64,000 nt of DNA, from positions 3,782,001 through 3,846,000 of the forward strand of contig NZ_CP108006.1 of the NCBI RefSeq assembly GCF_036127095.1. Direction: 5' to 3'. Within the stretch, counting starts at the first letter, position 1. The number at the start of each line of letters is the position of its first letter. The translations under genes and the position numbers were made by a program. The DNA is from Streptomyces sp. NBC_00335 (GTDB lineage: Bacteria > Actinomycetota > Actinomycetes > Streptomycetales > Streptomycetaceae). Below the pieces are notes generated by a model. That model was not told the origin of the DNA. It did not search any database and saw only the letters and a program-made list of their open reading frames with translations. Positions 1-64,000 of the stretch are shown piece after piece.

Positions 1-1
1 C

Positions 2-2257
2 TCCGATGCCGAGGTCCTTGCCGCTCTGAAAGATCTCGCCACGGGTTACCAGCACTGGATCGACAGCAAGTCCGCCGAGGCAGAGGCTCTGACCGGCGGC
101 CCTCACGAGAAGCCCGCGCGGGAACAGGTGAAAGCCTGCGGCGAGGCGCTCCACCGAATCCTTGAGGGGATCGAGCTACTGCGGACCAAGCCCGATCTCA
201 TGCACGCCTTCCGTCTCGCGAACCGCGCCATGGCAGACCAGCGTGCCCGCAGCAAGTGGGTGAAGGACGGCCGGGTCGGGTCCCCCGATCCGGCCGCCGG
301 CCACTGGCGCCCCTTCCAGATCGCATTCGTGTTGCTCTGTCTGGCCGGCATCGACGACCCCGAGCACCATGACCGGGGGGTCTCCGACCTGCTGTGGTTC
401 CCCACCGGTGGCGGTAAGACGGAGGCCTATCTCGGGCTGATCGCCTTCACGTCGTTCCTGCGTCGGATCCGCAAGGGAGCGGACGGTGGCGGTGTCACCG
501 TCCTCATGCGCTACACGCTGCGGTTGCTCACCCTCCAACAGTTCGAGCGCGCCGCGATTCTGCTCTGCGCCATGGAGCGCATGCGGCGCCGAACGCCCGA
601 ATTGGGCGACGAGGCGTTCTCCGTCGGTATGTGGGTGGGGCGTTCGGCCACCCCCAACACGCTGGCCGTGGCAGGAGAGAAGCTCGATGAGCTGCAAAGG
701 AATCTCGACAAGCGACTCGCCACCGAGAATCCCGTTCAGCTGCACGCCTGCCCCTGGTGCGGGACCCGCCTCGACGCACGGAACTACGAAGCCGATGAGG
801 ACGCCAAGCGGATGCATGTCCGATGCCCCGGCGCGGACTGCGACTTCGCCGACGGTCTTCCCGTCCATCTGATCGATGAGGCGGTGTACGCCGCACGGCC
901 GACCCTGGTGATCGCCACCGTCGACAAGTTCGCGTCGATGCCATGGCGACCTGCGACCTCCGCGCTCTTCAACCGCGACGACGTCCCGGAGGGCGGCACT
1001 CCGCCCCCAGAGTTGATCGTCCAGGACGAACTCCACTTGATCTCCGGACCGCTGGGTACGCTCACAGGTCTCTACGAGACCGCCGTGGACGCACTCGCCG
1101 ACCGGCCCAAGGTGATCGCCTCCACGGCGACCATCCGTCGCGCCGCCGATCAGGGCCGCCATCTCTTCGCCCGCGAAGTAAGGCAGTTCCCGCCCGCCGG
1201 GCTGGACGCCCGCGACTCGTGGTTCGCCGTGGAGACCCCCCGCGAGGAAAAGGCGACCCGCCGCTATGTCGGCCTCTTGGCCCCCGGCACCAGCCAGTCC
1301 ACCCTCCTGATCCGCACGTACGCCACCCTGCTGCACCGGGCCAAGCAGGCAGAGACGGAGGACAAGGTGCGCGACGCGTACTGGAGTCTCGTCGGCTACT
1401 TCAACAGTCTCCGACTGTTGTCCGCGGCCGAACTCCAGGTCCATGACGACGTGGTGGCCTATCTGGAGATGCTCGCCGAGCGCGAGGGGGTGGAGGTCCG
1501 CTCGGTCGCCAACTACTCGGAGCTGACGAGTCGTATCGACGCCAGCGAGATCCCCAGCCGGCTCAAGGGCATCGAGAAGCGGCTGCCCGGCGAGGACACC
1601 GTCGACGTCCTCCTGGCCACCAACATGATCGCGGTCGGCGTGGACGTGGACCGCCTGGGTCTCATGGCCGTGATGGGCCAGCCGCAGACGACCGCCGAGT
1701 ACATCCAGGCCACCAGCAGGGTCGGCCGCGCGCACCCCGGTCTGGTCGCGGTCATGTTCAACTCGACACGATCCCGGGACCGCTCCCACTACGAGAGCTT
1801 CCAGCATTTCCACTCGGCCCTGTACCGCGAGGTCGAGTCCACTTCCGTAACCCCGTTCTCCGCCCGGGCCCGTGACCGCGGCCTGCACGCGGTGATCGTC
1901 TCCCTCGCCCGCATCATGATTCCGGCCGCTCGACCCAATGAGGGCGCCGGCAAGGTGGAGTCGTACGAACACGTGCTCCGGGGACGCATCAAGTCGATCC
2001 TCATGGAACGCGTGGAGGCGGTTGCCGGGGAGGAGACCAGCACCGTGTCGCAGGCCTTCGACGAGTTCGTCGAGTGGTGGTGCGCCGAGGCCGATATCCA
2101 CGACGGCCTGCTGTTCGAACCTCAGAGGGGCAGGCGCACCCCTTCGCTCCTGAAGGCGTACGACGACGAATCACAGGACGCCGAGGCATGGCCCACGCTG
2201 TGGAGCCTGCGTGACGTGGACGCCGAGACCGCCCTGTTCATGGAGGGAACCCGATGA
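2..2257 (+). CDS. drmA: DISARM helicase DrmA, 5' end outside the window
   Basis: Superfamily 2 helicase of the DISARM anti-phage system, predicted to act with DrmB on incoming DNA. The frame is open from base 2, so the visible 751 residues are the C-terminal part of a longer protein; the first internal ATG (128) is not the real start. Visible motifs are Walker A (FPTGGGKTEAYLG, about 410-450), a zinc-ribbon-like CPWC...C...C insertion (about 748-841), a DELH box (about 1027) and the helicase C motifs AVGVDVDRLG and QATSRVGRAHPG (about 1630-1740). The region after QATSRVGR (SRDRSHYESFQHFHSALYRE) is typical of the DrmA family rather than of generic DEAD-box helicases. The stop overlaps the drmB start (ATGA), indicating translational coupling. 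Family assignment is from motif recognition and the drmB partner; the upstream methylase or accessory genes that would give the DISARM class lie outside the window. Confidence 0.85.
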   Translation, partial: SDAEVLAALKDLATGYQHWIDSKSAEAEALTGGPHEKPAREQVKACGEALHRILEGIELLRTKPDLMHAFRLANRAMADQRARSKWVKDGRVGSPDPAAGHWRPFQIAFVLLCLAGIDDPEHHDRGVSDLLWFPTGGGKTEAYLGLIAFTSFLRRIRKGADGGGVTVLMRYTLRLLTLQQFERAAILLCAMERMRRRTPELGDEAFSVGMWVGRSATPNTLAVAGEKLDELQRNLDKRLATENPVQLHACPWCGTRLDARNYEADEDAKRMHVRCPGADCDFADGLPVHLIDEAVYAARPTLVIATVDKFASMPWRPATSALFNRDDVPEGGTPPPELIVQDELHLISGPLGTLTGLYETAVDALADRPKVIASTATIRRAADQGRHLFAREVRQFPPAGLDARDSWFAVETPREEKATRRYVGLLAPGTSQSTLLIRTYATLLHRAKQAETEDKVRDAYWSLVGYFNSLRLLSAAELQVHDDVVAYLEMLAEREGVEVRSVANYSELTSRIDASEIPSRLKGIEKRLPGEDTVDVLLATNMIAVGVDVDRLGLMAVMGQPQTTAEYIQATSRVGRAHPGLVAVMFNSTRSRDRSHYESFQHFHSALYREVESTSVTPFSARARDRGLHAVIVSLARIMIPAARPNEGAGKVESYEHVLRGRIKSILMERVEAVAGEETSTVSQAFDEFVEWWCAEADIHDGLLFEPQRGRRTPSLLKAYDDESQDAEAWPTLWSLRDVDAETALFMEGTR

Positions 2258-4119
2258 CCCCACCCCCCGCCCGCCGTCGACGGACCGGCGCGAACGGTGC
2301 CGCACCCGCCCACAACTTTCCTCGGCGTGGTGCGGTCCGCCGCGCCCAGGTGATCACCACGTACGGGGTCGGATCGCTCATCGCAGTCGACCACGAGTCC
2401 TTCATCGTCTCGGGACTGGACGAGGCTGAGCAGAGCTGGAACCGTGACGAGTCCCCGAGGATCCACGAACGGCGCCTGGCCCGAGTGCTCGATGTCGATT
2501 CCTTCCGGCTGCCGCCCGCTTCCGACGACACCAGCAAGGACGGTCTCCGGGTCCGACGCTTCCCCTTGATGCACTTCTGCCCCGAGTGCAACGACCTGCA
2601 ACGGCACCGCGACTTCAACCCGCCCGCCGGGAGAAGCGTCTGCGGCACGTGTGAGGTCGACCTTGTCCCCTCCCGTTTCGTCGTCGCCTGCGAGGCCGGC
2701 CACCTCGGCGAGTTCCCGTACCGGCAGTGGTTGCACCGCTCCACGGACCGTGGTGCCGCGAGGGCGGCACAGTGCGGTGGGAAGCTCAAAATGCGCACGT
2801 CGGGGCGTACATCCTCGCTCCGCTCCATTCTCGTCTCCTGCACCTGTGGGCAGGTTCCCGAGGTCTCGATGGAAGGCTCCTTCCGCAGGAACGCGCTCAA
2901 GGACCTGGGCCTACGGTGTCAAGGAACCCGCCCGTGGCTCGGTGCGTCCGCCCCGACCCAGGAGTGCGGACTCGTTCTGCGCACACTTCAGCGAGGTTCG
3001 TCGGCATTGTGGCAGCCGGTGCTGAAGTCGGCTCTCTCCATCCCACCATGGAGCGACGGCCGGTCGGATCCGCTCGCCGAACACTGGGCAGCGCTTCGCG
3101 AGTACGACACACGCGAGCAAGTCGAGATCTATCTCAAGGGTGCCTTCAAGGGAAAGTGCCCCGTGCCGCTGGACGATGTGATGACACTCCTCGACGCCGA
3201 GCGCGAGGAGGACCCCGACGGCGACTCGACCCCTACCTTCGACCACCGCTACCTCGCGCTGCGCAACAAGGAGTACGAGCGGCTCCGCGCGGGCAACGAG
3301 GAGAGCGACCACTCCCACGACGAGCAGTTCGTCTGTGAGGCCCCGCTGGGCGACCAGAGCGGGCTCGACCCGCTCGGCGTCACCGGCCCCATGCTGGTCA
3401 AGAAGCTTCGCGAGGTGCGCGCTCTGAAGGCGTTCACCCGGCTCGTCGACGCCGAGTCGACGACCGACTCCGTGGAGATGCCGCTGTCGGAACGTCCCCT
3501 GCGCTGGCTCCCGGCCATGGAGGTGCGTGGCGAGGGAGTCTTCTTCCGATTGGACGAGGACCGACTCGGCGTCTGGGAAAAGAGCGTGGCGGTGGCCGCC
3601 CGGGTCGAGCAGATGCGTACCGCCCACCAGCGGGTGCTCGCACAGCGGGCCGATGACCCGAGCAGCGTCGTACCCTCCCCGGCAACCCCTCGCATGGTGC
3701 TCCTGCACACGCTGGCCCACGTCCTCATCAACGAGTGGAGCCTGGACGCGGGCTACCCGGCCGCGGCCCTGCGCGAGCGCCTGTACGCCGCCGACGACAT
3801 GGCCGGGGTGCTCGTCTATACGGCGACGAGCGACTCGGCGGGCAGCCTTGGCGGTCTGGTCGCCCAAGGCGAACCGGAGACTCTCGGTCGTACGGTGCGT
3901 TCGGCCGTCCGCCGTGCCGAGTGGTGTTCGTCGGACCCGCTCTGCATGGAGACCGAGGCATCCGGTGCCGGCGGAATCAACCTGGCGGCCTGCCACGCCT
4001 GCGTGATGCTGCCGGAGACGAGTTGCGAGCACAACAACATCCTGCTCGACCGCGCCCTCCTCGTCGGTACCCCGCATGACCCCCGACTCGGCTACTTCGA
4101 GGGCATCCTGGGGCAGTGA
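2254..4119 (+). CDS. drmB: DISARM protein DrmB (DUF1998)
   Basis: A 621-residue DUF1998 protein, the usual partner of DrmA in DISARM. The N-terminus carries the typical RRAQVITTYGVGSLIAVD segment, followed by a Cys-rich patch (HFCPECNDL, CGTCEVD, about residues 107-135) that may bind zinc. The C-terminal DUF1998 domain includes LLHTLAHVLINEW and GSLGGLVAQG, then Cys pairs in EWCSSDPLC, ACHACVMLPETSCEH and a final LVGTP. It overlaps drmA by four bases, so the two are co-translated. No drmC (phospholipase-D-like) gene or methylase follows: the next 240 bp is non-coding and then an unrelated small gene begins. The locus is therefore either incomplete on this side or has its remaining genes to the left of the window. 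Confidence in the family is high; whether the system is active cannot be judged. Confidence 0.88.
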   Translation: MTPPPARRRRTGANGAAPAHNFPRRGAVRRAQVITTYGVGSLIAVDHESFIVSGLDEAEQSWNRDESPRIHERRLARVLDVDSFRLPPASDDTSKDGLRVRRFPLMHFCPECNDLQRHRDFNPPAGRSVCGTCEVDLVPSRFVVACEAGHLGEFPYRQWLHRSTDRGAARAAQCGGKLKMRTSGRTSSLRSILVSCTCGQVPEVSMEGSFRRNALKDLGLRCQGTRPWLGASAPTQECGLVLRTLQRGSSALWQPVLKSALSIPPWSDGRSDPLAEHWAALREYDTREQVEIYLKGAFKGKCPVPLDDVMTLLDAEREEDPDGDSTPTFDHRYLALRNKEYERLRAGNEESDHSHDEQFVCEAPLGDQSGLDPLGVTGPMLVKKLREVRALKAFTRLVDAESTTDSVEMPLSERPLRWLPAMEVRGEGVFFRLDEDRLGVWEKSVAVAARVEQMRTAHQRVLAQRADDPSSVVPSPATPRMVLLHTLAHVLINEWSLDAGYPAAALRERLYAADDMAGVLVYTATSDSAGSLGGLVAQGEPETLGRTVRSAVRRAEWCSSDPLCMETEASGAGGINLAACHACVMLPETSCEHNNILLDRALLVGTPHDPRLGYFEGILGQ

Positions 4120-4503
4120 CGTCCCATCATCCGTAAGGGCACCGATGGTGATGGTGATCCGACGACTGGGCCGGCCGAGGAGGCGGATCCGGTCCACGCA
4201 CTACACACGCAGGAAACCGGCATCCGAGGGCGACGGTTACGGGTGGTCAGCATGCCAATCTGTTGATCACTCTTCATAGTGGACCGCCCCTCAGGGCAGA
4301 ACTCCGAGTCGACGACAAGCGTTCCCTTCTGGCAGACGCACTCCGCCTGAAGGGACACCGATGGGCGAGCTCTTAGCACCCCGGATCACCGCCACTTTGG
4401 CCACGACGGTCGGGCCGGCCGTCTTACCCCCACCCAGGCGCGTGCCGGCGCCATCGGCTCGACACCCGTCACCGGCTTCGACTACCAAGTCGGCGGTGTC
4501 ACC

Positions 4504-4824
4504 ATGAAGGTTCCGACGGGCTGCATGTTCACTCACGTCGTGCGCGGCGAAGGCAAGAAGATCACGTACCAGAACGCCGGCGTCGACTGCGGTTTCGTAG
4601 TGGCCCTGAATTCAGGCTTCTGCAACTGGCGCATTGACTTCACCTACGCGGACACCGACAACAAGACCTACCGCACCTTGCACGGTAAGACCCACAGCGA
4701 GTGCGAGATCCACCCGATGCGCGACAACGCGCCCCAGACGCTGCCGCGCTACGGCAAGGCGTGCGCTCACATCAACGTCAACGGTGTGCGCCGGGTCAGT
4801 CAGTGCCACCACATCACGAAGTGA
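4504..4824 (+). CDS. small Cys-rich, secreted-type hypothetical protein (5' end probably frameshifted)
   Basis: I do not recognise the family. The 106-residue frame from ATG 4504 has six cysteines (residues 7, 29, 40, 67, 87, 101), suggesting disulfides and export, but it lacks a signal peptide and has no Shine-Dalgarno sequence. The same frame continues upstream without a start (open back to a stop at 4348-4350) and would read ...RAGAIGSTPVTGFDYQVGGVT before the ATG. In the +1 neighbouring frame, an ATG at 4361 with AGGGA in front opens MGELLAPRITATLATTVGPAV, a plausible signal peptide that then runs to a TGA overlapping ATG 4504. Joining the two frames near 4400-4440 would give a normal secreted protein. 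I read this as a frameshifted gene or a sequencing error; an alternative is two coupled small frames. Confidence 0.5.
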   Translation: MKVPTGCMFTHVVRGEGKKITYQNAGVDCGFVVALNSGFCNWRIDFTYADTDNKTYRTLHGKTHSECEIHPMRDNAPQTLPRYGKACAHINVNGVRRVSQCHHITK

Positions 4825-4831
4825 GCCGCAC

Positions 4832-5065
4832 ATGACCGTCACCCCGGGCCCCGAAGGCCCTGTCGCCGAGGGCACCGGGCTCCGACGCTCCGGCATTGCC
4901 GGCTTCTTTGCCGGCACCGCCGCGGCCTTCGCCTTCTTCGGCTTCTTCCCCGGCCTCCCCCACGTCATCGACTGGGGTGCGATCATCGCCTCCCTCGCCT
5001 TCGGCGCCCTCACCCGCTGGGCCTGGCGAGCCCGGACCGGAAGGAAGCGCGCCCGCCTCCGGTAG
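4832..5065 (+). CDS. small two-helix membrane protein, function unknown
   Basis: A 77-residue protein starting at ATG 4832, seven bases after the stop of the preceding small gene, so the two are probably co-transcribed. A hydrophilic N-terminus is followed by two hydrophobic segments (GFFAGTAAAFAFFGFFPGL and the WGAIIASLAFGALTRW region) and a basic tail (RARTGRKRARLR), which suggests an N-in or C-in hairpin in the cytoplasmic membrane. No catalytic motif is visible. It ends five bases before the convergent end of the PhzE-like gene. It may belong to the accessory DNA between the defence locus and the biosynthetic cluster rather than to either system. Confidence 0.55.
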   Translation: MTVTPGPEGPVAEGTGLRRSGIAGFFAGTAAAFAFFGFFPGLPHVIDWGAIIASLAFGALTRWAWRARTGRKRARLR

Positions 5066-5070
5066 GCCGC

Positions 5071-6987
5071 TCAGGCCGGGCGCAGGTGTGCGGGGGTCGA
5101 CAGGATTCGGGTCATTGCTTCGCGGAGTATGCGCGGGCCGTCCTGGGTGAGGAGGGATTCGGCGTGGAACTGCAGGGAGGAGAAGTGCGGGCCGCGCAGG
5201 GCGTGGACCTCGCCGGTGTGCGGTGAGCGGCTGACCTCCACGATGCCGATGCCCTCGCATTCGGCCTTGTCCTCGTCGCTCCAGGCGGCGAAGGCGTTGT
5301 AGAAGCCGACGCGTTCGCGGCTCCCGAAGAGGTCGATCTCCTTCTGCAAGCCCTGGTTGGGCACGTCGCGCCGTCGCAGGGGAAAGCCGAGGCGGGCGGA
5401 GAGGATCTGGTGGCTGAGGCAGACGGCCAGGAACGGCTGTCCGGCGGCGAGCAGTCGGTCCGTCGCCGCGCTCAGGTGGGTGATCTTCGGGTGGTTCCCG
5501 TCACGCGGGTCTCCCGGTCCCGGGCCCATGACGACGAGGTCGTGGGCGCCGAGCTCGTACGGTTCGTCGTAGCGGCGGACGGTCACGTCCAGGCCCAGCG
5601 CCCGAAGTTGCTGGTCGAGCATGTGCGTGAAGGTGTCCTCGGCGTCGATGACGAGGGCCGTGCGTCCGGCGAGAACCGAGTCCGGGTCTTCGTGACCGGC
5701 GCCGTCGGCGAGCCAGAACCCCGCGATCGTGTCGTTGCGCCGGGCCAGCGCCGTGCTGACGTCGGGATGGTCGGCGAAGCGCGAACGGCGGTCGCTCTCC
5801 AGCGCGTTGAGCAGCCCGGCGGCTTTGGCACGGGTCTCCTCGACCTCGGACTCCGGGTCCGAGTGCCGTACGAGCGTGGCGCCCACGCCGATGCGCAGCC
5901 GGCCGCCGCCGTCGATGTCGGCGGTGCGGATGAGGATCGAGGAGTCGAGGCTGCGCTCACCTGCGTCGTCGTGGCCGATGAGTGCGAGGGCTCCGCTGTA
6001 GTACCCGCGGCCCCCCGGCTCGTGACGGCTGATCACCCGGCAGGCGCTCTCGAGCGGGCTGCCGGTGACGGTGGGCGCGAACATGGTCTCCCGGAGGATG
6101 TCGCGCACGTCGTGGGTGGTGCGGCCCTCGATGAAGTACTCGGTGTGCGCCACCCGGGCCATCTCCCTGAGGTGCGGCCCGGTGACCCTGCAGCCGTCCG
6201 TACAGATCCGGGCCATCATCTTCAGCTCTTCGTCGACGACCATGTACAGCTCGTCGGTTTCCTTGGGGTCCGCGAGGAACTCCATGACGTCGGGCAGGGT
6301 GGGGCCGCTCGCCGGGTAGCGGTAGGTGCCGCTGATCGGGTTCATCACGGCGGTCCCGTCGCGCAGGCTGACGTGCCGCTCGGGGCTGGCGCCGACCAGG
6401 GTCCGGTCCCCGGTGTGTACCAGGTACGTCCAGTACGCGCCCTGCTCGCGTTCCAGCAGCCGCCGGAAGAGGCACAGGGCGTGGGCGAGCGAGTAGTCGG
6501 CGATGTCCGCGACGAGCGAGCGCTGGATGACGAAGTTCGCGCCCTCGCCCGTGCCGATCTCGTCCCTGATCACCCGGCGCACGATCCCGGCGTACGTTTC
6601 GTCGTCCACGTCGAAGTGCTTGCCGGTCAACTCGATCGGTACGTCCGCAATCCGGCGCACCACCTCGGCGACCGTCATCACGGCCTGCTCGGTGACCTCC
6701 ATGGCCAGCAGCGGGGTGCCGTCGTCGGTGCAGGCGAAGCCGCGCTCCGCGATCTGGCGGTAGGGAAGCAGGGCCAGGACCTCGTGCGCGGCCCGCCCCG
6801 GGCCCGCCGGCCGCGTCCGGACCGGCAGCTCCGCCAGTGAACCGAGCCCGGAGACCTCGCCGGTCACCACCTCCAGCAGCCCCGGCCCCACCGTCTCGGG
6901 CCGGTACAGCAGGGCGAAGGGCGGTGGTTTCGCGACCAGGACGCGTGCCAGCAGGTCCTGCGGTTCGGAGGGGGGCACCGAGCTCAT
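5071..6987 (-). CDS. phzE: PhzE-type 2-amino-2-desoxyisochorismate (ADIC) synthase
   Basis: A 638-residue fusion of a chorismate-binding anthranilate-synthase-type domain and a class I glutamine amidotransferase, the PhzE architecture. It should convert chorismate plus glutamine-derived ammonia to ADIC. The synthase half shows DRTLVGASPERHVSL, NPISGTYRYP, MFAPTVTGSPLESACRVI and YYSGALALIGHD. The amidotransferase half shows VVMGPGPGDPRDGNHPK, the nucleophile motif AVCLSHQ and the triad motif LQFHAES. The start at 6987 overlaps the stop of the isochorismatase gene (TGATG), so the two are translationally coupled; longer in-frame extensions would run into that gene. It is the last gene of the leftward operon. 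Because the isochorismatase and a DhbA-type dehydrogenase are next to it while PhzF, PhzA/B and PhzG are absent, its job is more likely 3-hydroxyanthranilate supply than phenazine formation. Confidence 0.9.
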   Translation of the reverse strand: MSSVPPSEPQDLLARVLVAKPPPFALLYRPETVGPGLLEVVTGEVSGLGSLAELPVRTRPAGPGRAAHEVLALLPYRQIAERGFACTDDGTPLLAMEVTEQAVMTVAEVVRRIADVPIELTGKHFDVDDETYAGIVRRVIRDEIGTGEGANFVIQRSLVADIADYSLAHALCLFRRLLEREQGAYWTYLVHTGDRTLVGASPERHVSLRDGTAVMNPISGTYRYPASGPTLPDVMEFLADPKETDELYMVVDEELKMMARICTDGCRVTGPHLREMARVAHTEYFIEGRTTHDVRDILRETMFAPTVTGSPLESACRVISRHEPGGRGYYSGALALIGHDDAGERSLDSSILIRTADIDGGGRLRIGVGATLVRHSDPESEVEETRAKAAGLLNALESDRRSRFADHPDVSTALARRNDTIAGFWLADGAGHEDPDSVLAGRTALVIDAEDTFTHMLDQQLRALGLDVTVRRYDEPYELGAHDLVVMGPGPGDPRDGNHPKITHLSAATDRLLAAGQPFLAVCLSHQILSARLGFPLRRRDVPNQGLQKEIDLFGSRERVGFYNAFAAWSDEDKAECEGIGIVEVSRSPHTGEVHALRGPHFSSLQFHAESLLTQDGPRILREAMTRILSTPAHLRPA

Positions 6988-7640
6988 CACGCCGCCACCA
7001 CCGCGTCGAGCGAGGTGACGAGCGTGTCGGTGGTGAGGACCACCGCGCAGCGCTCGGCCGCGTACTCCAGCGCCATCCGGTGGTACTTCTCCGAGAAGTC
7101 GGCGACCGCGTCGGCGACCAGGAACGTCTCGATGTCGTGGGTGAACGCCTCCACGGCCGTCATCAGTACACCGACGTGCGCGTACACCCCGCACAGGATG
7201 AGCTGGTCACGGCCCGACTCCCGCATCCATTCCAGCAGCCCGGACCGGAAGAAGGCGCTGTAGCGCCGCTTGGTGAACATCCGGTCCCCGGCGGCCGGCG
7301 CCAGTTCGTCGACGACGTGCCGGTCCTCGGGGTCGGTGCGCATCCCCGGGCCCCAGAAGTCCTTCAGCAGTCCTCGCTGCCGCTCGTCCATGCCGCCGGG
7401 CTGCGCCGTGTAGGCCACCGGTATGCCGGATTCGGTGCACCGCTCGCGCAGCCGCACGGCATGGGCGACCAGTTCGTTGTGCGGGGCCCTGCCCGCGGGC
7501 AGCGGCTTGAGGAAGTAGCGCTGCATGTCGTGTACGAGCAGGACCGCGCGGCGCGGGTCCGCCACCCAGGGCGCCGTGTTGCCGGGCAGGTCTCTTTCGG
7601 TGGGCATGGGGTACGAGTGGATGGAGGGTATGCCGGACAT
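6987..7640 (-). CDS. phzD: PhzD-type isochorismatase
   Basis: A 217-residue isochorismatase-fold hydrolase that should split pyruvate from ADIC to give trans-2,3-dihydro-3-hydroxyanthranilate (DHHA). The motifs are those of Phz[14 protein letters not shown] with the catalytic Asp, [14 protein letters not shown] with the conserved Lys, and [17 protein letters not shown], followed by [19 protein letters not shown]. It is full length for a stand-alone isochorismatase and has no C-terminal aryl carrier domain, unlike EntB or DhbB. The start at 7640 has GGGAG six bases upstream. It lies 84 bp after the dehydrogenase gene and overlaps the phzE start. The neighbourhood (DAHP synthase, dehydrogenase, PhzE) makes ADIC, not isochorismate, the probable substrate. 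Confidence 0.9.
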
Positions 7641-7724
7641 GAACGTCTCCCGCGTGATCAGAACTTCCTGTCCGCCGGGCTTCCTTGGCGGCGGCCGGAC
7701 AAAGGCTGTGCGTGCTTGCCGTGG

Positions 7725-8495
7725 TCAGACGCCGAGCGAGGCGCCACCGTCGACGGTGAGGGCGTGCAGCGTGATGTGGGACGCCTGGTCGGAAAGGAGG
7801 AAGGCGACCGAGTCCGCCACGGTGGCGGGGCTGGCGATCCTGCCCAGGGGGATGCCCACGCGGTACGCATCGGGATTGCCCTCGATGGTCCGCCGGCGGT
7901 CGCTCTCGTCCGACCACATCGAGCCGAGCATCGGGGTGTCGGTGGAGCCCGGAGCCACCACGTTGCAGCGGATGCCGTACCGGGCGACCTCCAGGCCCAG
8001 GCACCGGGTGAACATCGTCGCCGCCGCCTTGGAGGCGGCGTAGGCGGCCATGTCCGCGCGGGCCGTCGCCGCCGCGTTCGAGGTCACGGTCACGATCGCT
8101 CCGCGCGAACGCTCGACCATCCCGTTGACCACCGCGCGGGACATGTGGAACACGCCCGTGGTGTTCACCGCGAACGTGTCGGCCCAGTCCTCGTCGGTCA
8201 GCTTGCGCGCCTCGCCGAGCCGCAGCACTCCCGCCGCGTTGACCAGGTACTCCACCGGCCCGAGCCGGTGTTCCACCGCCCCCACGAGCGCCTCTACGGA
8301 CGCGGCGCAGGTCACGTCGACGGGGAACGCCTCGACGGGCAGTCCCTCCGCGGCCAGCTGCCGCACCGTCTCCTCCAGCCGGCCGGCGTCCCTGTCGACC
8401 GCCGCGACCACGACTCCGCGCTCACCCAGGTTGCGGACCACGGCTTCGCCGATCCCGCCCGCCGCCCCGGTGACGATCGCTATCTTGCCTTCCAT
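7725..8495 (-). CDS. DhbA/EntA-type short-chain dehydrogenase (predicted DHHA dehydrogenase)
   Basis: A 256-residue classical SDR with the NAD(P)-binding motif TGAAGGIGEAV at the N-terminus, NAAG, a catalytic Ser (VTVTSNAAATA region) and YAASK. It resembles 2,3-dihydro-2,3-dihydroxybenzoate dehydrogenases, and next to a PhzD/PhzE pair it should oxidise DHHA to 3-hydroxyanthranilate. The start at 8495 is chosen because ACGGAGGT lies eight bases upstream; an upstream in-frame ATG at 8555 has no such site. It lies 65 bp downstream of the DAHP synthase gene in the same operon. The aromatising role is inferred from context; the fold is certain. Confidence 0.85.
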   Translation of the reverse strand: MEGKIAIVTGAAGGIGEAVVRNLGERGVVVAAVDRDAGRLEETVRQLAAEGLPVEAFPVDVTCAASVEALVGAVEHRLGPVEYLVNAAGVLRLGEARKLTDEDWADTFAVNTTGVFHMSRAVVNGMVERSRGAIVTVTSNAAATARADMAAYAASKAAATMFTRCLGLEVARYGIRCNVVAPGSTDTPMLGSMWSDESDRRRTIEGNPDAYRVGIPLGRIASPATVADSVAFLLSDQASHITLHALTVDGGASLGV

Positions 8496-8561
8496 CCCTA
8501 CGGACCTCCGTTGGCTCGGTCTTGTGCGGAGTTCTGCTGAGCGGTGCTCAGGCACCGGCTC

Positions 8562-9836
8562 TCATCCGCGCCACTCGGCGGCCACCGCGAGGGCCTGCCG
8601 GGGGTTGAGCCGCGGGTCGCACAGACTCGTGTACTTGACGCCGACCTCATCGAGCCGTGCGCTGTCGGCCACGCATTCGGTGACCTCGTCGGGTGTGGTC
8701 TCCAGGTGCAGCCCCCCGGGGACGCCCCCGGCCGCGCGGACCGCCGACCGGAACTCCCCGACCTCGTGCAGGACCGCCTGGACGAACCTGGTCTTCAGGC
8801 CGTCCGGACCGCTGACGGTGTTGCCGTGCATGGGGTCGGTCAGCCAGCCGACCGGGTGGCCGGCCGCGCGGACGGCCTCGACCAGCGGAGGCAGTTTCGC
8901 GGCCACGGCGTCGGCTCCCATCCGCGCGATGAGCGTCAGGCGCCCCGGCTCGCGTGCCGGGTCGAGGCGCTCGCACAGGGCCACCACCTCGTCGGGGGTC
9001 ATCGTCGGCCCGACCTTGCAGGCGACCGGGTTCACCACCTGCGCCAGGAGCGCGACGTGGGCACCGTCCAGCTGCCGCGTGCGCTCGCCGATCCACGGCC
9101 AGTGCGTGGACGTCAGCAGCAGGCGCCCGTCCTCCGTGCGCCGCAGCAGCGGAGCCTCGTAGTCCAGTACGAGCGCCTCGTGGCTCGTCCACACCTTCGA
9201 CCGCGCCCGCGAGCGCACGCGCGGCTCCGACGGCGACCGGAGGGCCGACGGCCCCTGGGCCTGCGCGCCCGGCCATCCGAGGTACTCCATCGCGTTGCTC
9301 GCGGCCTCGTAGCACGCCAGCATCCGGGCGGGGTCGTGGCGGCGGGCCAGCGCGTCGGGCTGCGGACCGTTCACCATGTGCCCGCGGTATACGGGGAGTT
9401 CCTGGTCGCCCACCGGTTCGGTCGGGCGGGAACGCGGCTTGGCGAACTGGCCGGCGATCCGGCCCACCCGCAGGACGGGCTTGCCCGAAGCGAGCTGCAT
9501 CGCCTCCGCGAGCGCGTCGAGCAGGCTCGCCTTGCGCTCCACGTAGCCGGGTGTGCACTCGGCCGGGTCCTCCGCGCAGTCGCCGGCCTGGATCACACCG
9601 GCCTCGCCCGCCGCGACGTGCGCGAGCAGGCCGCGCAACTCTTCCGTGTCCTCGACACGGACCAGCGGGGCCGAGGCGGCGAGCCGCCGCCTCACCCGTA
9701 CGAGCAGCTCCCGGTCCTCCCAGGCGGGCTGCTGCCGCGCCTCCCACGGATCCGGATACGCGCGCTCGTCCCCGGCCGTGCCGCTGAAGCCGGCCGAGGC
9801 AACCAACGTGCCCGATCGGTCGACGATCCCTGACAT
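8562..9836 (-). CDS. class II 3-deoxy-D-arabino-heptulosonate 7-phosphate (DAHP) synthase
   Basis: A 424-residue plant-type DAHP synthase that condenses phosphoenolpyruvate and erythrose 4-phosphate, the first shikimate step. Motifs are AGDCAED near residue 95, AGQFAKPRS, YRGHMVNG, STHWPWIGERTRQLDGAH, NPVACKVGPTM and GWLTDPMHGNTV, with Cys, His and Glu metal ligands of the class II family. The ATG at 9836 is preceded by GGGGGA; the frame remains open upstream but there overlaps the monooxygenase gene. It is a pathway-dedicated copy like PhzC, expected to raise chorismate supply for PhzE. A housekeeping copy would be elsewhere in the genome. Confidence 0.92.
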   Translation of the reverse strand: MSGIVDRSGTLVASAGFSGTAGDERAYPDPWEARQQPAWEDRELLVRVRRRLAASAPLVRVEDTEELRGLLAHVAAGEAGVIQAGDCAEDPAECTPGYVERKASLLDALAEAMQLASGKPVLRVGRIAGQFAKPRSRPTEPVGDQELPVYRGHMVNGPQPDALARRHDPARMLACYEAASNAMEYLGWPGAQAQGPSALRSPSEPRVRSRARSKVWTSHEALVLDYEAPLLRRTEDGRLLLTSTHWPWIGERTRQLDGAHVALLAQVVNPVACKVGPTMTPDEVVALCERLDPAREPGRLTLIARMGADAVAAKLPPLVEAVRAAGHPVGWLTDPMHGNTVSGPDGLKTRFVQAVLHEVGEFRSAVRAAGGVPGGLHLETTPDEVTECVADSARLDEVGVKYTSLCDPRLNPRQALAVAAEWRG

Positions 9837-9877
9837 TTCACATCCCCCGTTGCTCTGATGACTCGTACGTGTGCCGG

Positions 9878-11488
9878 TCAGCCGCCGGTGACCTCCTCCA
9901 GCAGGCCGTCCCACGCGCGGGGCTCCGGCGCCACGTCGCCGCGCCACGCCACGTGGTGGTCGGGCCGGACGAGCACCAGATCGCGCGCCCAGACGGCGCG
10001 CACGTCGGCGCTGTCCACGGTGAGCAGCTCGACCGGCAGTCCCCGGCGCCGCGCCTGCTCCACCAGGTCCTTGCCCCGGTTCTCGCCCGAGAGGTCGACG
10101 AGGGTGAACCCCGTCCCGAGCCGGTCGAACAGCGGTGTGCCGTCCGCCAGCCGCACGTTCGGCGCACGGCCGCCGGGCAGGGTCGTCGGGACGATCGACT
10201 GCCACTCCCAGCCCGGGTCCGGGGTGTCCTCGTGGCGTACGACCGGGGAGCCGGTGTAGCGGTAGCCGAAGTGGATGCCCAGGTTGTCGATCTGGAAGCT
10301 CTCCTTGGCGAGGTACCCCGCGAGCTGGGAGCGGGACGCGCCGGCGGCCGCCAGCTGCGGGAAGCGCATCCACACGGCGAGGAGGTTGGCGCACATCTCG
10401 CGGTTGAAGAGCGCGACGGGCCGGCGCTCGGCCTCGTAGGAGTCGAGCAGACCCGGGCCGGCCCGGCCGGTGAGCGTGGCGGCGAGCTTCCACCCGAGGT
10501 CGACGGCGTCACCGAGGCCGGTGTTCGCCCCGTGCCCGCCGGTCGGGTAGAACTGGTGCGCCGAGTCGCCGGCGAGGAAGACCCGGCCCGCGCGGTACGA
10601 GTCCGCGACGGCGAGGCGCCCGTACCAGTAGGCCACGTTGAGGACCTCGTCGACCTCGAAGTCGAAGCCCAGCCGTTCCTTGACGACCGCGAGCGGCTCG
10701 TCCGGCTCGGGTTCCCCGTCGGGGAGGACGAACGTGCCGGTCCAGGTCCGCCCGCCGTCGCGGTTCACCAGCGTCGCCCCGCCGGCGGCGATGGTGAGGA
10801 AGAACTTCCCGTTCCGGAACAGCGCGGGGTCCTCACTGCGGAAGTACACGTCGCAGTGGCGGGTGCTCGGACCGCTCAGCTGCGTCGTGATGTCCGTGCA
10901 CCGCCGGACCGTGCTGCCGCCGCCGTCGCAGCCGACGACGTAGGCGGCGCGCAGGGTGTGCTCGGTGCCCTGCCCGACGTCGGCCAGGCGCGCCGTCACC
11001 CCTTCGCCGTCGTCCGTCAGGTCCAGCAGGTTCCATCCCTCCCGCAGGTCGACCAGCGGGTGTTCGCGCACCCGTTGGCGCAGCACGTCCTCCAGCAGCG
11101 AGCCCTGGAGCCGCTGGTACGGCTCCAGGGGCGCCGAGCCGTCGGTGACCTCGGCGAACTTCTGGCGCAGCTCCGCCACGGAGGGGTACGTCCACACCGA
11201 GACGGGCGGCTGCGCGGGGTCGGTGATCCAGTGGAAGTCGAAGGGCTCGTCGGCCGCGACACCGCGGCGGCGGATCTCGTCGGTCACACCGAGGCGGCGC
11301 AGCAGTTCCATGCTGCGGCCGTTGATGAAGTCCATCTTGGGATGCGCCGAGACCGTCGTGGACCGCTCGACCACGGTGCTGCGCACTCCGTGGTGGGCCA
11401 GTTCGAGGGCAAGGGTCGCACCGACCGGTCCGGCGCCGACGACCAGGACGGACGCGCTGTCGGGGAGGGACGGGGGATGGTCAAGCAC
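9878..11488 (-). CDS. FAD-dependent aromatic hydroxylase (PheA/TetX-like)
   Basis: A 536-residue class A flavoprotein monooxygenase of the aromatic hydroxylase group. It shows the dinucleotide-binding motif VLVVGAGPVGATLALELA near the N-terminus, the VVGCDGGGSTVRR (DG) motif, the VFLAGDSAHQFYPTGGHGANTGL (GD) region and a C-terminal thioredoxin-like domain. It should hydroxylate an aromatic intermediate or the finished product with NAD(P)H and oxygen. I place the start at GTG 11488 because AGGAG sits six bases upstream; an in-frame ATG at 11590 would translate the direct repeats there. It is the second gene of the leftward operon, 41 bp before the DAHP synthase. Its substrate is unknown. Confidence 0.85.
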   Translation of the reverse strand: MLDHPPSLPDSASVLVVGAGPVGATLALELAHHGVRSTVVERSTTVSAHPKMDFINGRSMELLRRLGVTDEIRRRGVAADEPFDFHWITDPAQPPVSVWTYPSVAELRQKFAEVTDGSAPLEPYQRLQGSLLEDVLRQRVREHPLVDLREGWNLLDLTDDGEGVTARLADVGQGTEHTLRAAYVVGCDGGGSTVRRCTDITTQLSGPSTRHCDVYFRSEDPALFRNGKFFLTIAAGGATLVNRDGGRTWTGTFVLPDGEPEPDEPLAVVKERLGFDFEVDEVLNVAYWYGRLAVADSYRAGRVFLAGDSAHQFYPTGGHGANTGLGDAVDLGWKLAATLTGRAGPGLLDSYEAERRPVALFNREMCANLLAVWMRFPQLAAAGASRSQLAGYLAKESFQIDNLGIHFGYRYTGSPVVRHEDTPDPGWEWQSIVPTTLPGGRAPNVRLADGTPLFDRLGTGFTLVDLSGENRGKDLVEQARRRGLPVELLTVDSADVRAVWARDLVLVRPDHHVAWRGDVAPEPRAWDGLLEEVTGG

Positions 11489-11532
11489 GGATGCTCCTGC
11501 GGGATCGGCACGGGGGAGGTCAACGGGATGGA

Positions 11533-11599
11533 GGGCCGGGTCACGGACACCGGGTCCGGTCCGGGCCGGATCGGGCCGGGTCACGGACACCGGGTCCGG
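11533..11599. repeat. 27-bp direct repeat, two copies 40 bp apart
   Basis: Identical copies at 11533-11559 and 11573-11599 (core GGGTCACGGACACCGGGT) lie in the gap between the exporter and monooxygenase genes of the leftward operon. Each unit contains partly self-complementary GGTCCGG, so the transcript could fold. This gap separates the exporter from the rest of the operon and may modulate their relative expression; that is inference. Confidence 0.7.
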
Positions 11600-11645
11600 A
11601 CCGGGCCCCGGACGACGAGGCCGGTCCGGGGCCCGGCCGGACGCG

Positions 11646-13130
11646 CTACGAGGGCTGGCCCTGCTCCTGCGGCTGCCCGCCGAAGCGGATGAACCGGGTG
11701 AGCAGCGCCGCCAGGAGGGCCACGCCGACCGAGCACCACAGGGCGAGCTGGTAGCCGGACAGGAGGGCCTCCAGCGGCGCCTGGTCGGCGGACGCGCTGT
11801 GGGTACGGGCGGCGGCGACCGCGACGAGGGCGGCGAGGCCGATCGCCCCGCCCGCCTGGTACGACGTGGTCGCGAGGCCCGAGCCGGCGCCGGCGATGGG
11901 ACCGGTGAGCCCCATCGTGCAGACGACGAAGGACGAGACGATGGAGACGCCGAGGCCGAAGGACCAGAACACGGCCGGCAGCAGGAAGCCCGTGAGGTAA
12001 CCGCCCTGGACGTCGATCACCGTGGCCCACGCGGCGAGCGCCGCGCCCTGGATGAGCACCCCGCCCATGAGGACGTTCTGCGGGCCGAACCGGAGCACGC
12101 GGGGGGCCACCTGCGTACCGGCCAGCATGGCGAGCGGAATGGGCACGTAGGACAGGCCGGCCTTCGCCGGGCCGTAGCCGAGCACCTGCTGCAGGTAGAT
12201 CGTGATGATGAAGAAGGTGGAGATCAGCAGCGTGCCGACGAGGGCGAAGGCCACGTTGCCGATGACCAGCGGTCGCATGCGGAGCAGCATCGAGGGCAGT
12301 ACCGGATCGGCCGCCGTGCGCTGGCGGACGACGAAGCCCACGAGCAGCACCGCGGCGGCGGCGAACTCGGCCAGTGTCGCGGCCGAGCCCCAGCCCTGGG
12401 CGCCTCCCTGCGACACGGCCAGGATGAGCATCACCAGTCCGGCGGTGGCGGTGACCGCGCCGATCACGTCGAGCTTGGCTTCCGTCTGCGGGCCGGTGGC
12501 CGGCAGCAGGCGCAGGGCGGCCAGCAGGATGCCGATGCCGATCGGCACGTTGATCATGAAGATCCACTCCCAGCCGGCCGTGGTGAGCAGTCCGCCCAGC
12601 ACCAGACCGACCGGAGCGGCGACGCCGCCCATCCCCATGAACAGGCCGAGCGCCTTGTTGCGCTCCGGCCCCTCCGGGAAGATGTCGGTGATCAGCGCCA
12701 GGGCCGCCGGAGTGACCAGGGCAGCGCCCAGGCCCTGCAGCAGCCTGCTGACCACCAGCTGCCAGTCGTCGGCCGCGAGTCCGCAGGCCAGCGAGGCGAC
12801 GGTGAAGAGGGCCACGCCCGCGGCGAAGAGCCGCCGCCGGCCGATGACGTCGGATGCGCGGCCCGCCAGCAGGAGGAAGCCGGCGAAGCCGAGCAGATAC
12901 GCGTCCACGACCCAGGCCAGGCCGGTGGGCGAGAACCCGAGGTCGTCACGGATGGCGGGCAGCGCGATGTTCACCACCGAGGCGTCCATCACCGCCATGA
13001 ACTCGATCAGTGCCAGCACCGAGAACATCGCCCAGGGACTGCGGCCACCGGCCGCTCCGGCCGTCCCTGACTCCGGGGAGTCGGCGTGGTCCGCGGCCCC
13101 GGTCCGACTCGGCGTGATGCCGTTGGTCAT
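11646..13130 (-). CDS. 14-helix MFS drug:H+ antiporter (DHA2 / EmrB-QacA family)
   Basis: A 494-residue integral membrane protein with about 14 hydrophobic segments. The DHA2 signature MDASVVNIALPAI in the first helix, motif A GRASDVIGRRRLF in the first cytoplasmic loop, and LVVSRLLQGLGAALVTPAAL are visible. It should export the cluster product and give self-resistance. The start at ATG 13130 is the last one before the divergent intergenic region and gives the common short hydrophilic N-terminus before the first helix; its Shine-Dalgarno is weak. It is the first gene of the leftward operon that runs to phzE, facing the SRPBCC gene at 13449. Confidence 0.9.
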   Translation of the reverse strand: MTNGITPSRTGAADHADSPESGTAGAAGGRSPWAMFSVLALIEFMAVMDASVVNIALPAIRDDLGFSPTGLAWVVDAYLLGFAGFLLLAGRASDVIGRRRLFAAGVALFTVASLACGLAADDWQLVVSRLLQGLGAALVTPAALALITDIFPEGPERNKALGLFMGMGGVAAPVGLVLGGLLTTAGWEWIFMINVPIGIGILLAALRLLPATGPQTEAKLDVIGAVTATAGLVMLILAVSQGGAQGWGSAATLAEFAAAAVLLVGFVVRQRTAADPVLPSMLLRMRPLVIGNVAFALVGTLLISTFFIITIYLQQVLGYGPAKAGLSYVPIPLAMLAGTQVAPRVLRFGPQNVLMGGVLIQGAALAAWATVIDVQGGYLTGFLLPAVFWSFGLGVSIVSSFVVCTMGLTGPIAGAGSGLATTSYQAGGAIGLAALVAVAAARTHSASADQAPLEALLSGYQLALWCSVGVALLAALLTRFIRFGGQPQEQGQPS

Positions 13131-13448
13131 GAGAGGTGTCCCATTTCTTCGTGTCGTCGAGTTGGATCCTGGCTGCGCTTCGCCGCGTCTCACCGCGTCT
13201 CCCCGCGCATCTCCGTACGCCTCGGGGGCGGGAGCAGCGGCGCGGTCACGCTGATCCATCGTCGGCCGGGCCCCGGTACCCGGCATCACGTCTTCACGCC
13301 ATCCTTCGTGACCCGCACGGCGGAAGGGCGGCCGCCAACCGGTCGTGGCAGATCGCGTGAAACTGGGATGTCCGGAGGCCCGCGCGGAAGCCATGCTGCG
13401 GCGAAAGGCAACGCCGATTGCTACCGGAACGCACGAAAGGCTCGACCC
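13131..13448. promoter_or_regulatory. divergent intergenic region between exporter operon and SRPBCC gene
   Basis: This 318-bp gap separates two head-to-head transcription units, so promoters for both must lie here. I see no convincing -35/-10 pair and no large inverted repeat. A GAAAGG Shine-Dalgarno for the rightward gene ends the region. No open frame in it looks coding. Confidence 0.4.
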
Positions 13449-13931
13449 ATGGTCGTCTTCACTTACACCTTGCTCGTCAACGACCCCCGCCTGCCCGGGT
13501 ACCCGGAGATCCAGCGCGACGAGCTCTGGGAGAGCCTGGTGCACAAGGCGGCCAACCCGGTCTCCTACGTGCCGTCCATCAGCTTCGCGGAGGTGCTGGA
13601 GGAGTTCGACGGCGGTTTCGTGCGGCGCATCGCGCTGCGCGGCGACCAGTCGGTGCTGCTGCGGGAGCGGGTGACCCTCGAGCCGCAGCGGCGCATCGTC
13701 TTCACCCAGATCGACAACCCGCTGCTGACCGCGATCACCAACGAGATCGGCGAGGACGCGGAGGGCCGGCTCACCTTCACGTTCACCGCCACCCTGTCCG
13801 CCGCGGGCCTGGAGCGGAGCCGCCAGGAAGCCGGATTCATCGCGGAGAACGACCTGCTGTTCTACGACACGGCCGCCGCGACGGTGAACACCGTCCGGCT
13901 CACCGCTGGCCGGGCGGTCACCGCGGCCTGA
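13449..13931 (+). CDS. AtaL-like SRPBCC-fold protein (DUF1857), copy 1
   Basis: A 160-residue protein of the AtaL-like SRPBCC (DUF1857) family, small START-type folds with a hydrophobic pocket. Features are the N-terminal TYTLLVND segment, ELWESLVHKAANPVSYVPSI, the central VLEEFDGGFVRRI and LRERVTLEPQRRIVF, and ITNEIGEDAEGRLTFTF. A second family member occurs at 16702-17178 with the same order of motifs. The ATG at 13449 has GAAAGG eight bases upstream. It is transcribed alone and is followed by a strong hairpin. Family members are common in fungal and actinobacterial biosynthetic clusters but the role is not established; binding or cyclising an aromatic intermediate is possible. Confidence 0.75.
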   Translation: MVVFTYTLLVNDPRLPGYPEIQRDELWESLVHKAANPVSYVPSISFAEVLEEFDGGFVRRIALRGDQSVLLRERVTLEPQRRIVFTQIDNPLLTAITNEIGEDAEGRLTFTFTATLSAAGLERSRQEAGFIAENDLLFYDTAAATVNTVRLTAGRAVTAA

Positions 13932-13944
13932 CCGTGGACGTACG

Positions 13945-13995
13945 CCAAATGCCGCGGTCCGGAACCCGTCAGGGGCTCCGGACCGCGGCATTTGG
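13945..13995. terminator. bidirectional hairpin terminator between convergent genes
   Basis: A perfect 19-bp inverted repeat (arms 13945-13963 and 13977-13995, beginning CCAAATGCCGCGG) with a 13-base loop. It lies 13 bp after the stop of the SRPBCC gene and 14 bp after the convergent SDR gene, so it can terminate both. The arm ends ATTTGG give short T tracts on both strands. Confidence 0.85.
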
Positions 13996-14009
13996 CCGGT
14001 GGGTACGGC

Positions 14010-14744
14010 TTAGGCGAAGCCGCCGTTGGCGTGGAGGGTCTGGCCGGTCAGCCAGCGGCCGTCCGAACCGGCGAGGAAGGCCACGACGTCCGCGATGTCG
14101 GCCGGCTGCCCGAGCTTGCGCAGCGGGGTCTGGGCGATGAGGCTGTCGAGGTTGGCGCGCGCCTCGGGGGCGAGCATGTCCGTGTCGGTCGGGCCGGGGG
14201 CCACGGCGTTGACGGTGATGCCGCGCTCGCCGAGCGCGTGGGCGAGGGACCGGGTGAGGACCTCGACCCCCACCTTGGTCGCACCGTAGGCGCCGAGGTA
14301 GGCGATGGCCGCCGCCGGCAGCCCGGCGGCGAGGTTGATCACGCGGCCGCCGTCCCGCAGGTGCTTGGTGGCCTGCTGGTGGGAGAGGAAGACGCTCTTC
14401 AGGTTGGTCGCGACCAGGCGGTCGAAGACCTCCTCGCTGATGTACTCCACGGGCGCGGCGGCGACGGTCGCGGCGTTGTTGACGACGATGTCGACGCCGC
14501 CGAACTCCTTGACCGCGGCCTCGTACAGAGCGGCGACGTCGGCGGCGACCGACACGTCACCCTGGACGGCGACGGCCTTGCCACCGCTCGCGGTGATGGC
14601 CTTCACCGTCTGCTGCGCCGCCTCCTCGTTGCTCTGGTAGTTGACCACGACGGCGGCGCCCTCGCGGCCGAGGCGCTCGGCCGTCGCACGGCCGATGCCG
14701 CGGGATGCGCCGGTGACGATGGCGACCTTGCCGTTGAGACTCAT
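14010..14744 (-). CDS. short-chain dehydrogenase/reductase (FabG-like)
   Basis: A 244-residue classical SDR with TGASRGIGRATAERLG cofactor binding, NNAATVAAAPVEYI, the catalytic AYGATKVGVEVLTRSLA motif and the PGPTDTDML loop. The ATG at 14744 has AGGAGCC nine bases upstream. It is NADP-type by the NYQSNEE segment after beta-2. It lies 68 bp downstream of the FAD oxidase and is transcribed with it. One oddity is that the catalytic Ser region reads INLAAGLPAAAIAYLGAYGATK, where the usual SS or S before the Tyr is replaced by Ala residues, so activity may be altered. The substrate is unknown; a redox tailoring step is likely. Confidence 0.82.
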   Translation of the reverse strand: MSLNGKVAIVTGASRGIGRATAERLGREGAAVVVNYQSNEEAAQQTVKAITASGGKAVAVQGDVSVAADVAALYEAAVKEFGGVDIVVNNAATVAAAPVEYISEEVFDRLVATNLKSVFLSHQQATKHLRDGGRVINLAAGLPAAAIAYLGAYGATKVGVEVLTRSLAHALGERGITVNAVAPGPTDTDMLAPEARANLDSLIAQTPLRKLGQPADIADVVAFLAGSDGRWLTGQTLHANGGFA

Positions 14745-14812
14745 CTTGGTTGGCTCCTAGTCAGTGCTGGACGACATGGGGGTTGTTCACCGGTCTTCCG
14801 CACGCCGCCCGG

Positions 14813-16420
14813 TCAGGCCGGCAGCGGTACGGACTGGGCGTGGCGGAAGACGTTCCTGGGGTCCCACTTGGCCTTGACCTGCTGCAGCCGCGGGAAATTG
14901 GCGCCGTAGTACAGGTCGTGCCAGGGCACGCCCGACGTGTTCCACGCCGGGTTGGAGAGGTCGCCGTCGGCGTAGTTGACGAAGCAGCCGTCGGTGACCG
15001 CACCGGACACGGGCACGCCGCCGGTGTCGGCGTACACGTCCCGGTAGAACTCGCGGATCCAGGCCTCGTGCCAGGAGTCCTGCGACTGGTCCCGCCAGAA
15101 GTTGACGTACATCAGCTTCATGACGGAGCTGCGCTGGGACACGGCGGTCGCCGTCGGGGAGACGGTGTTGACCTTGCCGCCGTACGAACTGATGAGCACC
15201 AGGGCACCGGGGTAGGGGTAGTCCGGGCGCGTGAGGTGCTTGTAGAACGCCGCGACGTGGGCGTCCGTGAAGGTCTTCTTCATGTAGGCGGACTTGCCCT
15301 TGAAGCGGTTCGTGGGGTCGCCGCCGCCGGTGAATCCGGGCCACTCGGTGGCGTGCAGCCAGGGAACGGTCCTGCGCTCGTCGACGCGGAAGGAGACTCC
15401 CGTGCCGTTGTTGACGGCCGCCAGGAAGTCGTCGAGCAGCTGGTCCGCACCGGGGAGGGTCGCGTCGATCTCCGTCGTCAGGGAGAACGAACCCGCGGCC
15501 TTGGGGGCGGGCTTCAGCTGGCTGAACAGGCCCGCGTACGGCGAGGACGCGGACGCGTTGTTCTCGCACCAGGTCCCGTAGTTCTTCAGGATCCGGCCGA
15601 ACGACTGCTCGTTCAGGTCGGCCCAGGACCAGGACACGGAGTTGACCAGCAGCGTGGTGGGAGGCTTGGGAAGCAGGCTCTGAGGAGCGCCGGCGGCGTT
15701 GGGCGAGCGGAACAGGTAACGGGTCACCACGCCGAAGTTGCCGCCGCCACCGCCGGTGTGCGCCCACCACAGGTCCCGGTTGGGGTCCGAGGGCTCACGG
15801 GTGGCCGTGACCAGCCGTGCCGTGCCGGACGCGTCCACCACGACCACTTCCACCCCGTACAGGTGGTCGACGATGAGGCCGTGACGCCTGGAGAGCGCGC
15901 CGTAGCCGCCGCCCGCCACGTGTCCGCCCGCGCCGACGGTCGGGCAGGTACCGCCGGGCAGGGTCACCCCCCACTTCTTGTACAGGCTCTTGTAGATCTC
16001 CGAGATCGTGGCACCGGCCTCCACCACGAAGACCTGCCGGGCAGAGTCGAAGTACACCTGGTTCATCTCGGACACGTCGACGACCACGTTGACGCCGTCG
16101 CCGACCCAGGGCTCGTAGCAGTGGCCGCCGCTGCGCACGGAGAGCCGCTTGCCCGCCTTGACGGCCGCCTGCACGGCGGTGACCACCTGACCCGGTGTGC
16201 TCACCATCCGGACGTAGTCCGGCTTGGCCACCCAGCGCTGGTTGAACCCGCGGACGAGGTCCGTGTACTGCTGGTCCGCCGAAGTGACGTCGAAGGGGCC
16301 GCTCGCCGCCGCGGCCTCGCCGGCTTCCGCAGCGGACGCGACCGCCGTGGCGGCACCGCTCACGGCGGTGCTCGCCGCAGCCGTGGTCACCAGGAACCTT
16401 CGACGTGATATGCCGCCCAT
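14813..16420 (-). CDS. Tat-exported berberine-bridge-type FAD oxidase
   Basis: A 535-residue FAD-linked oxidase of the berberine bridge / gluco-oligosaccharide oxidase family. The N-terminus has a twin-arginine signal (SRRRFLVTTAAAS, residues 5-17) and an Ala-rich cleavage region, so the enzyme should fold with FAD and leave the cytoplasm. The FAD_binding_4 part carries both covalent attachment motifs: RSGGHCYEPW (His) and GGTCPTVGAGGHVAGGGYG (Cys), so a bicovalent flavin is expected. The BBE tail ends NVFRHAQSVPL, the usual site. The start at 16420 has GGGGGAGA upstream and gives an ideal Tat signal. Export suggests a last oxidation on the secreted compound, for example oxidative coupling or an alcohol or dihydro-ring oxidation. 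Substrate unknown. Confidence 0.88.
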   Translation of the reverse strand: MGGISRRRFLVTTAAASTAVSGAATAVASAAEAGEAAAASGPFDVTSADQQYTDLVRGFNQRWVAKPDYVRMVSTPGQVVTAVQAAVKAGKRLSVRSGGHCYEPWVGDGVNVVVDVSEMNQVYFDSARQVFVVEAGATISEIYKSLYKKWGVTLPGGTCPTVGAGGHVAGGGYGALSRRHGLIVDHLYGVEVVVVDASGTARLVTATREPSDPNRDLWWAHTGGGGGNFGVVTRYLFRSPNAAGAPQSLLPKPPTTLLVNSVSWSWADLNEQSFGRILKNYGTWCENNASASSPYAGLFSQLKPAPKAAGSFSLTTEIDATLPGADQLLDDFLAAVNNGTGVSFRVDERRTVPWLHATEWPGFTGGGDPTNRFKGKSAYMKKTFTDAHVAAFYKHLTRPDYPYPGALVLISSYGGKVNTVSPTATAVSQRSSVMKLMYVNFWRDQSQDSWHEAWIREFYRDVYADTGGVPVSGAVTDGCFVNYADGDLSNPAWNTSGVPWHDLYYGANFPRLQQVKAKWDPRNVFRHAQSVPLPA

Positions 16421-16701
16421 GTACTTCTCCCCCGTCACGTACCGATCAGCTCTCCCACAGCGGGCTCCGGACCCGTGCTGTGGGGTCCCCAGCCTGGTCA
16501 ACCACGCCTTCTCGCACATCGCGTCTTTACGTGATCCTCGGCCGGCCGGGACGGCCTGACTGCGGTCCGGCGCCGGGGAGAAGCTCACGAGAACCGGTGA
16601 TGTCCCGGGAGGCCCGCGGACGGAAGCTGTTGGTCTGCGGGAGAACCGCGACGCGCGGGCGACGGCGTCCGCCGCGGTGCCGTGCCACAGGAGGCGACGA
16701 C

Positions 16702-17178
16702 ATGTCCGAATTGAGCTGGACGCTACCGGTCGTGGGAGAGGACGAGGAGGGGAAGCGACTGCTGACCCCCGAGGAGGTCTGGCGGGGGCTGCTGCGCAAG
16801 GCGGAGAACCCCGTTCCGTTCATCGCCGGCATCACCGACTGCCGGGTGCTGGAGCGCCATGAGGACGGGCTGCTGCGGGAGATCACCGTGGCGGGCCGCG
16901 CGAAGGCCCGGGAGCGGGCCGTCTTCCACGACCGCCGGCTCATGGTCTTCCACCAGCTGGACGATCCCTACCTGGCCGAGATCCGGAACGAGATCGGGCA
17001 CGACGGGCAGGGGGCCACCACGCTCACGATCCGGGTGGTGCTCTCGGCGGAGGGGAAGGCGAAGGGCGAGCAGGACGCTTCCTTCGTGGCTTCGACCGCC
17101 CAGTACTTCGGCGGGATCGTGCAGCCGATCATCGACACCATCGTCCGCATGCGGGAGGAACTGACGCCCCGGGCCTGA
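16702..17178 (+). CDS. AtaL-like SRPBCC-fold protein (DUF1857), copy 2
   Basis: A 158-residue paralogue of the protein at 13449, with matching segments EEVWRGLLRKAENPVPFIAGI, VLERHEDGLLREITV, RERAVFHDRRLMVFHQLDDP, IRNEIGHDGQGATTLT and a final helix. The ATG at 16702 has a strong AGGAGG eight bases upstream; longer in-frame starts have none. It is divergent from the Tat oxidase (281-bp gap) and convergent with the regulator gene. The two copies are clearly diverged from each other, so they may bind different intermediates or form a heteromer. Function unproven. Confidence 0.75.
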   Translation: MSELSWTLPVVGEDEEGKRLLTPEEVWRGLLRKAENPVPFIAGITDCRVLERHEDGLLREITVAGRAKARERAVFHDRRLMVFHQLDDPYLAEIRNEIGHDGQGATTLTIRVVLSAEGKAKGEQDASFVASTAQYFGGIVQPIIDTIVRMREELTPRA

Positions 17179-17269
17179 CCGCTCGTGCGGTGACCCCCGG
17201 GCCTGACCGCTCGCGCGGTGGCCCCCGGGCCGGCCGGGAGGGCGATCGCGCCCCCGGCCGGCCGACCGG
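17167..17269. repeat. 28-bp direct repeat plus GC palindromes after the SRPBCC gene
   Basis: Two near-identical 26-bp units (17167-17192 and 17195-17220, beginning CCCCGGGCCTGACCGCTC, one mismatch) are followed by CCGGCCGG-type palindromes to 17269. The first unit contains the stop codon of the SRPBCC gene, so the 3' end of that gene has been duplicated. The palindromes could act as a terminator between the convergent genes. Confidence 0.65.
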
Positions 17270-20101
17270 TCAGGCGGCGCCCGGCTCCTTGCCCGCCTCC
17301 TGCTGCATCGCCTGGCGCGCGAGCTCCACCCGGCTGGAGACGCCCAGCTTGGCGAAGGCGTGGCGCAGGTGCGTGTCCACGGTGTGCGGCGACAGGAACA
17401 GCCGCTCGGCGGAGGCCCGGTTGGTCAGCCCTTCTGCGACCAGACGCACCACGCGCAGCTCGGCGGCCGTCAGGCTGTCCCAGCCCGTCTGTGCCCGCTG
17501 CACCGACTGCCACTTCTTACGGCGCACGCCCAGCCCGCGCAGCGCCCGCTGGACCCGTGCCACGGACCGGGTGGCCCCGCAGTCCGTGAACCGGCCGAGG
17601 GCCTCCTCGAACAGGGCGACGGCGTGGCTGCGGCGCCCGGCCCGGGCCTCGGCGTGCGCGGTGTCCTCCAGGGCGATGCCCCGCGCCAGGTGGCGCGGGC
17701 TCGTGCGGTAGGCCTCCACCGCTGCGCGCAGGGAGGCCACGTCATCGTGCAGGAGGCCCTCGGCGTGGTGCGCGGCGGCCGTGAGCGAGACGGTCCTCGG
17801 GGTGCTGTCCGCCAGCCGCCGGGCCGTGAGCGCCGCCGCCTCCGCTTCCGGCCGGGCGCCCGCGTCGAGCGCGAACCGCACCAGGGCCGGCGCCGACCAG
17901 GAGACCTGGGTCAGCAGCAGGGGACGCTCCTCGAACTGCTCGTAGACGCCCGACAGGGCCGTCATCGCCGCCTTCGGGTCCCCCGCGGCGTACGCCAGCT
18001 GGGCCTGCAGCCAGGCGATGTCCTCCGCCACGACCCCGTACCCGGAGTCGACCATCCGGCGTGCCTCCCTGAACGTCTCCCGGCCCCGCGCCAGTTCGTC
18101 CCGGTGGATCTCCACCTGGCCGAGGATGGCGAGCAGCGACGGAACGATGGCGAGGGCGCTGAGCTGCTCGGCCACCGCCTTGCCGGCCCGCGCCTCCGCC
18201 TGGGCGTCGTCGAGCTGGCCGGCCATCATCCGCAACTCGGCCCGGCCGTAGTGCCACAGGGGCAGCGACCAGGCGGAGCCCAGTGTGCGCGCGTCGCCCT
18301 CACCGAGTTCGAACACGGCGTCGGCCTCGCTGAAGCGGTCGGCGGCGACCAGGGCGCGCCCCAGCCACAGCCGGGGGTGCCGGTGGCGTGCGTCCCCGCC
18401 CTCGTCGTCGGCCAGTTGCACGGCGTCCGAGGCGAGTGACACGGCCTCGTCGATCCTTCCCCGGATCCGTGCGGCGGCGCTGCGGGCCGCGCCCGCGTAC
18501 ACCGCGGTCTCCGGTTCTCCGACCGCCATCGCCTCGACCGCCGCGGCCTCCGCTCCGCGCAGGTCGTCGCCGTTGAGCAGGGCGTGCGCCTGGACGGCGA
18601 GGAGCTGTCCCCGTACCGCGTCCGGGACTTCGGGGTGGGCCAGCGCGCGGCGGGTGCACTCGACCGCCATCGCGTCCTGGCCGGCGTGTTTCAGCGCGTC
18701 CGCCAGCCCGACGTAGACCGCCGCCTCCTGGACGCGGCTGATGGTGCGATGCAGCGCCACCCCGCCCAGGTCACGTGCCTCCGTGATGCGTCCCGACGAA
18801 GCCAGCAGGCTCACGGCCTTGGCGATGAGGGACGGCGCCTTGGGGTCGTCGGGCGGCAGGATCTCCAGCGCTTCCAGCATCATGTCCGCGGCCGTGCTGG
18901 GGGAGGTGGAGGCCACCTCGTCCGCCGCCTCGCACAGCACGGTGATGGTGTGGGGGTTGTCCCGGCAGGCCCCGCGGACCAGGTGCAGCGCGGTCTCGGC
19001 GCGCCGGTTTCCCGTGGCCTCCAGGACGGTGGCGGCCTCCTGGTGCAGGACCCTGCGTACCGATCCGGACAGCCCGTCGTACACCGCCTCCCGGAGGAGC
19101 CCGTGGCGGAAGTCCAGCGCCGTGCCGTCGTCCAGGAGGATGTGCGCCTCCACCGCCTCTTGGACCTGGGGCAGCAGGGCGACACCGCGCTCGCCGAGCA
19201 GGCCGGCCGCCTCGCTCACCAGGAACGGCCTGCCGAAGACGGAGCCGGCCTCCAGGAACCGGCGGGTCGGCACGGACAGGTGGCGCAGCTGGCAGTCGAC
19301 GGCGGACAGGAAGTCCTCGGGCAGCGCGTCGCTCCCGTCGACCTCCACCGTCCCGTCGGTACGGTGCAACCGGCCGTCGGCATCGAGGGCGTTGAGCAGC
19401 TGGCCGAGCAGGAAGGGGTTCCCGCCGCTGCGCGCCGCGAGCGCGGCCAGCACGGATCCGGGGTCCCCGCCGACCGCGTGCGAACAGAACTGGGCGATGG
19501 CGTCGGAGTCGAGCGGACCGAGCGCGATGTGCTCCGCACCGTCCCGGCGGAGGTGGCCGAACACCTCGTACCCGAGCGCCTGGGCCGAGGGCGGGCGCCG
19601 GGCCAACAGCCACATCACCGAGTGGCTGCGCAGTCTGGGCACCAGGATCTGCAGCGTGAACGCCGTGAGCTCGTCCATCGACTGGGCGTCGTCCAGGGCG
19701 ATGAGCAGCGGGCGGGTGCGCGCGTACTCCTCGATGAGGTCGCCGAGCCGGCTGACCAGCCAGAAGCGGCCGGCCTCCTGGCCGCCCAGGCCGCCGAGCG
19801 CCGCCATGTCAGCCGAGTCCACGACGGGCGGCACACTGTCGCGCAGCGCGGACAGGAGGACCGAGAGCGGCGCCACCCGGTCCAGCTCGGTGGCGCGGCC
19901 GAGCGCACTGGTCATCCCGAGCCGCTCCGCTTCCCGGGCGGCCTCCTGCAGCAGCCGGGTCTTGCCGATTCCGGGCGGCCCTTCCACCACGAGGCACTGG
20001 CCGGTTCCCGAGGCTGCGGCTCTCAGGCTTTCCCGTAGCAAGGCCAATTCGGTATCCCGGCCCAAGGCCGGACCTGCCCACTCCACAATTGCGTTCCGCA
20101 T
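17270..20101 (-). CDS. large ATP-binding LuxR-type (LAL) transcriptional regulator
   Basis: A 943-residue LAL regulator. It has an N-terminal AAA/NACHT-like ATPase (Walker A GPPGIGKTRLLQ at about 41, Walker B LLIALDDAQSMDE), a long middle of TPR-like helices and a C-terminal LuxR HTH (about 880-935: LTAAELRVVRLVAEGLTN, LFLSPHTVDTHLRHAFAKLGV). Proteins of this type are usually cluster-situated activators that sense a small molecule or nucleotide. It is divergent from the griI operon across a 447-bp gap, so it probably controls that operon and perhaps the leftward one. I see no TTA codon in it, so direct bldA control at this gene is not indicated. No upstream Shine-Dalgarno is clear for ATG 20101. 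Confidence 0.9.
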   Translation of the reverse strand: MRNAIVEWAGPALGRDTELALLRESLRAAASGTGQCLVVEGPPGIGKTRLLQEAAREAERLGMTSALGRATELDRVAPLSVLLSALRDSVPPVVDSADMAALGGLGGQEAGRFWLVSRLGDLIEEYARTRPLLIALDDAQSMDELTAFTLQILVPRLRSHSVMWLLARRPPSAQALGYEVFGHLRRDGAEHIALGPLDSDAIAQFCSHAVGGDPGSVLAALAARSGGNPFLLGQLLNALDADGRLHRTDGTVEVDGSDALPEDFLSAVDCQLRHLSVPTRRFLEAGSVFGRPFLVSEAAGLLGERGVALLPQVQEAVEAHILLDDGTALDFRHGLLREAVYDGLSGSVRRVLHQEAATVLEATGNRRAETALHLVRGACRDNPHTITVLCEAADEVASTSPSTAADMMLEALEILPPDDPKAPSLIAKAVSLLASSGRITEARDLGGVALHRTISRVQEAAVYVGLADALKHAGQDAMAVECTRRALAHPEVPDAVRGQLLAVQAHALLNGDDLRGAEAAAVEAMAVGEPETAVYAGAARSAAARIRGRIDEAVSLASDAVQLADDEGGDARHRHPRLWLGRALVAADRFSEADAVFELGEGDARTLGSAWSLPLWHYGRAELRMMAGQLDDAQAEARAGKAVAEQLSALAIVPSLLAILGQVEIHRDELARGRETFREARRMVDSGYGVVAEDIAWLQAQLAYAAGDPKAAMTALSGVYEQFEERPLLLTQVSWSAPALVRFALDAGARPEAEAAALTARRLADSTPRTVSLTAAAHHAEGLLHDDVASLRAAVEAYRTSPRHLARGIALEDTAHAEARAGRRSHAVALFEEALGRFTDCGATRSVARVQRALRGLGVRRKKWQSVQRAQTGWDSLTAAELRVVRLVAEGLTNRASAERLFLSPHTVDTHLRHAFAKLGVSSRVELARQAMQQEAGKEPGAA

Positions 20102-20548
20102 CGTCCCCCCGATCAGTTGGCGAAACCCCCGGTTCTCCCATCCGGGCTGGTCATCAGCACGTCACTTCCCATGTCACGGTAACCGCTGCCGACTGATCGC
20201 CGATTTCCTTCTCGCGGAAGCAAAGCCCGGAAATGGCCGAAACATTTCCCTGCCCGGTGGCGAATGTGTCAATGCGCGGAGTGCCGGCCGATTCCTCGTT
20301 CGGGGCAGAAGGGCTGGTGTCCGCCCCTCCGCCGTCCGCAACGACCTCGGCCTTCCGCACCCGGGGCCGTACGGCCCTCCGTTCGAATCTCCCGTGCCCT
20401 TCACGGACGGGATCACGTAAACGGGCGATGGCACGCCATGGCCCCTCGGCGAAAACTTGCCGTCGACGGGCCGGGGGCACGCCGAGCGAGCCGGAACCGC
20501 GGACCGCTCGGCTCCCGCCCCACACCCGACAGGGAGGGGATGCGTGTA
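20102..20548. promoter_or_regulatory. divergent regulator / griI operon intergenic region with inverted repeat
   Basis: This 447-bp gap holds the promoters of the LAL regulator and the griI operon. It is the least GC-rich stretch of the cluster around 20160-20290. A short inverted repeat, GGAAATG-7 nt-CATTTCC at 20229-20249, is the best operator candidate I can see. A GGGAGGGG site at 20532-20539 serves griI. No convincing coding frame is present. Confidence 0.4.
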
Positions 20549-21403
20549 ATGTTCACCAATCTTTCGTTCGGCCGGCGGCTCCGATTGAGGCGCCTGTACG
20601 GAGACGGCGGCGACCGGCTGCTCGTCGTACCACTGGACCACCCCATCAGTGACGGGCCGATCGCCCTGCGAGAAGGCGGACTGGACGCCTTGGTCGGGCA
20701 GCTCACCGACAACGGCGCCGACGCCGTGGTCCTGCACAAGGGCGGGCTGCGCCACGTCAGTCCGGACCGGTTCTCCCGGACCTCGCTGATCGTCCACCTC
20801 AGCGCGAGCACCATGTACGCCCAGGACCCGGACTCCAAGTACCTGGTGAGCGGCGTCGACGAGGCACTGCGGCACGGCGCCGACGCGGTCAGCGTCCACG
20901 TGAACCTCGGTTCGGCCGAGGAGCAGCAGCAGATCACGGACCTCGGCCGCGTGTCGGACCTCTGCGACCAGTGGAACGTCCCGCTGCTCGCCATGATCTA
21001 TCCGCGGGGCCCGAAGGTCACCAATCCACGGGACCCCGAACTCGTCGCCCACGCCATCACCGTGGCAGCCGAACTCGGCGCCGACATCGTCAAGACGCCG
21101 TACGTGGGCTCGCCCGACGAGATGGCGGACGTCGTCAGGTCCGCGGCCATCCCGGTCATCGTCGCCGGCGGCCCGCGCAAGACCACGGTGCCCGACGTAC
21201 TGGCCTACGTGGACGAGGCGCTGCGCGGCGGCGTCAGCGGCTTCGCGATGGGCCGCAACATCTTCCAGGCCGCCGACCCCGGCGCGATGACGCGGCAGAT
21301 CGCGCAGCGCCTGCACCGGCTCCGCGGCGAGGAACTCGGCCTCGGCGATCACCGCCCCACGCAGAACCCGCGCCCGGAGCAGCTGCCGACCCTCGTGGGC
21401 TGA
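20549..21403 (+). CDS. griI: GriI-type aldolase (ADHH phosphate synthase) for 3,4-AHBA
   Basis: A 284-residue class I aldolase of the FbaB/DeoC-like family matching GriI. GriI joins aspartate semialdehyde and dihydroxyacetone phosphate to the C7 precursor of 3-amino-4-hydroxybenzoate. Motifs are LLVVPLDHPISDGP near the N-terminus, LHKGGLRH, SVHVNLGS, AMIYPRG, the Schiff-base segment ADIVKTPYVG, and VIVAGGPRKT plus GFAMGRNIFQ for phosphate binding. I choose the second ATG (20549) because GGGAGGGG lies nine bases upstream, whereas the ATG at 20540 directly abuts it. It heads the rightward operon; griH follows after 54 bp. The pairing with griH makes the assignment strong. Confidence 0.88.
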   Translation: MFTNLSFGRRLRLRRLYGDGGDRLLVVPLDHPISDGPIALREGGLDALVGQLTDNGADAVVLHKGGLRHVSPDRFSRTSLIVHLSASTMYAQDPDSKYLVSGVDEALRHGADAVSVHVNLGSAEEQQQITDLGRVSDLCDQWNVPLLAMIYPRGPKVTNPRDPELVAHAITVAAELGADIVKTPYVGSPDEMADVVRSAAIPVIVAGGPRKTTVPDVLAYVDEALRGGVSGFAMGRNIFQAADPGAMTRQIAQRLHRLRGEELGLGDHRPTQNPRPEQLPTLVG

Positions 21404-21457
21404 GCCCCGCCGGCAGCGTTCCACCTCATCTCACTCATACCCATCAGGGAGTAAGCA

Positions 21458-22564
21458 ATGAAGATCACCTGGCTTGATATCCGCGGTCTCGGCGAATCCA
21501 AGGAAGCGATCCTGCAGGAGGCGCTGCACTACCGCGTCGAAGGCATCGTCGCGGACGACGCCGCCGATCTGGCGGAGCTGCCGCCCACGATCACCAAGGT
21601 CCTCTTCCCGCAGGGCAAGGACCTGCCGGAAGACTTCGGCGACGCGACGGTGGTCGTCGTCGACCCCGCCCGTCACGGTGCGACCACGGCCGAACTGGCC
21701 ATCAAGCACCCCGGAGTGGAGTTCGGCCGCTTCGTGGAGATCATCGACGCGCCGACCCTGGAGGACGCCTGCGAGTCGGCGCGCACCGAGGCGTGGAGCC
21801 TGCTGCTCTTCCGCGACCCCACCAAGATCCCGCTGGAGATCGTCATCGCCGCGGCCGCCCGTGCGACGGGCAGCATGGTCACCATCGCCCAGGACATCGA
21901 GGAAGCGGAGATCATCTTCGGCGTCCTGGAGCACGGCTCGGACGGCGTGATGATGCTGCCCGAGAAGGTCGGTGACGCGGCCAAGCTGAAGGCAGCGGCC
22001 CAGACCGACGTGCCGGACCTCAACCTGACCGAGCTGGAGGTCGTGGAGACCTCGCACATCGGCATGGGTGAGCGGGCGTGCGTGGACACCTGCTCGTACC
22101 TCCGCGAGGACGAGGGCATCCTGGTCGGCTCGCACTCCAAGGGCATGATCCTGTGCGTCAGCGAGACGCACCCGCTGCCCTACATGCCGACCCGCCCGTT
22201 CCGGGTGAACGCCGGCGCCATCCACTCGTACACCCTCTCCAAGGACGAGCGCACCAACTACCTCAGCGAGCTCAAGGCGGGCAGCAAGGTCACGGCCGTC
22301 GACATCAAGGGCCAGACCCGGCTCGTGACCGTCGGCCGGGTCAAGATCGAGTCCCGTCCGCTCATCTCCATCGACGCGGTCGCGCCGAACGGCCAGCGGG
22401 TCAACCTCATCCTGCAGGACGACTGGCACGTGCGGGTGCTCGGCCCCGGCGGCGTCGTGCTCAACAGCACCGAGCTCAAGCCCGGCGACAAGGTGCTCGG
22501 CTACCTGCCGACCGAGGACCGTCACGTCGGTTACCCGATCGACGAGTTCTGCCTCGAGAAGTGA
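21458..22564 (+). CDS. griH: GriH-type 3-amino-4-hydroxybenzoate synthase (DHQ synthase II family)
   Basis: A 368-residue protein of the 3-dehydroquinate synthase II family, matching GriH, which cyclises the GriI product to 3-amino-4-hydroxybenzoate (3,4-AHBA) without the shikimate pathway. Visible conserved segments are KITWLDIRGL at the N-terminus, HGSDGVMMLPEKVGD, LTELEVVETSHIGMGERACVDTCS, GILVGSHSKGMILCVSETH, RPFRVNAGAIHSYTL and LNSTELKPGDKVLGYLP. It is the usual length of the family. GGAGT lies nine bases before ATG 21458. The stop overlaps the GTG start of the next gene by four bases, indicating coupled translation. Confidence 0.9.
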   Translation: MKITWLDIRGLGESKEAILQEALHYRVEGIVADDAADLAELPPTITKVLFPQGKDLPEDFGDATVVVVDPARHGATTAELAIKHPGVEFGRFVEIIDAPTLEDACESARTEAWSLLLFRDPTKIPLEIVIAAAARATGSMVTIAQDIEEAEIIFGVLEHGSDGVMMLPEKVGDAAKLKAAAQTDVPDLNLTELEVVETSHIGMGERACVDTCSYLREDEGILVGSHSKGMILCVSETHPLPYMPTRPFRVNAGAIHSYTLSKDERTNYLSELKAGSKVTAVDIKGQTRLVTVGRVKIESRPLISIDAVAPNGQRVNLILQDDWHVRVLGPGGVVLNSTELKPGDKVLGYLPTEDRHVGYPIDEFCLEK

Positions 22565-23349
22565 GTCCTCACACGCAGGTGGCGGGGACCGAGCGGCGGG
22601 TACTGGATTTCCACGTCCGGCTCGCCCCGGTCCCCCGGGCCCCGGATCGCCTGCTCGCCACGATGGACGAATGCGGCATCGGCCGCGCGGTGGTCTGCGC
22701 GGGCGGCACCATGCCGCTCGCGCAGCTCTCCCGCTTCCTCGTCGAGGGCGGGCACATAGAGTCCGACGCGGACAACGACGCGGTCCTGCGGGCGTGCGAG
22801 GCGTCGGACGGCCGGCTGATCCCGTTCTTCTTCGCCAACCCGCACCGGGATCCGGAGCACTACCGCAAGGCGGCGCCGGACTTCCGCGGCATGGAGATCT
22901 CCCCGGCGGTGCACGGGGTGGCTCTGACCGACCCGCGCACCGCCGGCCTCGTCGAGGCCGCCCGGGACTTCGGGCACAGCGTCTACACCGTCTGTCTGGA
23001 ACGTGACGGCAGCAGGGTCGCCGACCTCGTGTCGCTCGCCCTGCGGTACCCCGAGGTCACCTTCGTCCTCGGGCACGCGGGCATCGGGAACATCGACCTG
23101 TACGCCGTCGAGCTGATCGCCCCGCTGCCGAACGTGCTGCTGGAGACCTCCGGCGGCTACACCTGCGTCGCCCGCGCCGCGGTGGAACAACTCGGAGCGG
23201 ACCGAGTCCTCTTCGGCTCCGAAGCTCCGCTGCAGCACCCCGAGGTGGAGCTGACCAAGCTGCGCCACCTCGGGCTCGGCGACGAAGACTGGCAGAAGAT
23301 CGCGTGGCGCAACGCCTGCCGACTTCTCGGACAGGAGGAAACAGAGTGA
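22561..23349 (+). CDS. amidohydrolase-fold protein, predicted benzoxazole-forming cyclase
   Basis: A 262-residue member of the amidohydrolase 2 (TIM-barrel) family. Visible positions are DFHVR in place of the usual DxH metal site, FANPHRDPEHY, a VLGHAG segment and LFGSEAPLQHPEVE, where the usual catalytic Asp (GSDxP) is Glu. Amidohydrolase-like proteins close the oxazole ring in known benzoxazole pathways, and here the gene sits between griH and an adenylating ligase with GTGA overlaps on both sides. I therefore infer a condensation or cyclisation role rather than hydrolysis or decarboxylation. The GTG at 22561 overlaps the griH stop; a second GTG at 22579 is an alternative. The family is clear but the reaction is inferred. 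Confidence 0.78.
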   Translation: MSPHTQVAGTERRVLDFHVRLAPVPRAPDRLLATMDECGIGRAVVCAGGTMPLAQLSRFLVEGGHIESDADNDAVLRACEASDGRLIPFFFANPHRDPEHYRKAAPDFRGMEISPAVHGVALTDPRTAGLVEAARDFGHSVYTVCLERDGSRVADLVSLALRYPEVTFVLGHAGIGNIDLYAVELIAPLPNVLLETSGGYTCVARAAVEQLGADRVLFGSEAPLQHPEVELTKLRHLGLGDEDWQKIAWRNACRLLGQEETE

Positions 23350-24659
23350 CGACGACGGACAAGCTGCCCCAGCTCGGCGACTGGTCCACCTACGCGGAAC
23401 TGGCCGAGCTGCAACAGGCGATGCTGCCCGGGGTCCTCGCACGGGCCGCCAAGTCGCCCTTCCACCAAGCCCGGACGGGCGGCGACGCGATACCCGGCGA
23501 CCCGGGCGACTTCGCCCGGGTCCCGCTCACCACCAAGTCCGATCTCCGCGACAACTACCCGTTCGGCATGCTGGCGGTGTCCAACAGCGAGCTGGCGACG
23601 TACCACGAGTCCAGCGGATCCACCGGCCAGCCGACCCCCTCCTACTACACCGAGGAGGACTGGGTCGATCTCTCCGAGCGCTTCGCCCGCAAGTGGGTCG
23701 GCATCGACGCCTCGGACACGCTGCTCGTCCGCACCCCGTACGCCATGCTGCTCACCGGACACCTGGCGCACGCGGCGGGCCGGCTGAACGGCGCGACCGT
23801 GGTCCCCGGCGACAACCGCTCGCTGGCCATGCCGTACTCACGGGTGGTCAGGGCCCTGCACGACCTGCGAGTGTCGCTGACCTGGTCGATGCCCACGGAG
23901 TGCCTGCTGTGGGCCGCCGCGGCCAAGGCCGCGGGGCTCCGGCCCGACGAGGACTTCCCCGCGCTGCGCGCGCTGTTCGTCGGCGGCGAGCCGCTGAGCC
24001 CGGCCCGTCGGGCCAGGATCAGCAGGCTGTGGGGCGTGCCGGTGGTGGAGGAGTACGGCTCCACCGAGACCGGAAGCCTGGCCGGCGAGTGCACGGAGGG
24101 CCGCCTGCACCTGTGGGCCGACCGGGTCCTCTTCGAGGTCCGCGACCCGGACACCGGGGAGATCCGCAGGGAGGGCGCGGGGCAGCTCGTCGTCACCCCG
24201 CTCCACCGGGCGGCCATGCCGCTGCTGCGCTACAACCTGGAAGACTCGGTCGAGGTGTCGTACGACCCGTGTCCGTGCGGCTGGGTGCTCCCCACCATCA
24301 CCGTCCTCGGACGGGCCGTCTACGGGCACCGGATCGGCGAAACCCTCGTCACCCAGCACGGGTTGGAAGACCTGGTGTACCGGCTGCCCTTCGAACACGG
24401 GGTGCTGTTCTGGCGCGCGCAGACCGCCTCCGACCACCTGCGGGTCGAGATCGAGGTGGCGGACGAGCACCGGGCCGCCGCGTGCGCCGAGCTGGCCGTC
24501 ACGGTCCGGCAGGAACTGGGCGTGGAGTGCCGGGTCGAGGGAGTCGCCCCGGGAACCCTGGTGCCACAGGACGTGCTGACGGGCATGCCCGATGTCGTCA
24601 AGCCCAGGAGTCTGTTCGGCCCGGACGAGGACTGGAACAAGGCCATCCTCTACTACTGA
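23346..24659 (+). CDS. phenylacetate-CoA-ligase-like adenylating enzyme
   Basis: A 437-residue AMP-forming enzyme of the PaaK-like group, which should activate an aminohydroxybenzoate carboxylate as its adenylate, possibly for direct attack by a second aminohydroxybenzoate. Motifs are YHESSGSTGQPTPSYYTEEDW (P-loop-like), the VVEEYGSTETGSLAGE core, LLRYNLEDSVEV and the Cys pair of CPCGWVLPTITVLGRA, which is a PaaK-type zinc site. The GTG at 23346 has AGGAGG eight bases upstream and overlaps the amidohydrolase stop. No carrier protein or CoA-dependent acyltransferase is nearby, so the adenylate may be used directly. Substrate choice (3-hydroxyanthranilate or 3,4-AHBA) cannot be read from the sequence. 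Confidence 0.85.
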   Translation: MTTTDKLPQLGDWSTYAELAELQQAMLPGVLARAAKSPFHQARTGGDAIPGDPGDFARVPLTTKSDLRDNYPFGMLAVSNSELATYHESSGSTGQPTPSYYTEEDWVDLSERFARKWVGIDASDTLLVRTPYAMLLTGHLAHAAGRLNGATVVPGDNRSLAMPYSRVVRALHDLRVSLTWSMPTECLLWAAAAKAAGLRPDEDFPALRALFVGGEPLSPARRARISRLWGVPVVEEYGSTETGSLAGECTEGRLHLWADRVLFEVRDPDTGEIRREGAGQLVVTPLHRAAMPLLRYNLEDSVEVSYDPCPCGWVLPTITVLGRAVYGHRIGETLVTQHGLEDLVYRLPFEHGVLFWRAQTASDHLRVEIEVADEHRAAACAELAVTVRQELGVECRVEGVAPGTLVPQDVLTGMPDVVKPRSLFGPDEDWNKAILYY

Positions 24660-24683
24660 GACCGCCCGTCGAGAGTTGTGACT

Positions 24684-25895
24684 ATGATCCAGGATCGCAT
24701 GCCCCCCCAGTGGAAGCGTGAGGGCAGCCGCATAGCGGTCGTGGGCGCCGGCATCGCCGGCCTCACCGTGGCACTGGCCCTCGGCCGCGCCGGCATCCGC
24801 TGCGAGGTCTTCGAGCAGACGAAGAACCTGCGCGAGGTGGGGGCGGGTCTGCAGCTTGCGCCCAACGCCACCCGCATCTTGCACCAGTTGGGTCTCGCCC
24901 AGCGGCTGAAATCGGTGGCGGTGCGCCCCTCCGCCGTGGAGATGCGCCGCTGGGACGACGGCCGGCTGATCGGCCGAACCGAGCTCGGAGACGCCTGCGA
25001 AGAGCTCTACGAGGCCCCGTACTACACGGTGCACCGGGCCGATCTGCACCAGCAACTGCTCAGCAGCATCGACAACATCCTGCACATCGGCCGTCGGTGC
25101 GTGGGCGTCGAGGAACGGCCGGAGGGGGTACAACTCCGCTTCGAGGACGGCTCCGTGTACGAGGCCGACGTGGTGATCGGCGCCGACGGCATCCACTCCT
25201 TGGTGCGCGACTCCCTCGCCATGGACGAGCCCACCTTCTCCGGCCAGTCGATCTACCGGGGGCTGGTTCCGGGCGATCGGCTGCCGTTCCTCCTGGAGGA
25301 CCCGAAGGTCCGGCTCTGGTTCGGTCCGGAACAGCACGTCGTGTGCTACCCGGTGAGCTCCGGGCGGTGGATCAGCGTCGGGGCCACGGCTCCGGCCGGC
25401 GACTGGTCGGTCGAGGCGTGGACGGCCGAAGGCCGCGTAGAGGAGCTCCTCGAGACCTACCAGGGGTGGAACGAGGAAGTGCACAGCGTCCTCAAGTCCC
25501 TGGATTCCGTGAGCCGGTGGGCCCTGCACGACCGCCGGCCGCTCACGCACTGGTCCACCCCCCGGATCGCGGTCGTCGGGGACGCGGCGCACCCCATGCT
25601 GCCCTTCCAGGCACAGGGCGCCAACCAGGCGATCGAGGACGCGATCGTGCTCGCCGCCTGCCTGCGGGACGTGGCACCGGACGGCATCCCGGCGGCGCTG
25701 GCCCGTTACGAGCAGGCGCGCCGGCCGCGGACCGACGAGCTCCAGCGGCTGTCCCGGGCGAACTCCCGCACCTTCCACCTCTCCGACGGGGAAGGGCAGC
25801 GCGAACGCGACCTGGTCCTGGCCGGCACCCAGAACCTGCGCAAGCAGGACTGGCTGTACGGCTACGACGCGGAGTCGGCCCTCCTCGGGACGTAG
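24684..25895 (+). CDS. salicylate-1-hydroxylase-like FAD monooxygenase
   Basis: A single-component flavin monooxygenase of about 403 residues with RIAVVGAGIAGLTVALALG near the N-terminus, VVIGADGIHSLVR (DG motif) and RIAVVGDAAHPMLPFQAQG (GD motif, with the downstream NQAIEDA). Relatives hydroxylate salicylate-type acids, sometimes with loss of the carboxylate, so either ring hydroxylation or oxidative decarboxylation of an aminohydroxybenzoate is possible. I prefer ATG 24684, which has GAGAG eight bases upstream; GTG 24678 is also possible. It is the last gene of the griI operon, 24 bp after the ligase, and is followed by a strong hairpin. Confidence 0.85.
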   Translation: MIQDRMPPQWKREGSRIAVVGAGIAGLTVALALGRAGIRCEVFEQTKNLREVGAGLQLAPNATRILHQLGLAQRLKSVAVRPSAVEMRRWDDGRLIGRTELGDACEELYEAPYYTVHRADLHQQLLSSIDNILHIGRRCVGVEERPEGVQLRFEDGSVYEADVVIGADGIHSLVRDSLAMDEPTFSGQSIYRGLVPGDRLPFLLEDPKVRLWFGPEQHVVCYPVSSGRWISVGATAPAGDWSVEAWTAEGRVEELLETYQGWNEEVHSVLKSLDSVSRWALHDRRPLTHWSTPRIAVVGDAAHPMLPFQAQGANQAIEDAIVLAACLRDVAPDGIPAALARYEQARRPRTDELQRLSRANSRTFHLSDGEGQRERDLVLAGTQNLRKQDWLYGYDAESALLGT

Positions 25896-25919
25896 CGCGT
25901 CGGACGACCGAGAGCGGCA

Positions 25920-25961
25920 ACGCGACGACGCCGCGGCCCGTGGGCCGCGGCGTCGTTGCGT
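25920..25961. terminator. hairpin terminator after the griI operon
   Basis: A stem of about 20 bp (arms 25920-25939 and 25942-25961, centred on CCGCGGCCC) with one G-T pair and a very short loop lies 25 bp after the monooxygenase stop and 40 bp before the convergent aspartokinase stop. It can terminate both strands. Confidence 0.7.
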
Positions 25962-25991
25962 CGTTGCGTCGTTGCGTCATCGCGTCGTTGC
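25952..25991. repeat. 8-bp tandem repeat GTCGTTGC, five copies
   Basis: Copies begin at 25952, 25960, 25968, 25976 and 25984; the fourth is diverged (GTCATCGC). The first overlaps the 3' arm of the terminator hairpin, so the array probably arose by slippage on that arm. It ends about 10 bp before the aspartokinase stop. Confidence 0.8.
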
Positions 25992-26001
25992 GAGGAAGGC
26001 G

Positions 26002-27255
26002 TCACACAAGGATGCCGGCACCCGCGAGGTCGAACTCCGCGTGCAGCAGCCGCAGGGCCCGCACGTGGTCGCGACTCGGCACGACCACGGAGACGCGCAG
26101 CTGGGAGCTGGACATCCAGCTGGTGACGATCCCCGCACCGTCGAGGACCGTCATCAGACGGGCCAGGTACTCCGGGCGGTTCAGCAGGCCCATGCCGATC
26201 AGCGACACCTTGACGACGTCCGTGTCCACCCGGATGCCGCCGTCGAAGGGAGCAACGGCGTTCGCGAGCGGCTCTTCGATCCGGGAGACGTCACTGCGGC
26301 GCACGGTGAAGCCCATCCGGAACTCGTCCTCCTGCGGACCGGAACGGGCCACGAGATCGGTCGGCACCGCGTTCCCGGCGAGAATGCCGAGGATCTCCGA
26401 AGCCGGATCGCTCCGGCCCTTGCAGTGCACGAGGATCCGCGCGACGTCCGTGTCCGACGTGACGGCGGTGATCGCGCTCCCCGTCTCCAGCAGGCTCGTG
26501 CCGTTCCCGCTCACCACGGTTCCCTCCCTGTCGACCAATGAACTTCTGACGTGCAACTCGACCCCCTTGGCCGCTGCCAGCTCCGCGGACCGGGAGTGCA
26601 GCACCTTCGCCCCCGCGAAGGCCATCTCCACCATGACGTCCGCGGCCACGTGCGGGAGCTTGCGGGCCGACTCGACCAGCCTCGGGTCGGCCGTGTACAC
26701 GCCGTCCACGTCCGTGTAGATCTCGCAGCTCCCGGCGCCCAGGGCCGCCGCGAGCGCGACGGCCGTGGTGTCGGACCCGCCACGGCCCAGGGTGACCACG
26801 TCACCCGTGTCGTTGAGTCCCTGGAAACCCCCGACGACGACCACTCGTTCCTCGTCGAGACACCGCGTGACCCTCCCGGTGTCGATGGAGTCGATCACAC
26901 CGTCCCCGTGCCGTCCGACCGCCCGGATGCCGGCCTGCGCCCCGGTGAGCGAGACGGCCGGCACGCCCAACCGCTCCAGCGCCAGGGCGAGCAACGCCGC
27001 GGAGGCGTACTCGCCCGTGGCCAGCAGTTGGTCGACCTCCCGAGGCGCCCGCCGTGCCGCGTGCCGCCCCCCGATGTCTTCGACCAGGTCCAGCAGCTCG
27101 TCGGTGGTGTCCCCCCGGGCCGACACCACGACCACGGTGCGTTTGCCGGCCCGGCGGCTCGCCGCCACCCGCTCGGACACCCGGCGGAGCCTGTCCGTCT
27201 GGGAGAGAGAACTCCCCCCGTACTTCTGTACCAAGATGCCCAAGGCTGGTCCCAT
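26002..27255 (-). CDS. cluster-dedicated aspartate kinase
   Basis: A 417-residue aspartokinase that phosphorylates aspartate, feeding aspartate semialdehyde to GriI. Motifs are VQKYGGSSLSQTDRL at the N-terminus, VVVSARGDTTDELL, LTGAQAGI, GFQGLND, TLGRGGSDTTAVALA and EIYTDVDGVYTADPRLV. The catalytic half is well conserved, but the C-terminal ACT half departs from the housekeeping form: the usual D-K-P-G loop after the first ACT strand is replaced by CKGRSDPAS. This suggests altered or lost feedback control, as expected for a biosynthetic copy, but is inference. It converges with the griI operon. ATG 27255 is used; the family core begins a few residues later. Confidence 0.88.
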   Translation of the reverse strand: MGPALGILVQKYGGSSLSQTDRLRRVSERVAASRRAGKRTVVVVSARGDTTDELLDLVEDIGGRHAARRAPREVDQLLATGEYASAALLALALERLGVPAVSLTGAQAGIRAVGRHGDGVIDSIDTGRVTRCLDEERVVVVGGFQGLNDTGDVVTLGRGGSDTTAVALAAALGAGSCEIYTDVDGVYTADPRLVESARKLPHVAADVMVEMAFAGAKVLHSRSAELAAAKGVELHVRSSLVDREGTVVSGNGTSLLETGSAITAVTSDTDVARILVHCKGRSDPASEILGILAGNAVPTDLVARSGPQEDEFRMGFTVRRSDVSRIEEPLANAVAPFDGGIRVDTDVVKVSLIGMGLLNRPEYLARLMTVLDGAGIVTSWMSSSQLRVSVVVPSRDHVRALRLLHAEFDLAGAGILV

Positions 27256-27439
27256 CCCCGATCGGATCCGGCCGAGCGGTCAACCCACGTGCTCCGGCCC
27301 GTGGGGAGCCTGCCTTGTCCCCGGAGCGCGGGGCATCACCCGATCGCGGGATGCCAACGGGTGAGCACACCGGCGGATGCGATCACGTGACCGCGCGGCA
27401 CCATCCGACGGGGCGTCACGCCGCCCCGCCCCGGACATG

Positions 27440-27521
27440 GCAAAACCCCCAGGTCACGGCGAGTGAGTCCTGGGGGTTCCACAGAGCCGCCTTCGGGATT
27501 CGAACCCGAGACCCACGCATT
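27440..27521. repeat. att-like direct repeat, distal copy of tRNA-Thr 3' half
   Basis: This 82-bp segment matches 28011-28092 at 80 of 82 positions (differences at 27480 and 27513). It contains the terminator hairpin (AACCCCCAGG...CCTGGGGGTT), the acceptor end and the T arm of tRNA-Thr up to the anticodon stem, then diverges. A tRNA 3'-half duplication is the classic scar of tyrosine-recombinase integration. No integrase gene remains in the window next to it. It forms the border between the biosynthetic cluster side and the tRNA. Confidence 0.85.
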
Positions 27522-27618
27522 GCCCCGAACAGCAGAAGGCCGGTGGCCGCACGCCATAAGGCGGACCCCTCTCCGATGGTGGAGCTAGGCAGACACGGCC
27601 ACCGGTAAGACCCCGAGC

Positions 27619-28007
27619 TTGTCAGCACCCGAAGTACCCGCAGCTTGGCAACCTTCCCCGTGCACGTCAAAGGAGATTCCGGCACGGCCATCACCGTCGC
27701 GCTCGTCTCGCTCGTCGCGCCCTTCGGACTCGTCCTGTACTTCCTCCTGCGCTCCCACCGCCTCAGCGCCGGAGGAGCGTTCGTCGCCGCCGGGTTCGGG
27801 TTCTCCCTCGCCTCGACCGGCGCCGCGGGCCCCATCAACGAGATGGCCAACGCCATCGTCCCCGCCATCCCCAACCTCCAGGGAGACAGCACATGCCCCG
27901 GCTCCGTATCTGCCGGACCACCTGGCCCCGATCCGGTGTCTGAGACCAGAACTGAGACCGACAACACCCGGGCCGCCCGCGCACGGCGGCGGCGCCAGAT
28001 CCGGTAA
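27619..28007 (+). pseudogene. decayed small membrane protein gene between att-like repeats
   Basis: The frame ending at TAA 28005-28007 encodes a protein with a hydrophobic helix (TAITVALVSLVAPFGLVLYF) and a second one (SAGGAFVAAGFGFSLASTGAAG), then PINEMANAIVPAIPNL and a hydrophilic tail. It has no good start: only TTG 27645 without a Shine-Dalgarno. In the neighbouring frame a start at 27619 reads MSAPEVPAAWQP, which would join smoothly to FPVHVKGDSG around 27650-27657. I read this as a single gene broken by a one-base change. Such small two-helix proteins are frequent cargo of actinomycete integrative elements. It is the only content of the 489-bp insert between the two repeats. Confidence 0.5.
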
Positions 28008-28010
28008 AAA

Positions 28011-28092
28011 GCAAAACCCCCAGGTCACGGCGAGTGAGTCCTGGGGGTTCTACAGAGCCGCCTTCGGGATTCGAACCCGAGACCTACGCATT
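28011..28092. repeat. att-like direct repeat, proximal copy inside tRNA-Thr
   Basis: Partner of 27440-27521, offset 571 bp. This copy is continuous with the intact tRNA-Thr gene (bases 28056-28092 are its 3' half), so it is the chromosomal attachment side and preserves a functional tRNA. The duplication boundary falls at the anticodon stem (ACGCATT). Confidence 0.85.
28013..28049 (-). terminator. intrinsic terminator of tRNA-Thr
   Basis: A 10-bp stem (28015-28024 with 28040-28049, GGTT/AACC-type) followed on the minus strand by TTTT lies directly downstream of the tRNA 3' end. The same hairpin is duplicated in the distal repeat. Confidence 0.8.
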
Positions 28093-28129
28093 ACGAGTGC
28101 GTTGCTCTGGCCAGCTGAGCTAAGGCGGC
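28056..28129 (-). tRNA. tRNA-Thr (anticodon CGT)
   Basis: A 74-base cloverleaf on the minus strand: acceptor GCCGCCT pairing with AGGCGGC, D arm GCTC...GAGC, anticodon arm ACGCA-CTCGTAA-TGCGT giving anticodon CGT (reads ACG, Thr), five-base variable loop, T arm TCGGG-TTCGAAT-CCCGA, discriminator T, and no encoded CCA. It transcribes toward the biosynthetic cluster and its 3' half is duplicated at 27440-27521. Confidence 0.95.
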
Positions 28130-28246
28130 ACCGCTGGGAAGACAAGAATTTCCCTGGTGGGAGGCTCTCATCAGCAGCGGCGCCAAGTCTACAGGGTTAA
28201 ACGGGGTGCCCCGAACACGGTGCCGGGACGGCTCCGCAGGCGGGGG

Positions 28247-29830
28247 TCAGCACCTCTTTCCGTCCTTCGGAGCCGTGCCCTCCAGGAGGTAGCGGTTGAT
28301 CGCCGAGTCGATGCAGTCGCTGCCCCGGCCGTACGCCGTGTGGCCGTCGCCGTCGTAGGTCAGCAGGACGCCCGAGTCGAGCTGGCCGGCCAGCGCCTCG
28401 GCCCACTTGTACGGGGTCGCGGGGTCGCGGGTGGTGCCGACCACCACCACCGGCGGGGCGCCCTTCGCGTGCAGGGCCCGGGCCGTGCCCGTGGCCTTCG
28501 CCGGCCAGTACGTGCAGTTCAGCGAGGCCCAGGCCAGGCCCGCGCCGAAGACCGGAGAGGCCTTCTCGAAGGAGGGCAGCGCCTTCTCGACCGCTTCGGG
28601 CCCGGCGGCGAAGGCCGGGGGCTGGTCGAGGCAGTTGACGGCGGCGTTCGCCGACATGAGGTTGGCGTACTTGCCGTCCTGCTCGCGCTCGTAGTAGCTG
28701 TCGGCGAGGGCCAGCAGCCCGTTGCCGTCGTCGCCGTCGATCGCGGCCCCGAGCGCCTCGCGCAGCTGCGGCCAGGCGTTCTCGTCGTACAGGGCGGCGA
28801 TCACCCCGGTCGTCGCCAGCGACTCGCCGAGCGTGGCGCGCGCCCGGTCGCTCGTGGGGACCGGCTGGGCGTCGACCTTGCGGAAGAACTCCTTCAGGCG
28901 TTCCGCGATCTGCTCCGGGCTGCCCTTGCCGAGCGGACAGTCGGTCTGCTTCGCGCAGTCCGCGGCGAAGGCGCGGAAGGCGGTCTCGAAGCCCTCCGTC
29001 TGGTCCCGGTTCAGTTCGAGCGCGGGCCGGGAGGGGTCCATCGCCCCGTCCAGGACCAGCCGGCCGGTCCGGCCCGGGAAGAGGTCGGCGTACGTCGCCC
29101 CGAGGAAGGTGCCGTACGAGGCTCCGACGTAGTTCAGCTTCTCGTCGCCCAGCGCCGCACGCAGGACGTCCATGTCCCGGGCGGCGTCGACCGTCGACAC
29201 GTGCGGCAGGATCCGCTGCGAGTGCGTCTGGCAGGCAGCCGCGAACTCCTTGAAGGCGGCCACCAGCAGGGCCCGCTCCGCCGGCGTGTCCGGCGTCTGG
29301 TCCACCTGGGTGTACTTGTCCATGGCCGGGCCGTTCAGGCATTCCACGGGGCTGCTGCGGTCCACGCCGCGCGGGTCGAAGGAGACCATGTCGTACGCGG
29401 CGCGGACCGGGGCCGGGTAGCCGATGCCCGCGTACGCCTGGAGGTAGCCGATGCCGGAGCCGCCCGGGCCGCCCGGGTTCACCACCAGCGAGCCGAGCCG
29501 CTTGGAGGGGTCGGTGGCCTTGCGGCGGGCCACCGCGATGTCGATGTCCCCGGCGGCCCCGGCTTCAGGATTCTCGTAGTCCAGCGGGACCTTCAGGGTG
29601 CTGCAGTCGAAGCCGGGCACACCGCACTCGCGCCAGCTCAGCTTCTGGTCGTAGTACGGGCGCAGCGCGGCCGGGACGGCGGTCGGCGCGGCCGACGGTG
29701 CCTCGGAGGCCTCGCCGGACGAAGCGGCGGCGCGGGGTGTTCCCGAACCGCCCGAGGTGCACCCGGAGAGCAGTAGCCCCGCGGCGGCGATCACGGTCCC
29801 GGTGGTGCGCAGCAGGCGACTGGTGTCCAT
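28247..29830 (-). CDS. secreted alpha/beta-hydrolase lipoprotein (tripeptidyl aminopeptidase family)
   Basis: A 527-residue exported serine peptidase of the Streptomyces SlpD/SlpE or tripeptidyl aminopeptidase type. The N-terminus is a lipoprotein signal with lipobox LLLSGC, so it is likely anchored outside the membrane. The alpha/beta-hydrolase core shows NPGGPGGSG (oxyanion loop), FDPRGVDRSSPVEC, the nucleophile GASYGT, the Asp in VGTTRDPATPY and the His in GDGHTAYG; the C-terminal TAP domain ends DSAINRYLLEG. The ATG at 29830 opens the signal peptide. It is the first core gene right of the tRNA, and holB follows upstream on the same strand after 181 bp. Confidence 0.88.
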   Translation of the reverse strand: MDTSRLLRTTGTVIAAAGLLLSGCTSGGSGTPRAAASSGEASEAPSAAPTAVPAALRPYYDQKLSWRECGVPGFDCSTLKVPLDYENPEAGAAGDIDIAVARRKATDPSKRLGSLVVNPGGPGGSGIGYLQAYAGIGYPAPVRAAYDMVSFDPRGVDRSSPVECLNGPAMDKYTQVDQTPDTPAERALLVAAFKEFAAACQTHSQRILPHVSTVDAARDMDVLRAALGDEKLNYVGASYGTFLGATYADLFPGRTGRLVLDGAMDPSRPALELNRDQTEGFETAFRAFAADCAKQTDCPLGKGSPEQIAERLKEFFRKVDAQPVPTSDRARATLGESLATTGVIAALYDENAWPQLREALGAAIDGDDGNGLLALADSYYEREQDGKYANLMSANAAVNCLDQPPAFAAGPEAVEKALPSFEKASPVFGAGLAWASLNCTYWPAKATGTARALHAKGAPPVVVVGTTRDPATPYKWAEALAGQLDSGVLLTYDGDGHTAYGRGSDCIDSAINRYLLEGTAPKDGKRC

Positions 29831-30011
29831 TCCCGGAGCCTACGGCCTGCGGGGACGCCCGGGGCGGTGCTACCCGCGGCGGGCGGCGGGCGGCCGCCCG
29901 GGCGCGGGGCGCCGCCCCGCACGGACCGGTGGCGTCTGCGGCCCGCCACGCGGACCCCTCGAACGGGTGAGGCGGTCAACCGGAGTCGCGGGCCGGGGAG
30001 AGCCGCGCGCG

Positions 30012-31223
30012 TCAGCCCGCGCGCAGCGACATCGTCATCGCCTCGACCGCGAGCAGCGGGGCGACGTTGCGGTCCAGCGCCCGCCGGCACGCGATGATCG
30101 CCTCGATGCGCCGCAGCGTGCGCTCGGGGCCCGACTCCCGGGCGATCCGGTCCAGGTCCTGTCGTATTTCCTCGTTCGCGATGGCCAGCGAGGAGCCGAG
30201 CTGGAGGGCCAGCACGTCCCGGTAGAAGCCGGTGAGGTCGGTCAGCGCCAGGTCGAGGCTGTCGCGCTGCGTGCGCGTGCGCCGGCGCTTCTGCCGGTCC
30301 TCCAGCTCCTTCATCACGCCCGCCGTACCGCGCGGCATCCGCCCGCCCGTCCCCGCTCCGGCGCCGAGCGCGGCCCGCAGCTCCTCGGTCTCCTTGGTGT
30401 CGACCTCTTCCGCGACCTGCTTGGCGTCCTCGGCGGCGGCGTCCACCAGCTCCTGCGCCGCCTTCAGGCAGTCGCCCACGTCGCTCACGCGCATCGGCAG
30501 CTTCAGTACGGTGGCGCGCCGCGAGCGGGCCGCCCCGTCGGTGGCGAGCCGGCGAGCCCGGCCGATGTGCCCCTGGGTCGCGCGGGCCGCGGCCTGCGCC
30601 ACCTCCGGCTCGATGCCGTCGCGCCGCACGAGAACCTCCGCGACGGCGGACACCGGTGGGGTGCGCAGCGAAAGGTGCCGGCAGCGGGAGCGGATGGTGG
30701 GCAGCACGTCCTCCAGCGAGGGGGCGCACAGCAGCCACACGGTCCGCGGAGCGGGCTCCTCCACGGCCTTGAGCAGCACGTTGCCGGCGCCCTCCGTCAG
30801 CCGGTCGGCGTCCTCCAGGACGATGACCTGCCAGCGTCCGACGGCCGGGGAGAGCTGCGCCCGGCGCACCAGCGCCCGGGTGTCCTTCACGCCGATGGAC
30901 AGCTGATCGGTACGGACGATCTCCACGTCGGCGTGCGTGCCGATCACGGTGGTGTGGCAGCCGTCGCAGAATCCGCAGCCCGGCTCGCCGCCGAGGGCGC
31001 GGTCCGGGCTGGTGCACTGGAGCGCCGCAGCGAAGGCGCGGGCGGCGGTGGACCGCCCGGAGCCGGGCGGTCCGGTGAACAGCCAGGCGTGCGTCATCTT
31101 GGAGGCGGCCGGCGGCGGGGTCCCCGCCTCGATGGCGGTGACCAGGCCGTCGGCGTCGACCGCGGCGGCGGCCAGCTGCGTCTGGACCCGCTCCTGTCCC
31201 ACCAGGTCGTCCCATACGGGCAT
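30012..31223 (-). CDS. holB: DNA polymerase III delta' subunit
   Basis: A 403-residue clamp-loader subunit. It shows an altered Walker A (GPPGSGRSTAARAF, Arg instead of Lys, typical of the non-hydrolysing delta' subunit), a four-Cys zinc module (C...C.FC.GC between about residues 62-82), VEEPAPRTVWLLCAPS and a sensor-like SRCRHLSLRTP. The start at ATG 31223 (MPVWDDLVGQE) has AAAGGTGG upstream; GTG 31235 is an alternative. It lies downstream of tmk on the same strand with a 112-bp gap, the order usual for Streptomyces cores. Confidence 0.9.
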   Translation of the reverse strand: MPVWDDLVGQERVQTQLAAAAVDADGLVTAIEAGTPPPAASKMTHAWLFTGPPGSGRSTAARAFAAALQCTSPDRALGGEPGCGFCDGCHTTVIGTHADVEIVRTDQLSIGVKDTRALVRRAQLSPAVGRWQVIVLEDADRLTEGAGNVLLKAVEEPAPRTVWLLCAPSLEDVLPTIRSRCRHLSLRTPPVSAVAEVLVRRDGIEPEVAQAAARATQGHIGRARRLATDGAARSRRATVLKLPMRVSDVGDCLKAAQELVDAAAEDAKQVAEEVDTKETEELRAALGAGAGTGGRMPRGTAGVMKELEDRQKRRRTRTQRDSLDLALTDLTGFYRDVLALQLGSSLAIANEEIRQDLDRIARESGPERTLRRIEAIIACRRALDRNVAPLLAVEAMTMSLRAG

Positions 31224-31335
31224 CCCGCCCACCACCTTTCGCCTCGCTCGCGTACCGTCCGTGCCGTCTGCTCACCCAGTGTGGCGGCTCCCACTGACAA
31301 TCCCCGCCGTCGCCGCCGTCACCGCGTCAGCACCG

Positions 31336-34300
31336 TCAGCGGCGGCGCGGCCCCCGGCCCTGCTCGTCCTCGTCGTCCCGGCGCCGTCCCAGCAGTTCGT
31401 CCGCCAGGGTCGGCAGATCGTCCAGCGGAGTCTCCTCCGCCCAGTCCGAGCGGGGCCGTCGCGGCCTGCCGTCCTCGGCGGGGAGCGGCAGTTCCCGGGT
31501 CGCGTCGTTGCCGGAGTCGCGGAAGATGCCCGGCGGGACCCGGTCGGCCGGGTTCTCCTCGGGGCGCTGTGCCGTGGGCCGCGACGCGGAGTACGAACCC
31601 CTGGGCGCCGCCGGCCGCGTCGCCGCGGCCTCGTCCGCACCCGTGGGGCGTACGGGCGGCAGGACCGCCGTCTCGTCCGCGGGACCCGTCGCCCGGACGG
31701 GCGGCAGCACAGCCGTCTCGTCCGCCGGACCCGCCGCCGGATCGGCCTTCGGGACCGGGACCGTCTGGGTGACGTCGTCCGGCTGCACGACCCGCCTGAC
31801 GACCGGAGTCTCGATCGTCACGGCCTCGTCGTGGCGCGGGTCCTTGCGCAGATCGGCCTTGGGCGCGGAAGCGCCGGAAGCCGCCGGGGCAGCCGCGGGA
31901 GCCGCAGGGGCCGCCGGGGCAGCCGCAGCGGCCGCCGGAGCCGCAGCCGCGGCCGAGGCAGCAGCCGCCGCAGCCGCAGCGGACTTCGCCGCCGCCTCCG
32001 CCGCCGAGGCCTCGGCCAGCCGCCGCGCCTCCTCGGCCTTCAGCAGGGCCTCCTCGGCCCGCCGCTGCTTCTCCAGCCGCCGCTCCTCGGCCTCGGCGTG
32101 CAGCCGGGCCTCTTCCTCCGCCTGCTTGCGCAGCCGCTCGGCCTCCACCGCGCGGGCCTTCTCCTCGGCCTCCAGCCGCAGTCGCTCGGCCTCGGCCCGC
32201 GCGCGGGCCTCCTCCTCGGCGCGCAGCCGCTCCTCGCGCTCCTTGCGGGCGGCCTCGGCCTCGGCCGCGATCCGGGCCTCTTCCGCCTCGCGGGCCTTGC
32301 GTGCCTCTTCCTCGGCCAGCAGCCGGGCTTCCTCGGCCTTGCGCGCCGCCTCTTCCTCGGCCTTGCGCTTGGCCTCCTCGATGGCGAGCCGGCGGGCCTC
32401 CGCCTGGGCGGCCACCTCGGCCTCCGACAGCGGGAGCATCCGGTCCAGGCGGTGGCGCACGACGGTGCTGACCGACTCCGGGTCCTGGCCCGCGTCGACC
32501 ACCAGGTAGCGCCCGGGGTCGGCCGCGGCCAGGGTCAGGAATCCGGCCCGCACCCGCTGGTGGAACTCCGCCGGCTCCGATTCCAGCCGGTCCGGCGCCT
32601 CCGTGAACCGCTCGCGGGCCGTCTCCGGCGACACGTCGAGCAGCACGGTCAGATTCGGTACGAGGCCACTCGTGGCCCAGCGCGAGATGCGGGCGATCTC
32701 GGTCGGGGACAGGTCCCGGCCGGCGCCCTGGTAGGCCACCGAGGAGTCGATGTAGCGGTCGGTGATGACCACCGCGCCGCGCTCCAGGGCGGGGCGTACG
32801 ACGGTGTCCACGTGCTCGGCGCGGTCGGCCGCGTACAGCAGGGCCTCGGCGCGGTTCGACAGGCCCGCGGAGGACACGTCGAGCAGGATCGATCGCAGCC
32901 GCTTGCCGACCGGGGTGGCCCCGGGCTCGCGCGTGACGACGACCTCGTGACCCTTGGCCCGTATCCAGTCGGCCATCGCCTCCACCTGGGTGGACTTGCC
33001 GGCGCCGTCGCCGCCTTCCAGGGCGATGAAGAACCCTGCGTCGGACGCGGCCTGGACCGGCTCCCCGCCGCGCAGCGCCTCGCGCAGGTCGCGGCGCAGC
33101 GGTACGCCGGCGCGGTCGTCGGCCTTGGCCAGGACGATGACGGCGACCGGCAGCAGCAGGGCGCCGACCAGCATCAGCGTGAAGGCCGCGCCGCCGTGCG
33201 CGAAGACGACCTCGCCGGCGGCCAGCCGGTGCGGTCCGATCAGGGCGGCCAGCAGCGGGGCGGCCACGGCGCCGACGGCCACGGAGACCCGGACGACGGC
33301 CTGCAGGTGCTCGGTGACCCGGGCCCTGCGGAACTCCTCGGTCTCCTGGTCGAGCAGCGTGTGCCCGGTGTTCGCGGCGACGCCCGCGGCGGTGCCGGCG
33401 AGCAGCGAGAGGAACACCACCGTCGAGGTGTCCGGCACCAGCCCGGTCAGCAGCAGCGCCAGCCCGGCCACGCCGACGGCCAGGGCCAGCAGGCGGCGCC
33501 GGGACAGGGCGGGGAGGACCTTGCCGGCCTGGGTGGCGCGGATGCCCAGAGCGGTGCCGCCGAGCAGGGCCAGTACGAACAGCGCGAACGCGGCCGCTCC
33601 GCCCCCCAGGTCGGTGGCGTGCAGGACGGCAACGGCGGCGGCGGAGGCGACGGCTCCCGCGACGGCTGCGCAGACGAGGACGAGCAGCGGGATGGCCCCC
33701 GTACGCCCCTTCTCCGGCCGGTCCCCCGCCTTGGGGGCGCGCAGGCCCTCCAGCGGGGAGCGCGGACGCGGGGTCTTCGTGCCGGGCAGCACCAGCGGGA
33801 GCAGCAGCGATACGGACGCCGCGAAGAGGCCGGAGGCCACGTACGAGCCCAGGGCCGCCTGGTTCTCGGCGAACCAGCCGATGCCGAGGCCGAGTGCATT
33901 GCCGATCAGGGTCGCGGCGAGCAGCGCGGCTGCGGCGACCGGCATGGCCGCGAAGGCGGTGCGCAGGTTCAGCCGGCGCAGTGCGTCGAGGTGGTCGGGC
34001 AGCGGCCGTACGGTCGCGCCCTCGGGCGGCGGCGTCGGCAGCAGGCCGGGCGCGGCGCTGTCCCTGGCCAGCCCCCACAGCCGCTCCGCGGCGCCGGAGA
34101 CGAAGACGGTGGCGAGCAGGGCGATCAGCGCGTGCGGGCCGATCCAGTCGAGCCACAGCGGGGCCACGACGAAGAGGCCGAGCCGCAGCCCGTCGGCGCC
34201 GATCATCGTCCAGCGGCGGTCCAGCTTGCCGCCGGGGGCGGTGAGCTTGGCCAGGGGGCCGAGGAGGACCGCGCCGAAGAGGACGGTGGAGAGCACGCGG

Positions 34301-34581
34301 ACACCGAAGACGGCGGCGACGGCGAGGGCCCAGCCGGTGTAACCACCGCCGAAGGGCTCCTGCTCCACGGCCGTCTGGAAGACCAGCAGCACCAGGACCA
34401 GCAGGGCGAGGGCATCGCCGATGCCGCTCACCAACTGCGCGCTCCACAGACGGCGCAGCCCGGGGGTGCGCAGCAGGGCGCGCACCGCCCGCTCGCGGGA
34501 GTCCGCGGCGAGGGCTTCGTCGTAGGTGGGGGCGGTGTCGGTGGTGGCGGTCACGACCGTTGGCTGCTCGGCTCGCGTCAT
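31336..34581 (-). CDS. tmk: fused MFS-like membrane protein and thymidylate kinase with coiled-coil tail
   Basis: A 1081-residue multidomain protein. Residues about 40-490 form a 12-helix MFS-like membrane domain; about 515-715 is a dTMP kinase (ALEGGDGAGKSTQ P-loop, TREPGATPVGKRLR, DRYIDSSVAYQGAGRDL, NLTVLLDVSPE). Residues about 720-860 form a long Glu/Ala/Arg-rich coiled coil, then an Ala/Pro-rich segment and a disordered tail containing the duplicated unit GPADETAVLPPVR. Such fusions are found in Streptomyces and make dTDP synthesis membrane-associated. The membrane domain keeps helices but I see no clear transport motif A. ATG 34581 begins the known MTRAEQPTVV-type leader. The gene lies between topA and holB. 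Confidence 0.92.
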   Translation of the reverse strand: MTRAEQPTVVTATTDTAPTYDEALAADSRERAVRALLRTPGLRRLWSAQLVSGIGDALALLVLVLLVFQTAVEQEPFGGGYTGWALAVAAVFGVRVLSTVLFGAVLLGPLAKLTAPGGKLDRRWTMIGADGLRLGLFVVAPLWLDWIGPHALIALLATVFVSGAAERLWGLARDSAAPGLLPTPPPEGATVRPLPDHLDALRRLNLRTAFAAMPVAAAALLAATLIGNALGLGIGWFAENQAALGSYVASGLFAASVSLLLPLVLPGTKTPRPRSPLEGLRAPKAGDRPEKGRTGAIPLLVLVCAAVAGAVASAAAVAVLHATDLGGGAAAFALFVLALLGGTALGIRATQAGKVLPALSRRRLLALAVGVAGLALLLTGLVPDTSTVVFLSLLAGTAAGVAANTGHTLLDQETEEFRRARVTEHLQAVVRVSVAVGAVAAPLLAALIGPHRLAAGEVVFAHGGAAFTLMLVGALLLPVAVIVLAKADDRAGVPLRRDLREALRGGEPVQAASDAGFFIALEGGDGAGKSTQVEAMADWIRAKGHEVVVTREPGATPVGKRLRSILLDVSSAGLSNRAEALLYAADRAEHVDTVVRPALERGAVVITDRYIDSSVAYQGAGRDLSPTEIARISRWATSGLVPNLTVLLDVSPETARERFTEAPDRLESEPAEFHQRVRAGFLTLAAADPGRYLVVDAGQDPESVSTVVRHRLDRMLPLSEAEVAAQAEARRLAIEEAKRKAEEEAARKAEEARLLAEEEARKAREAEEARIAAEAEAARKEREERLRAEEEARARAEAERLRLEAEEKARAVEAERLRKQAEEEARLHAEAEERRLEKQRRAEEALLKAEEARRLAEASAAEAAAKSAAAAAAAASAAAAAPAAAAAAPAAPAAPAAAPAASGASAPKADLRKDPRHDEAVTIETPVVRRVVQPDDVTQTVPVPKADPAAGPADETAVLPPVRATGPADETAVLPPVRPTGADEAAATRPAAPRGSYSASRPTAQRPEENPADRVPPGIFRDSGNDATRELPLPAEDGRPRRPRSDWAEETPLDDLPTLADELLGRRRDDEDEQGRGPRRR

Positions 34582-34759
34582 CCGCCCAGCCTATCCGCTG
34601 TGCTTGGCGGGTGCGGAGCCCCTGTGGACAAGCTCCGGTGTGACCCCCGACCCACCTCCCGGGGCTTCGCCCGCGGGGTCCGTGCCGCCGCTGCGCGGGG
34701 CATGTCCCCCACCCGCCCTTCCACCGTTCCCCGGGCTCCGCCCGGACCCGGAAAGATCC

Positions 34760-34805
34760 TGGGGCTCCGCCCCGGACCCCGGTCCTCAACCGCCGGACGG
34801 CTGAA
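34760..34805. repeat. Streptomyces-type interspersed GC repeat
   Basis: The element GGGGCTCCGCCCCGGACCCC followed by a CCGCCGGACGGCTGAA end resembles the short repeat found many times in intergenic regions of Streptomyces genomes. It lies in the tmk-topA gap, next to the topA terminator. Multiplicity in this genome cannot be checked here. Confidence 0.6.
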
Positions 34806-34811
34806 ACAGCG

Positions 34812-34838
34812 AGGGCCCGTGCGCATTGCACGGGCCCT
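34812..34838 (-). terminator. hairpin terminator after topA
   Basis: A perfect 11-bp stem (34812-34822 with 34828-34838, AGGGCCCGTGC) and a five-base loop lie 29 bp beyond the topA stop codon on the minus strand. Confidence 0.8.
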
Positions 34839-34866
34839 GCCGGTGACTACTCGTCCGCGACTACGA

Positions 34867-37689
34867 CTACTCGTCCGCCGCAGCGGCCGCCGTCTTCTTC
34901 GCGGCCGTCTTCTTGACGGTGGCGGTGGTCTTCTTCGCCGCCGTCGCCTTCTTCGCCGTCGTCGTCTTCTTGGCGGCAGCCGTCTTCGTCGCCGTCGCCT
35001 TCTTCGCCGGGGCCTTCTTCGCGGGCGCCTTCTTGGCCGTCTTCTTCACCGGGCCCTTGGCGCGCTTCTCCGCGAGCAGCTCGTACCCACGCTCCGGCGT
35101 GATCGTCTCGACGTCGTCGTCCCGCCGCAGCGTCGCGTTCGTCTCTCCGTCCGTCACGTACGGGCCGAACCGGCCGTCCTTGACGACCACGGGCTTCTCG
35201 CTGACCGGGTCGGTGCCCAGCTCCTTCAGCGGCGGCTTCGCGGCCGCGCGCCCCCGCTGCTTGGGCTGCGCGTAGATCGCGAGCGCCTGCTCCAGGGTGA
35301 TGGCGAACAGCTGGTCCTCGGTCTCCAGCGACCGCGAGTCCGTGCCCTTCTTCAGGTACGGGCCGTAGCGGCCGTTCTGCGCGGTGATCTCCGCGCCCTC
35401 AGCGTCCACGCCCACGACCCGGGGAAGGGACATCAGACGCAGTGCGTCCTCGAGCGTGACCGTGTCCAGGCTCATCGACTGGAACAGCGAGGCCGTCCGC
35501 GGCTTCACCGCGTTCTTGCCGGTCTTCGGCGTGCCCTCGGGCAGGATCTCCGTCACGTACGGCCCGTAGCGACCGTCCTTCGCGACGATTTCGTTCCCGC
35601 TGATCGGGTCCTTGCCCAGCTCGAACTCGCCGCTCGGCTTCGCGAAGAGCTCCTCCGCGTACTCGACCGTCAGCTCGTCGGGGGCCAGCTCCTCGGGTAC
35701 GTCCGCCCGCTGGTGGCCCTCGGCGTCCTTCTCGCCGCGCTCCACGTACGGCCCGTAGCGGCCGACGCGCAGCACGATGCCCTCGCCGACGGGGAAGGAG
35801 GAGATCTCCCGGGCGTCGATCGCGCCCAGGTCGGTCACCAGCTCCTTCAGGCCGCCGAGCGCGTCACCGTCGGCCGGTACGACCTCGGTCGCGTCCTCCG
35901 CGCCGAAGTAGAAGCGCTTGAGCCACGGCACGGACTGGGCCTCGCCCCGCGCGATGCGGTCGAGGTCGTCCTCCATCTTGGCGGTGAAGTCGTAGTCGAC
36001 GAGCCGCCCGAAGTGCGTCTCCAGCAGGTTGACCACGGCGAACGACAGGAAGGACGGCACGAGCGCCGTGCCCTTCTTGAAGACGTACCCGCGGTCCAGG
36101 ATCGTGCCGATGATCGACGCGTACGTCGACGGCCGGCCGATCTCCCGCTCTTCCAGCTCCTTGACCAGCGAGGCCTCGGTGTAGCGGGCCGGCGGCTTGG
36201 TCGAGTGGCCGTCGACCGTGATCTCCTCGGCCGACAGCGCGTCGCCCTCGGCGACCTGCGGGAGGCGCTTCTCACGGTCGTCGAGCTCGGCGTTCGGGTC
36301 GTCCGCGCCCTCGACGTAGGCCTTCATGAAGCCGTGGAAGGTGATCGTCTTGCCGGACGCCGAGAACTCGGCGTCGCGGCCGTCCGCCGACCGTCCGCCG
36401 ATCTTCACGGTCACCGAGTTGCCGACCGCGTCCTTCATCTGGGAGGCGACGGTGCGCTTCCAGATGAGCTCGTACAGGCGGAACTGGTCGCCGGTCAGAC
36501 CGGTCTCGGCCGGGGTGCGGAAACGATCACCCGAAGGACGGATCGCCTCGTGCGCCTCCTGCGCGTTCTTGACCTTGCCCGCGTAGACGCGGGGCTTCTC
36601 CGGCAGGTACTCGGCCCCGTAGAGCTGCGTGACCTGGGCACGGGCCGCCGACACCGCGGTGTCGGACAGCGTCGTGGAGTCGGTACGCATGTAGGTGATG
36701 AAGCCGTTCTCGTACAGCTTCTGCGCCACCTGCATCGTCGCCTTCGCACCGAAGCCGAGCTTGCGCGAGGCCTCCTGCTGGAGCGTCGTCGTACGGAACG
36801 GGGCGTACGGGGAGCGGCGGTACGGCTTGGACTCGACGGACCGGACGGCGAACGAGGTCTCGGTCAGCGCGGCGGCCAGCGCCCGTGCGTTCGCCTCGTC
36901 GAGGTGCAGCACCTCGCTCTTGAGCTGCCCGGTCGAGCCGAAGTCGCGGCCCTGCGCCACGCGCTTGCCGTCCACCGTGTTCAGGCGGGCGACCAGCGTG
37001 GAGGGGTCGGAGGCGTCACCGGCGCGGCCGGTGGCGAAGGTGCCGGTCAGGTCCCAGTACTCGGCCGAGCGGAAGGCGATGCGCTCGCGCTCCTTCTCGA
37101 CCACCATGCGGGTCGCCACCGACTGGACGCGGCCCGCCGACAGCTTCGGCATGACCTTCTTCCACAGGACCGGCGAGACCTCGTAGCCGTAGAGGCGGTC
37201 GAGGATGCGGCGGGTCTCCTGGGCGTCGACCATGCGCTGGTTGAGCTCGCGCGGGTTGGCGACGGCGTCGCGGATCGCGTCCTTGGTGATCTCGTGGAAG
37301 ACCATCCGGTGGACGGGGACCTTGGGCTTGAGGACTTCCTGCAGGTGCCACGCGATGGCTTCGCCCTCGCGGTCCTCATCGGTGGCGAGGAAGAGTTCGT
37401 CGGACTCGGCCAGCAGCTCCTTGAGCTTCCTGACCTGGGCCTTCTTATCGGCGTTGACGACGTAGATCGGCGCGAAGTCGTGCTCGACGTCCACACCGAG
37501 GCGACGGACCTCGCCCGTGTACTTGTCGGGAACCTCGGCCGCGCCGCTGGGGAGGTCGCGGATGTGCCCGACGCTCGCCTCGACGACGTATCCGGGGCCG
37601 AGGTAGCCCTTGATCGTCTTCGCCTTGGCAGGGGACTCGACGATGACGAGTCGGCGGCCGCCCTTTGCGGTCTCGCTAGTCGGGGACAA
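34867..37689 (-). CDS. topA: DNA topoisomerase I
   Basis: A 940-residue type IA topoisomerase that relaxes negative supercoils. The Toprim domain begins at RRLVIVESPAKAKTIKGYLG; the active-site Tyr is in FITYMRTDSTTLS. The C-terminal part has no zinc fingers but at least four TopoI repeats marked by GRYGPYV or GRFGPYV, then a Lys/Ala-rich tail of about 57 residues (KKTAAKK-type), typical of actinobacteria and needed for processive DNA binding. I place the start at TTG 37689 because it gives the conserved (L/M)SPTSETAKGG leader with GAAGAG upstream; an ATG at 37755 has no support. The terminator at 34812 follows. Confidence 0.96.
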   Translation of the reverse strand: MSPTSETAKGGRRLVIVESPAKAKTIKGYLGPGYVVEASVGHIRDLPSGAAEVPDKYTGEVRRLGVDVEHDFAPIYVVNADKKAQVRKLKELLAESDELFLATDEDREGEAIAWHLQEVLKPKVPVHRMVFHEITKDAIRDAVANPRELNQRMVDAQETRRILDRLYGYEVSPVLWKKVMPKLSAGRVQSVATRMVVEKERERIAFRSAEYWDLTGTFATGRAGDASDPSTLVARLNTVDGKRVAQGRDFGSTGQLKSEVLHLDEANARALAAALTETSFAVRSVESKPYRRSPYAPFRTTTLQQEASRKLGFGAKATMQVAQKLYENGFITYMRTDSTTLSDTAVSAARAQVTQLYGAEYLPEKPRVYAGKVKNAQEAHEAIRPSGDRFRTPAETGLTGDQFRLYELIWKRTVASQMKDAVGNSVTVKIGGRSADGRDAEFSASGKTITFHGFMKAYVEGADDPNAELDDREKRLPQVAEGDALSAEEITVDGHSTKPPARYTEASLVKELEEREIGRPSTYASIIGTILDRGYVFKKGTALVPSFLSFAVVNLLETHFGRLVDYDFTAKMEDDLDRIARGEAQSVPWLKRFYFGAEDATEVVPADGDALGGLKELVTDLGAIDAREISSFPVGEGIVLRVGRYGPYVERGEKDAEGHQRADVPEELAPDELTVEYAEELFAKPSGEFELGKDPISGNEIVAKDGRYGPYVTEILPEGTPKTGKNAVKPRTASLFQSMSLDTVTLEDALRLMSLPRVVGVDAEGAEITAQNGRYGPYLKKGTDSRSLETEDQLFAITLEQALAIYAQPKQRGRAAAKPPLKELGTDPVSEKPVVVKDGRFGPYVTDGETNATLRRDDDVETITPERGYELLAEKRAKGPVKKTAKKAPAKKAPAKKATATKTAAAKKTTTAKKATAAKKTTATVKKTAAKKTAAAAADE

Positions 37690-38177
37690 CTTGGCTCTTC
37701 TCTCCGGTCGGCACTCGGTCGCAGTACGGCGACGCTGCGGAGTGTGACGGTACAACCCGCCCCCGTGTCAAACGGCAGAAGCCCGCAACGGCCACTCGAA
37801 CGGTAACCCGACAAGTGCCATTTCTGCCGCCCGGATGCCACGGCAGGCCCTGCGCACTCACCGCGCAGAGTGGCCGAAGGGCCGTCTGGCCCCGCCCCGG
37901 CACCCCGCTTCACGTCGTTCTTTACGATCCTGCGCACATTCCGGACGAGCGGAGGAAACCCGGCGCGCCGCCGGCCGTGGGCGACATCCGGCCGATTCCG
38001 CGGCCCCGATCCCCCGGCCTCACCCCACCCGGACCGATGCACCCGCTCCCACCAGGGGCGATACCGCCCCGGCCCACCGGGGCCCACTGCCGCGGAGCCC
38101 GAATGCCGGGCAGCCCGGGGCGGTGCGGAGCCCCCGGGCCCCGTGAGCTTCGCCTCAGCGAGCCCCCGCGCCCGCAC
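37690..38177. other. 488-bp intergenic region upstream of topA
   Basis: The region holds the topA promoter, expected just upstream of 37690, and GC-rich low-complexity sequence. I find no convincing gene, hairpin with T run or RNA structure here. Open frames in it lack codon bias and start sites. Confidence 0.4.
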
Positions 38178-38375
38178 TCACAGCCGGCCGAGGCACCAGA
38201 GGCCGAGGGCCAGCGACACCCCGCCGGCGAGCAGTGCCACCGGTACGGCAACGACGGGGCGCACACCCTCGGCCACCGGCGCGCCTCGTAGGGCGCGCGC
38301 CCCCGTCCAAGCCGACAGAGCGGCCCCGAACAGCAGGAACACGGCTGCCGCGAAGATCGCCGGACCGTGTTCCAT
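38178..38375 (-). CDS. small two-helix membrane protein, function unknown
   Basis: A 65-residue protein starting at ATG 38375, preceded by GAGGGGAACGGC. Two hydrophobic segments (AIFAAAVFLLFGAALSAW and VVAVPVALLAGGVSLALGL) flank a short basic loop (GARALRG). It is conserved in position next to topA in Streptomyces as far as I recall, but I know no function. It could be transcribed from its own promoter in the 180-bp gap to the methyltransferase gene. Confidence 0.65.
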   Translation of the reverse strand: MEHGPAIFAAAVFLLFGAALSAWTGARALRGAPVAEGVRPVVAVPVALLAGGVSLALGLWCLGRL

Positions 38376-38555
38376 GCCGTTCCCCTCATCCCCCCGGGCC
38401 GCTCCCGGGATCCCCCCGGATCCCGCTGAGGAGAGGGTTTCAGCCGATGGGGGACGGCAGGCGAACCTGGGGTTACATCCCGGCTCCGGCTGCCCGAGGC
38501 CCGCCGCGGCTCCGGACCGCACCGGGCGCACGGCGGCGCACCGCGCCCGCCGTCC

Positions 38556-40127
38556 CTACTCCCCGGGGGCTTCCGCTCCGGCTTCCGCGCCCGCGTCCGC
38601 CCCGGTCAACGGCTCCAGGAACCCCTGCTCCACGAGCATCCGGATCGCCTCGGGCGTCCGGTCCCGCAGAACCACCGGGTCCTCCTCCACCAACTGGGCG
38701 ATGGCGTCCAGAATCCGCCCCGCGCTCAGTGATCCGTCACACACCCCGGCGAAGCCGGCGCCGACCGTGTCGACCTTGGTGGCGCGCCGCATGCCCCGGT
38801 TCTGCCGGAGCACGACGTGCTCCGGATCCTCCGCGCCGGGCGCTCCGACCTGCTCCTGGACGACCTCCGCGGTCAGCCGGAAGTAGCCCGCGAGCAGGGC
38901 CGCGTCATCGTGGTCGCGCAGGTAGTCCTGGCGCGCGAAGTGCTCCAGGACGGCGTCCCCGAGCGGCTGCTCCACCGAGTGCGGCCACTCCTCGACCACG
39001 ACCGACGGCTCGGCCGCGTCGCTGCGCCGCAGCGTGATCCAGCCGAACCCGACCGCCTTGGTCTTGCGGGCTTCGAACTCGTCCAGCCAGTCCTCGTACC
39101 GCTGTTCGTACTCGGCGGGGTCGGTCCGGTGGTCGCCGGCGTCGCGCAGCCACAGCTCCGCGTACTGCGTCACGTCCTGCACGTCGCGCTGCACGATCCA
39201 GGCATCGCAGCCGCGCGGCACCCAGGCCCGTACCCGGTCGTGCCAGTCCTCGCCGTCCACGTGCTGCCAGTTGCCCAGGAACTGCGCGAATCCGCCCGGG
39301 TTGAGCCGGGCTCCGGCCTCCTGGACCAGGGTCCGGCACAGGTCGTCGCCGCCCATCCCGCCGTCCCGGTACGTCAGCCGGGCTCCGGGGGAGATCACGA
39401 AGGGCGGGTTCGACACGATCAGGTCGTACGTGGCCGCGCCGACCGGCTCGAACAGCGACCCGGCGAGCAGTTCCGCCTCGGGGGCCCCCGACAGCGCCAG
39501 CGTCAACCGGGTGAATTCCAGGGCCCGCGGGTTGACATCGGTCGCCGTGACCCGGGTCGCGTGCTGGGCGGCGTGCAGCGCCTGGATCCCGGATCCGGTG
39601 CCGACGTCGAGGGCCGAGCCGACCGGCGTGCGGACGGTGATCCCCGCCAGCGTCGTGGAGGCGCCGCCGACACCGAGGACCACGCCCTCCTCGCGGCTGC
39701 CGATGCCGCCGGCCCCGCCGACGGCGCAGCCGAGGTCGGAGACGATGAACCAGTCCTCGCCGTCCGGGCCGCCGTACGGGCGCACGTCCACGGTGGCGTG
39801 CACCTCATCGCCCTCGCGCCGCAGCCAGCCGTCGGCCAGCGCCGCGTCCACGGGCAGGGCGCCCGCGGCATGTACGTACGGCACCGGCTGCCGCAGCAGG
39901 AACAGCCGGGTCAGGCTGGCGAGCGGCCCGTCGCCGTGGCTCCGCGTGGCGCGCAGGGCGGGGACCGTCTCGCTGCGGGCCAGCGCGGCGTACGCCGGGG
40001 CGCCGAGCAGATCGAGCAGCCCGTCGGCGGTGAAGCCCGCGGCGAGCAACGCGGCGCGCAGCTCGGCCGCGCGGGCCGACGAGGGGAGGCGGGCGGGCAG
40101 ACCGGGGGGAAGGCTGGTGGTACTCAC
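38556..40127 (-). CDS. class I SAM-dependent methyltransferase (RsmC/HemK-like)
   Basis: A 523-residue methyltransferase. The N-terminal third is a winged-helix-like domain as in 23S/16S rRNA RsmC-type or HemK-like proteins; the SAM-binding motif SALDVGTGSGIQALHAA and catalytic motif IVSNPPFVISP (N-P-P-F) lie in the middle, consistent with methylation of an exocyclic amino group in RNA or a Gln/Asn side chain. A C-terminal extension of about 150 residues is present and is acidic at the end. ATG 40127 starts MSTTSLPPGL. Substrate is not determined from the sequence. Confidence 0.82.
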   Translation of the reverse strand: MSTTSLPPGLPARLPSSARAAELRAALLAAGFTADGLLDLLGAPAYAALARSETVPALRATRSHGDGPLASLTRLFLLRQPVPYVHAAGALPVDAALADGWLRREGDEVHATVDVRPYGGPDGEDWFIVSDLGCAVGGAGGIGSREEGVVLGVGGASTTLAGITVRTPVGSALDVGTGSGIQALHAAQHATRVTATDVNPRALEFTRLTLALSGAPEAELLAGSLFEPVGAATYDLIVSNPPFVISPGARLTYRDGGMGGDDLCRTLVQEAGARLNPGGFAQFLGNWQHVDGEDWHDRVRAWVPRGCDAWIVQRDVQDVTQYAELWLRDAGDHRTDPAEYEQRYEDWLDEFEARKTKAVGFGWITLRRSDAAEPSVVVEEWPHSVEQPLGDAVLEHFARQDYLRDHDDAALLAGYFRLTAEVVQEQVGAPGAEDPEHVVLRQNRGMRRATKVDTVGAGFAGVCDGSLSAGRILDAIAQLVEEDPVVLRDRTPEAIRMLVEQGFLEPLTGADAGAEAGAEAPGE

Positions 40128-40289
40128 CCGCCCATTGTGGCCGCTGCCGCCGCCATTGCCCGCGCCACACGGCCTTCGGCGTGGGCGCCCGTCGCTCCCG
40201 CGAGCTCCCGGCCGGCGGCCGCACCCCGGGACGGGCCCCGGCCGGGCGCAGCTCCGTACGGCCGGGCCTGTCCCCGGACATGCCCCGGG

Positions 40290-40319
40290 GCGGCCGGGGT
40301 CCCGAAGGATCCCGGCCGC
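40290..40319. terminator. hairpin terminator after the lipoprotein gene
   Basis: GCGGCCGGG and CCCGGCCGC arms flank a 12-base loop about 40 bp beyond the minus-strand stop at 40360. There is no clear T run. Confidence 0.6.
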
Positions 40320-40359
40320 CCCGGTGGGTGCGGCGCCGCCGGCAGGGCGGCGGGCCGCG

Positions 40360-40926
40360 CTAGGACTGCGCCGGCGACGGAGTCGTCACCTGGCAGCCCT
40401 TCTGACTGTTCATCGCCTTGTCCAGCCCGCCCGCCTTGAGCTGGTCAAGGGCTTCCTTGCCGCCCTTGGTCGCTTCCTCCAGGCCGCCGGCAACCTCCTT
40501 GAGGCCCTCGGCGAACTTGCCCTGGTCCTTGGCGTCGAGCGCGTCCATCTTCGTCTTCAGGGCGGTGTAGCCCGCCGACGTCGATTCGAAGCCCATGACC
40601 GCGGCGGCCTGGGTCTTCTCCCCGTCCTTGACGGGCGGAACTCCCGCGTTCGTGAGGGCCGTCCCCATCGCCTTGTACGACTCGGACATGGTCCCGAAGG
40701 CCGCCGAGTCGGTCGTCTGGACCTCCTCGGGCTTACTGCTCTCGGTCGCCACCCGCTTGATGTCGGCGTTCGCCTGCTCGATCTTCGTGAGCTCTGGCTG
40801 CCAGCTGTCGCAGACCTTCTTGGCCCAGGCGTCGGTCTTCTTGTCGCCGTCGTCCCCGCCGCAGCCGGACAGGACGAGCATCAGCACCGCAGCGCCCGAT
40901 ACCGCGGCCGCAAGCTTCTTGTTCAC
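40360..40926 (-). CDS. small secreted lipoprotein, function unknown
   Basis: A 188-residue protein with an N-terminal signal (KKLAAAVSGAAVLMLVLSGC) whose lipobox LSGC should be lipidated, followed by a helical, Lys/Glu/Ala-rich domain (four-helix-like pattern) and a short C-terminal KGCQVTTPSPAQS tail with one Cys. GTG 40926 has AAGGGA nine bases upstream; the longer frame to 40989 adds non-signal residues. It sits downstream of hppA but behind that gene's terminator. I do not recognise the family. Confidence 0.75.
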   Translation of the reverse strand: MNKKLAAAVSGAAVLMLVLSGCGGDDGDKKTDAWAKKVCDSWQPELTKIEQANADIKRVATESSKPEEVQTTDSAAFGTMSESYKAMGTALTNAGVPPVKDGEKTQAAAVMGFESTSAGYTALKTKMDALDAKDQGKFAEGLKEVAGGLEEATKGGKEALDQLKAGGLDKAMNSQKGCQVTTPSPAQS

Positions 40927-40987
40927 CGGATTGGTCCCTTCGAAGGCTCTCGGCCCGGAAGATACACGCCCACCATCCGGGAAACGC

Positions 40988-41033
40988 AATGGCGGACGGA
41001 CGGCGCGTCAGTCCGCGCCCCCCGTCCGCCATT
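40988..41033. terminator. hairpin terminator after hppA
   Basis: Perfect 12-bp arms AATGGCGGACGG (40988-40999) and CCGTCCGCCATT (41022-41033) lie 52 bp beyond the hppA stop and upstream of the lipoprotein start. Confidence 0.8.
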
Positions 41034-41084
41034 CGGGCGTACGGTCGAGTCGAGCCGGGCCGGTTCAGGCCCGCGACGGCCGTC

Positions 41085-43502
41085 TCAGGAAGAGACCACC
41101 GCTGCCGGGTCGGCCTGCTGGCCCACCCGCTCCGCGGTCGCGCCCTCGCCCTCCCCGTCGTCGCCCACGGCGATGCCGCGGCGCTTGGAGATGTACACCG
41201 CGCCGACGATGACGCCGATCGCGAGGACCGCGACGATCGCCCGCACGGTCGGGCTGGCGTCGTCGCCGTAGCTGAACTGCACGATCGCGGGGGCGATCAG
41301 CAGCGCCACCAGGTTCATGACCTTGAGCAGCGGGTTGATGGCGGGACCGGCGGTGTCCTTGAAGGGGTCGCCGACGGTGTCGCCGATGACGACGGCCTCG
41401 TGGGCCGCGCTGCCCTTGCCGCCGTGGTGTCCGTCCTCGACGAGCTTCTTCGCGTTGTCCCACGCGCCACCGGAGTTGGCGAGGAAGACCGCCATCAGGG
41501 TGCCGGTGCCGATCGCGCCGGCGAGGAAGGAGCCGAGGGCTCCGACGCCGAGCGTGAACCCGACGGCGATCGGGGTGAGGACGGCGAGCAGCCCGGGCGT
41601 GGCGAGTTCGCGCAGCGCGTCCTTGGTGCAGATGTCCACGACGCGCCCGTACTCGGGCTTCTCGGTGTAGTCCATGATCCCGGGGTGCTCCCGGAACTGG
41701 CGGCGCACCTCGTAGACCACCGCGCCCGCCGAGCGGGACACGGCGTTGATGGCGAGGCCGGAGAACAGGAACACGACGGCCGCGCCCAGGATCAGCCCGA
41801 CCAGGTTGTTGGGCTGCGCGATGTCCAGGCTGAGGTTCATCTCCCCGGCGGTCTTGGCTCCGACCTCCCTGACGGCGTTCGCGATGGCGTCGTTGTACGA
41901 GCCGAAGAGCGCGGCCGCGGCGAGCACGGCCGTGGCGATGGCGATGCCCTTGGTGATGGCCTTGGTGGTGTTGCCCACCGCGTCCAGGTCGGTGAGCACC
42001 TGCGCGCCGGCGCCCTCGACGTCCCCGGACATCTCCGCGATGCCCTGGGCGTTGTCGGAGACCGGACCGAAGGTGTCCATGGCGACGATGACGCCGACGG
42101 TGGTGAGCAGGCCGGTGCCGGCCAGCGCCACGGCGAAGAGCGCCAGCATGATCGAGGTGCCGCCGAGCAGGAACGCCCCGTACACGCCGAGACCGATGAG
42201 CAGCGCCGTGTAGACGGCGGACTCCAGACCGACCGAGATGCCGGCGAGCACGACCGTGGCGGCGCCCGTCAGGGAGGACTTGCCGATGTCCCGGACGGGA
42301 CGGCGGTTGGTCTCGGTGAAGTAGCCGGTCAGCTGCTGGATCAGCGCCGCGAGCACGATGCCGATGGCGACGGCGACCAGCGCCAGGATCCGCGGGTCAC
42401 CGGAGTGCCCGGAGATCGCGGCGTCTTCGACGCCGAGGAGCTCCTTGTAGGTGCCCGGCAGGTACGCGTAGACGGCGATCGCGACGAGGACCAGCGAGAT
42501 GGCCGCGGAGATGAAGAAGCCGCGGTTGATGGCGGTCATTCCGCTGCGGTCGGTACGCCGCGGGGAGACCGCGAAGATGCCGATCATCGCGGTGACGACC
42601 CCGATGGCGGGGACGATCAGCGGGAAGGCCAGGCCCAGGTCGCCGAAGGCGGCCTTGCCGAGGATGAGGGCCGCCACCAGGGTGACGGCGTACGACTCGA
42701 AGAGGTCGGCGGCCATTCCCGCGCAGTCTCCGACGTTGTCGCCCACGTTGTCGGCGATGGTCGCGGCATTGCGCGGGTCGTCCTCCGGAATGCCCTGCTC
42801 GACCTTGCCGACCAGGTCGGCGCCGACGTCGGCGGCCTTGGTGAAGATGCCGCCTCCGACACGCATGAACATCGCGATGAGCGCTGCGCCGAGGCCGAAG
42901 CCCTCCAGGACCTTGGGCGCGTCGGCGGCGTAGACGAGCACGACGCAGGACGCGCCGAGCAGGCCGAGGCCGACGGTGAACATGCCCACCACGCCGCCGG
43001 TGCGGAACGCGATCCGCATGGCCTTGTGGGAGACCTCGGTCAGGTCCTTGGCGGGCTCGCCCTCGGCGGGGGTGGCCTCGCGTGCGGCGGCGGCGACGCG
43101 GACGTTGGCACGGACCGCGAGGCGCATGCCGATGTAGCCGGTGGCGGCCGAGAAGATGGCGCCGACGAGGAAGAAGGCGGAACGTCCCGCCCGCTGCGAC
43201 CAGTCGTCGGCGGGGAGCAGGAACAGCAGGAAGAACACGACGACGGCGAAGACGCCGAGCGTGCGGAGCTGCCGGCCGAGATAGGCGTTGGCGCCTTCCT
43301 GGACGGCTGCGGCGATCTCCTTCATCTTGTCGGTTCCCTCGTCGGCGGCGAGGACCTGGCGGACCAGGATCTGCGCGACGACGAGCGCGGCGATGGCCAC
43401 GACCGCAATGATGATCACGATGAGCCGATTGTCATCGGTGAGTACTGCGGATGCCAGGTCAGTGGTGCGACCGGGCGCGATAGGGGTGAAGAGCCCCGTC
43501 AT
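41085..43502 (-). CDS. hppA: membrane-bound proton-pumping pyrophosphatase
   Basis: An 805-residue integral membrane H+-PPase with about 16 hydrophobic segments. It hydrolyses pyrophosphate and pumps protons across the cytoplasmic membrane. The catalytic signature DVGADLVGKVE and DNVGDNVGDCAGMAADLFESY are present, as are the C-terminal GTLMAVFLANSGGAWDNAKK and GDTVGDPFKDTAGPAINPL. The segment NTTKAITKG has Lys and Thr at the positions that mark K+-independent enzymes. ATG 43502 is supported by AGGAGG five bases upstream; a longer frame to 43565 is not. An acidic, Asp/Glu-rich C-terminus is seen. It is downstream of the apgA-bldG operon terminator. Confidence 0.95.
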   Translation of the reverse strand: MTGLFTPIAPGRTTDLASAVLTDDNRLIVIIIAVVAIAALVVAQILVRQVLAADEGTDKMKEIAAAVQEGANAYLGRQLRTLGVFAVVVFFLLFLLPADDWSQRAGRSAFFLVGAIFSAATGYIGMRLAVRANVRVAAAAREATPAEGEPAKDLTEVSHKAMRIAFRTGGVVGMFTVGLGLLGASCVVLVYAADAPKVLEGFGLGAALIAMFMRVGGGIFTKAADVGADLVGKVEQGIPEDDPRNAATIADNVGDNVGDCAGMAADLFESYAVTLVAALILGKAAFGDLGLAFPLIVPAIGVVTAMIGIFAVSPRRTDRSGMTAINRGFFISAAISLVLVAIAVYAYLPGTYKELLGVEDAAISGHSGDPRILALVAVAIGIVLAALIQQLTGYFTETNRRPVRDIGKSSLTGAATVVLAGISVGLESAVYTALLIGLGVYGAFLLGGTSIMLALFAVALAGTGLLTTVGVIVAMDTFGPVSDNAQGIAEMSGDVEGAGAQVLTDLDAVGNTTKAITKGIAIATAVLAAAALFGSYNDAIANAVREVGAKTAGEMNLSLDIAQPNNLVGLILGAAVVFLFSGLAINAVSRSAGAVVYEVRRQFREHPGIMDYTEKPEYGRVVDICTKDALRELATPGLLAVLTPIAVGFTLGVGALGSFLAGAIGTGTLMAVFLANSGGAWDNAKKLVEDGHHGGKGSAAHEAVVIGDTVGDPFKDTAGPAINPLLKVMNLVALLIAPAIVQFSYGDDASPTVRAIVAVLAIGVIVGAVYISKRRGIAVGDDGEGEGATAERVGQQADPAAVVSS

Positions 43503-43726
43503 TCGTCCTCCTTGACGTGATGAGCTCAAGATGTGGACGGATTGTAGGGAGCGCGACCCGATCAAAACAGTACGCAGGAAACGGAATTGGCCCGCACTTG
43601 CTCCTCACCAATAGATCTGGTCACTCCAATACCCTCGAAAGCGGTAACGGGGCAAAAGCATTGACGCTTGATCAGCGATCCGGAAATCCGCCGGAGAACG
43701 ATCACAGAATGGATCTACGGGCACGG

Positions 43727-43751
43727 AAAAAGCCCTGCTCGGCAGGGCTTG
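43727..43751 (-). terminator. intrinsic terminator of the bldG-apgA operon
   Basis: A 9-bp stem (43730-43738 with 43742-43750, AAGCCCTGC) with a three-base loop is followed on the minus strand by a T-rich tract (TTTTCC). It lies about 480 bp past the apgA stop and upstream of hppA. Confidence 0.75.
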
Positions 43752-43929
43752 AATAAGATCAGAAGATACGTCGGCACGCGCGGCGGAACATCATCGGTGC
43801 CCACATCCGCGGCGCTTCCAACGCCTTACCGGCACCCGCCCGGTCCCCCGTCGCCAGACGACCGGACGCCGAGAACCGCCCGCGGCCAAGCCCGACCTTC
43901 ACCCGAAACAGGCGGGGAAGCACCAAACC

Positions 43930-44120
43930 CACGAGACGGGACGAGAACCCGCCGAGCCCCACGAGAACCCGCCGGGCACACGAGAACCCGCGAGGCCGCA
44001 CCCGCCCCCCACGAGGCGGCACGAGACGCGCCGGGCGGGCACGAGGGGCCCGCCGGGGCGCGAGGCCCCCCGGGCAGCACGAAAACCCGCCGGGCGGCAC
44101 AGGGCCACCCGGCGGGCACG
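43930..44120. repeat. degenerate ACGAGAACCCGCCGG direct repeats
   Basis: At least five imperfect copies of a unit near ACGAGAACCCGCCGGGC occur, for example near 43941, 43961, 43980 and 44080. They fall in the likely 3' untranslated part of the bldG-apgA transcript. I cannot assign a function; slippage-driven expansion is the simplest explanation. Confidence 0.55.
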
Positions 44121-44232
44121 AAGCGAGTACGACGCGAGTACGAAGCGGTTGGCAGCGAGCCGTGACCGGCTGCGGCGCTGGGGCAGCGCCCCGTGACCGG
44201 CGGCGGTCGAGCCGCAGCCGGGCAACCGCCGG

Positions 44233-44673
44233 CTACGGCAGCTCGGAGGTCCCCGAGACGGGCCAGCTCATCCGGATGGTCCCGCCGGCTTCCCCGCTGA
44301 TGACGTCGACGTCGTCGACCAGGCCGCTGATCACGGCAAGGCCCATCTCGTCCTCGCCCTCGATGTCGGGGTCCAGAACGGCATCGATTCCGGGCACGGC
44401 GGCGGACGGACCGCCGGCCGGTCCGGGTACTTCGTCGCTGACCGCGATGGAGAACACCTTCTCCTCCTCGGTCAGCACCACCCGGACGGGCGCGGTGAGC
44501 CCGTTGCTGCGATGCAGTCCGACGGCACGCGAACAGGCCTCGCCCACGGCGAGGCGGACCTCGTCGAGGACGGCTTCCTCCACACCGGCCCGCCGCGCCA
44601 CGGCGGCCGCGACCAGGCGGGCCGTCCGGACGTGTTCGGGCTGGGCGCTGAAGCGCAGTTCAACGGTGGCCAT
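44233..44673 (-). CDS. apgA: anti-sigma factor of the RsbW type, BldG partner
   Basis: A 146-residue GHKL-fold anti-sigma factor / serine kinase homologue. It has the N-box-like LDEVRLAVGEACSRAVG and a later SDEVPGPAGGPSAAVPG and DEMGLAVISGLVDDVDV (G boxes). In Streptomyces the gene directly downstream of bldG encodes ApgA, an anti-sigma factor that BldG binds. The ATG at 44673 has CGAGGGGG upstream. The gene lies 101 bp after bldG on the same strand and shares its terminator at 43727. Kinase activity on BldG cannot be read from sequence. Confidence 0.88.
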   Translation of the reverse strand: MATVELRFSAQPEHVRTARLVAAAVARRAGVEEAVLDEVRLAVGEACSRAVGLHRSNGLTAPVRVVLTEEEKVFSIAVSDEVPGPAGGPSAAVPGIDAVLDPDIEGEDEMGLAVISGLVDDVDVISGEAGGTIRMSWPVSGTSELP

Positions 44674-44774
44674 GCGCGTCCCCCTCGGACTACGGGCGTG
44701 CCTTACAGGGGCCCGGACCGCTTGTGGCCCGGTACCCCCCGCTCCATCTTCGGCCGTTTCGCCGCCGAGCGCCG

Positions 44775-45116
44775 TCAGTCGGTGGCGTTGACGGCGTCTT
44801 CCACCGAGTTGTGGATCGGAAACACCTTGGTCAGACCGGTGATTCGGAAGATCTTCAGGATGCGCTCCTGGTTGCACACCAGACGCAGCGAGCCCTCGTG
44901 CGCACGGACGCGCTTGAGGCCTCCCACGAGCACACCAAGTCCGGTGGAGTCGAGGAAGTCCACTCGCTCCATGTCGACAACCAGGTGGTAGCTGCCGTCG
45001 TTCACCAACTCGACCAACTGCTCGCGCAGCTTGGGCGCGGTATACACATCAATCTCGCCACCGACCTCCACGACCGTACGGTCGCCGACAGTGCGAGTCG
45101 ACAGGGACAGGTCCAC
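44775..45116 (-). CDS. bldG: anti-anti-sigma factor BldG
   Basis: A 113-residue STAS-domain protein matching BldG, the developmental anti-sigma-factor antagonist needed for aerial growth and antibiotic production in S. coelicolor. The phosphorylated Ser is Ser57 in [18 protein letters not shown]. The start is GTG 45116 with GGAGGATCC directly upstream. It is co-transcribed with apgA and diverges from the helicase gene at 45198 across an 81-bp gap, so its promoters must overlap the helicase leader or reach into it. Confidence 0.95.
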
Positions 45117-45197
45117 GGATCCTCCAGCACCTTGCTATCGAGCGGCGCCCCCCAGGGGCCTCCCCACCCGAAGGTAGAAGAGGGATTGGCTGCCGCG

Positions 45198-47672
45198 ATG
45201 GCATTCAATCACTTACCGGCAGGCGCGCACGACGCCTTCGGACCATTGTCCCGCACGCCGGTGACACACTCGGTTCCAATGGCCAACACTCACCGTCCCG
45301 GTCCGCCCACGGCACCCGAGGACGTCAGACCCACCCCCGGCACGGTCCTGGACCGGCTGTCACGGGGGCCTTCCCGGGCTGCGCGCATCACCCATACGGA
45401 GCACTTGCCCGCTCGGGAGGGTCGTCATGCGGTCTGGCCCGATCGCATCCGAACTGATGTCGTAGCCGCGATTGAGGCCGCCGGGATCGACCATCCGTGG
45501 GAACACCAGGCCGCGGCCGCCGAGCACGCCCTCGACGGGGAGTCCGTGATCGTCGCCACGGGCACCGCCTCGGGCAAGTCGCTGGCCTACCTCGCGCCCG
45601 TGCTCTCGGCCCTCGCCGACGGGGCCGAGGCGCCCAACGGCCGGGGCGCGACCGCCCTGTACCTGGCCCCGACCAAGGCTCTGGCCGCCGACCAGCGCCG
45701 CGCCGTACGGGAACTGGCCGGCCCCCTCGGCAACGCCGTACGGCCCGCCGTGTACGACGGGGACACCCCGGTCGAGGAACGCGAGTGGGTGCGCCAGTAC
45801 GCCAACTACGTCCTGACCAACCCCGACATGCTGCACCGCGGGATCCTCCCGGCCCACCCGCGCTGGTCCTCCTTCCTGCGGGCCCTGCGCTACGTCGTCA
45901 TCGACGAGTGCCACACCTACCGGGGCGTCTTCGGCTCCCACGTCGCCCAGGTAGTGCGGCGGCTGCGCCGGCTGTGCGCCCGCTACGGCTCCGATCCCGT
46001 GTTCCTGCTGGCCTCCGCCACCGCGAGCGACCCGGCGGCCTCCGCGTCCCGCCTGACCGGCCTGCCGGTGGTGGCGGTCTCCGACGACGCCTCCCCGCGC
46101 GGCGAGGTCGTCTTCGCCCTGTGGGAGCCGCCCCTGACCGACCTCAAGGGCGAGCGGGGCGCACCCGTACGGCGTACGGCCACCGCCGAGACCGCCGACC
46201 TCCTCACCGACCTGGTCGTCCAGGGCGTCCGTACGGTCGCCTTCGTCCGCTCCCGGCGCGGCGCCGAGCTGATCGCCGTGATCGCCCAGGAGAAGCTCGC
46301 CGCCGTGGACCGCTCGCTGCCCCGGCGGGTCGCGGCCTACCGCGGCGGCTACCTGCCCGAGGAGCGCCGGGCCCTGGAGCGGGCCCTGCACTCCGGGGAC
46401 CTGCTCGGCCTGGCCGCGACGACCGCCCTGGAGCTGGGCGTGGACGTCTCCGGCCTCGACGCCGTCCTGATCACCGGCTACCCGGGCACCCGCGCCTCCC
46501 TGTGGCAGCAGGCCGGCCGGGCCGGGCGCTCGGGCCAGGGCGCCCTGGCCGTCCTGATCGCCCGCGACGACCCGCTGGACACCTACCTGGTCCACCACCC
46601 CGAGGCCCTCTTCCGCCAGCCGGTGGAGGCCACGGTCCTGGACCCCGACAACCCCTACGTCCTGGCCCCGCACCTGTGCGCGGCCGCGGCCGAGCTACCG
46701 CTCACGGAGCCCGACCTCGACCTCTTCGGCCCGGCGGCACGCGACCTCCTCCCCCAGCTCGAAGCGGCGAAACTGCTGCGCCGCCGGGCCACGGCCTGGC
46801 ACTGGACCCGCCGGGAACGGGCCTCGGACCTCACGGACATCCGGGGCGGCGGCGGACGCCCGGTGCAGATCGTCGAGGCCGCCACGGGCCGCCTGCTGGG
46901 CACGGTCGACGAGGAGGCCTCCCACACCGCCGTCCACGACGGTGCGGTCCACCTCCACCAGGGCCGCACATACCTCGTGAAGCACCTGGACCTGGAGGAT
47001 TCCGTCGCGCTGGTCGAGCAGGCCGATCCGCCGTTCTCCACCACGGCCCGCGATACGACCGCCATCTCCGTCCTGGAGACCGAGACGGAGATCGCCTGGG
47101 GCCGGGGCAAGCTCTGCTTCGGCTCCGTGGAGGTCACCAACCAGGTCGTCTCCTACCTGCGCCGCAAACTGATCACCGGTGAGGTGCTCGGCGAGGCCAA
47201 ACTGGACCTGCCGCCCCGCACCCTGCGCACCCGGGCCGTGTGGTGGACGGTCACCGAGGACCAGCTCGACGAGGCCCGGATCAACCCGGAGATCCTCGGC
47301 GGCGCCCTGCACGCCGCCGAGCACGCCTCCATCGGCCTGCTCCCGCTCTTCGCCACCTGCGACCGCTGGGACATCGGCGGGGTCTCCGTCCCGCTGCATC
47401 CCGACACCCTCCTTCCGACGGTCTTCGTCTACGACGGCCACCCGGGCGGAGCCGGCTTCGCCGAGCGCGCCTTCCACACGGCCCGCGCCTGGCTGACGGC
47501 GACCCGCGACGCGATCGCCGCCTGCGAATGCGAGGCCGGCTGCCCGTCGTGCATCCAGTCCCCCAAGTGCGGCAACGGCAACGACCCCCTGCACAAGCGC
47601 GGCGCCGTCCGCCTCCTCACCCACCTCCTCTCGGAATCCCCACCCCCCACCCCACCGGCAACGACGCCCTGA
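45198..47672 (+). CDS. DEAD/DEAH helicase with DUF1998 domain (MrfA-like)
   Basis: An 824-residue superfamily 2 helicase. Motifs: VIVATGTASGKSLAYLAPVL (Walker A), YLAPTKALAADQ, VVIDECHTYRGVFGSH (DECH box), LASATA, the helicase C motifs TTALELGVDVSGLDAV and QQAGRAGRSGQGALAV, and a C-terminal DUF1998 region with a four-Cys cluster (ACECEAGCPSCIQSPKCGNGN). This is the architecture of MrfA, a DNA repair helicase. ATG 45198 starts MAFNHLPAGAHDAF, the usual leader in Streptomyces; a second ATG lies at 45279. It diverges from bldG. It is unrelated to the DISARM proteins beyond sharing DUF1998. Confidence 0.88.
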   Translation: MAFNHLPAGAHDAFGPLSRTPVTHSVPMANTHRPGPPTAPEDVRPTPGTVLDRLSRGPSRAARITHTEHLPAREGRHAVWPDRIRTDVVAAIEAAGIDHPWEHQAAAAEHALDGESVIVATGTASGKSLAYLAPVLSALADGAEAPNGRGATALYLAPTKALAADQRRAVRELAGPLGNAVRPAVYDGDTPVEEREWVRQYANYVLTNPDMLHRGILPAHPRWSSFLRALRYVVIDECHTYRGVFGSHVAQVVRRLRRLCARYGSDPVFLLASATASDPAASASRLTGLPVVAVSDDASPRGEVVFALWEPPLTDLKGERGAPVRRTATAETADLLTDLVVQGVRTVAFVRSRRGAELIAVIAQEKLAAVDRSLPRRVAAYRGGYLPEERRALERALHSGDLLGLAATTALELGVDVSGLDAVLITGYPGTRASLWQQAGRAGRSGQGALAVLIARDDPLDTYLVHHPEALFRQPVEATVLDPDNPYVLAPHLCAAAAELPLTEPDLDLFGPAARDLLPQLEAAKLLRRRATAWHWTRRERASDLTDIRGGGGRPVQIVEAATGRLLGTVDEEASHTAVHDGAVHLHQGRTYLVKHLDLEDSVALVEQADPPFSTTARDTTAISVLETETEIAWGRGKLCFGSVEVTNQVVSYLRRKLITGEVLGEAKLDLPPRTLRTRAVWWTVTEDQLDEARINPEILGGALHAAEHASIGLLPLFATCDRWDIGGVSVPLHPDTLLPTVFVYDGHPGGAGFAERAFHTARAWLTATRDAIAACECEAGCPSCIQSPKCGNGNDPLHKRGAVRLLTHLLSESPPPTPPATTP

Positions 47673-48225
47673 GCCCCTCCGAACCCCCAGCCCGAACCCC
47701 CGGGCCGAACCTCCGGCCCGAACCCCCGAGCCGGACCCGCCGAGCCAGGGACACCGGCGGACGCCCAGGCTTCGCGGGACCGCCGGCGATTGGCTTGATT
47801 TCGCCCCTGATGCCGCCCAAACCAAGTCAGTCCGTCCAGACCACGTGCACCCCACCCGGCCCGCAGCACCCCGCCCAGACCCCGGCGCCCACCCGGACCG
47901 GGCAGTCAGCCCAGACCCTGGGGCAACCCGCCCGGCCCGCAGCATCCCCGCCCAGGCCCTGGCACTCCGCCCGGCCCGGCCCGGCCCGCAGCACACCCCG
48001 CCCGGACCCCGGCGGCCCACCCGGACCGGGCAGTCGGCCCAGACCCTGGCAGCCCACCCGGACCGGGCATCGGCCCAGGCCAGGCAGTCGGTCCGCGGAG
48101 CACGCACCCGTATCCCCGGACCACACCTGAGCCCCCTGGGCCCTCCAGGACGGCCCGCCCGGGCACCGGCGGCCCCCGCACCCCGCACGGTCCCGGACCC
48201 GGGTTACCGGGCCCGTGGAGGCCCC
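47673..48225. repeat. GC-rich degenerate repeats between convergent genes
   Basis: This 553-bp gap between the helicase and the Tad operon end consists of imperfect repeats. A unit close to CCCACCCGGACCGGGCAGTC with a following CAGACCCTGG occurs near 47890, 48018 and 48054. CCCGAACCCCCGGGCCGAAC-like repeats fill 47688-47735. Neither strand shows a plausible gene. It may serve as a terminator region. Confidence 0.6.
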
Positions 48226-48588
48226 TCACCGGGGCTCCACGGGCAACGGCGGGCCCGCGCGGGAGCGCAGCTCGGGTCCGAAGTGGCCCGTCGGGGCGCG
48301 GGCGGTGACCTCCGCGACCTCGCCCGTCACCACGCACGCGGTGACCCGCGCGCCCTGCGCCACCGCCACCCGTACCGCCGTGGCGCAGGCGGCCTCCGGG
48401 CCGTGGGCCCAGCTCGCCGCCGCCGCGAGGGCGGCCAGGTCGGCGGCGGCCGCGGCACGGTGCCGGGAGACCACCGCCTGCCCGAGCAGGAGCGCCCCGC
48501 CGAACACCGCCACCAGCACGGTCACCACCACGACCGCCCACACCGTCGCCGACCCCCGGTCCCGCGCGCCCGCACACCTCCCGGTCAC
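48226..48588 (-). CDS. TadE-like secretion-neighbourhood protein
   Basis: A 120-residue protein of the helicase/secretion-neighbourhood TadE-like type. It has a short N-terminal stretch (RDRGSATVW), one hydrophobic helix (AVVVVTVLVAVFGGALLLGQAV), a RHRAAAAADLAALAAAA segment and a single C-terminal Ala/Val-rich domain. It is a predicted pseudopilin of the Tad/Flp system. GTG 48588 overlaps the stop of the TadE gene (GTGA). It is the last gene of the operon. Confidence 0.75.
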   Translation of the reverse strand: MTGRCAGARDRGSATVWAVVVVTVLVAVFGGALLLGQAVVSRHRAAAAADLAALAAAASWAHGPEAACATAVRVAVAQGARVTACVVTGEVAEVTARAPTGHFGPELRSRAGPPLPVEPR

Positions 48589-48938
48589 GGCGGCGGCCCC
48601 ACGGTGTCCTCGGCCAGGGCGGCGGCCAGGGCGGTGAGCCGGACCGGCAGCGCGGCCGGGCCCGGGGCGGGAGCCGAGACGCGGACCTGCCACAGGTCAC
48701 CCTTCCGCGAGAGCTCCACCCGCGCCCCGGGCGGGGCGGCGGCCACGGCTGCCGCCACCGCCACGCCCGCCGGCTCCGACCGGGCCGCCACCCGGGCACC
48801 GGCCCGAGCGGCGTCCACACACCTGATCTGCGCGGCCGCCGCCATCAGCGCCCACACCAGCAGCGCCGCGAACAGCACCAGCGCCGGAATCACCAGGGCC
48901 GCCTCCGCCGTCACATATCCGCGGTCAGAACGGCGCAT
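48585..48938 (-). CDS. TadE-family pseudopilin
   Basis: A 117-residue TadE-like protein: RGYVTAEAALVIPALVLF is the conserved N-terminal pilin-like motif with the Glu that follows the leader cleavage site by position five, then a hydrophobic helix and an Ala-rich extracytoplasmic part. The start at ATG 48938 gives the short basic leader MRRSDRG; the gene overlaps the preceding DUF4244 gene by 14 bp and the next one by four bp. Confidence 0.8.
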   Translation of the reverse strand: MRRSDRGYVTAEAALVIPALVLFAALLVWALMAAAAQIRCVDAARAGARVAARSEPAGVAVAAAVAAAPPGARVELSRKGDLWQVRVSAPAPGPAALPVRLTALAAALAEDTVGPPP

Positions 48939-49158
48939 CGAGTGCCTTCCCGATGGTCGACTGAAGTGCCGTCGCGACCAGTTCACTCGTCACCACCTTG
49001 TACAGAACGGCCGCGAACGCACACGCCGCGATCGTGCCCATGGCGTATTCGGATGTGGACATTCCCGCATCGCCCCCACGGCCCTTCCGTCCCGCCGGCC
49101 CCGCCAGCCCTACCAGTCCCGCCATTGCCGCCCGCACTCGAATCCAGATGATCGACAT
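48925..49158 (-). CDS. DUF4244 Flp pilin-like protein
   Basis: A 77-residue protein with a basic leader, the motif MSTSEYAMGTIAACAFAAV and a C-terminal LQSTIGKALDAPF. The conserved Glu (S-E-Y) after the leader suits a Flp prepilin, so it is a candidate pilus subunit of this Tad operon. ATG 49158 has GGGAGG seven bases upstream. A 183-bp gap with tandem repeats separates it from the upstream TadC-like gene. Confidence 0.8.
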   Translation of the reverse strand: MSIIWIRVRAAMAGLVGLAGPAGRKGRGGDAGMSTSEYAMGTIAACAFAAVLYKVVTSELVATALQSTIGKALDAPF

Positions 49159-49278
49159 GACAACCTCCCGTTGATTCAGCTTTTTGACGTGATCTCAGAT
49201 CTCAGATGTCGGATGGTCATTTCAGGTGGCCAATTCGGTCGGCCATTCAGACGGTCCTTCGGATGCCCCTCAAGCAGC

Positions 49279-49350
49279 CCCTCACGTAGTCCTTCACGCG
49301 GTCCTTCACGCGGTGCTTCACGCAGCCCTTCACGCAGCCCTTCAGCTCGC
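49279..49350. repeat. 12-bp tandem repeat array
   Basis: Six consecutive 12-bp units near CCTTCACGCGGT (starts 49279, 49291, 49303, 49315, 49327, 49339) lie between the DUF4244 and TadC-like genes and overlap the stop end of the latter. Unit length is a multiple of three. Copy number is likely to vary between strains. Confidence 0.8.
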
Positions 49351-50118
49351 TGAGAGGAGGCCGGAGGCCATTCCGATCACCACCGGCGCCACTCCCAGCG
49401 CAAGGAAGGCGGGGAGGAAGCACAGGCCGACCGGTGCGGTGACCAGGACCGCCGCCCGCTGCGCCCGGGCTCCCGCCAGGCGGGCGCGGTCCGCCCGGAG
49501 CGTCGAGGCGAGCCGGGACACCGGTTCCGCGGCGGGCGCCCCCGTACGCGCGGAGCGCTCCAGGCATTCGGCCAGGGCGCGCGCTCCCGGTATCTCCGCC
49601 AACCTCCCCCACGCGGCGCCCGGTTCACCGCCGAGCCGTAGCTCCGCCCCGGCCATCGCCAGCCGTTCGCCCACCGGGCCGCCCAGCGACTCCCCCACCG
49701 CCTCGGCGGCGTCCACCGGCCCGGCTCCGGCCGCCAGGCACGCGGCCAACAGGTCCGCGGCGAACGGAAGCTGACGCTCCGCCTCCCCAAGGTCCACCCC
49801 CGTGGCCGGCCGTCGCCGCGCGAGCCACCTGCGGACCGCGAAGCCCGCCGCGCAGCCGGCCACCGCGCCCGCGAGACCGCCGATCAGCAGCCAGACCGCC
49901 GCCAGCGCTCCGGCCGGCCCGGCCCAGGCCGTCACCGCCGCCCGCAGCCGGGGCCCGGCCGGCGGCCGCCTGCGCGCCGCCGTCACCGCGAGCAGCCGGG
50001 TGAGCCGGCGCCGGGCCGACCGCTCCCGGATGCGCGCAGCCGCCGCCGACGCCGCCCACAGGGCCGCCGCCGCGAGGCACAGGGCCATCCCCAGCCTGTG
50101 GATCGCGAAGCCGTCCAT
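49342..50118 (-). CDS. TadC-like inner-membrane platform protein
   Basis: A 258-residue type II secretion F (GspF-like) domain protein with hydrophobic segments at both ends (AIHRLGMALCLAAAALWA, GALAAVWLLIGGLAGAV, LVTAPVGLCFLPAFLALGV). It should form the membrane platform of the Tad secretion system with the TadB-like partner. The ATG at 50118 overlaps the stop of the preceding gene (TGATG) and has GGGGGAG upstream. The full family length is about 260-300. Confidence 0.82.
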   Translation of the reverse strand: MDGFAIHRLGMALCLAAAALWAASAAAARIRERSARRRLTRLLAVTAARRRPPAGPRLRAAVTAWAGPAGALAAVWLLIGGLAGAVAGCAAGFAVRRWLARRRPATGVDLGEAERQLPFAADLLAACLAAGAGPVDAAEAVGESLGGPVGERLAMAGAELRLGGEPGAAWGRLAEIPGARALAECLERSARTGAPAAEPVSRLASTLRADRARLAGARAQRAAVLVTAPVGLCFLPAFLALGVAPVVIGMASGLLSAS

Positions 50119-51002
50119 CACCGCTCCCCCACCCGGACGATCCGCCGGCACCACAGCAGCCCCAGCGCTTCCAGTGCCGAGCCCGCCAGCAGGCAGCCCC
50201 ATCCGACCGGCGTGTGCAGGAGCACCCGCAGCGGATCGGCCCCCAGCCCGGTACCGATCAGCAGGCCGACCCCCGGGAGCAGGGCGAGCACCGCCGTCGT
50301 CGATCTCGCGCCCGTGAGCTGGGCGCGCAGTGATTCCTCCCGGTCCCGCTCGGCCCGCAGGGCCCCTTCCAGCCGGTCCAGTCCGGCGGCCAGCCCGGCG
50401 CCGCCGTCCACCGAGACCCGCCAGCAGGCCGCCATCGCCGCGAGCCCCTCCGCGCCGGGCTCCCGTGCCGCCTGCCGCAGTGCCGCGGCCACGTCCCCGC
50501 CGAAGGCGGCGGCCGCCAGGACCCCGGCCTCAGCGGCTCCCGGCCCGCCGGGACCGGACACCGTCCGGCGCATCGCCTCGCTCAGCGCCCGGCCGGGCTG
50601 CGCACCGGCGCGCAGCTCGCCGACCACGGCTCCGCACAGGGCCACCACTTCGGCGGCCCGCGCCGTCCGGGCCCGCGCCCGCTCCCTGCCCCGCAGCCAC
50701 CGGCGCACCAGCGGCACGGCCGCCGCCCCGGCGAGCAGCGGGATCACCGACCCGCCCAGCAGTGCGAGCGCCAGCCCGGCCCCGAGGCAGGCCCACTCCC
50801 TGCTGCGCGCGGCCCGGACCCGGGCCCCGGCCACCAGGTGCTCCCAGGGCGCCGGTCCGGCCGGTACCGGCGGCCCCGCCCCGGCCAGTACGGCTCTGGC
50901 CCGCCGGGGCACCCGGTCGGCCCCGGCCAGCGCCCAGGCGGCCGCTCCGGCGCACACCACCCCGGCGAGCACCGGCAGCGCCGCCACCGCCCCGGCGCTC
51001 AC
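50118..51002 (-). CDS. TadB-like inner-membrane platform protein
   Basis: A 294-residue GspF-domain protein with N-terminal helix VLAGVVCAGAAAWAL, a basic region (RGRERARARTARAAE) and C-terminal helices (ALLPGVGLLIGTGLGA, GCLLAGSALEALGLLW). Conserved GAQPGRALSEAMRR and DGGAGLAAGLDRLEGALRAERD lie in the cytoplasmic domain. GTG 51002 overlaps the TadA stop by four bases. It pairs with the TadC-like gene in the platform. Confidence 0.82.
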   Translation of the reverse strand: MSAGAVAALPVLAGVVCAGAAAWALAGADRVPRRARAVLAGAGPPVPAGPAPWEHLVAGARVRAARSREWACLGAGLALALLGGSVIPLLAGAAAVPLVRRWLRGRERARARTARAAEVVALCGAVVGELRAGAQPGRALSEAMRRTVSGPGGPGAAEAGVLAAAAFGGDVAAALRQAAREPGAEGLAAMAACWRVSVDGGAGLAAGLDRLEGALRAERDREESLRAQLTGARSTTAVLALLPGVGLLIGTGLGADPLRVLLHTPVGWGCLLAGSALEALGLLWCRRIVRVGER

Positions 51003-52147
51003 CGGGCACCCGCGAGCAGCGGGCGCAGCCGCTCCCAGCCCCGGTCCCTAACGAACCCCCGGGCGCCCCAGCGCAGCGCCGGCACGGTGACCACGAGCCC
51101 GGCGGTGTCCCGCTCCAGGACGTGCACCTCGGCGACCCTGCGCCGGCCGGCCCGGTCCCGTACGAGGTGGATCACCAGGGTCAGGGCCGCCGCCAACTGG
51201 CTGTGCAGGGCGGCCCGGTCCAGCCCGGCGGCCGTCCCGAGAGCCTCCAGCCGGGCCGGCACATGGGCGGCGGCATTGGCGTGGACAGTGCCACAGCCGC
51301 CTTCGTGGCCAGTGTTGAGGGCGGCCAGCAGGTCCGCGACCTCGGCGCCCCGGACCTCGCCGACGACGAGCCGGTCCGGCCTCATCCGCAGCGCCTGGCG
51401 GACCAGGTCGGCGAGGGTGACCTGGCCGGCTCCTTCCTGGTTGGCCGGCCGGGTCTCCAGCCGCACCACGTGCGGATGGTCGGGCCGCAGCTCGGCCGAG
51501 TCCTCGGCGAGCACGATCCGCTCCCCGGGACCGACCAGCCCGAGCAGGGCGCTGAGCAAGGTGGTCTTGCCGGTGCCGGTCCCGCCCGAGACCAGGAAGG
51601 ACAGCCGGGCCCGCACCATGTCCCGCAGCAGGCGCTGCCCGCCGGGCGGCAGCGTGCCCGCCGCGACCAGCTCCTCCAGCGTGAAGGCGCGCGGCCGCAC
51701 CACCCGCAGGGACAGGCAGGCCGATCCGACGGCTACCGGAGGCAGTACGGCGTGCAACCGGGTGCCGTCGGGCATCCGGGCGTCGACCCAGGGCCGGGCG
51801 TCGTCGAGCCGGCGCCCGGCGACGGCTGCGAGCCGCTGGGCGAGCCTGCGCACGGCGGCGGCGTCGGTGAAGGTCACCCCGGTCAGCTCCAGCCCGCCGC
51901 CGCGGTCCACCCACACCCGGTCGGGGGCAGCCACCAGGACGTCGGTGACCTCGGGGTCGGCGAGGAGTGCCTCCAGCGGGCCGGCGCCGACCAGTTCGGA
52001 CCTCAGTTCCGCGGCGACGCCGAGCACTTCCGCGTCGCCCAGCAGCCGGCCCTGGGCCCGCAGGGCCGCCGCCACCCGCGCCGGGGTGGGCTCCGCCCCG
52101 CTCTCGGCGAGCCGCTGGCGCACCGCGTCGAGGAGTACGGCGCTCAT
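50999..52147 (-). CDS. tadA: TadA/CpaF-type secretion ATPase
   Basis: A 382-residue VirB11-like ATPase that powers Flp pilus assembly. Motifs are Walker A GGTGTGKTTLLSALLG, IVLAEDSAELRPDHPHVVRLETRP (Asp box), LVRQALRMRPDRLVVGEVRGAE (Walker B region) and GHEGGCGTVHAN (His box). It is shorter at the N-terminus than CpaF of proteobacteria but complete for actinobacterial versions. ATG 52147 overlaps the preceding gene's stop by four bases. Confidence 0.92.
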   Translation of the reverse strand: MSAVLLDAVRQRLAESGAEPTPARVAAALRAQGRLLGDAEVLGVAAELRSELVGAGPLEALLADPEVTDVLVAAPDRVWVDRGGGLELTGVTFTDAAAVRRLAQRLAAVAGRRLDDARPWVDARMPDGTRLHAVLPPVAVGSACLSLRVVRPRAFTLEELVAAGTLPPGGQRLLRDMVRARLSFLVSGGTGTGKTTLLSALLGLVGPGERIVLAEDSAELRPDHPHVVRLETRPANQEGAGQVTLADLVRQALRMRPDRLVVGEVRGAEVADLLAALNTGHEGGCGTVHANAAAHVPARLEALGTAAGLDRAALHSQLAAALTLVIHLVRDRAGRRRVAEVHVLERDTAGLVVTVPALRWGARGFVRDRGWERLRPLLAGAR

Positions 52148-53397
52148 GCCGACACCCCCTGGGCGGAGCCGAGCGCGCGCTGCCAGAAGCCGTCACAGAA
52201 GCGGGCCAGGGCGCCCCGACCGTGCGCTCCCGGGGGCTCGCCCTCGGCCACCCGGCCCGGGAGCCCCACCTCCACCGGCACCTCGCCGGCCAGCGGCACC
52301 CCCAGCAGTCCGGCGACGGCCTCCGCGTCGAGTCCGCCGGGCGCGGGGCCCCGTACGACCACGCGGACGTCGCGGGCCACCATGCGGACTCCGGCGGACA
52401 CCCGGCCGGCGGCGGCCACCGCCCGCAACTCGCCCCGCACCACCATCAGCACCAGGTCCAGCTGCGCGAGGACCTCGGCCACGGCTTCGTCGACCCGGCG
52501 CGGCAGGTCGACCACGACGACCCCGCCCCGGCGCCGCGCGGCGGACACCACCGAGCGCATCGCGGCGGGCGGCACCACCACGCGGTCCCCGCGGTCCCAG
52601 CTGAGCACCCGCAGGGCGTGCAGCTCGGGCAGGGATTCGGCGAGGGCTCCGGCGCCGACCCGGCCGCGCGAGGCGGCGAAGTCGGGCCAGCGCAGCCCCT
52701 CGGCGGCTTCGCCTCCCAGCAGCACGTCCATACCGCCGCCGAGGGGGTCGCCGTCGATGAGGATGGTCCGCTCGCCGGCCCGGGCGGCCCGCAGGGCCAG
52801 GGCGCAGGCGAGGGTGGAGGCTCCGGCTCCGCCGCTGCCCCCGATCACCCCGACCGTGAGGGCGGGCCGCCCGGCCCCTTCCACCACGTCGGCGATCCGG
52901 TCGACGAGCCGGTTCTCGGCGTCGGGGAGGGTCAGCACCTCCTCGGCGCCGATCTCCACCGCCCGCTGCCATACGTGGGGGTCGTCCAGATCCCGGCCGA
53001 CGAGGAAGACCCCGTCCCGCCGGGGTGCGCCGCGCACCCGCCGGGCGGCATCGTCGCCGACCAGGACGAGCGGCGCCGATTCCCAGCCGACCCCTGCGAC
53101 CCCTGCGACCCCTGCGACCCCCGCGATCCCCAAGCCGCCCGCGGCCCCCGGGGCGCTCCCGCCACTCCCGTCGCCGCTCTCACGGTCGGCTCCGCTTTGC
53201 TCGGGCACCGCGTGGTGCACATGCGGCTCGGCCCCCGCGGCGGCGCACAGCCGCAGCAGGTCGTCGAGCAGCAGGGGGTCCTCGGTGATGATCAGCGGCC
53301 GCCCACCGGCGGCCACAGGCCCTCCGGCCCCGGGATTCAGCCTGTCCCCGCCCGCCACCGCGAGATCCCGGACTTCACACGACTTCGATCCAGCCAC
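52144..53397 (-). CDS. CpaE/TadZ-like septum-site-determining ATPase homologue
   Basis: A 417-residue MinD/ParA-type protein with a receiver-like N-terminal half and a deviant Walker motif (GVIGGSGGAGASTLACALAL) starting at about residue 205, followed by ILIDGDPLGGGMDVLLG. In actinobacteria the homologue is annotated Ssd. It heads the Tad operon. The start GTG 53397 has GGAGG upstream. In the middle it carries three GVA repeats encoded by a 9-bp tandem repeat (53091-53126). Confidence 0.82.
   Translation of the reverse strand: MAGSKSCEVRDLAVAGGDRLNPGAGGPVAAGGRPLIITEDPLLLDDLLRLCAAAGAEPHVHHAVPEQSGADRESGDGSGGSAPGAAGGLGIAGVAGVAGVAGVGWESAPLVLVGDDAARRVRGAPRRDGVFLVGRDLDDPHVWQRAVEIGAEEVLTLPDAENRLVDRIADVVEGAGRPALTVGVIGGSGGAGASTLACALALRAARAGERTILIDGDPLGGGMDVLLGGEAAEGLRWPDFAASRGRVGAGALAESLPELHALRVLSWDRGDRVVVPPAAMRSVVSAARRRGGVVVVDLPRRVDEAVAEVLAQLDLVLMVVRGELRAVAAAGRVSAGVRMVARDVRVVVRGPAPGGLDAEAVAGLLGVPLAGEVPVEVGLPGRVAEGEPPGAHGRGALARFCDGFWQRALGSAQGVSA
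53091..53126. repeat. 9-bp tandem repeat inside the CpaE/Ssd gene
   Basis: CCCCTGCGA occurs three times at 53091-53117 and a variant at 53118-53126, in frame with the gene (VAG repeats in a linker between the receiver-like and ATPase halves). Confidence 0.85.
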
Positions 53398-53848
53398 GAT
53401 CTCCGCCTCCTTCTCACCGCAAATCCAGCGCCGCGGACTTCGCGGCCGGAATCACCGTGACGGGATCGGGAAAAGGAAGTGGATCTTGCTCTAAAACCGT
53501 GGACAGCCGCCCCATTGTGAATAACTCGCTCACCCCAACAGGTGAGTTCCGGAGCGCGCCGGAACGACTACGCACCGTGACGAGTTCGAGAGGGTGAGGG
53601 CCTTCGACGCGCGGGCCCCTCGAAGACGAGGAGACCGAGGAATGATCACTTGGGGTCGAAAGCAGGGACGCGAACCGCGTCCGGACATGCGACGACCCCC
53701 GCCGGGGGGGAGAGCGGGGGTCGTCCCCACGGTCCGACTCGGGGGGGGAGGAGCCAGACCGGGTTAGCACGGTCGCGAACGATCCGTGACTTCCATGGTG
53801 TACCCGAGAGCCTTCTCAGGCAAACCCACGCGCCGCACTTTACGCCGA
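53398..53848. other. 451-bp divergent intergenic region with large hairpin
   Basis: It separates the head-to-head Tad operon and HAD phosphatase gene, so both promoters should be here. A perfect 12-bp stem, GACGACCCCCGC (53691-53702) and GCGGGGGTCGTC (53714-53725), lies in the middle, followed by G-runs at 53751-53758. No coding frame is convincing. Confidence 0.5.
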
Positions 53849-54718
53849 ATGGTGGGCGCATATGCTCGGGTCGTGGAAAATCAGCCCTTGCCGCACTCCT
53901 TGCCTCGCACCGCAGCCTTCTTCGACCTGGACAAGACGGTCATTGCGAAGTCGAGCACTCTGACGTTCAGCAAGTCCTTCTACCAGGGCGGCCTGATCAA
54001 CCGAAGGGCCGTGCTGCGCACCGCCTACACGCAGTTCATCTATCTGGCCGGCGGCGCCGACCACGATCAGATGGAGCGGATGCGGGAGTACCTGTCCGCC
54101 CTCTGCAAGGGGTGGAACGTGCAGCAGGTCCGGGAGATCGTCGCCGAGACCCTGCACGACCTCATCGACCCGCTGATCTACGACGAGGCCGCATCCCTCA
54201 TCGAGGCCCACCACACCGCGGGCCGCGACGTGGTGATCGTGTCCACCTCCGGAGCCGAGGTCGTCGAGCCCATCGGCGAGATGCTCGGCGCCGACCGGGT
54301 CGTCGCCACGCGCATGGTCGTGGGCGAGGACGGCTGCTTCACCGGCGAGATCGAGTACTACGCCTACGGCCCCACCAAGGCGGAGGCCGTACGGGAACTC
54401 GCGGAGTCCGAGGGGTACGACCTCGCGCGCTGCTACGCGTACAGCGACTCGGTCACCGACATCCCGATGCTGGAGGCGGTCGGGCACCCGCACGCGGTCA
54501 ATCCCGACCGGGCCCTGCGCCGCGAGGCGGTGGCGCGCGAGTGGCCCGTCCTGGTGTTCAACCGGCCGGTCCGGCTCAAGCAGCGGCTTCCGGGACTGTC
54601 GATGCCCGCACGGCCGGCGCTGGTCGCCGCAGCCGCGGTGGGCGCGGCCGCGGCCACCGCCGGGTTGGTCTGGTACGCGAGCCGGCGGCGCGCCCTGGCC
54701 GCAGCCGCACCCCGCTGA
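53849..54718 (+). CDS. HAD-IB family hydrolase (phosphoserine-phosphatase-like) with C-terminal membrane helix
   Basis: A HAD superfamily phosphatase of about 289 residues. Motif I is AFFDLDKTVIAKSS, motif II VVIVSTSGAEVVEPIG, and motif III/IV AYSDSVTDIPMLEAVG, all consistent with the SerB / inositol-phosphatase-like HAD-IB group (often called HAD-IB subfamily in Actinobacteria). An Ala-rich hydrophobic segment near the end (ALVAAAAVGAAAATAGLVWY) suggests a C-terminal anchor. The start is uncertain: ATG 53849 and GTG 53873 are possible; an ATG at 53786 is less likely. Substrate unknown. Confidence 0.78.
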   Translation: MVGAYARVVENQPLPHSLPRTAAFFDLDKTVIAKSSTLTFSKSFYQGGLINRRAVLRTAYTQFIYLAGGADHDQMERMREYLSALCKGWNVQQVREIVAETLHDLIDPLIYDEAASLIEAHHTAGRDVVIVSTSGAEVVEPIGEMLGADRVVATRMVVGEDGCFTGEIEYYAYGPTKAEAVRELAESEGYDLARCYAYSDSVTDIPMLEAVGHPHAVNPDRALRREAVAREWPVLVFNRPVRLKQRLPGLSMPARPALVAAAAVGAAAATAGLVWYASRRRALAAAAPR

Positions 54719-55117
54719 CCTGCACGAACACCGAATGTCCGGTACATCCGCAATCGCACCGTAAAGCAAAGAAATGCGGCCAGGGGTTTCGCTCCGCACC
54801 GAAGCGGAGTACAAAGGAATCACGGCCCGCGAGACCAAAGAACATCCGAGAGGATCATCTTTAAAACGCAGTAAGGCCCACGGACCGAAGCATGAACGCC
54901 GAGCACCCACGCGACGTCGACCCGTCGATTACGGGCCAGCCGCACCAGGTAACGGGCAAAGATCCCGACCTGATGGGCAATCATTGAGGACGCTTGGTAA
55001 CTGGGCGTAAATGCCAGCGGCGACACCAGAGCAGTACGGTGTCGCCGCAACCCATGCCCGGACCCGCCAGCCGGCCGTCAGGCCGCCAGGCCGGCCGTCA
55101 GACCGTCAGGCCAGACG
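54719..55117. other. 399-bp intergenic region, no gene recognised
   Basis: The region between the HAD gene and the Fic-like gene has lower GC than its neighbours up to about 55000. Short CCGTCAGGCCG-type repeats occur near 55073-55125. The frame at 54774-55010 (78 codons) has no Shine-Dalgarno and poor codon usage, so I do not call it. Confidence 0.45.
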
Positions 55118-55978
55118 TCAGGCCGCACCGCGCTGGAGCGCCTCGCAGACCGCCGTCGACTCGCGGACCCCGAGCTCGATCGCGCGGCCGCAGTGCGCGA
55201 TCCAGGCCGACATCCCCTCCGCGGTCCCGGAAACGTAGCCCTTGAAGGCCTCCACGTAAGCATCCCGGCCCTGTTCCGCGTGCCCGACCTCCGCCGGACA
55301 GATCGCCTTCGGGTCCAGGCCGCTGTTGATCAGCACGATCCGCTCCGCGGTCCGCGCCACCAGGCCGTTGTACGAGCCGAACGGACGCAGCGCGAGCAGC
55401 TCGCCGTGCACCACCGCCGCCGTGATCAGCGCCGGAGCGGAACCGCCCGCGATGATCAGGCCGGAGAGCCCGTCCAGCCGGCCCGCCACCTCCTGCGCGT
55501 CGGGCAGGGGCAGGTCGATCAGCGGCTCGTCCACCGGCTCACCGGCCAGGCGGGGCCGGCCGACCACGTCGCCGTCGGCGGTGGAGCCCGAGGCCACCAG
55601 GTGGAGCCGCGCCAGGACCCGTAGGGGCGACTGGCGCCAGATGCTCAGCAGCTGGCCCGCCTCGGCCGTCAGACGCAGGGCGGCGCCCACCGTGCGGGCC
55701 TCCGGCTCCGAGCCGAAGTCGCTCCGGCGGCGGACCTCCTCCAGCGCCCAGTCGGCCCCCGACAGCGCCGCGCTCCCGCGCGCTCCGCGCAGCGCGGCCT
55801 CCGAGGCGACCGCCACGGCGCGGCGGCGCATGACGCGGTGACCGTAGACCCGGTCCACGGCCTTGCGTACGGATTCCACGGACTCGGAGACGCCCGGCAG
55901 AGCGCCCAGCGGGGCGAGCGGGTCGGCGGAGGCGGAAGAGGCGGCCGAAGAGGCGGCGGAAGCAGAGGCGCTACTCAT
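55118..55978 (-). CDS. Fic-like fold protein with degenerate motif, function unknown
   Basis: A 286-residue protein with a Ser/Ala-rich N-terminus and a mostly helical body. The segment VVHGELLALRPFGSYNGLVAR resembles the Fic motif HxFxxGNGR in spacing, but the catalytic His, second Gly and final Arg positions are changed, so AMP-transfer activity is doubtful. Streptomyces genomes often annotate the homologue as oxidoreductase or hypothetical. I choose ATG 55978 because the frame up to 56008 has a worse upstream site. It diverges from the CooC-like gene. Confidence 0.6.
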   Translation of the reverse strand: MSSASASAASSAASSASADPLAPLGALPGVSESVESVRKAVDRVYGHRVMRRRAVAVASEAALRGARGSAALSGADWALEEVRRRSDFGSEPEARTVGAALRLTAEAGQLLSIWRQSPLRVLARLHLVASGSTADGDVVGRPRLAGEPVDEPLIDLPLPDAQEVAGRLDGLSGLIIAGGSAPALITAAVVHGELLALRPFGSYNGLVARTAERIVLINSGLDPKAICPAEVGHAEQGRDAYVEAFKGYVSGTAEGMSAWIAHCGRAIELGVRESTAVCEALQRGAA

Positions 55979-56087
55979 AAGTAAGGAGCCTACGCACTGC
56001 TCCCCCATAGCACCGACCCCTCCTTGGAGTGGTCTTCTTCACTCAGGCATGCAACACAAAGCCACCGACCCACTACCCTTGGTGAAC

Positions 56088-57098
56088 ATGAAGATCGCTT
56101 TCGTGGGGAAGGGCGGCAGCGGCAAGACCACGCTGTCCTCCCTTTTCATCCGCCACCTCGCCTCCAATGAAGCCCGTGTCGTCGCGGTGGACGCCGACAT
56201 CAACCAGCACCTGGGCACCGCGCTCGGACTCAGCGAGGACGACGCGGCCTCGCTCCCCGCGCTGGGCGCGCACCTGCCCCTGATCAAGGACTACCTGCGG
56301 GGCTCGAACCCGCGCATCGCCTCCGCCGACACGATGATCAAGACGACCCCGCCCGGCACCGGCTCCCGGCTGCTGCAGGTCGACGAGGACAACCCCGTCT
56401 ACGACGCCTGCGCGCGCACCCTGACGCTCGACGGCGAGCCCGTACGGCTGATGGCGACGGGGCCCTTCACCGAGTCCGACCTGGGCGTGGCCTGCTACCA
56501 CTCCAAGGTCGGCGCGGTCGAGCTCTGCCTCAACCACCTCGCCGACGGCCCGGACGAGTACGTCGTCGTCGACATGACGGCCGGCTCCGACTCCTTCGCC
56601 TCCGGCATGTTCACCCGCTTCGACGTGACCTTCCTGGTCGCCGAACCGACCCGCAAGGGCATCTCCGTCTACCGCCAGTACAAGGAGTACGCGCGGGACT
56701 TCGGGATCACGCTCAAGGTCGTCGGCAACAAGGTGCAGGGGCCGGAGGACATCGAGTTCCTCCAGGACGAGGCCGGCGAGGACCTGCTGGTCACCGTCGG
56801 GCAGTCGGACTGGGTGCGGGCGATGGAGAAGGGCCGCCCGGCCGCCTTCGAGCTGCTGGAGGCCACCAACCGGCTGGCCCTGCAGGCGCTCCAGGACGCC
56901 GCGGACGACTCCTACGCGCACCGCGACTGGGAGCGGTACACCGAGCAGATGGTCCACTTCCACCTGCGCAACGCGGAGAGCTGGGGCAACGCGAAGACCG
57001 GGGTCGACCTGGCGGATCAGGTCGACCCCGGTTTCGTCCTACGGGAGCTGCTCACTCCTCGTTCTGACTCGCTCCTGCCGGCTCCTCAGCCGGCTTGA
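56088..57098 (+). CDS. CooC-like P-loop ATPase
   Basis: A 336-residue MinD/CooC-type ATPase. The N-terminus has the deviant Walker A KIAFVGKGGSGKTTLSSLFI, VVAVDADINQHLG (Walker B-like) and EYVVVDMTAGSDSFASG. Relatives include CO dehydrogenase maturation factor, so metal insertion or cofactor maturation is possible; no dehydrogenase gene is close, so the partner is unknown. ATG 56088 has no clear Shine-Dalgarno; GTG 56082 and ATG 56049 are alternatives. The last 47 bp overlap the convergent deacetylase gene. Confidence 0.78.
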   Translation: MKIAFVGKGGSGKTTLSSLFIRHLASNEARVVAVDADINQHLGTALGLSEDDAASLPALGAHLPLIKDYLRGSNPRIASADTMIKTTPPGTGSRLLQVDEDNPVYDACARTLTLDGEPVRLMATGPFTESDLGVACYHSKVGAVELCLNHLADGPDEYVVVDMTAGSDSFASGMFTRFDVTFLVAEPTRKGISVYRQYKEYARDFGITLKVVGNKVQGPEDIEFLQDEAGEDLLVTVGQSDWVRAMEKGRPAAFELLEATNRLALQALQDAADDSYAHRDWERYTEQMVHFHLRNAESWGNAKTGVDLADQVDPGFVLRELLTPRSDSLLPAPQPA

Positions 57099-58401
57099 CC
57101 CCGGCGGGGGCGGCCGGCTTGGCCGGCGGCCCCGCCGTCAGGAAGGTGCTCCAGCCCGCCTTCGGCGCCTCGCCGACGTCGAGGGTGCGCATCCACTCCA
57201 GGGCCTTCGGGTCCTGGGCGTCCAGCCAGTCCACCAGCTCGCGGAAGGGCACGCAACGGACCTCCTTCTGCGTGCACATGGTCTTGATGGAGTCCTCGAC
57301 GGCACGCATGTAGGTGCCGCCGTTCCAGGATTCGAAGTGGTTGCCGATGATCAGCGGCGCGCGGTTGCCCTGGTAGGTCCGCTCGAAGGCCTTGACCAGG
57401 CCGTCGCGCATCTGCTCGCCCCAGTACGCGTGCTGGGAGGGGTCGCCCTGCGTGGTCGTACCGGACTGGTTGACCAGGTAGTTGTAGTCCATGCTGAGCG
57501 TTTCGAAGGCGCGGCCCGGCATGGGGACCAGCTGGAGCGGGATGTCCCAGAGGCCGTCCGTCTTCTTCGGCCAGATCTGCTTGCTGATGCCGCTGGAGTC
57601 GTAGCGGAAGCCGCCCATCTCCTTCGCCGCCAGCATGAAGTTCTTCTGGCCTTCGAGGCAGGGGGTGCGGGCCCCGATCATCTCCTTGTCGTAGTCGAAC
57701 GGGAGCGCCTCCATGCCCTTGAGGGCCGGCGAGTTCGTCTTCCAGTTCTTGACGAACGACTTCGCCTGGTTGATCTCGCTCTTCCACTCCTCCACGGACC
57801 AGGTCCCGACGCCGCCCTCGGGTCCGCAGAAGTGGCCGTTGAAGTGGGTGCCGATCTCGTTGCCCTCCAGCCAGGCCTCGCGCACCTGGAGAGCGGTGTC
57901 CTTGATGCCCTGGGGGTCGCCGAAGCCGATGTCGGAGCGGCCCGCGGAGTGCTGGGGCGCGGTGTAGAGGGAACGCTTCTCCTCCGGGAGCATGTACACG
58001 CCGCTGAGGAAGTACGTCATACGGGCGTTGTACTTCTTGCCCACCTCACGGAAATGCGAGAAGAGCCGCTGGCTGTCCTCTCCCGCCCCGTCCCACGAAT
58101 AGACGACGAACTGCGGCGGCTTTTCGCCGGGCTTCAGCTTCTCCGCCTTCCGTACGTTCGGCTGCAGGCCCGTGTACGAGGTCGAGCCGTCCCCGATGAG
58201 CCGCTTGACGCTGCCCGGCGCCGGGCCTTCCGGCGCGGCCGCGCCCTTCTTGGCCGGCTGGGCTCCGGGGGCCGGACGGCCGGCGGGCTCCGAGGTGCTG
58301 CACCCGGCCACTCCCAGGACCAGCGCCGTGGCGACGAGACCACCGGCGATCCTCTTCTTGGCGGCCTTCTTCTTGGCGGGCCTCTTCGTGGTGGCAGTCA
58401 T
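57052..58401 (-). CDS. polysaccharide-deacetylase-like lipoprotein
   Basis: A 449-residue exported protein. The signal peptide is basic (KRPAKKKAAKKR) with lipobox LGVAGC. The body resembles a NodB-type deacetylase: PPQFVVYSWDGAGEDS takes the place of the usual FDDG metal site and the EIGTHFNGHF segment supplies the H-x3-H pair. A long Cys-containing middle and a low-complexity Pro/Ala tail (PAKPAAPAGVKPAEE) follow. The ATG at 58401 has GAAGAGGTG upstream. Its 3' end overlaps the CooC-like gene tail to tail. Substrate is presumably cell-wall or capsule glycan. Confidence 0.75.
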   Translation of the reverse strand: MTATTKRPAKKKAAKKRIAGGLVATALVLGVAGCSTSEPAGRPAPGAQPAKKGAAAPEGPAPGSVKRLIGDGSTSYTGLQPNVRKAEKLKPGEKPPQFVVYSWDGAGEDSQRLFSHFREVGKKYNARMTYFLSGVYMLPEEKRSLYTAPQHSAGRSDIGFGDPQGIKDTALQVREAWLEGNEIGTHFNGHFCGPEGGVGTWSVEEWKSEINQAKSFVKNWKTNSPALKGMEALPFDYDKEMIGARTPCLEGQKNFMLAAKEMGGFRYDSSGISKQIWPKKTDGLWDIPLQLVPMPGRAFETLSMDYNYLVNQSGTTTQGDPSQHAYWGEQMRDGLVKAFERTYQGNRAPLIIGNHFESWNGGTYMRAVEDSIKTMCTQKEVRCVPFRELVDWLDAQDPKALEWMRTLDVGEAPKAGWSTFLTAGPPAKPAAPAGVKPAEEPAGASQNEE

Positions 58402-58637
58402 CCGCCGCACCTCTTCCCTCGCAGTTCCGTCGCAGGACTTCCGCGCCGCAACGTCCCACGCGGTCCGTTTTAAGGAAGGTGTGACAAGCCGGACTAAATG
58501 CCTAATCACCCGTGAGCGCTAATTCCTAGGCCGTTTGCCCGTATTACTCACCACAGAGCTTTACTCTCCATTACCGTTCATTTACCGAGTGTTGAGAATC
58601 CCGCCGCTTCACCCCTCCCCCCGAGGAGACGGGACCT

Positions 58638-61043
58638 ATGCCAGCCACCCCCTCCCCCACTTCCCCTCCCCCCACCAAAGGCCTCCCGGCCGGCCTCCAG
58701 GCCGACCTCTCCGCCTCCGTAGCCGTCTTCCTGATCTCCCTGCCGCTCTCCCTCGGCATCGCCCTGGCCACCGGCGCCCCACTGCAGGCGGGGCTCGTCG
58801 CCGCGGCCGCCGGCGGGATCGTGGCCGCACGGCTCGGCGGAACACCGCTCCAGGTGAGCGGCCCCGCGACCGGACTCACCGTCGTCACCGCCGAGTTGAT
58901 CCAGCACTACGGCTGGCGCACCACCTGTGCCATCACGGTGCTCGCCGGTCTGTGCCAGCTCGGGCTCGCCGCCCTGCGGACCGCCCGGTCCGCGCTGATG
59001 GTGAGCCCGGCGATCGTCCACGGGATGCTCGCCGGTGTCGGCGTGACCATCGCGCTGGCACAGCTGCACATCGTGCTCGGCGGCACCCCGCAGAGCTCCG
59101 CCCTGGCCAATGTCCGCGGACTTCCCGACCAGTTGGCCGATCTGCATCCCGCCGCGCTCGGCGTCAGCGTGCTCACCCTGGCCGTCCTGCTCTGCTGGCC
59201 ACGACTGCCGGGGCGCACCGGGCGGAACCTGCGCAAGGTGCCCGCCGCGCTGGCCGCAGTCGCCGTCGCCACGGCCTGCGCCGCCCTCGCCGGACTCAGC
59301 CTGCCCCGGGTCGACCTGCCGTCCTGGCGCAGCCACGCGCTGCCCGAACTGCCCGAGGGGCCGGTCCTCGGCATCATCGCCGCCGTCCTGACCATCACCC
59401 TGGTCGGCAGTGTGGAATCCCTGCTCTCGGCCGTGGCCACCGACAAACTGATCGCCACCCAACGGAGCACGCAGGGGCGTCCCGCCCGGGCCGACCTCAA
59501 CCGCGAACTGCGCGGCCAGGGCGCGGCGAACATCGTCTCCGGGGCGCTGGGCGGACTGCCCGTCGCGGGCGGCGCCGTCCGCAGCATGGCGAACGTCAAG
59601 GCAGGGGCCGTCAGCCGCCGTTCGGTCATGCTGCACGGGCTGTGGATCCTGCTCGCCGCCGGCCTGCTCGTGCCCGCCCTCGACCTGATCCCGCTCGCCG
59701 CGCTCGCCGCGCTCGTGATGGCGGTGGGCGTGCAGATGGTGAGCGCCACTCACCTGCGCACCGTCACCCGGCACCGCGAGTTCCTCGTCTACGCCACGAC
59801 CATCGTGGCCGTGGTGCTCGGCGGAGTCCTGGAGGGCGTCGCCATCGGCATCGCGATGGCCGTCGCCCTGGCCCTGCACCGGCTGGCCCGGACCCGGATC
59901 ACCGTCGAACTGCTCGACAGCGGGGTCCACCGGGTGTGGGCCCGCGGGCAGTTGACGTTCCTCGCGGTACCGCGGCTGAGCCGGGTGCTGAACCAGATCC
60001 CGCACCACGGGCACGCCGTCATCGAGCTGGACGGCTCGTTCATGGACCACGCCGCCTACGAGACCCTCCAGGACTGGCAGGACTCCCACCTGGCCCACGG
60101 GGGCTCGCTGGAGGTCACCGGCCGGTCGGGAGCCAGGACCGCCGAAGCCGAGCAGGCCCAGCGGGCCGAGCCGGGTGCCCAGCGGGGTGCCCAGCGCAGT
60201 ACGCAGCGCGGGGACCACCAGTGCTGCCGGCCCTGGACCCCGTGGCAGAACCACTGCGACCACCGCGGCACGGTGTCCCGTACGGACCCGGCGGCGGCCG
60301 AGAGCCCGGCCGCGCCCCCCGCTCCCACCCCGGCCCCCACCCCGCCGGCCGGGCCCCGCGGGCGCGGGGCCGGTCAACTGGCCAACGGGATCAGCGCCTT
60401 CCAGCGGGACACGGCTCCGCACGTGCGCGAGGAGCTGGCCCGGCTGGCCCGGGAGGGGCAGCGACCCTCGCAGCTCTTCCTCACCTGCGCGGACTCCCGC
60501 CTGGTGACCAGCATGATCACGGCCAGCGGCCCCGGGGACCTGTTCACCGTCCGCAACGTCGGCAACCTCGTCCCGCTCCCGGGGGCCGAGTCCACGGACG
60601 ATTCGGTCGCGGCGGCCATCGAGTACGCCGTGGACGTCCTGAAGGTGGACAGCATCACGGTCTGCGGGCATTCGGGGTGCGGGGCCATGCAGGCGCTGCT
60701 CAGCTCCGCGCCCGGGGTGCCCATGACCCCGCTGCGTCGGTGGCTGCGGCACGGGCTGCCGAGCCTGGAGCGGATGGCGAGCCGCCATCACGCCTGGGCG
60801 CGGATCTCCGGGAGGCTGCCGGCGGATGCCGTGGAGCAGCTGTGCCTGACCAATGTGGTGCAGCAGCTGGAGCACCTGAGGGCGCACGAATCGGTGGCCC
60901 GCCGGCTCGCCGAGGGCACGCTGGAGCTGCACGGGATGTACTTCCACGTCGGCGAGGCGCAGGCGTACCTGCTGTCGGAGGGAGAGGACTTCTTCGACTG
61001 CCGGGTCTTCGACACCGTCGGCGCGGGCGCGCTGCGCGGCTGA
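58638..61043 (+). CDS. SulP-family transporter fused to beta-carbonic anhydrase
   Basis: An 801-residue fusion. Residues about 20-420 are a SulP anion transporter with about ten helices and the STAS domain after it (about 435-500: ARGQLTFLAVPRLSRVL, VIELDGSFMDHAA). A Pro/Ala-rich linker contains a Cys/His cluster (QCCRPWTPWQNHCDH, about 533-548). Residues about 575-800 form a beta-carbonic anhydrase with CADSRL, GHSGCGAM and the later NVVQQLEHL. Together they suggest bicarbonate or sulfate transport coupled to CO2 hydration. ATG 58638 has GGAGACGGG upstream. Confidence 0.9.
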   Translation: MPATPSPTSPPPTKGLPAGLQADLSASVAVFLISLPLSLGIALATGAPLQAGLVAAAAGGIVAARLGGTPLQVSGPATGLTVVTAELIQHYGWRTTCAITVLAGLCQLGLAALRTARSALMVSPAIVHGMLAGVGVTIALAQLHIVLGGTPQSSALANVRGLPDQLADLHPAALGVSVLTLAVLLCWPRLPGRTGRNLRKVPAALAAVAVATACAALAGLSLPRVDLPSWRSHALPELPEGPVLGIIAAVLTITLVGSVESLLSAVATDKLIATQRSTQGRPARADLNRELRGQGAANIVSGALGGLPVAGGAVRSMANVKAGAVSRRSVMLHGLWILLAAGLLVPALDLIPLAALAALVMAVGVQMVSATHLRTVTRHREFLVYATTIVAVVLGGVLEGVAIGIAMAVALALHRLARTRITVELLDSGVHRVWARGQLTFLAVPRLSRVLNQIPHHGHAVIELDGSFMDHAAYETLQDWQDSHLAHGGSLEVTGRSGARTAEAEQAQRAEPGAQRGAQRSTQRGDHQCCRPWTPWQNHCDHRGTVSRTDPAAAESPAAPPAPTPAPTPPAGPRGRGAGQLANGISAFQRDTAPHVREELARLAREGQRPSQLFLTCADSRLVTSMITASGPGDLFTVRNVGNLVPLPGAESTDDSVAAAIEYAVDVLKVDSITVCGHSGCGAMQALLSSAPGVPMTPLRRWLRHGLPSLERMASRHHAWARISGRLPADAVEQLCLTNVVQQLEHLRAHESVARRLAEGTLELHGMYFHVGEAQAYLLSEGEDFFDCRVFDTVGAGALRG

Positions 61044-61103
61044 ACGGCCGAACGGCCAACCGGCCAACCGGCCGAAGAGCCGACCGGCCGACCGGCTGAA
61101 CGG
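61037..61103. repeat. CCGGCCGA/CCAACCGG tandem repeats after the SulP gene
   Basis: The stretch consists of near-tandem GGCCAACC and GGCCGACC units beginning in the last codons of the SulP gene and running to 61103. It is followed by the terminator at 61161. Confidence 0.65.
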
Positions 61104-61160
61104 GTAGACCCCCTCCGAGCGGGAGCTTTGAACCGATACCCTCCCGTATCCGTGCCACTC

Positions 61161-61200
61161 AGTGGCCCCTTCCCGCACCCTGCAGCGGGAGGGGGCCACT
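61161..61200 (+). terminator. hairpin terminator after the SulP-carbonic anhydrase gene
   Basis: A 16-bp stem (61161-61176 with 61185-61200, AGTGGCCCCTTCCCGC, one mismatch) with an eight-base loop lies 118 bp beyond the stop codon. There is no T run. Confidence 0.65.
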
Positions 61201-61336
61201 CGCGCGTGGGCCCGGCCGGGTAATAGGTCTACACCAATTCACGGCAACCTCTTGTCACCCGGGCCATTGACTGATGAGCTATGCCCGGGGACACAACCGG
61301 GGACACAACGGACACCCTGGGAAAGGGAGATGCGTC

Positions 61337-63292
61337 GTGAGCAATGAAAGCCTGGCCAATCTGCTCAAGGAGGAGCGGCGGTTCGCACCGCCTGCCGATC
61401 TGGCCGCCGCCGCCAATGTGACTCAGGCTGCGTACGCACAGGCCGACGCGGACCGGCTGGGCTTCTGGGCCGAGCAGGCGCGGCGGCTGAGCTGGGACAC
61501 CGAGCCCACCGAAACGCTCGACTGGAGCAACCCGCCCTTCGCGAAGTGGTTCGCGGACGGCAAGCTGAACGTCGCGTACAACTGCGTGGACCGCCACGTC
61601 GAGGCCGGCAACGGCGACCGCGTGGCCATCCACTTCGAGGGCGAGCCCGGCGACAGCCGCTCGATCACCTACGCCGAGCTCAAGGACGAGGTCTCCAAGG
61701 CCGCCAACGCCCTCACCGAGCTCGGTGTCCAGGCCGGCGACCGGGTCGCCGTCTACCTGCCGATGATCCCCGAGGCCGTCGTCGCGATGCTCGCGTGCGC
61801 CCGCGTCGGCGCCGCCCACTCGGTCGTCTTCGGTGGTTTCTCCGCCGACGCCGTCGCCTCCCGCATCCAGGACGCCGACGCGAAGCTGGTCATCACCTCC
61901 GACGGCGGCTACCGCCGCGGCAAGCCGAGCGCCCTGAAGCCCGCCATCGACGAGGCCGTCGCCAAGTGCCCGCAGGTCGAGCACGTCCTGGTGGTGCGCC
62001 GCACCGGCCAGGACACCGCCTTCACCGAGGGCCGGGACGTCTGGTGGCACGAGATCGTCGAGCGCCAGTCCGCGGAGCACACCCCGCAGGCCTTCGACGC
62101 CGAGCACCCGCTGTTCATCCTGTACACCTCGGGGACCACGGGTAAGCCCAAGGGCATCCTGCACACCTCCGGCGGCTACCTCACGCAGGCCTCGTACACC
62201 CACCACGCGGTGTTCGACCTGAAGCCGGAGTCGGACGTCTACTGGTGCACCGCCGACATCGGCTGGGTGACCGGGCACTCCTACATCGTCTACGGGCCGC
62301 TCGCCAACGGCGCCACCCAGGTGATGTACGAGGGCACGCCGGACACCCCGCACCAGGGCCGGTTCTGGGAGGTCGTACAGAAGTACGGCGTCACCATCCT
62401 CTACACCGCGCCCACCGCGATCCGCACCTTCATGAAGTGGGGAGACGACATCCCCGCGAAGTTCGACCTCTCCAGCCTTCGCGTGCTGGGCTCGGTCGGC
62501 GAGCCGATCAACCCCGAGGCCTGGATCTGGTACCGCAAGCACATCGGCGGCGACCGCTGCCCGATCGTGGACACGTGGTGGCAGACCGAGACCGGCGCGA
62601 TGATGATCTCCCCGCTGCCCGGTGTCACCGAGACCAAGCCCGGCTCCGCCCAGCGCGCCCTGCCCGGAATCGCCGCCACCGTCGTGGACGACGAGGCGAA
62701 CGAGGTCCCCAACGGCGGAGGCGGCTACCTCGTCCTCACCGAGCCGTGGCCCTCCATGCTCCGCACCATCTGGGGCGACGACCAGCGCTACATCGACACC
62801 TACTGGTCCCGCTTCGAGGGCAAGTACTTCGCCGGCGACGGCGCCAAGAAGGACGAGGACGGCGACATCTGGCTCCTCGGCCGCGTCGACGACGTCATGC
62901 TCGTCTCCGGCCACAACATCTCCACCACCGAAGTCGAGTCCGCGCTCGTCTCGCACCCCTCGGTCGCCGAGGCGGCGGTCGTCGGCGCCGCCGACGAGAC
63001 CACCGGCCAGGCCATCGTCGCCTTCGTCATCCTGCGCGGCAGCGCCTCCGAGACCGACACCCTGGTCGCGGAGCTCCGCAACCACGTCGGCGCCACCCTC
63101 GGCCCCATCGCCAAGCCCAAGCGCATCCTGCCCGTGCAGGAGCTGCCGAAGACCCGCTCCGGCAAGATCATGCGCCGCCTGCTCCGCGACGTCGCCGAGA
63201 ACCGCGCGGTCGGCGACGTCACCACCCTCGCCGACTCCTCCGTCATGGACCTGATCCAGAGCAAGCTGCCGGCCGCCGGCAGCGAGGACTGA
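61337..63292 (+). CDS. acs: acetyl-CoA synthetase
   Basis: A 651-residue AMP-forming acetyl-CoA synthetase. Motifs are YTSGTTGKPKGILHTSGGYL (P-loop), the DTWWQTETGAMM core, WLLGRVDDVMLVSGHNIST and the C-terminal PKTRSGKIMRR, whose Lys is the acetylated regulatory residue. GTG 61337 has AAAGGGAGA eight bases upstream; the frame upstream to 61274 lacks a site. It activates acetate for primary metabolism. nhaA follows after 230 bp and a hairpin. Confidence 0.96.
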   Translation: MSNESLANLLKEERRFAPPADLAAAANVTQAAYAQADADRLGFWAEQARRLSWDTEPTETLDWSNPPFAKWFADGKLNVAYNCVDRHVEAGNGDRVAIHFEGEPGDSRSITYAELKDEVSKAANALTELGVQAGDRVAVYLPMIPEAVVAMLACARVGAAHSVVFGGFSADAVASRIQDADAKLVITSDGGYRRGKPSALKPAIDEAVAKCPQVEHVLVVRRTGQDTAFTEGRDVWWHEIVERQSAEHTPQAFDAEHPLFILYTSGTTGKPKGILHTSGGYLTQASYTHHAVFDLKPESDVYWCTADIGWVTGHSYIVYGPLANGATQVMYEGTPDTPHQGRFWEVVQKYGVTILYTAPTAIRTFMKWGDDIPAKFDLSSLRVLGSVGEPINPEAWIWYRKHIGGDRCPIVDTWWQTETGAMMISPLPGVTETKPGSAQRALPGIAATVVDDEANEVPNGGGGYLVLTEPWPSMLRTIWGDDQRYIDTYWSRFEGKYFAGDGAKKDEDGDIWLLGRVDDVMLVSGHNISTTEVESALVSHPSVAEAAVVGAADETTGQAIVAFVILRGSASETDTLVAELRNHVGATLGPIAKPKRILPVQELPKTRSGKIMRRLLRDVAENRAVGDVTTLADSSVMDLIQSKLPAAGSED

Positions 63293-63334
63293 TCCGCAGG
63301 CCGGGAAAGGTCTGAGACACCCGTACGACACGAC

Positions 63335-63373
63335 GAAAGGGGCATTCGGCGCGGCGCGCCGGATGCCCCTTTC
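63335..63373 (+). terminator. hairpin terminator after acs
   Basis: Arms GAAAGGGGCAT (63335-63345) and ATGCCCCTTTC (63363-63373) flank a GC-rich 17-base loop, 43 bp after the acs stop. Confidence 0.8.
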
Positions 63374-63521
63374 GCACATAAAGTGACGATCACCGGATAC
63401 ACCCACGCGTACACCCTGTAAAGTATTAGATGGTTAAAGAGCTACTCCACAGGGTGCGCCGGGAAGTCTGGTCGGCAACATGCTTCGCCATGCCGTCCAA
63501 CCCACCCCGGAGGTGCCCCCC

Positions 63522-64000
63522 GTGGCCGCGCCCAGCCCCACCGACAACCAGAGCCGCAAGCTCCTCGGCCGCCTCTCGCTGCCGGAGCGCCGCTTCGTGG
63601 CCGACGCCCTGCGTGCCGAGACGGTGGGCGGCGTCCTCCTCCTCGTGGCCGCGATCGCCGCCCTCGTCTGGGCGAACGTGCCCGCCATCTCGGCGAGCTA
63701 CGAAAGCGTCCGCTCCTTCCACATCGGGCCCGCCTCCCTCGGCCTGGACCTTTCGCTCCAGCACTGGGCGGCCGACGGCCTGCTGGCCATCTTCTTCTTC
63801 GTCGCCGGCATCGAGCTCAAGCGCGAGCTCGTCGCGGGCGACCTGCGCGACGCCAAGGCGGCCGCGCTCCCGGTGATCGCCGCGATCTGCGGCATGGCCG
63901 TGCCCGCGCTGGTCTACGTACTGACCAACGTGCTCGGCAACGGCTCGACCGACGGCTGGGCGGTCCCGACCGCCACCGACATCGCGTTCGCACTCGCCGT
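63522..64000 (+). CDS. nhaA: Na+/H+ antiporter NhaA, 3' end outside the window
   Basis: The reading frame from GTG 63522 runs to the window edge without a stop, so only the first 159 residues are seen. They match Nha[38 protein letters not shown], then [43 protein letters not shown] and the functional [11 protein letters not shown] region with the Asp needed for Na+ transport. GGAGGT lies about eight bases upstream of the GTG; an in-frame ATG at 63480 is the alternative. It should exchange Na+ for H+ at the cytoplasmic membrane. Confidence 0.92.

Follow-up and report, generated by a model that had tools for sequence, protein, structure and literature searches.

A conserved Streptomyces gene block with two aminohydroxybenzoate routes, a NatL2-like ligase and an Amidohydro_2 cyclase: a probable hetero-benzoxazole pathway

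INTRODUCTION

For nataxazole, passages of PMC7204872 describe a ligase, NatL2, with a structural zinc at Cys248, His254, Cys308 and Cys310 and with Lys418 in its C-terminal extension, and an amidohydrolase, NatAM, whose canonical metal site is formed by His75 and His77 (the HxH motif of strand 1) and Asp345 (strand 8). Coupling of unlike monomers also has a precedent, as ClxA and PfxC of the closoxazole pathways join 3-amino-4-hydroxybenzoate (3,4-AHBA) with 4-aminobenzoate (passages of PMC12118335 and PMC12519233). The 2-arylbenzoxazole nocarbenzoxazole G is produced by Nocardiopsis lucentensis DSM 44048 (passages of PMC8951824). Ahbamycin comes from another 3,4-AHBA cluster, and the words ‘amidohydrolase’, ‘benzoxazole’ and ‘anthranil’ are absent from the main text of PMC10179220. 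Among the literature matches listed, neither a described cluster that combines the 3,4-AHBA route with a 3-hydroxyanthranilate (3-HAA) route nor its product was recognised; the 2022 closoxazole paper (10.1002/anie.202205409) lay outside their scope.

RESULTS AND DISCUSSION

Gene block and its conservation

The window analysed here is a stretch of 64,000 nucleotides from Streptomyces sp. NBC_00335. It contains a 17-gene block (positions 5071–27255) that carries a 3-HAA route, a 3,4-AHBA route and a ligase/amidohydrolase pair. The genes are as follows, with identities given to Streptomyces caniscabiei NE06-02D unless another protein is named:

5071..6987, minus strand: PhzE-like 2-amino-2-deoxyisochorismate synthase, 638 aa (Chorismate_bind and GATase, on the longer ORF; 84.6% identity)
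6987..7640, minus: PhzD-like isochorismatase, 217 aa (PF00857, 148.8 bits; 83.9% identity)
7725..8495, minus: DhbA-type SDR/dehydrogenase, 256 aa, predicted 3-HAA maker (TIGR04316, 340.6 bits, cut-off 300)
8562..9836, minus: class II DAHP synthase, 424 aa (PF01474, 421.6 bits; TIGR01358, 402.1 bits, under the cut-off of 614.7)
9878..11590, minus: FMO1, aromatic FAD monooxygenase (PF01494, 243.7 bits, and Rng_hyd_C; NF004780, 469.4 bits, above the cut-off of 445)
11646..13130, minus: MFS exporter, DHA2/EmrB-like (PF07690; efflux_EmrB, 202.4 bits, under the cut-off of 230.2)
13449..13931, plus: AtaL-like SRPBCC protein, copy 2 (PF08982, 73.1 bits; 86.9% identity)
14010..14744, minus: SDR2, short-chain dehydrogenase (PF13561)
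14813..16420, minus: BBE-type FAD oxidase (PF01565 and PF08031), with a Tat-like start, SRRRFL, recognised by eye
16702..17178, plus: AtaL-like SRPBCC protein, copy 1 (PF08982, 65.3 bits)
17270..20101, minus: LuxR/LAL-type regulator (AAA_16 and GerE)
20549..21403, plus: GriI-like aldolase of the 3,4-AHBA route (PF01791; BagB/FevI model, 390.2 bits, below the exception cut-off of 500)
21458..22564, plus: GriH-like 3,4-AHBA synthase (PF01959; BagC/FevH model, 711.6 bits, cut-off 750)
22561..23349, plus: Amidohydro_2 putative condensing cyclase, 262 aa, with HxH changed to HxR
23346..24659, plus: NatL2-like PaaK-type adenylating ligase, 437 aa, predicted to be ester-forming (601 bits to 6siw, 187 bits to 9s3l; 62.9% identity to NatL2)
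24684..25895, plus: FMO2, single-component aromatic hydroxylase (PF01494; best NCBIfam model 3-hydroxybenzoate 6-monooxygenase, 294.5 bits, under the cut-off of 459)
26002..27255, minus: pathway aspartokinase (NF005154, 396.6 bits, above the cut-off of 376)

The seven genes named in the initial annotation (PhzE, PhzD, the DhbA-type SDR, class II DAHP synthase, GriI, GriH and aspartokinase) were all recovered in place as open reading frames and by Pfam/NCBIfam profiles. Its observation that NRPS, PKS, carrier-protein, phenoxazinone-synthase and PhzF domains are missing agrees with the Pfam scan of the larger ORFs of the block, in which none was found. In S. caniscabiei NE06-02D the whole block is collinear, with 76–92% identity and different flanks, so it is not a chance assembly. 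Elsewhere in the NBC_00335 genome, a second set at C1:3478k comprises PhzD and PhzE together with Asn-synthase-like and PhzF-like ORFs identified by eye.

Two monomer routes in one gene run

Both routes are present in 29 of the 45 named loci that encode relatives of the amidohydrolase; for L046, L047, L048, L049, L058, L062, L075 and L078, PhzE was placed beyond the 10-kb flank, for all but L047 on a contig of matching length (presumably matching for L048 and L049), and in L058 GriH was also placed by a further match. In 20 loci (19 distinct, as L117 repeats L053), the genes for aspartokinase, GriI, GriH, amidohydrolase, ligase, FMO2, DhbA and PhzD form, in this order, a single-strand run. Gaps within the run are at most 102 bp in 19 of the 20 loci and reach 233 bp in L055, the sequence of which holds unread bases; judged by extrapolated ends, the amidohydrolase and ligase genes overlap in 18 of the 20. 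One gene run spans both monomer routes in 19 distinct loci besides the window; they are therefore parts of a single pathway, as had been claimed from the window alone, and the two-route combination is a recurrent cluster family in actinobacteria, beyond a single case. Within the window, about 11 kb separate the 3-HAA genes from the 3,4-AHBA genes, and the two groups are encoded on opposite strands, which would fit two unrelated pathways placed side by side. However, that explanation is largely refuted by the 19 runs, and the window-type arrangement is itself conserved as one block in S. caniscabiei, which makes it very improbable.

Ligase

With 63% identity to both NatL2 and AjiA1, the ligase belongs to the benzoxazole-ester type; its identity to 9s3l, presumed to be ClxA, is only 32%. 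It retains the NatL2 zinc ligands (C248, H254, C308 and C310) and K418 of the C-terminal extension, as well as R156, which binds the acceptor carboxylate, T128, T135 and W178 of the acceptor pocket, and E235 of the donor site. Residue 235 separates the ligases of two-route loci (Glu) from those of one-route loci (Asp). The split lies essentially on one deep branch of the tree, and L076 and L079 carry D235 and HxH although a PhzE/PhzD/DhbA set lies about 14–20 kb away; both observations count against a hetero-benzoxazole product. L082 may represent a second event at this site, and in the tree comparison a single D235 clade was not rejected (p-AU 0.244). Monophyly of the two-route ligases was neither shown nor rejected (p-AU 0.054; 33 rows with DhbA-only loci and L072), and by these trees NatL2 may have arisen inside or outside this group. 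The first ligase tree was calculated without L117, L071 and L055, and the later ones, including the monophyly test, also without ClxA, L085, L132, L066, L082, L081, L131 and L128; the D235-clade test omitted L117, L071, L055, ClxA, L085, L081, L131, L128 and the near-copies L047, L057, L061 and L065.

Cyclase

The cyclase is a small Amidohydro_2 barrel, whereas the NatAM type is an Amidohydro_1 protein of about 490 aa. Of the benzoxazole ligase/amidohydrolase pair proposed in the initial annotation, the ligase is supported, and the amidohydrolase is not of the type used in nataxazole-like clusters. A NatAM-like Amidohydro_1 protein from L120 had no match in the window at E≤1e-3, and no entry titled NatAM appeared among the sequence matches listed or the best 50 of each fold search; nothing was found in the viral contigs scanned with the cyclase. 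The solved structures closest to it belong to other hydrolases and to decarboxylases, but its near relatives adjoin NatL2-like ligases, so that the initial annotation's own refuting condition, a best alignment to unrelated catabolic enzymes, comes out even for the cyclase. In L088 and L089, the amidohydrolase lies beside GriI, GriH and further ligase matches. Over the stretches compared, a NatAM-like Amidohydro_1 cyclase is present in all six 3-HAA-only loci and in none of the 45 amidohydrolase loci. Cyclase type follows monomer type, which supports the hetero-benzoxazole reading, and by gene company the window cyclase is nearer to the closoxazole/nocarbenzoxazole kind.

The second His of the HxH metal motif is replaced by Arg in the window, where H18-x-R20 aligns with the HxH of relatives, and in all 29 two-route loci; HxR is also present in L118 and L119. 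It occurs too in L066, L082 and L132, in whose compared stretches no PhzE, PhzD or DhbA-type gene is found, which counts against the hetero-benzoxazole reading. A rule that HxR appears only with 3-HAA genes was rejected, as it is broken by these three loci and conversely by L076 and L079. At the position of an Asp in 3cjp the window has Glu221, and the strand-1 stretch of this alignment scores about zero bits. The canonical metal-dependent amidohydrolase site (HxH plus the strand-8 Asp) is not intact in the window cyclase. H118, H172, E221 and Q225 are invariant in the 36 sequences of the fold alignment, which comprised the window cyclase and those of 35 named loci; of the 45, L055, L062, L066, L071, L084 and L086 were set aside as overlong, broken or unusual, and L048, L054, L057 and L065 as close to sequences already included. 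The cyclase tree was built without L084, L086, L055, L071, L066 and L117–L132. The lost metal His might indicate a changed or a dead cyclase.

Predicted pathway and alternative products

The product is probably a hetero-benzoxazole of 3-HAA and 3,4-AHBA, in one orientation or the other. In the pathway that we infer, 3-HAA would be made from chorismate by DAHP synthase, PhzE, PhzD and the DhbA-type dehydrogenase, and 3,4-AHBA from aspartate semialdehyde and dihydroxyacetone phosphate by aspartokinase, GriI and GriH. The NatL2-like ligase would adenylate one acid and form an ester with the phenol group of the second; 3-HAA is the likeliest acid to be activated and 3,4-AHBA the likeliest partner. 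The Amidohydro_2 cyclase would convert the unstable ester into a benzoxazole. The predicted core, 2-(2-amino-3-hydroxyphenyl)-1,3-benzoxazole-5-carboxylic acid (C14H10N2O4), may then be hydroxylated by FMO1 and FMO2; the BBE oxidase perhaps oxidises the product outside the cell, and the MFS protein would export it. Since the monomers are isomers, hetero- and homodimers are inseparable by mass in LC-MS (all m/z 271.07). Two observations count against the hetero-benzoxazole: PhzE copies besides the block's own are present in the same genome, and in P. fallax, which the authors of PMC12118335 believe to make 3-HAA natively, every closoxazole observed contained 3,4-AHBA and none a different acid in its place. 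Boxazomycin was considered as a product class and set aside; passages of PMC6387500 and PMC12029548 contain no structure of it.

3-HAA is probably the acyl donor, and we give this orientation about double the probability of the opposite one, in which adenylated 3,4-AHBA would couple with the phenol group of 3-HAA to form 2-(3-amino-4-hydroxyphenyl)benzoxazole-4-carboxylate. The reverse orientation, included in the hetero-benzoxazole reading, is by itself rather unlikely. E235 is shared by the ligases of four bagremycin-like loci, which presumably use 3,4-AHBA as the donor, so that this residue is a weak orientation marker and loses force as proof of a 3-HAA donor; G211/G212 was abandoned as an indicator of 3,4-AHBA as the acceptor because the 3-HAA-only controls L120 and L123 have it too. 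Both points favour the reverse orientation, whereas two others oppose it: near E235 the window has S238, the residue of NatL2, which is Cys in the four bagremycin-like ligases, and its cyclase is of a type that accompanies 3,4-AHBA, while 3-HAA acceptors go with the NatAM type.

Other products would depart from the hetero-benzoxazole altogether. A benzoxazole homodimer of 3,4-AHBA, with 3-HAA as a third unit (ester or amide) or in a separate tailoring branch, would resemble the closoxazoles, in which such a core is extended by another, third aryl acid; PfxC itself is able to attach an acid of this kind at the amine (passages of PMC12118335). Moreover, over the stretches compared, 10 of the 45 loci have the pair but lack PhzE, PhzD and DhbA-type genes. 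However, closoxazole clusters have a second ligase, whereas the sole other ligase relative in this genome (E≤1e-10) is only 36% identical and lies at C1:7742209 (7.74 Mb), and site 235 differs between two-route and one-route ligases; we consider the homodimer improbable. Slightly less credible still is an ester or amide dimer left by a cyclase that has lost a metal ligand. The consistent HxR of the two-route loci, L118 and L119 fits such a product, and without NatAM the NatL2 ester rearranges to an amide (passages of PMC7204872), but the cyclase gene is kept, in overlap with the ligase gene (by extrapolated ends) in 18 of the 20 run loci, and its four invariant residues are intact.

A bolder and rather unlikely proposal is that two-route clusters are extant links connecting two groups of benzoxazole pathways, those built on 3,4-AHBA (closoxazole/nocarbenzoxazole) and those built on 3-HAA (nataxazole). 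Hetero-benzoxazoles would then be made by one ligase whose donor site has been re-tuned, and the HxR cyclase may work with a rearranged or absent metal centre, reading the 3-HAA ring by its Arg; NatL2-type pathways would then descend from two-route clusters by cyclase replacement. The family predicts a recurrent class of unsymmetrical benzoxazoles, without description in the literature searched, and offers naturally occurring ligases and cyclases that differ in their choice of monomer. Ligase site 235 and the HxH-to-HxR change open two questions to direct tests on small enzymes and a pair of simple acids, namely how such pairs select their monomers and whether a condensing amidohydrolase needs a full metal site.

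Comparison with known systems

The block differs from phenazine clusters, in which PhzF accompanies PhzE and PhzD, as its scanned ORFs contain no PhzF domain. GriI, GriH and the ligase score on the models of the bagremycin/ferroverdin proteins BagB, BagC and BagE, but all three remain below the NCBIfam cut-offs (390.2/500, 711.6/750 and 575.5/800 bits, respectively). The bagremycin-like locus L127 has an aromatic lyase, whereas none is present among the scanned ORFs of the block, and the four bagremycin-like loci show no cyclase of the window's kind in the stretches compared.

The closoxazole clusters of Clostridium cavendishii (clx) and Pyxidicoccus fallax (pfx) share with the window a GriI/GriH-like route, an AMP ligase and an amidohydrolase (passages of PMC12118335). 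They have a second AMP ligase (ClxC/PfxA) where the block has one, and the 3-HAA route, FMOs, BBE oxidase and SDR are extra in the window. In Nocardiopsis lucentensis DSM 44048 (candidate locus L070 plus contig C600), the cyclase and ligase are each about 58% identical to those of the window and GriI, GriH and aspartokinase are likewise present; such a relative in a 2-arylbenzoxazole producer counts for the hetero-benzoxazole reading. This locus differs in having D235 and an intact HxH, with ALDH-like and Zn-ADH genes upstream, and its genome has no PhzE at E≤1e-60. With the nataxazole/A33853/caboxamycin/AJI9561 kind (NatL2 plus NatAM), the window shares the NatL2-like ester-forming PaaK-type ligase and the 3-HAA genes (PhzE, PhzD, DhbA-type SDR and DAHP synthase), but it also has GriI/GriH, and its cyclase is of the Amidohydro_2 family in place of a NatAM-like Amidohydro_1 protein.

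Gene content and limits of the cluster

The initial annotation had described a biosynthetic cluster combining two routes to aminohydroxybenzoates, and every gene that it named was found in the window with an open reading frame. Pfam and NCBIfam assignments of chosen ORFs added a pair of FAD monooxygenases, one further SDR, an MFS exporter, a regulator of the LuxR/LAL type, an SRPBCC gene resembling AtaL and a BBE-type oxidase, the start of which (SRRRFL) was judged by eye to be Tat-like. One more gene was detected through comparison with Streptomyces caniscabiei NE06-02D (G247):

13449–13931, second AtaL-like gene

When 23 window proteins were compared by tblastn with 40 kb of G247, a single collinear block from PhzE to aspartokinase was found (76–92% identity). 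The left neighbors in the window (DISARM genes and a small ORF) and the right neighbors (hydrolase, DNA polymerase III subunit, thymidylate kinase and topoisomerase) had no match in these 40 kb at E ≤ 1e-8. Since G247 keeps the block without the flanking genes of the window, the cluster corresponds to 5071–27255, and the limits first proposed were borne out.

The DISARM-type genes (128–4119) adjoin the left side of the cluster; DrmA (C-terminal part) scored 847.9 bits, below the cut-off of 950, and DrmB scored 464.6 bits, above the cut-off of 240. The host genome (G000) comprises 9.0 Mb in two contigs, with the window at C1:3782001–3846000. A second DAHPS-DhbA-PhzD-PhzE set is located at C1:6345–6356 kb (L154; 64–71% to the set of the window), accompanied by a BBE oxidase that is 52% identical to that of the window. 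At C1:3478–3489 kb (L155), PhzD-PhzE genes occur with Asn-synthase-like and PhzF-like ORFs, judged by eye, and this is probably a phenazine cluster.

Distribution of the cluster family

A profile from six cyclases (A2), scanned over a named genome collection, returned 45 loci, which were typed with the proteins of the window, PhzE being placed separately where the flank was too short. Both routes, to 3-hydroxyanthranilate (3-HAA) and to 3-amino-4-hydroxybenzoate (3,4-AHBA), are present in 29 of the 45 loci, with hosts that include Streptomyces, Phytohabitans, Actinomadura, Micromonospora, Actinocorallia, Saccharothrix, Actinoplanes and Rhodococcus. Three loci (L060, L065 and L071) contain the DhbA-type SDR without PhzE/PhzD in the examined stretch, two (L076 and L079) contain 3,4-AHBA genes with a DAHPS-DhbA-PhzD-PhzE set about 14–20 kb away, and one (L072) was counted separately. 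The cyclase-ligase pair without a PhzE, PhzD or DhbA-type gene in the examined stretch was found in 10 loci (L066, L069, L070, L073, L077, L080, L082, L085, L088 and L089); at E ≤ 1e-60, PhzE is absent from six of these genomes (L066, L069, L070, L077, L080 and L085) and located elsewhere in the genome in the remaining four. Within the genus, 23 of 392 genomes have a ligase match at E ≤ 1e-60, and five (G000, G247, G378, G332 and G336) carry both routes.

Several loci show individual features. In a sub-lineage formed by L060, L065, G047 and G104, the DhbA-type SDR is located beside FMO2, and PhzE/PhzD are not nearby; PhzD homologues occur elsewhere in these genomes (about 700 kb off in G047 and about 1 Mb in G104), and an aromatic prenyltransferase gene is found near the cluster in G047. 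In the genomes of L076 and L079 (L147–L152), about a dozen other genes accompany the DAHPS-DhbA-PhzD-PhzE set in both, and the gene sets 14–20 kb apart form either one large cluster or two neighbors. The two-route cluster of Nocardiopsis sp. JB363 (L081:15502–17576) contains a UbiX-like (PF02441) and UbiD pair directly behind PhzD, which suggests a decarboxylated benzoxazole as the product. In Streptacidiphilus sp. 4-A2 (L086), several two-route cluster genes give split, frameshift-like matches, corresponding to either decay or sequencing error.

One pathway or two

In the window itself, the 3-HAA genes are arranged divergently from the 3,4-AHBA genes and the pair. In 20 loci (19 distinct), aspartokinase, GriI, GriH, cyclase, ligase, FMO2, DhbA and PhzD follow in this order on one strand. 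The gaps within this run, extrapolated from tblastn ends, are at most 102 bp in 19 of the 20 loci, with many genes overlapping; in L055, the sequence of which contains unread bases, they reach 233 bp. Through these one-strand runs, the 3-HAA genes are linked both to the 3,4-AHBA genes and to the ligase and cyclase, a stronger tie than anything within the window provides. From gene order, we infer that both routes form one pathway and not two.

The ligase

Compared with solved structures, the ligase of the window scored 601 bits against NatL2 of nataxazole biosynthesis (6siw), 595 against AjiA1 (6wuq) and 187 against 9s3l, which we take to be the closoxazole enzyme ClxA (its chain title is phenylacetate-CoA ligase and does not name ClxA). 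Identity is 62.9% to NatL2, 63.0% to AjiA1, 32.4% to 9s3l, 58.2% to the Nocardiopsis lucentensis ligase, and 57.0% and 55.8% to the bagremycin-like ligases of L127 and L129. Among the NatL2 residues described in excerpts of PMC7204872, the Zn ligands, R156, T128, T135, W178, E235 and K418 are retained, and A211/A212 are replaced by G/G and T243 by S. In NatL2, E235 touches the 3-hydroxyl of the 3-HAA donor (PMC7204872, excerpt). Glu occupies this site in all 29 two-route loci, in 3/3 DhbA-only loci and in L072, and Asp in 10/10 one-route loci, L076 and L079. Glu was also found in six 3-HAA-only control loci, as expected, and in four bagremycin-like loci, so its value as a donor marker is limited. 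In trees, one clade with 100/100 support holds the two-route, NatL2-type and bagremycin-like ligases, and the sampled Asp ligases fall outside it, except that of L082, which has no 3-HAA genes nearby. Its Asp would be a second, independent change at site 235; a single Asp clade was not rejected by the tree test (p-AU 0.244).

Proposed chemistry

Chorismate is converted by PhzE to ADIC, by PhzD to dihydro-hydroxyanthranilate and by a DhbA-type SDR to 3-HAA, and GriI and GriH form 3,4-AHBA from aspartate semialdehyde and DHAP. By homology, the corresponding proteins of the window would supply the two monomers from these same precursors. FMO1, FMO2, SDR2, BBE and the AtaL-like proteins are putative tailoring enzymes. 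By analogy to NatL2/NatAM and PfxC/PfxB (PMC7204872 and PMC12118335, excerpts), the ligase and cyclase would form an ester that is then dehydrated; ClxD is reported to act on an amide instead (PMC12118335). We moderately favor 3-HAA as donor and 3,4-AHBA as acceptor over the reverse orientation, given the resemblance of the donor side to NatL2 and the association of this kind of cyclase with 3,4-AHBA. A precedent for hetero-coupling is the acceptance of 4-aminobenzoate by ClxA and PfxC (excerpts of PMC12118335 and PMC12519233). From P. fallax, thought to produce 3-HAA, closoxazoles containing any acid besides 3,4-AHBA were not obtained (PMC12118335), which counts against easy monomer mixing.

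The initial annotation had proposed detection of the product by LC-MS. 3-HAA and 3,4-AHBA are isomers (each C7H7NO3), so the hetero-benzoxazole and both homodimers share one formula, with [M+H]+ 271.07 for every benzoxazole dimer (m/z 271.0716 for the 3-HAA homodimer, PMC7204872, and 271.07 for the 3,4-AHBA homodimer, PMC12118335, both excerpted). Mass alone thus cannot tell them apart; labelled feeding or standards can.

Comparison with known systems

Among the literature matches listed, no described cluster with both routes was recognized. Only PMC12118335 combined 'biosynthetic gene cluster' with both monomer names, and the clusters described in its excerpts are 3,4-AHBA ones only. The 2022 closoxazole paper is said there to report a wider survey, in which the two-route family may already have been drawn.

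A producer of a known 2-arylbenzoxazole, nocarbenzoxazole G, is N. lucentensis DSM 44048; the compound was synthesized from a 4-hydroxy-3-nitrobenzoic compound, with reduction of an ester to the alcohol as the last step (PMC8951824, excerpt). One contig of its genome contains ALDH-like and zinc-ADH genes followed by cyclase and ligase (L070), and another contains aspartokinase-GriI-GriH with a BBE-like gene (L153) and, judged by eye, tyrosinase-like and SARP-like ORFs; PhzE was not found in the genome at E ≤ 1e-60. The genes listed on these two contigs are likely those for nocarbenzoxazole. Because the producer has the pair and aspartokinase-GriI-GriH without PhzE, the link drawn here is that its pair is likely the nocarbenzoxazole synthase, which supports benzoxazole chemistry for the cluster family.
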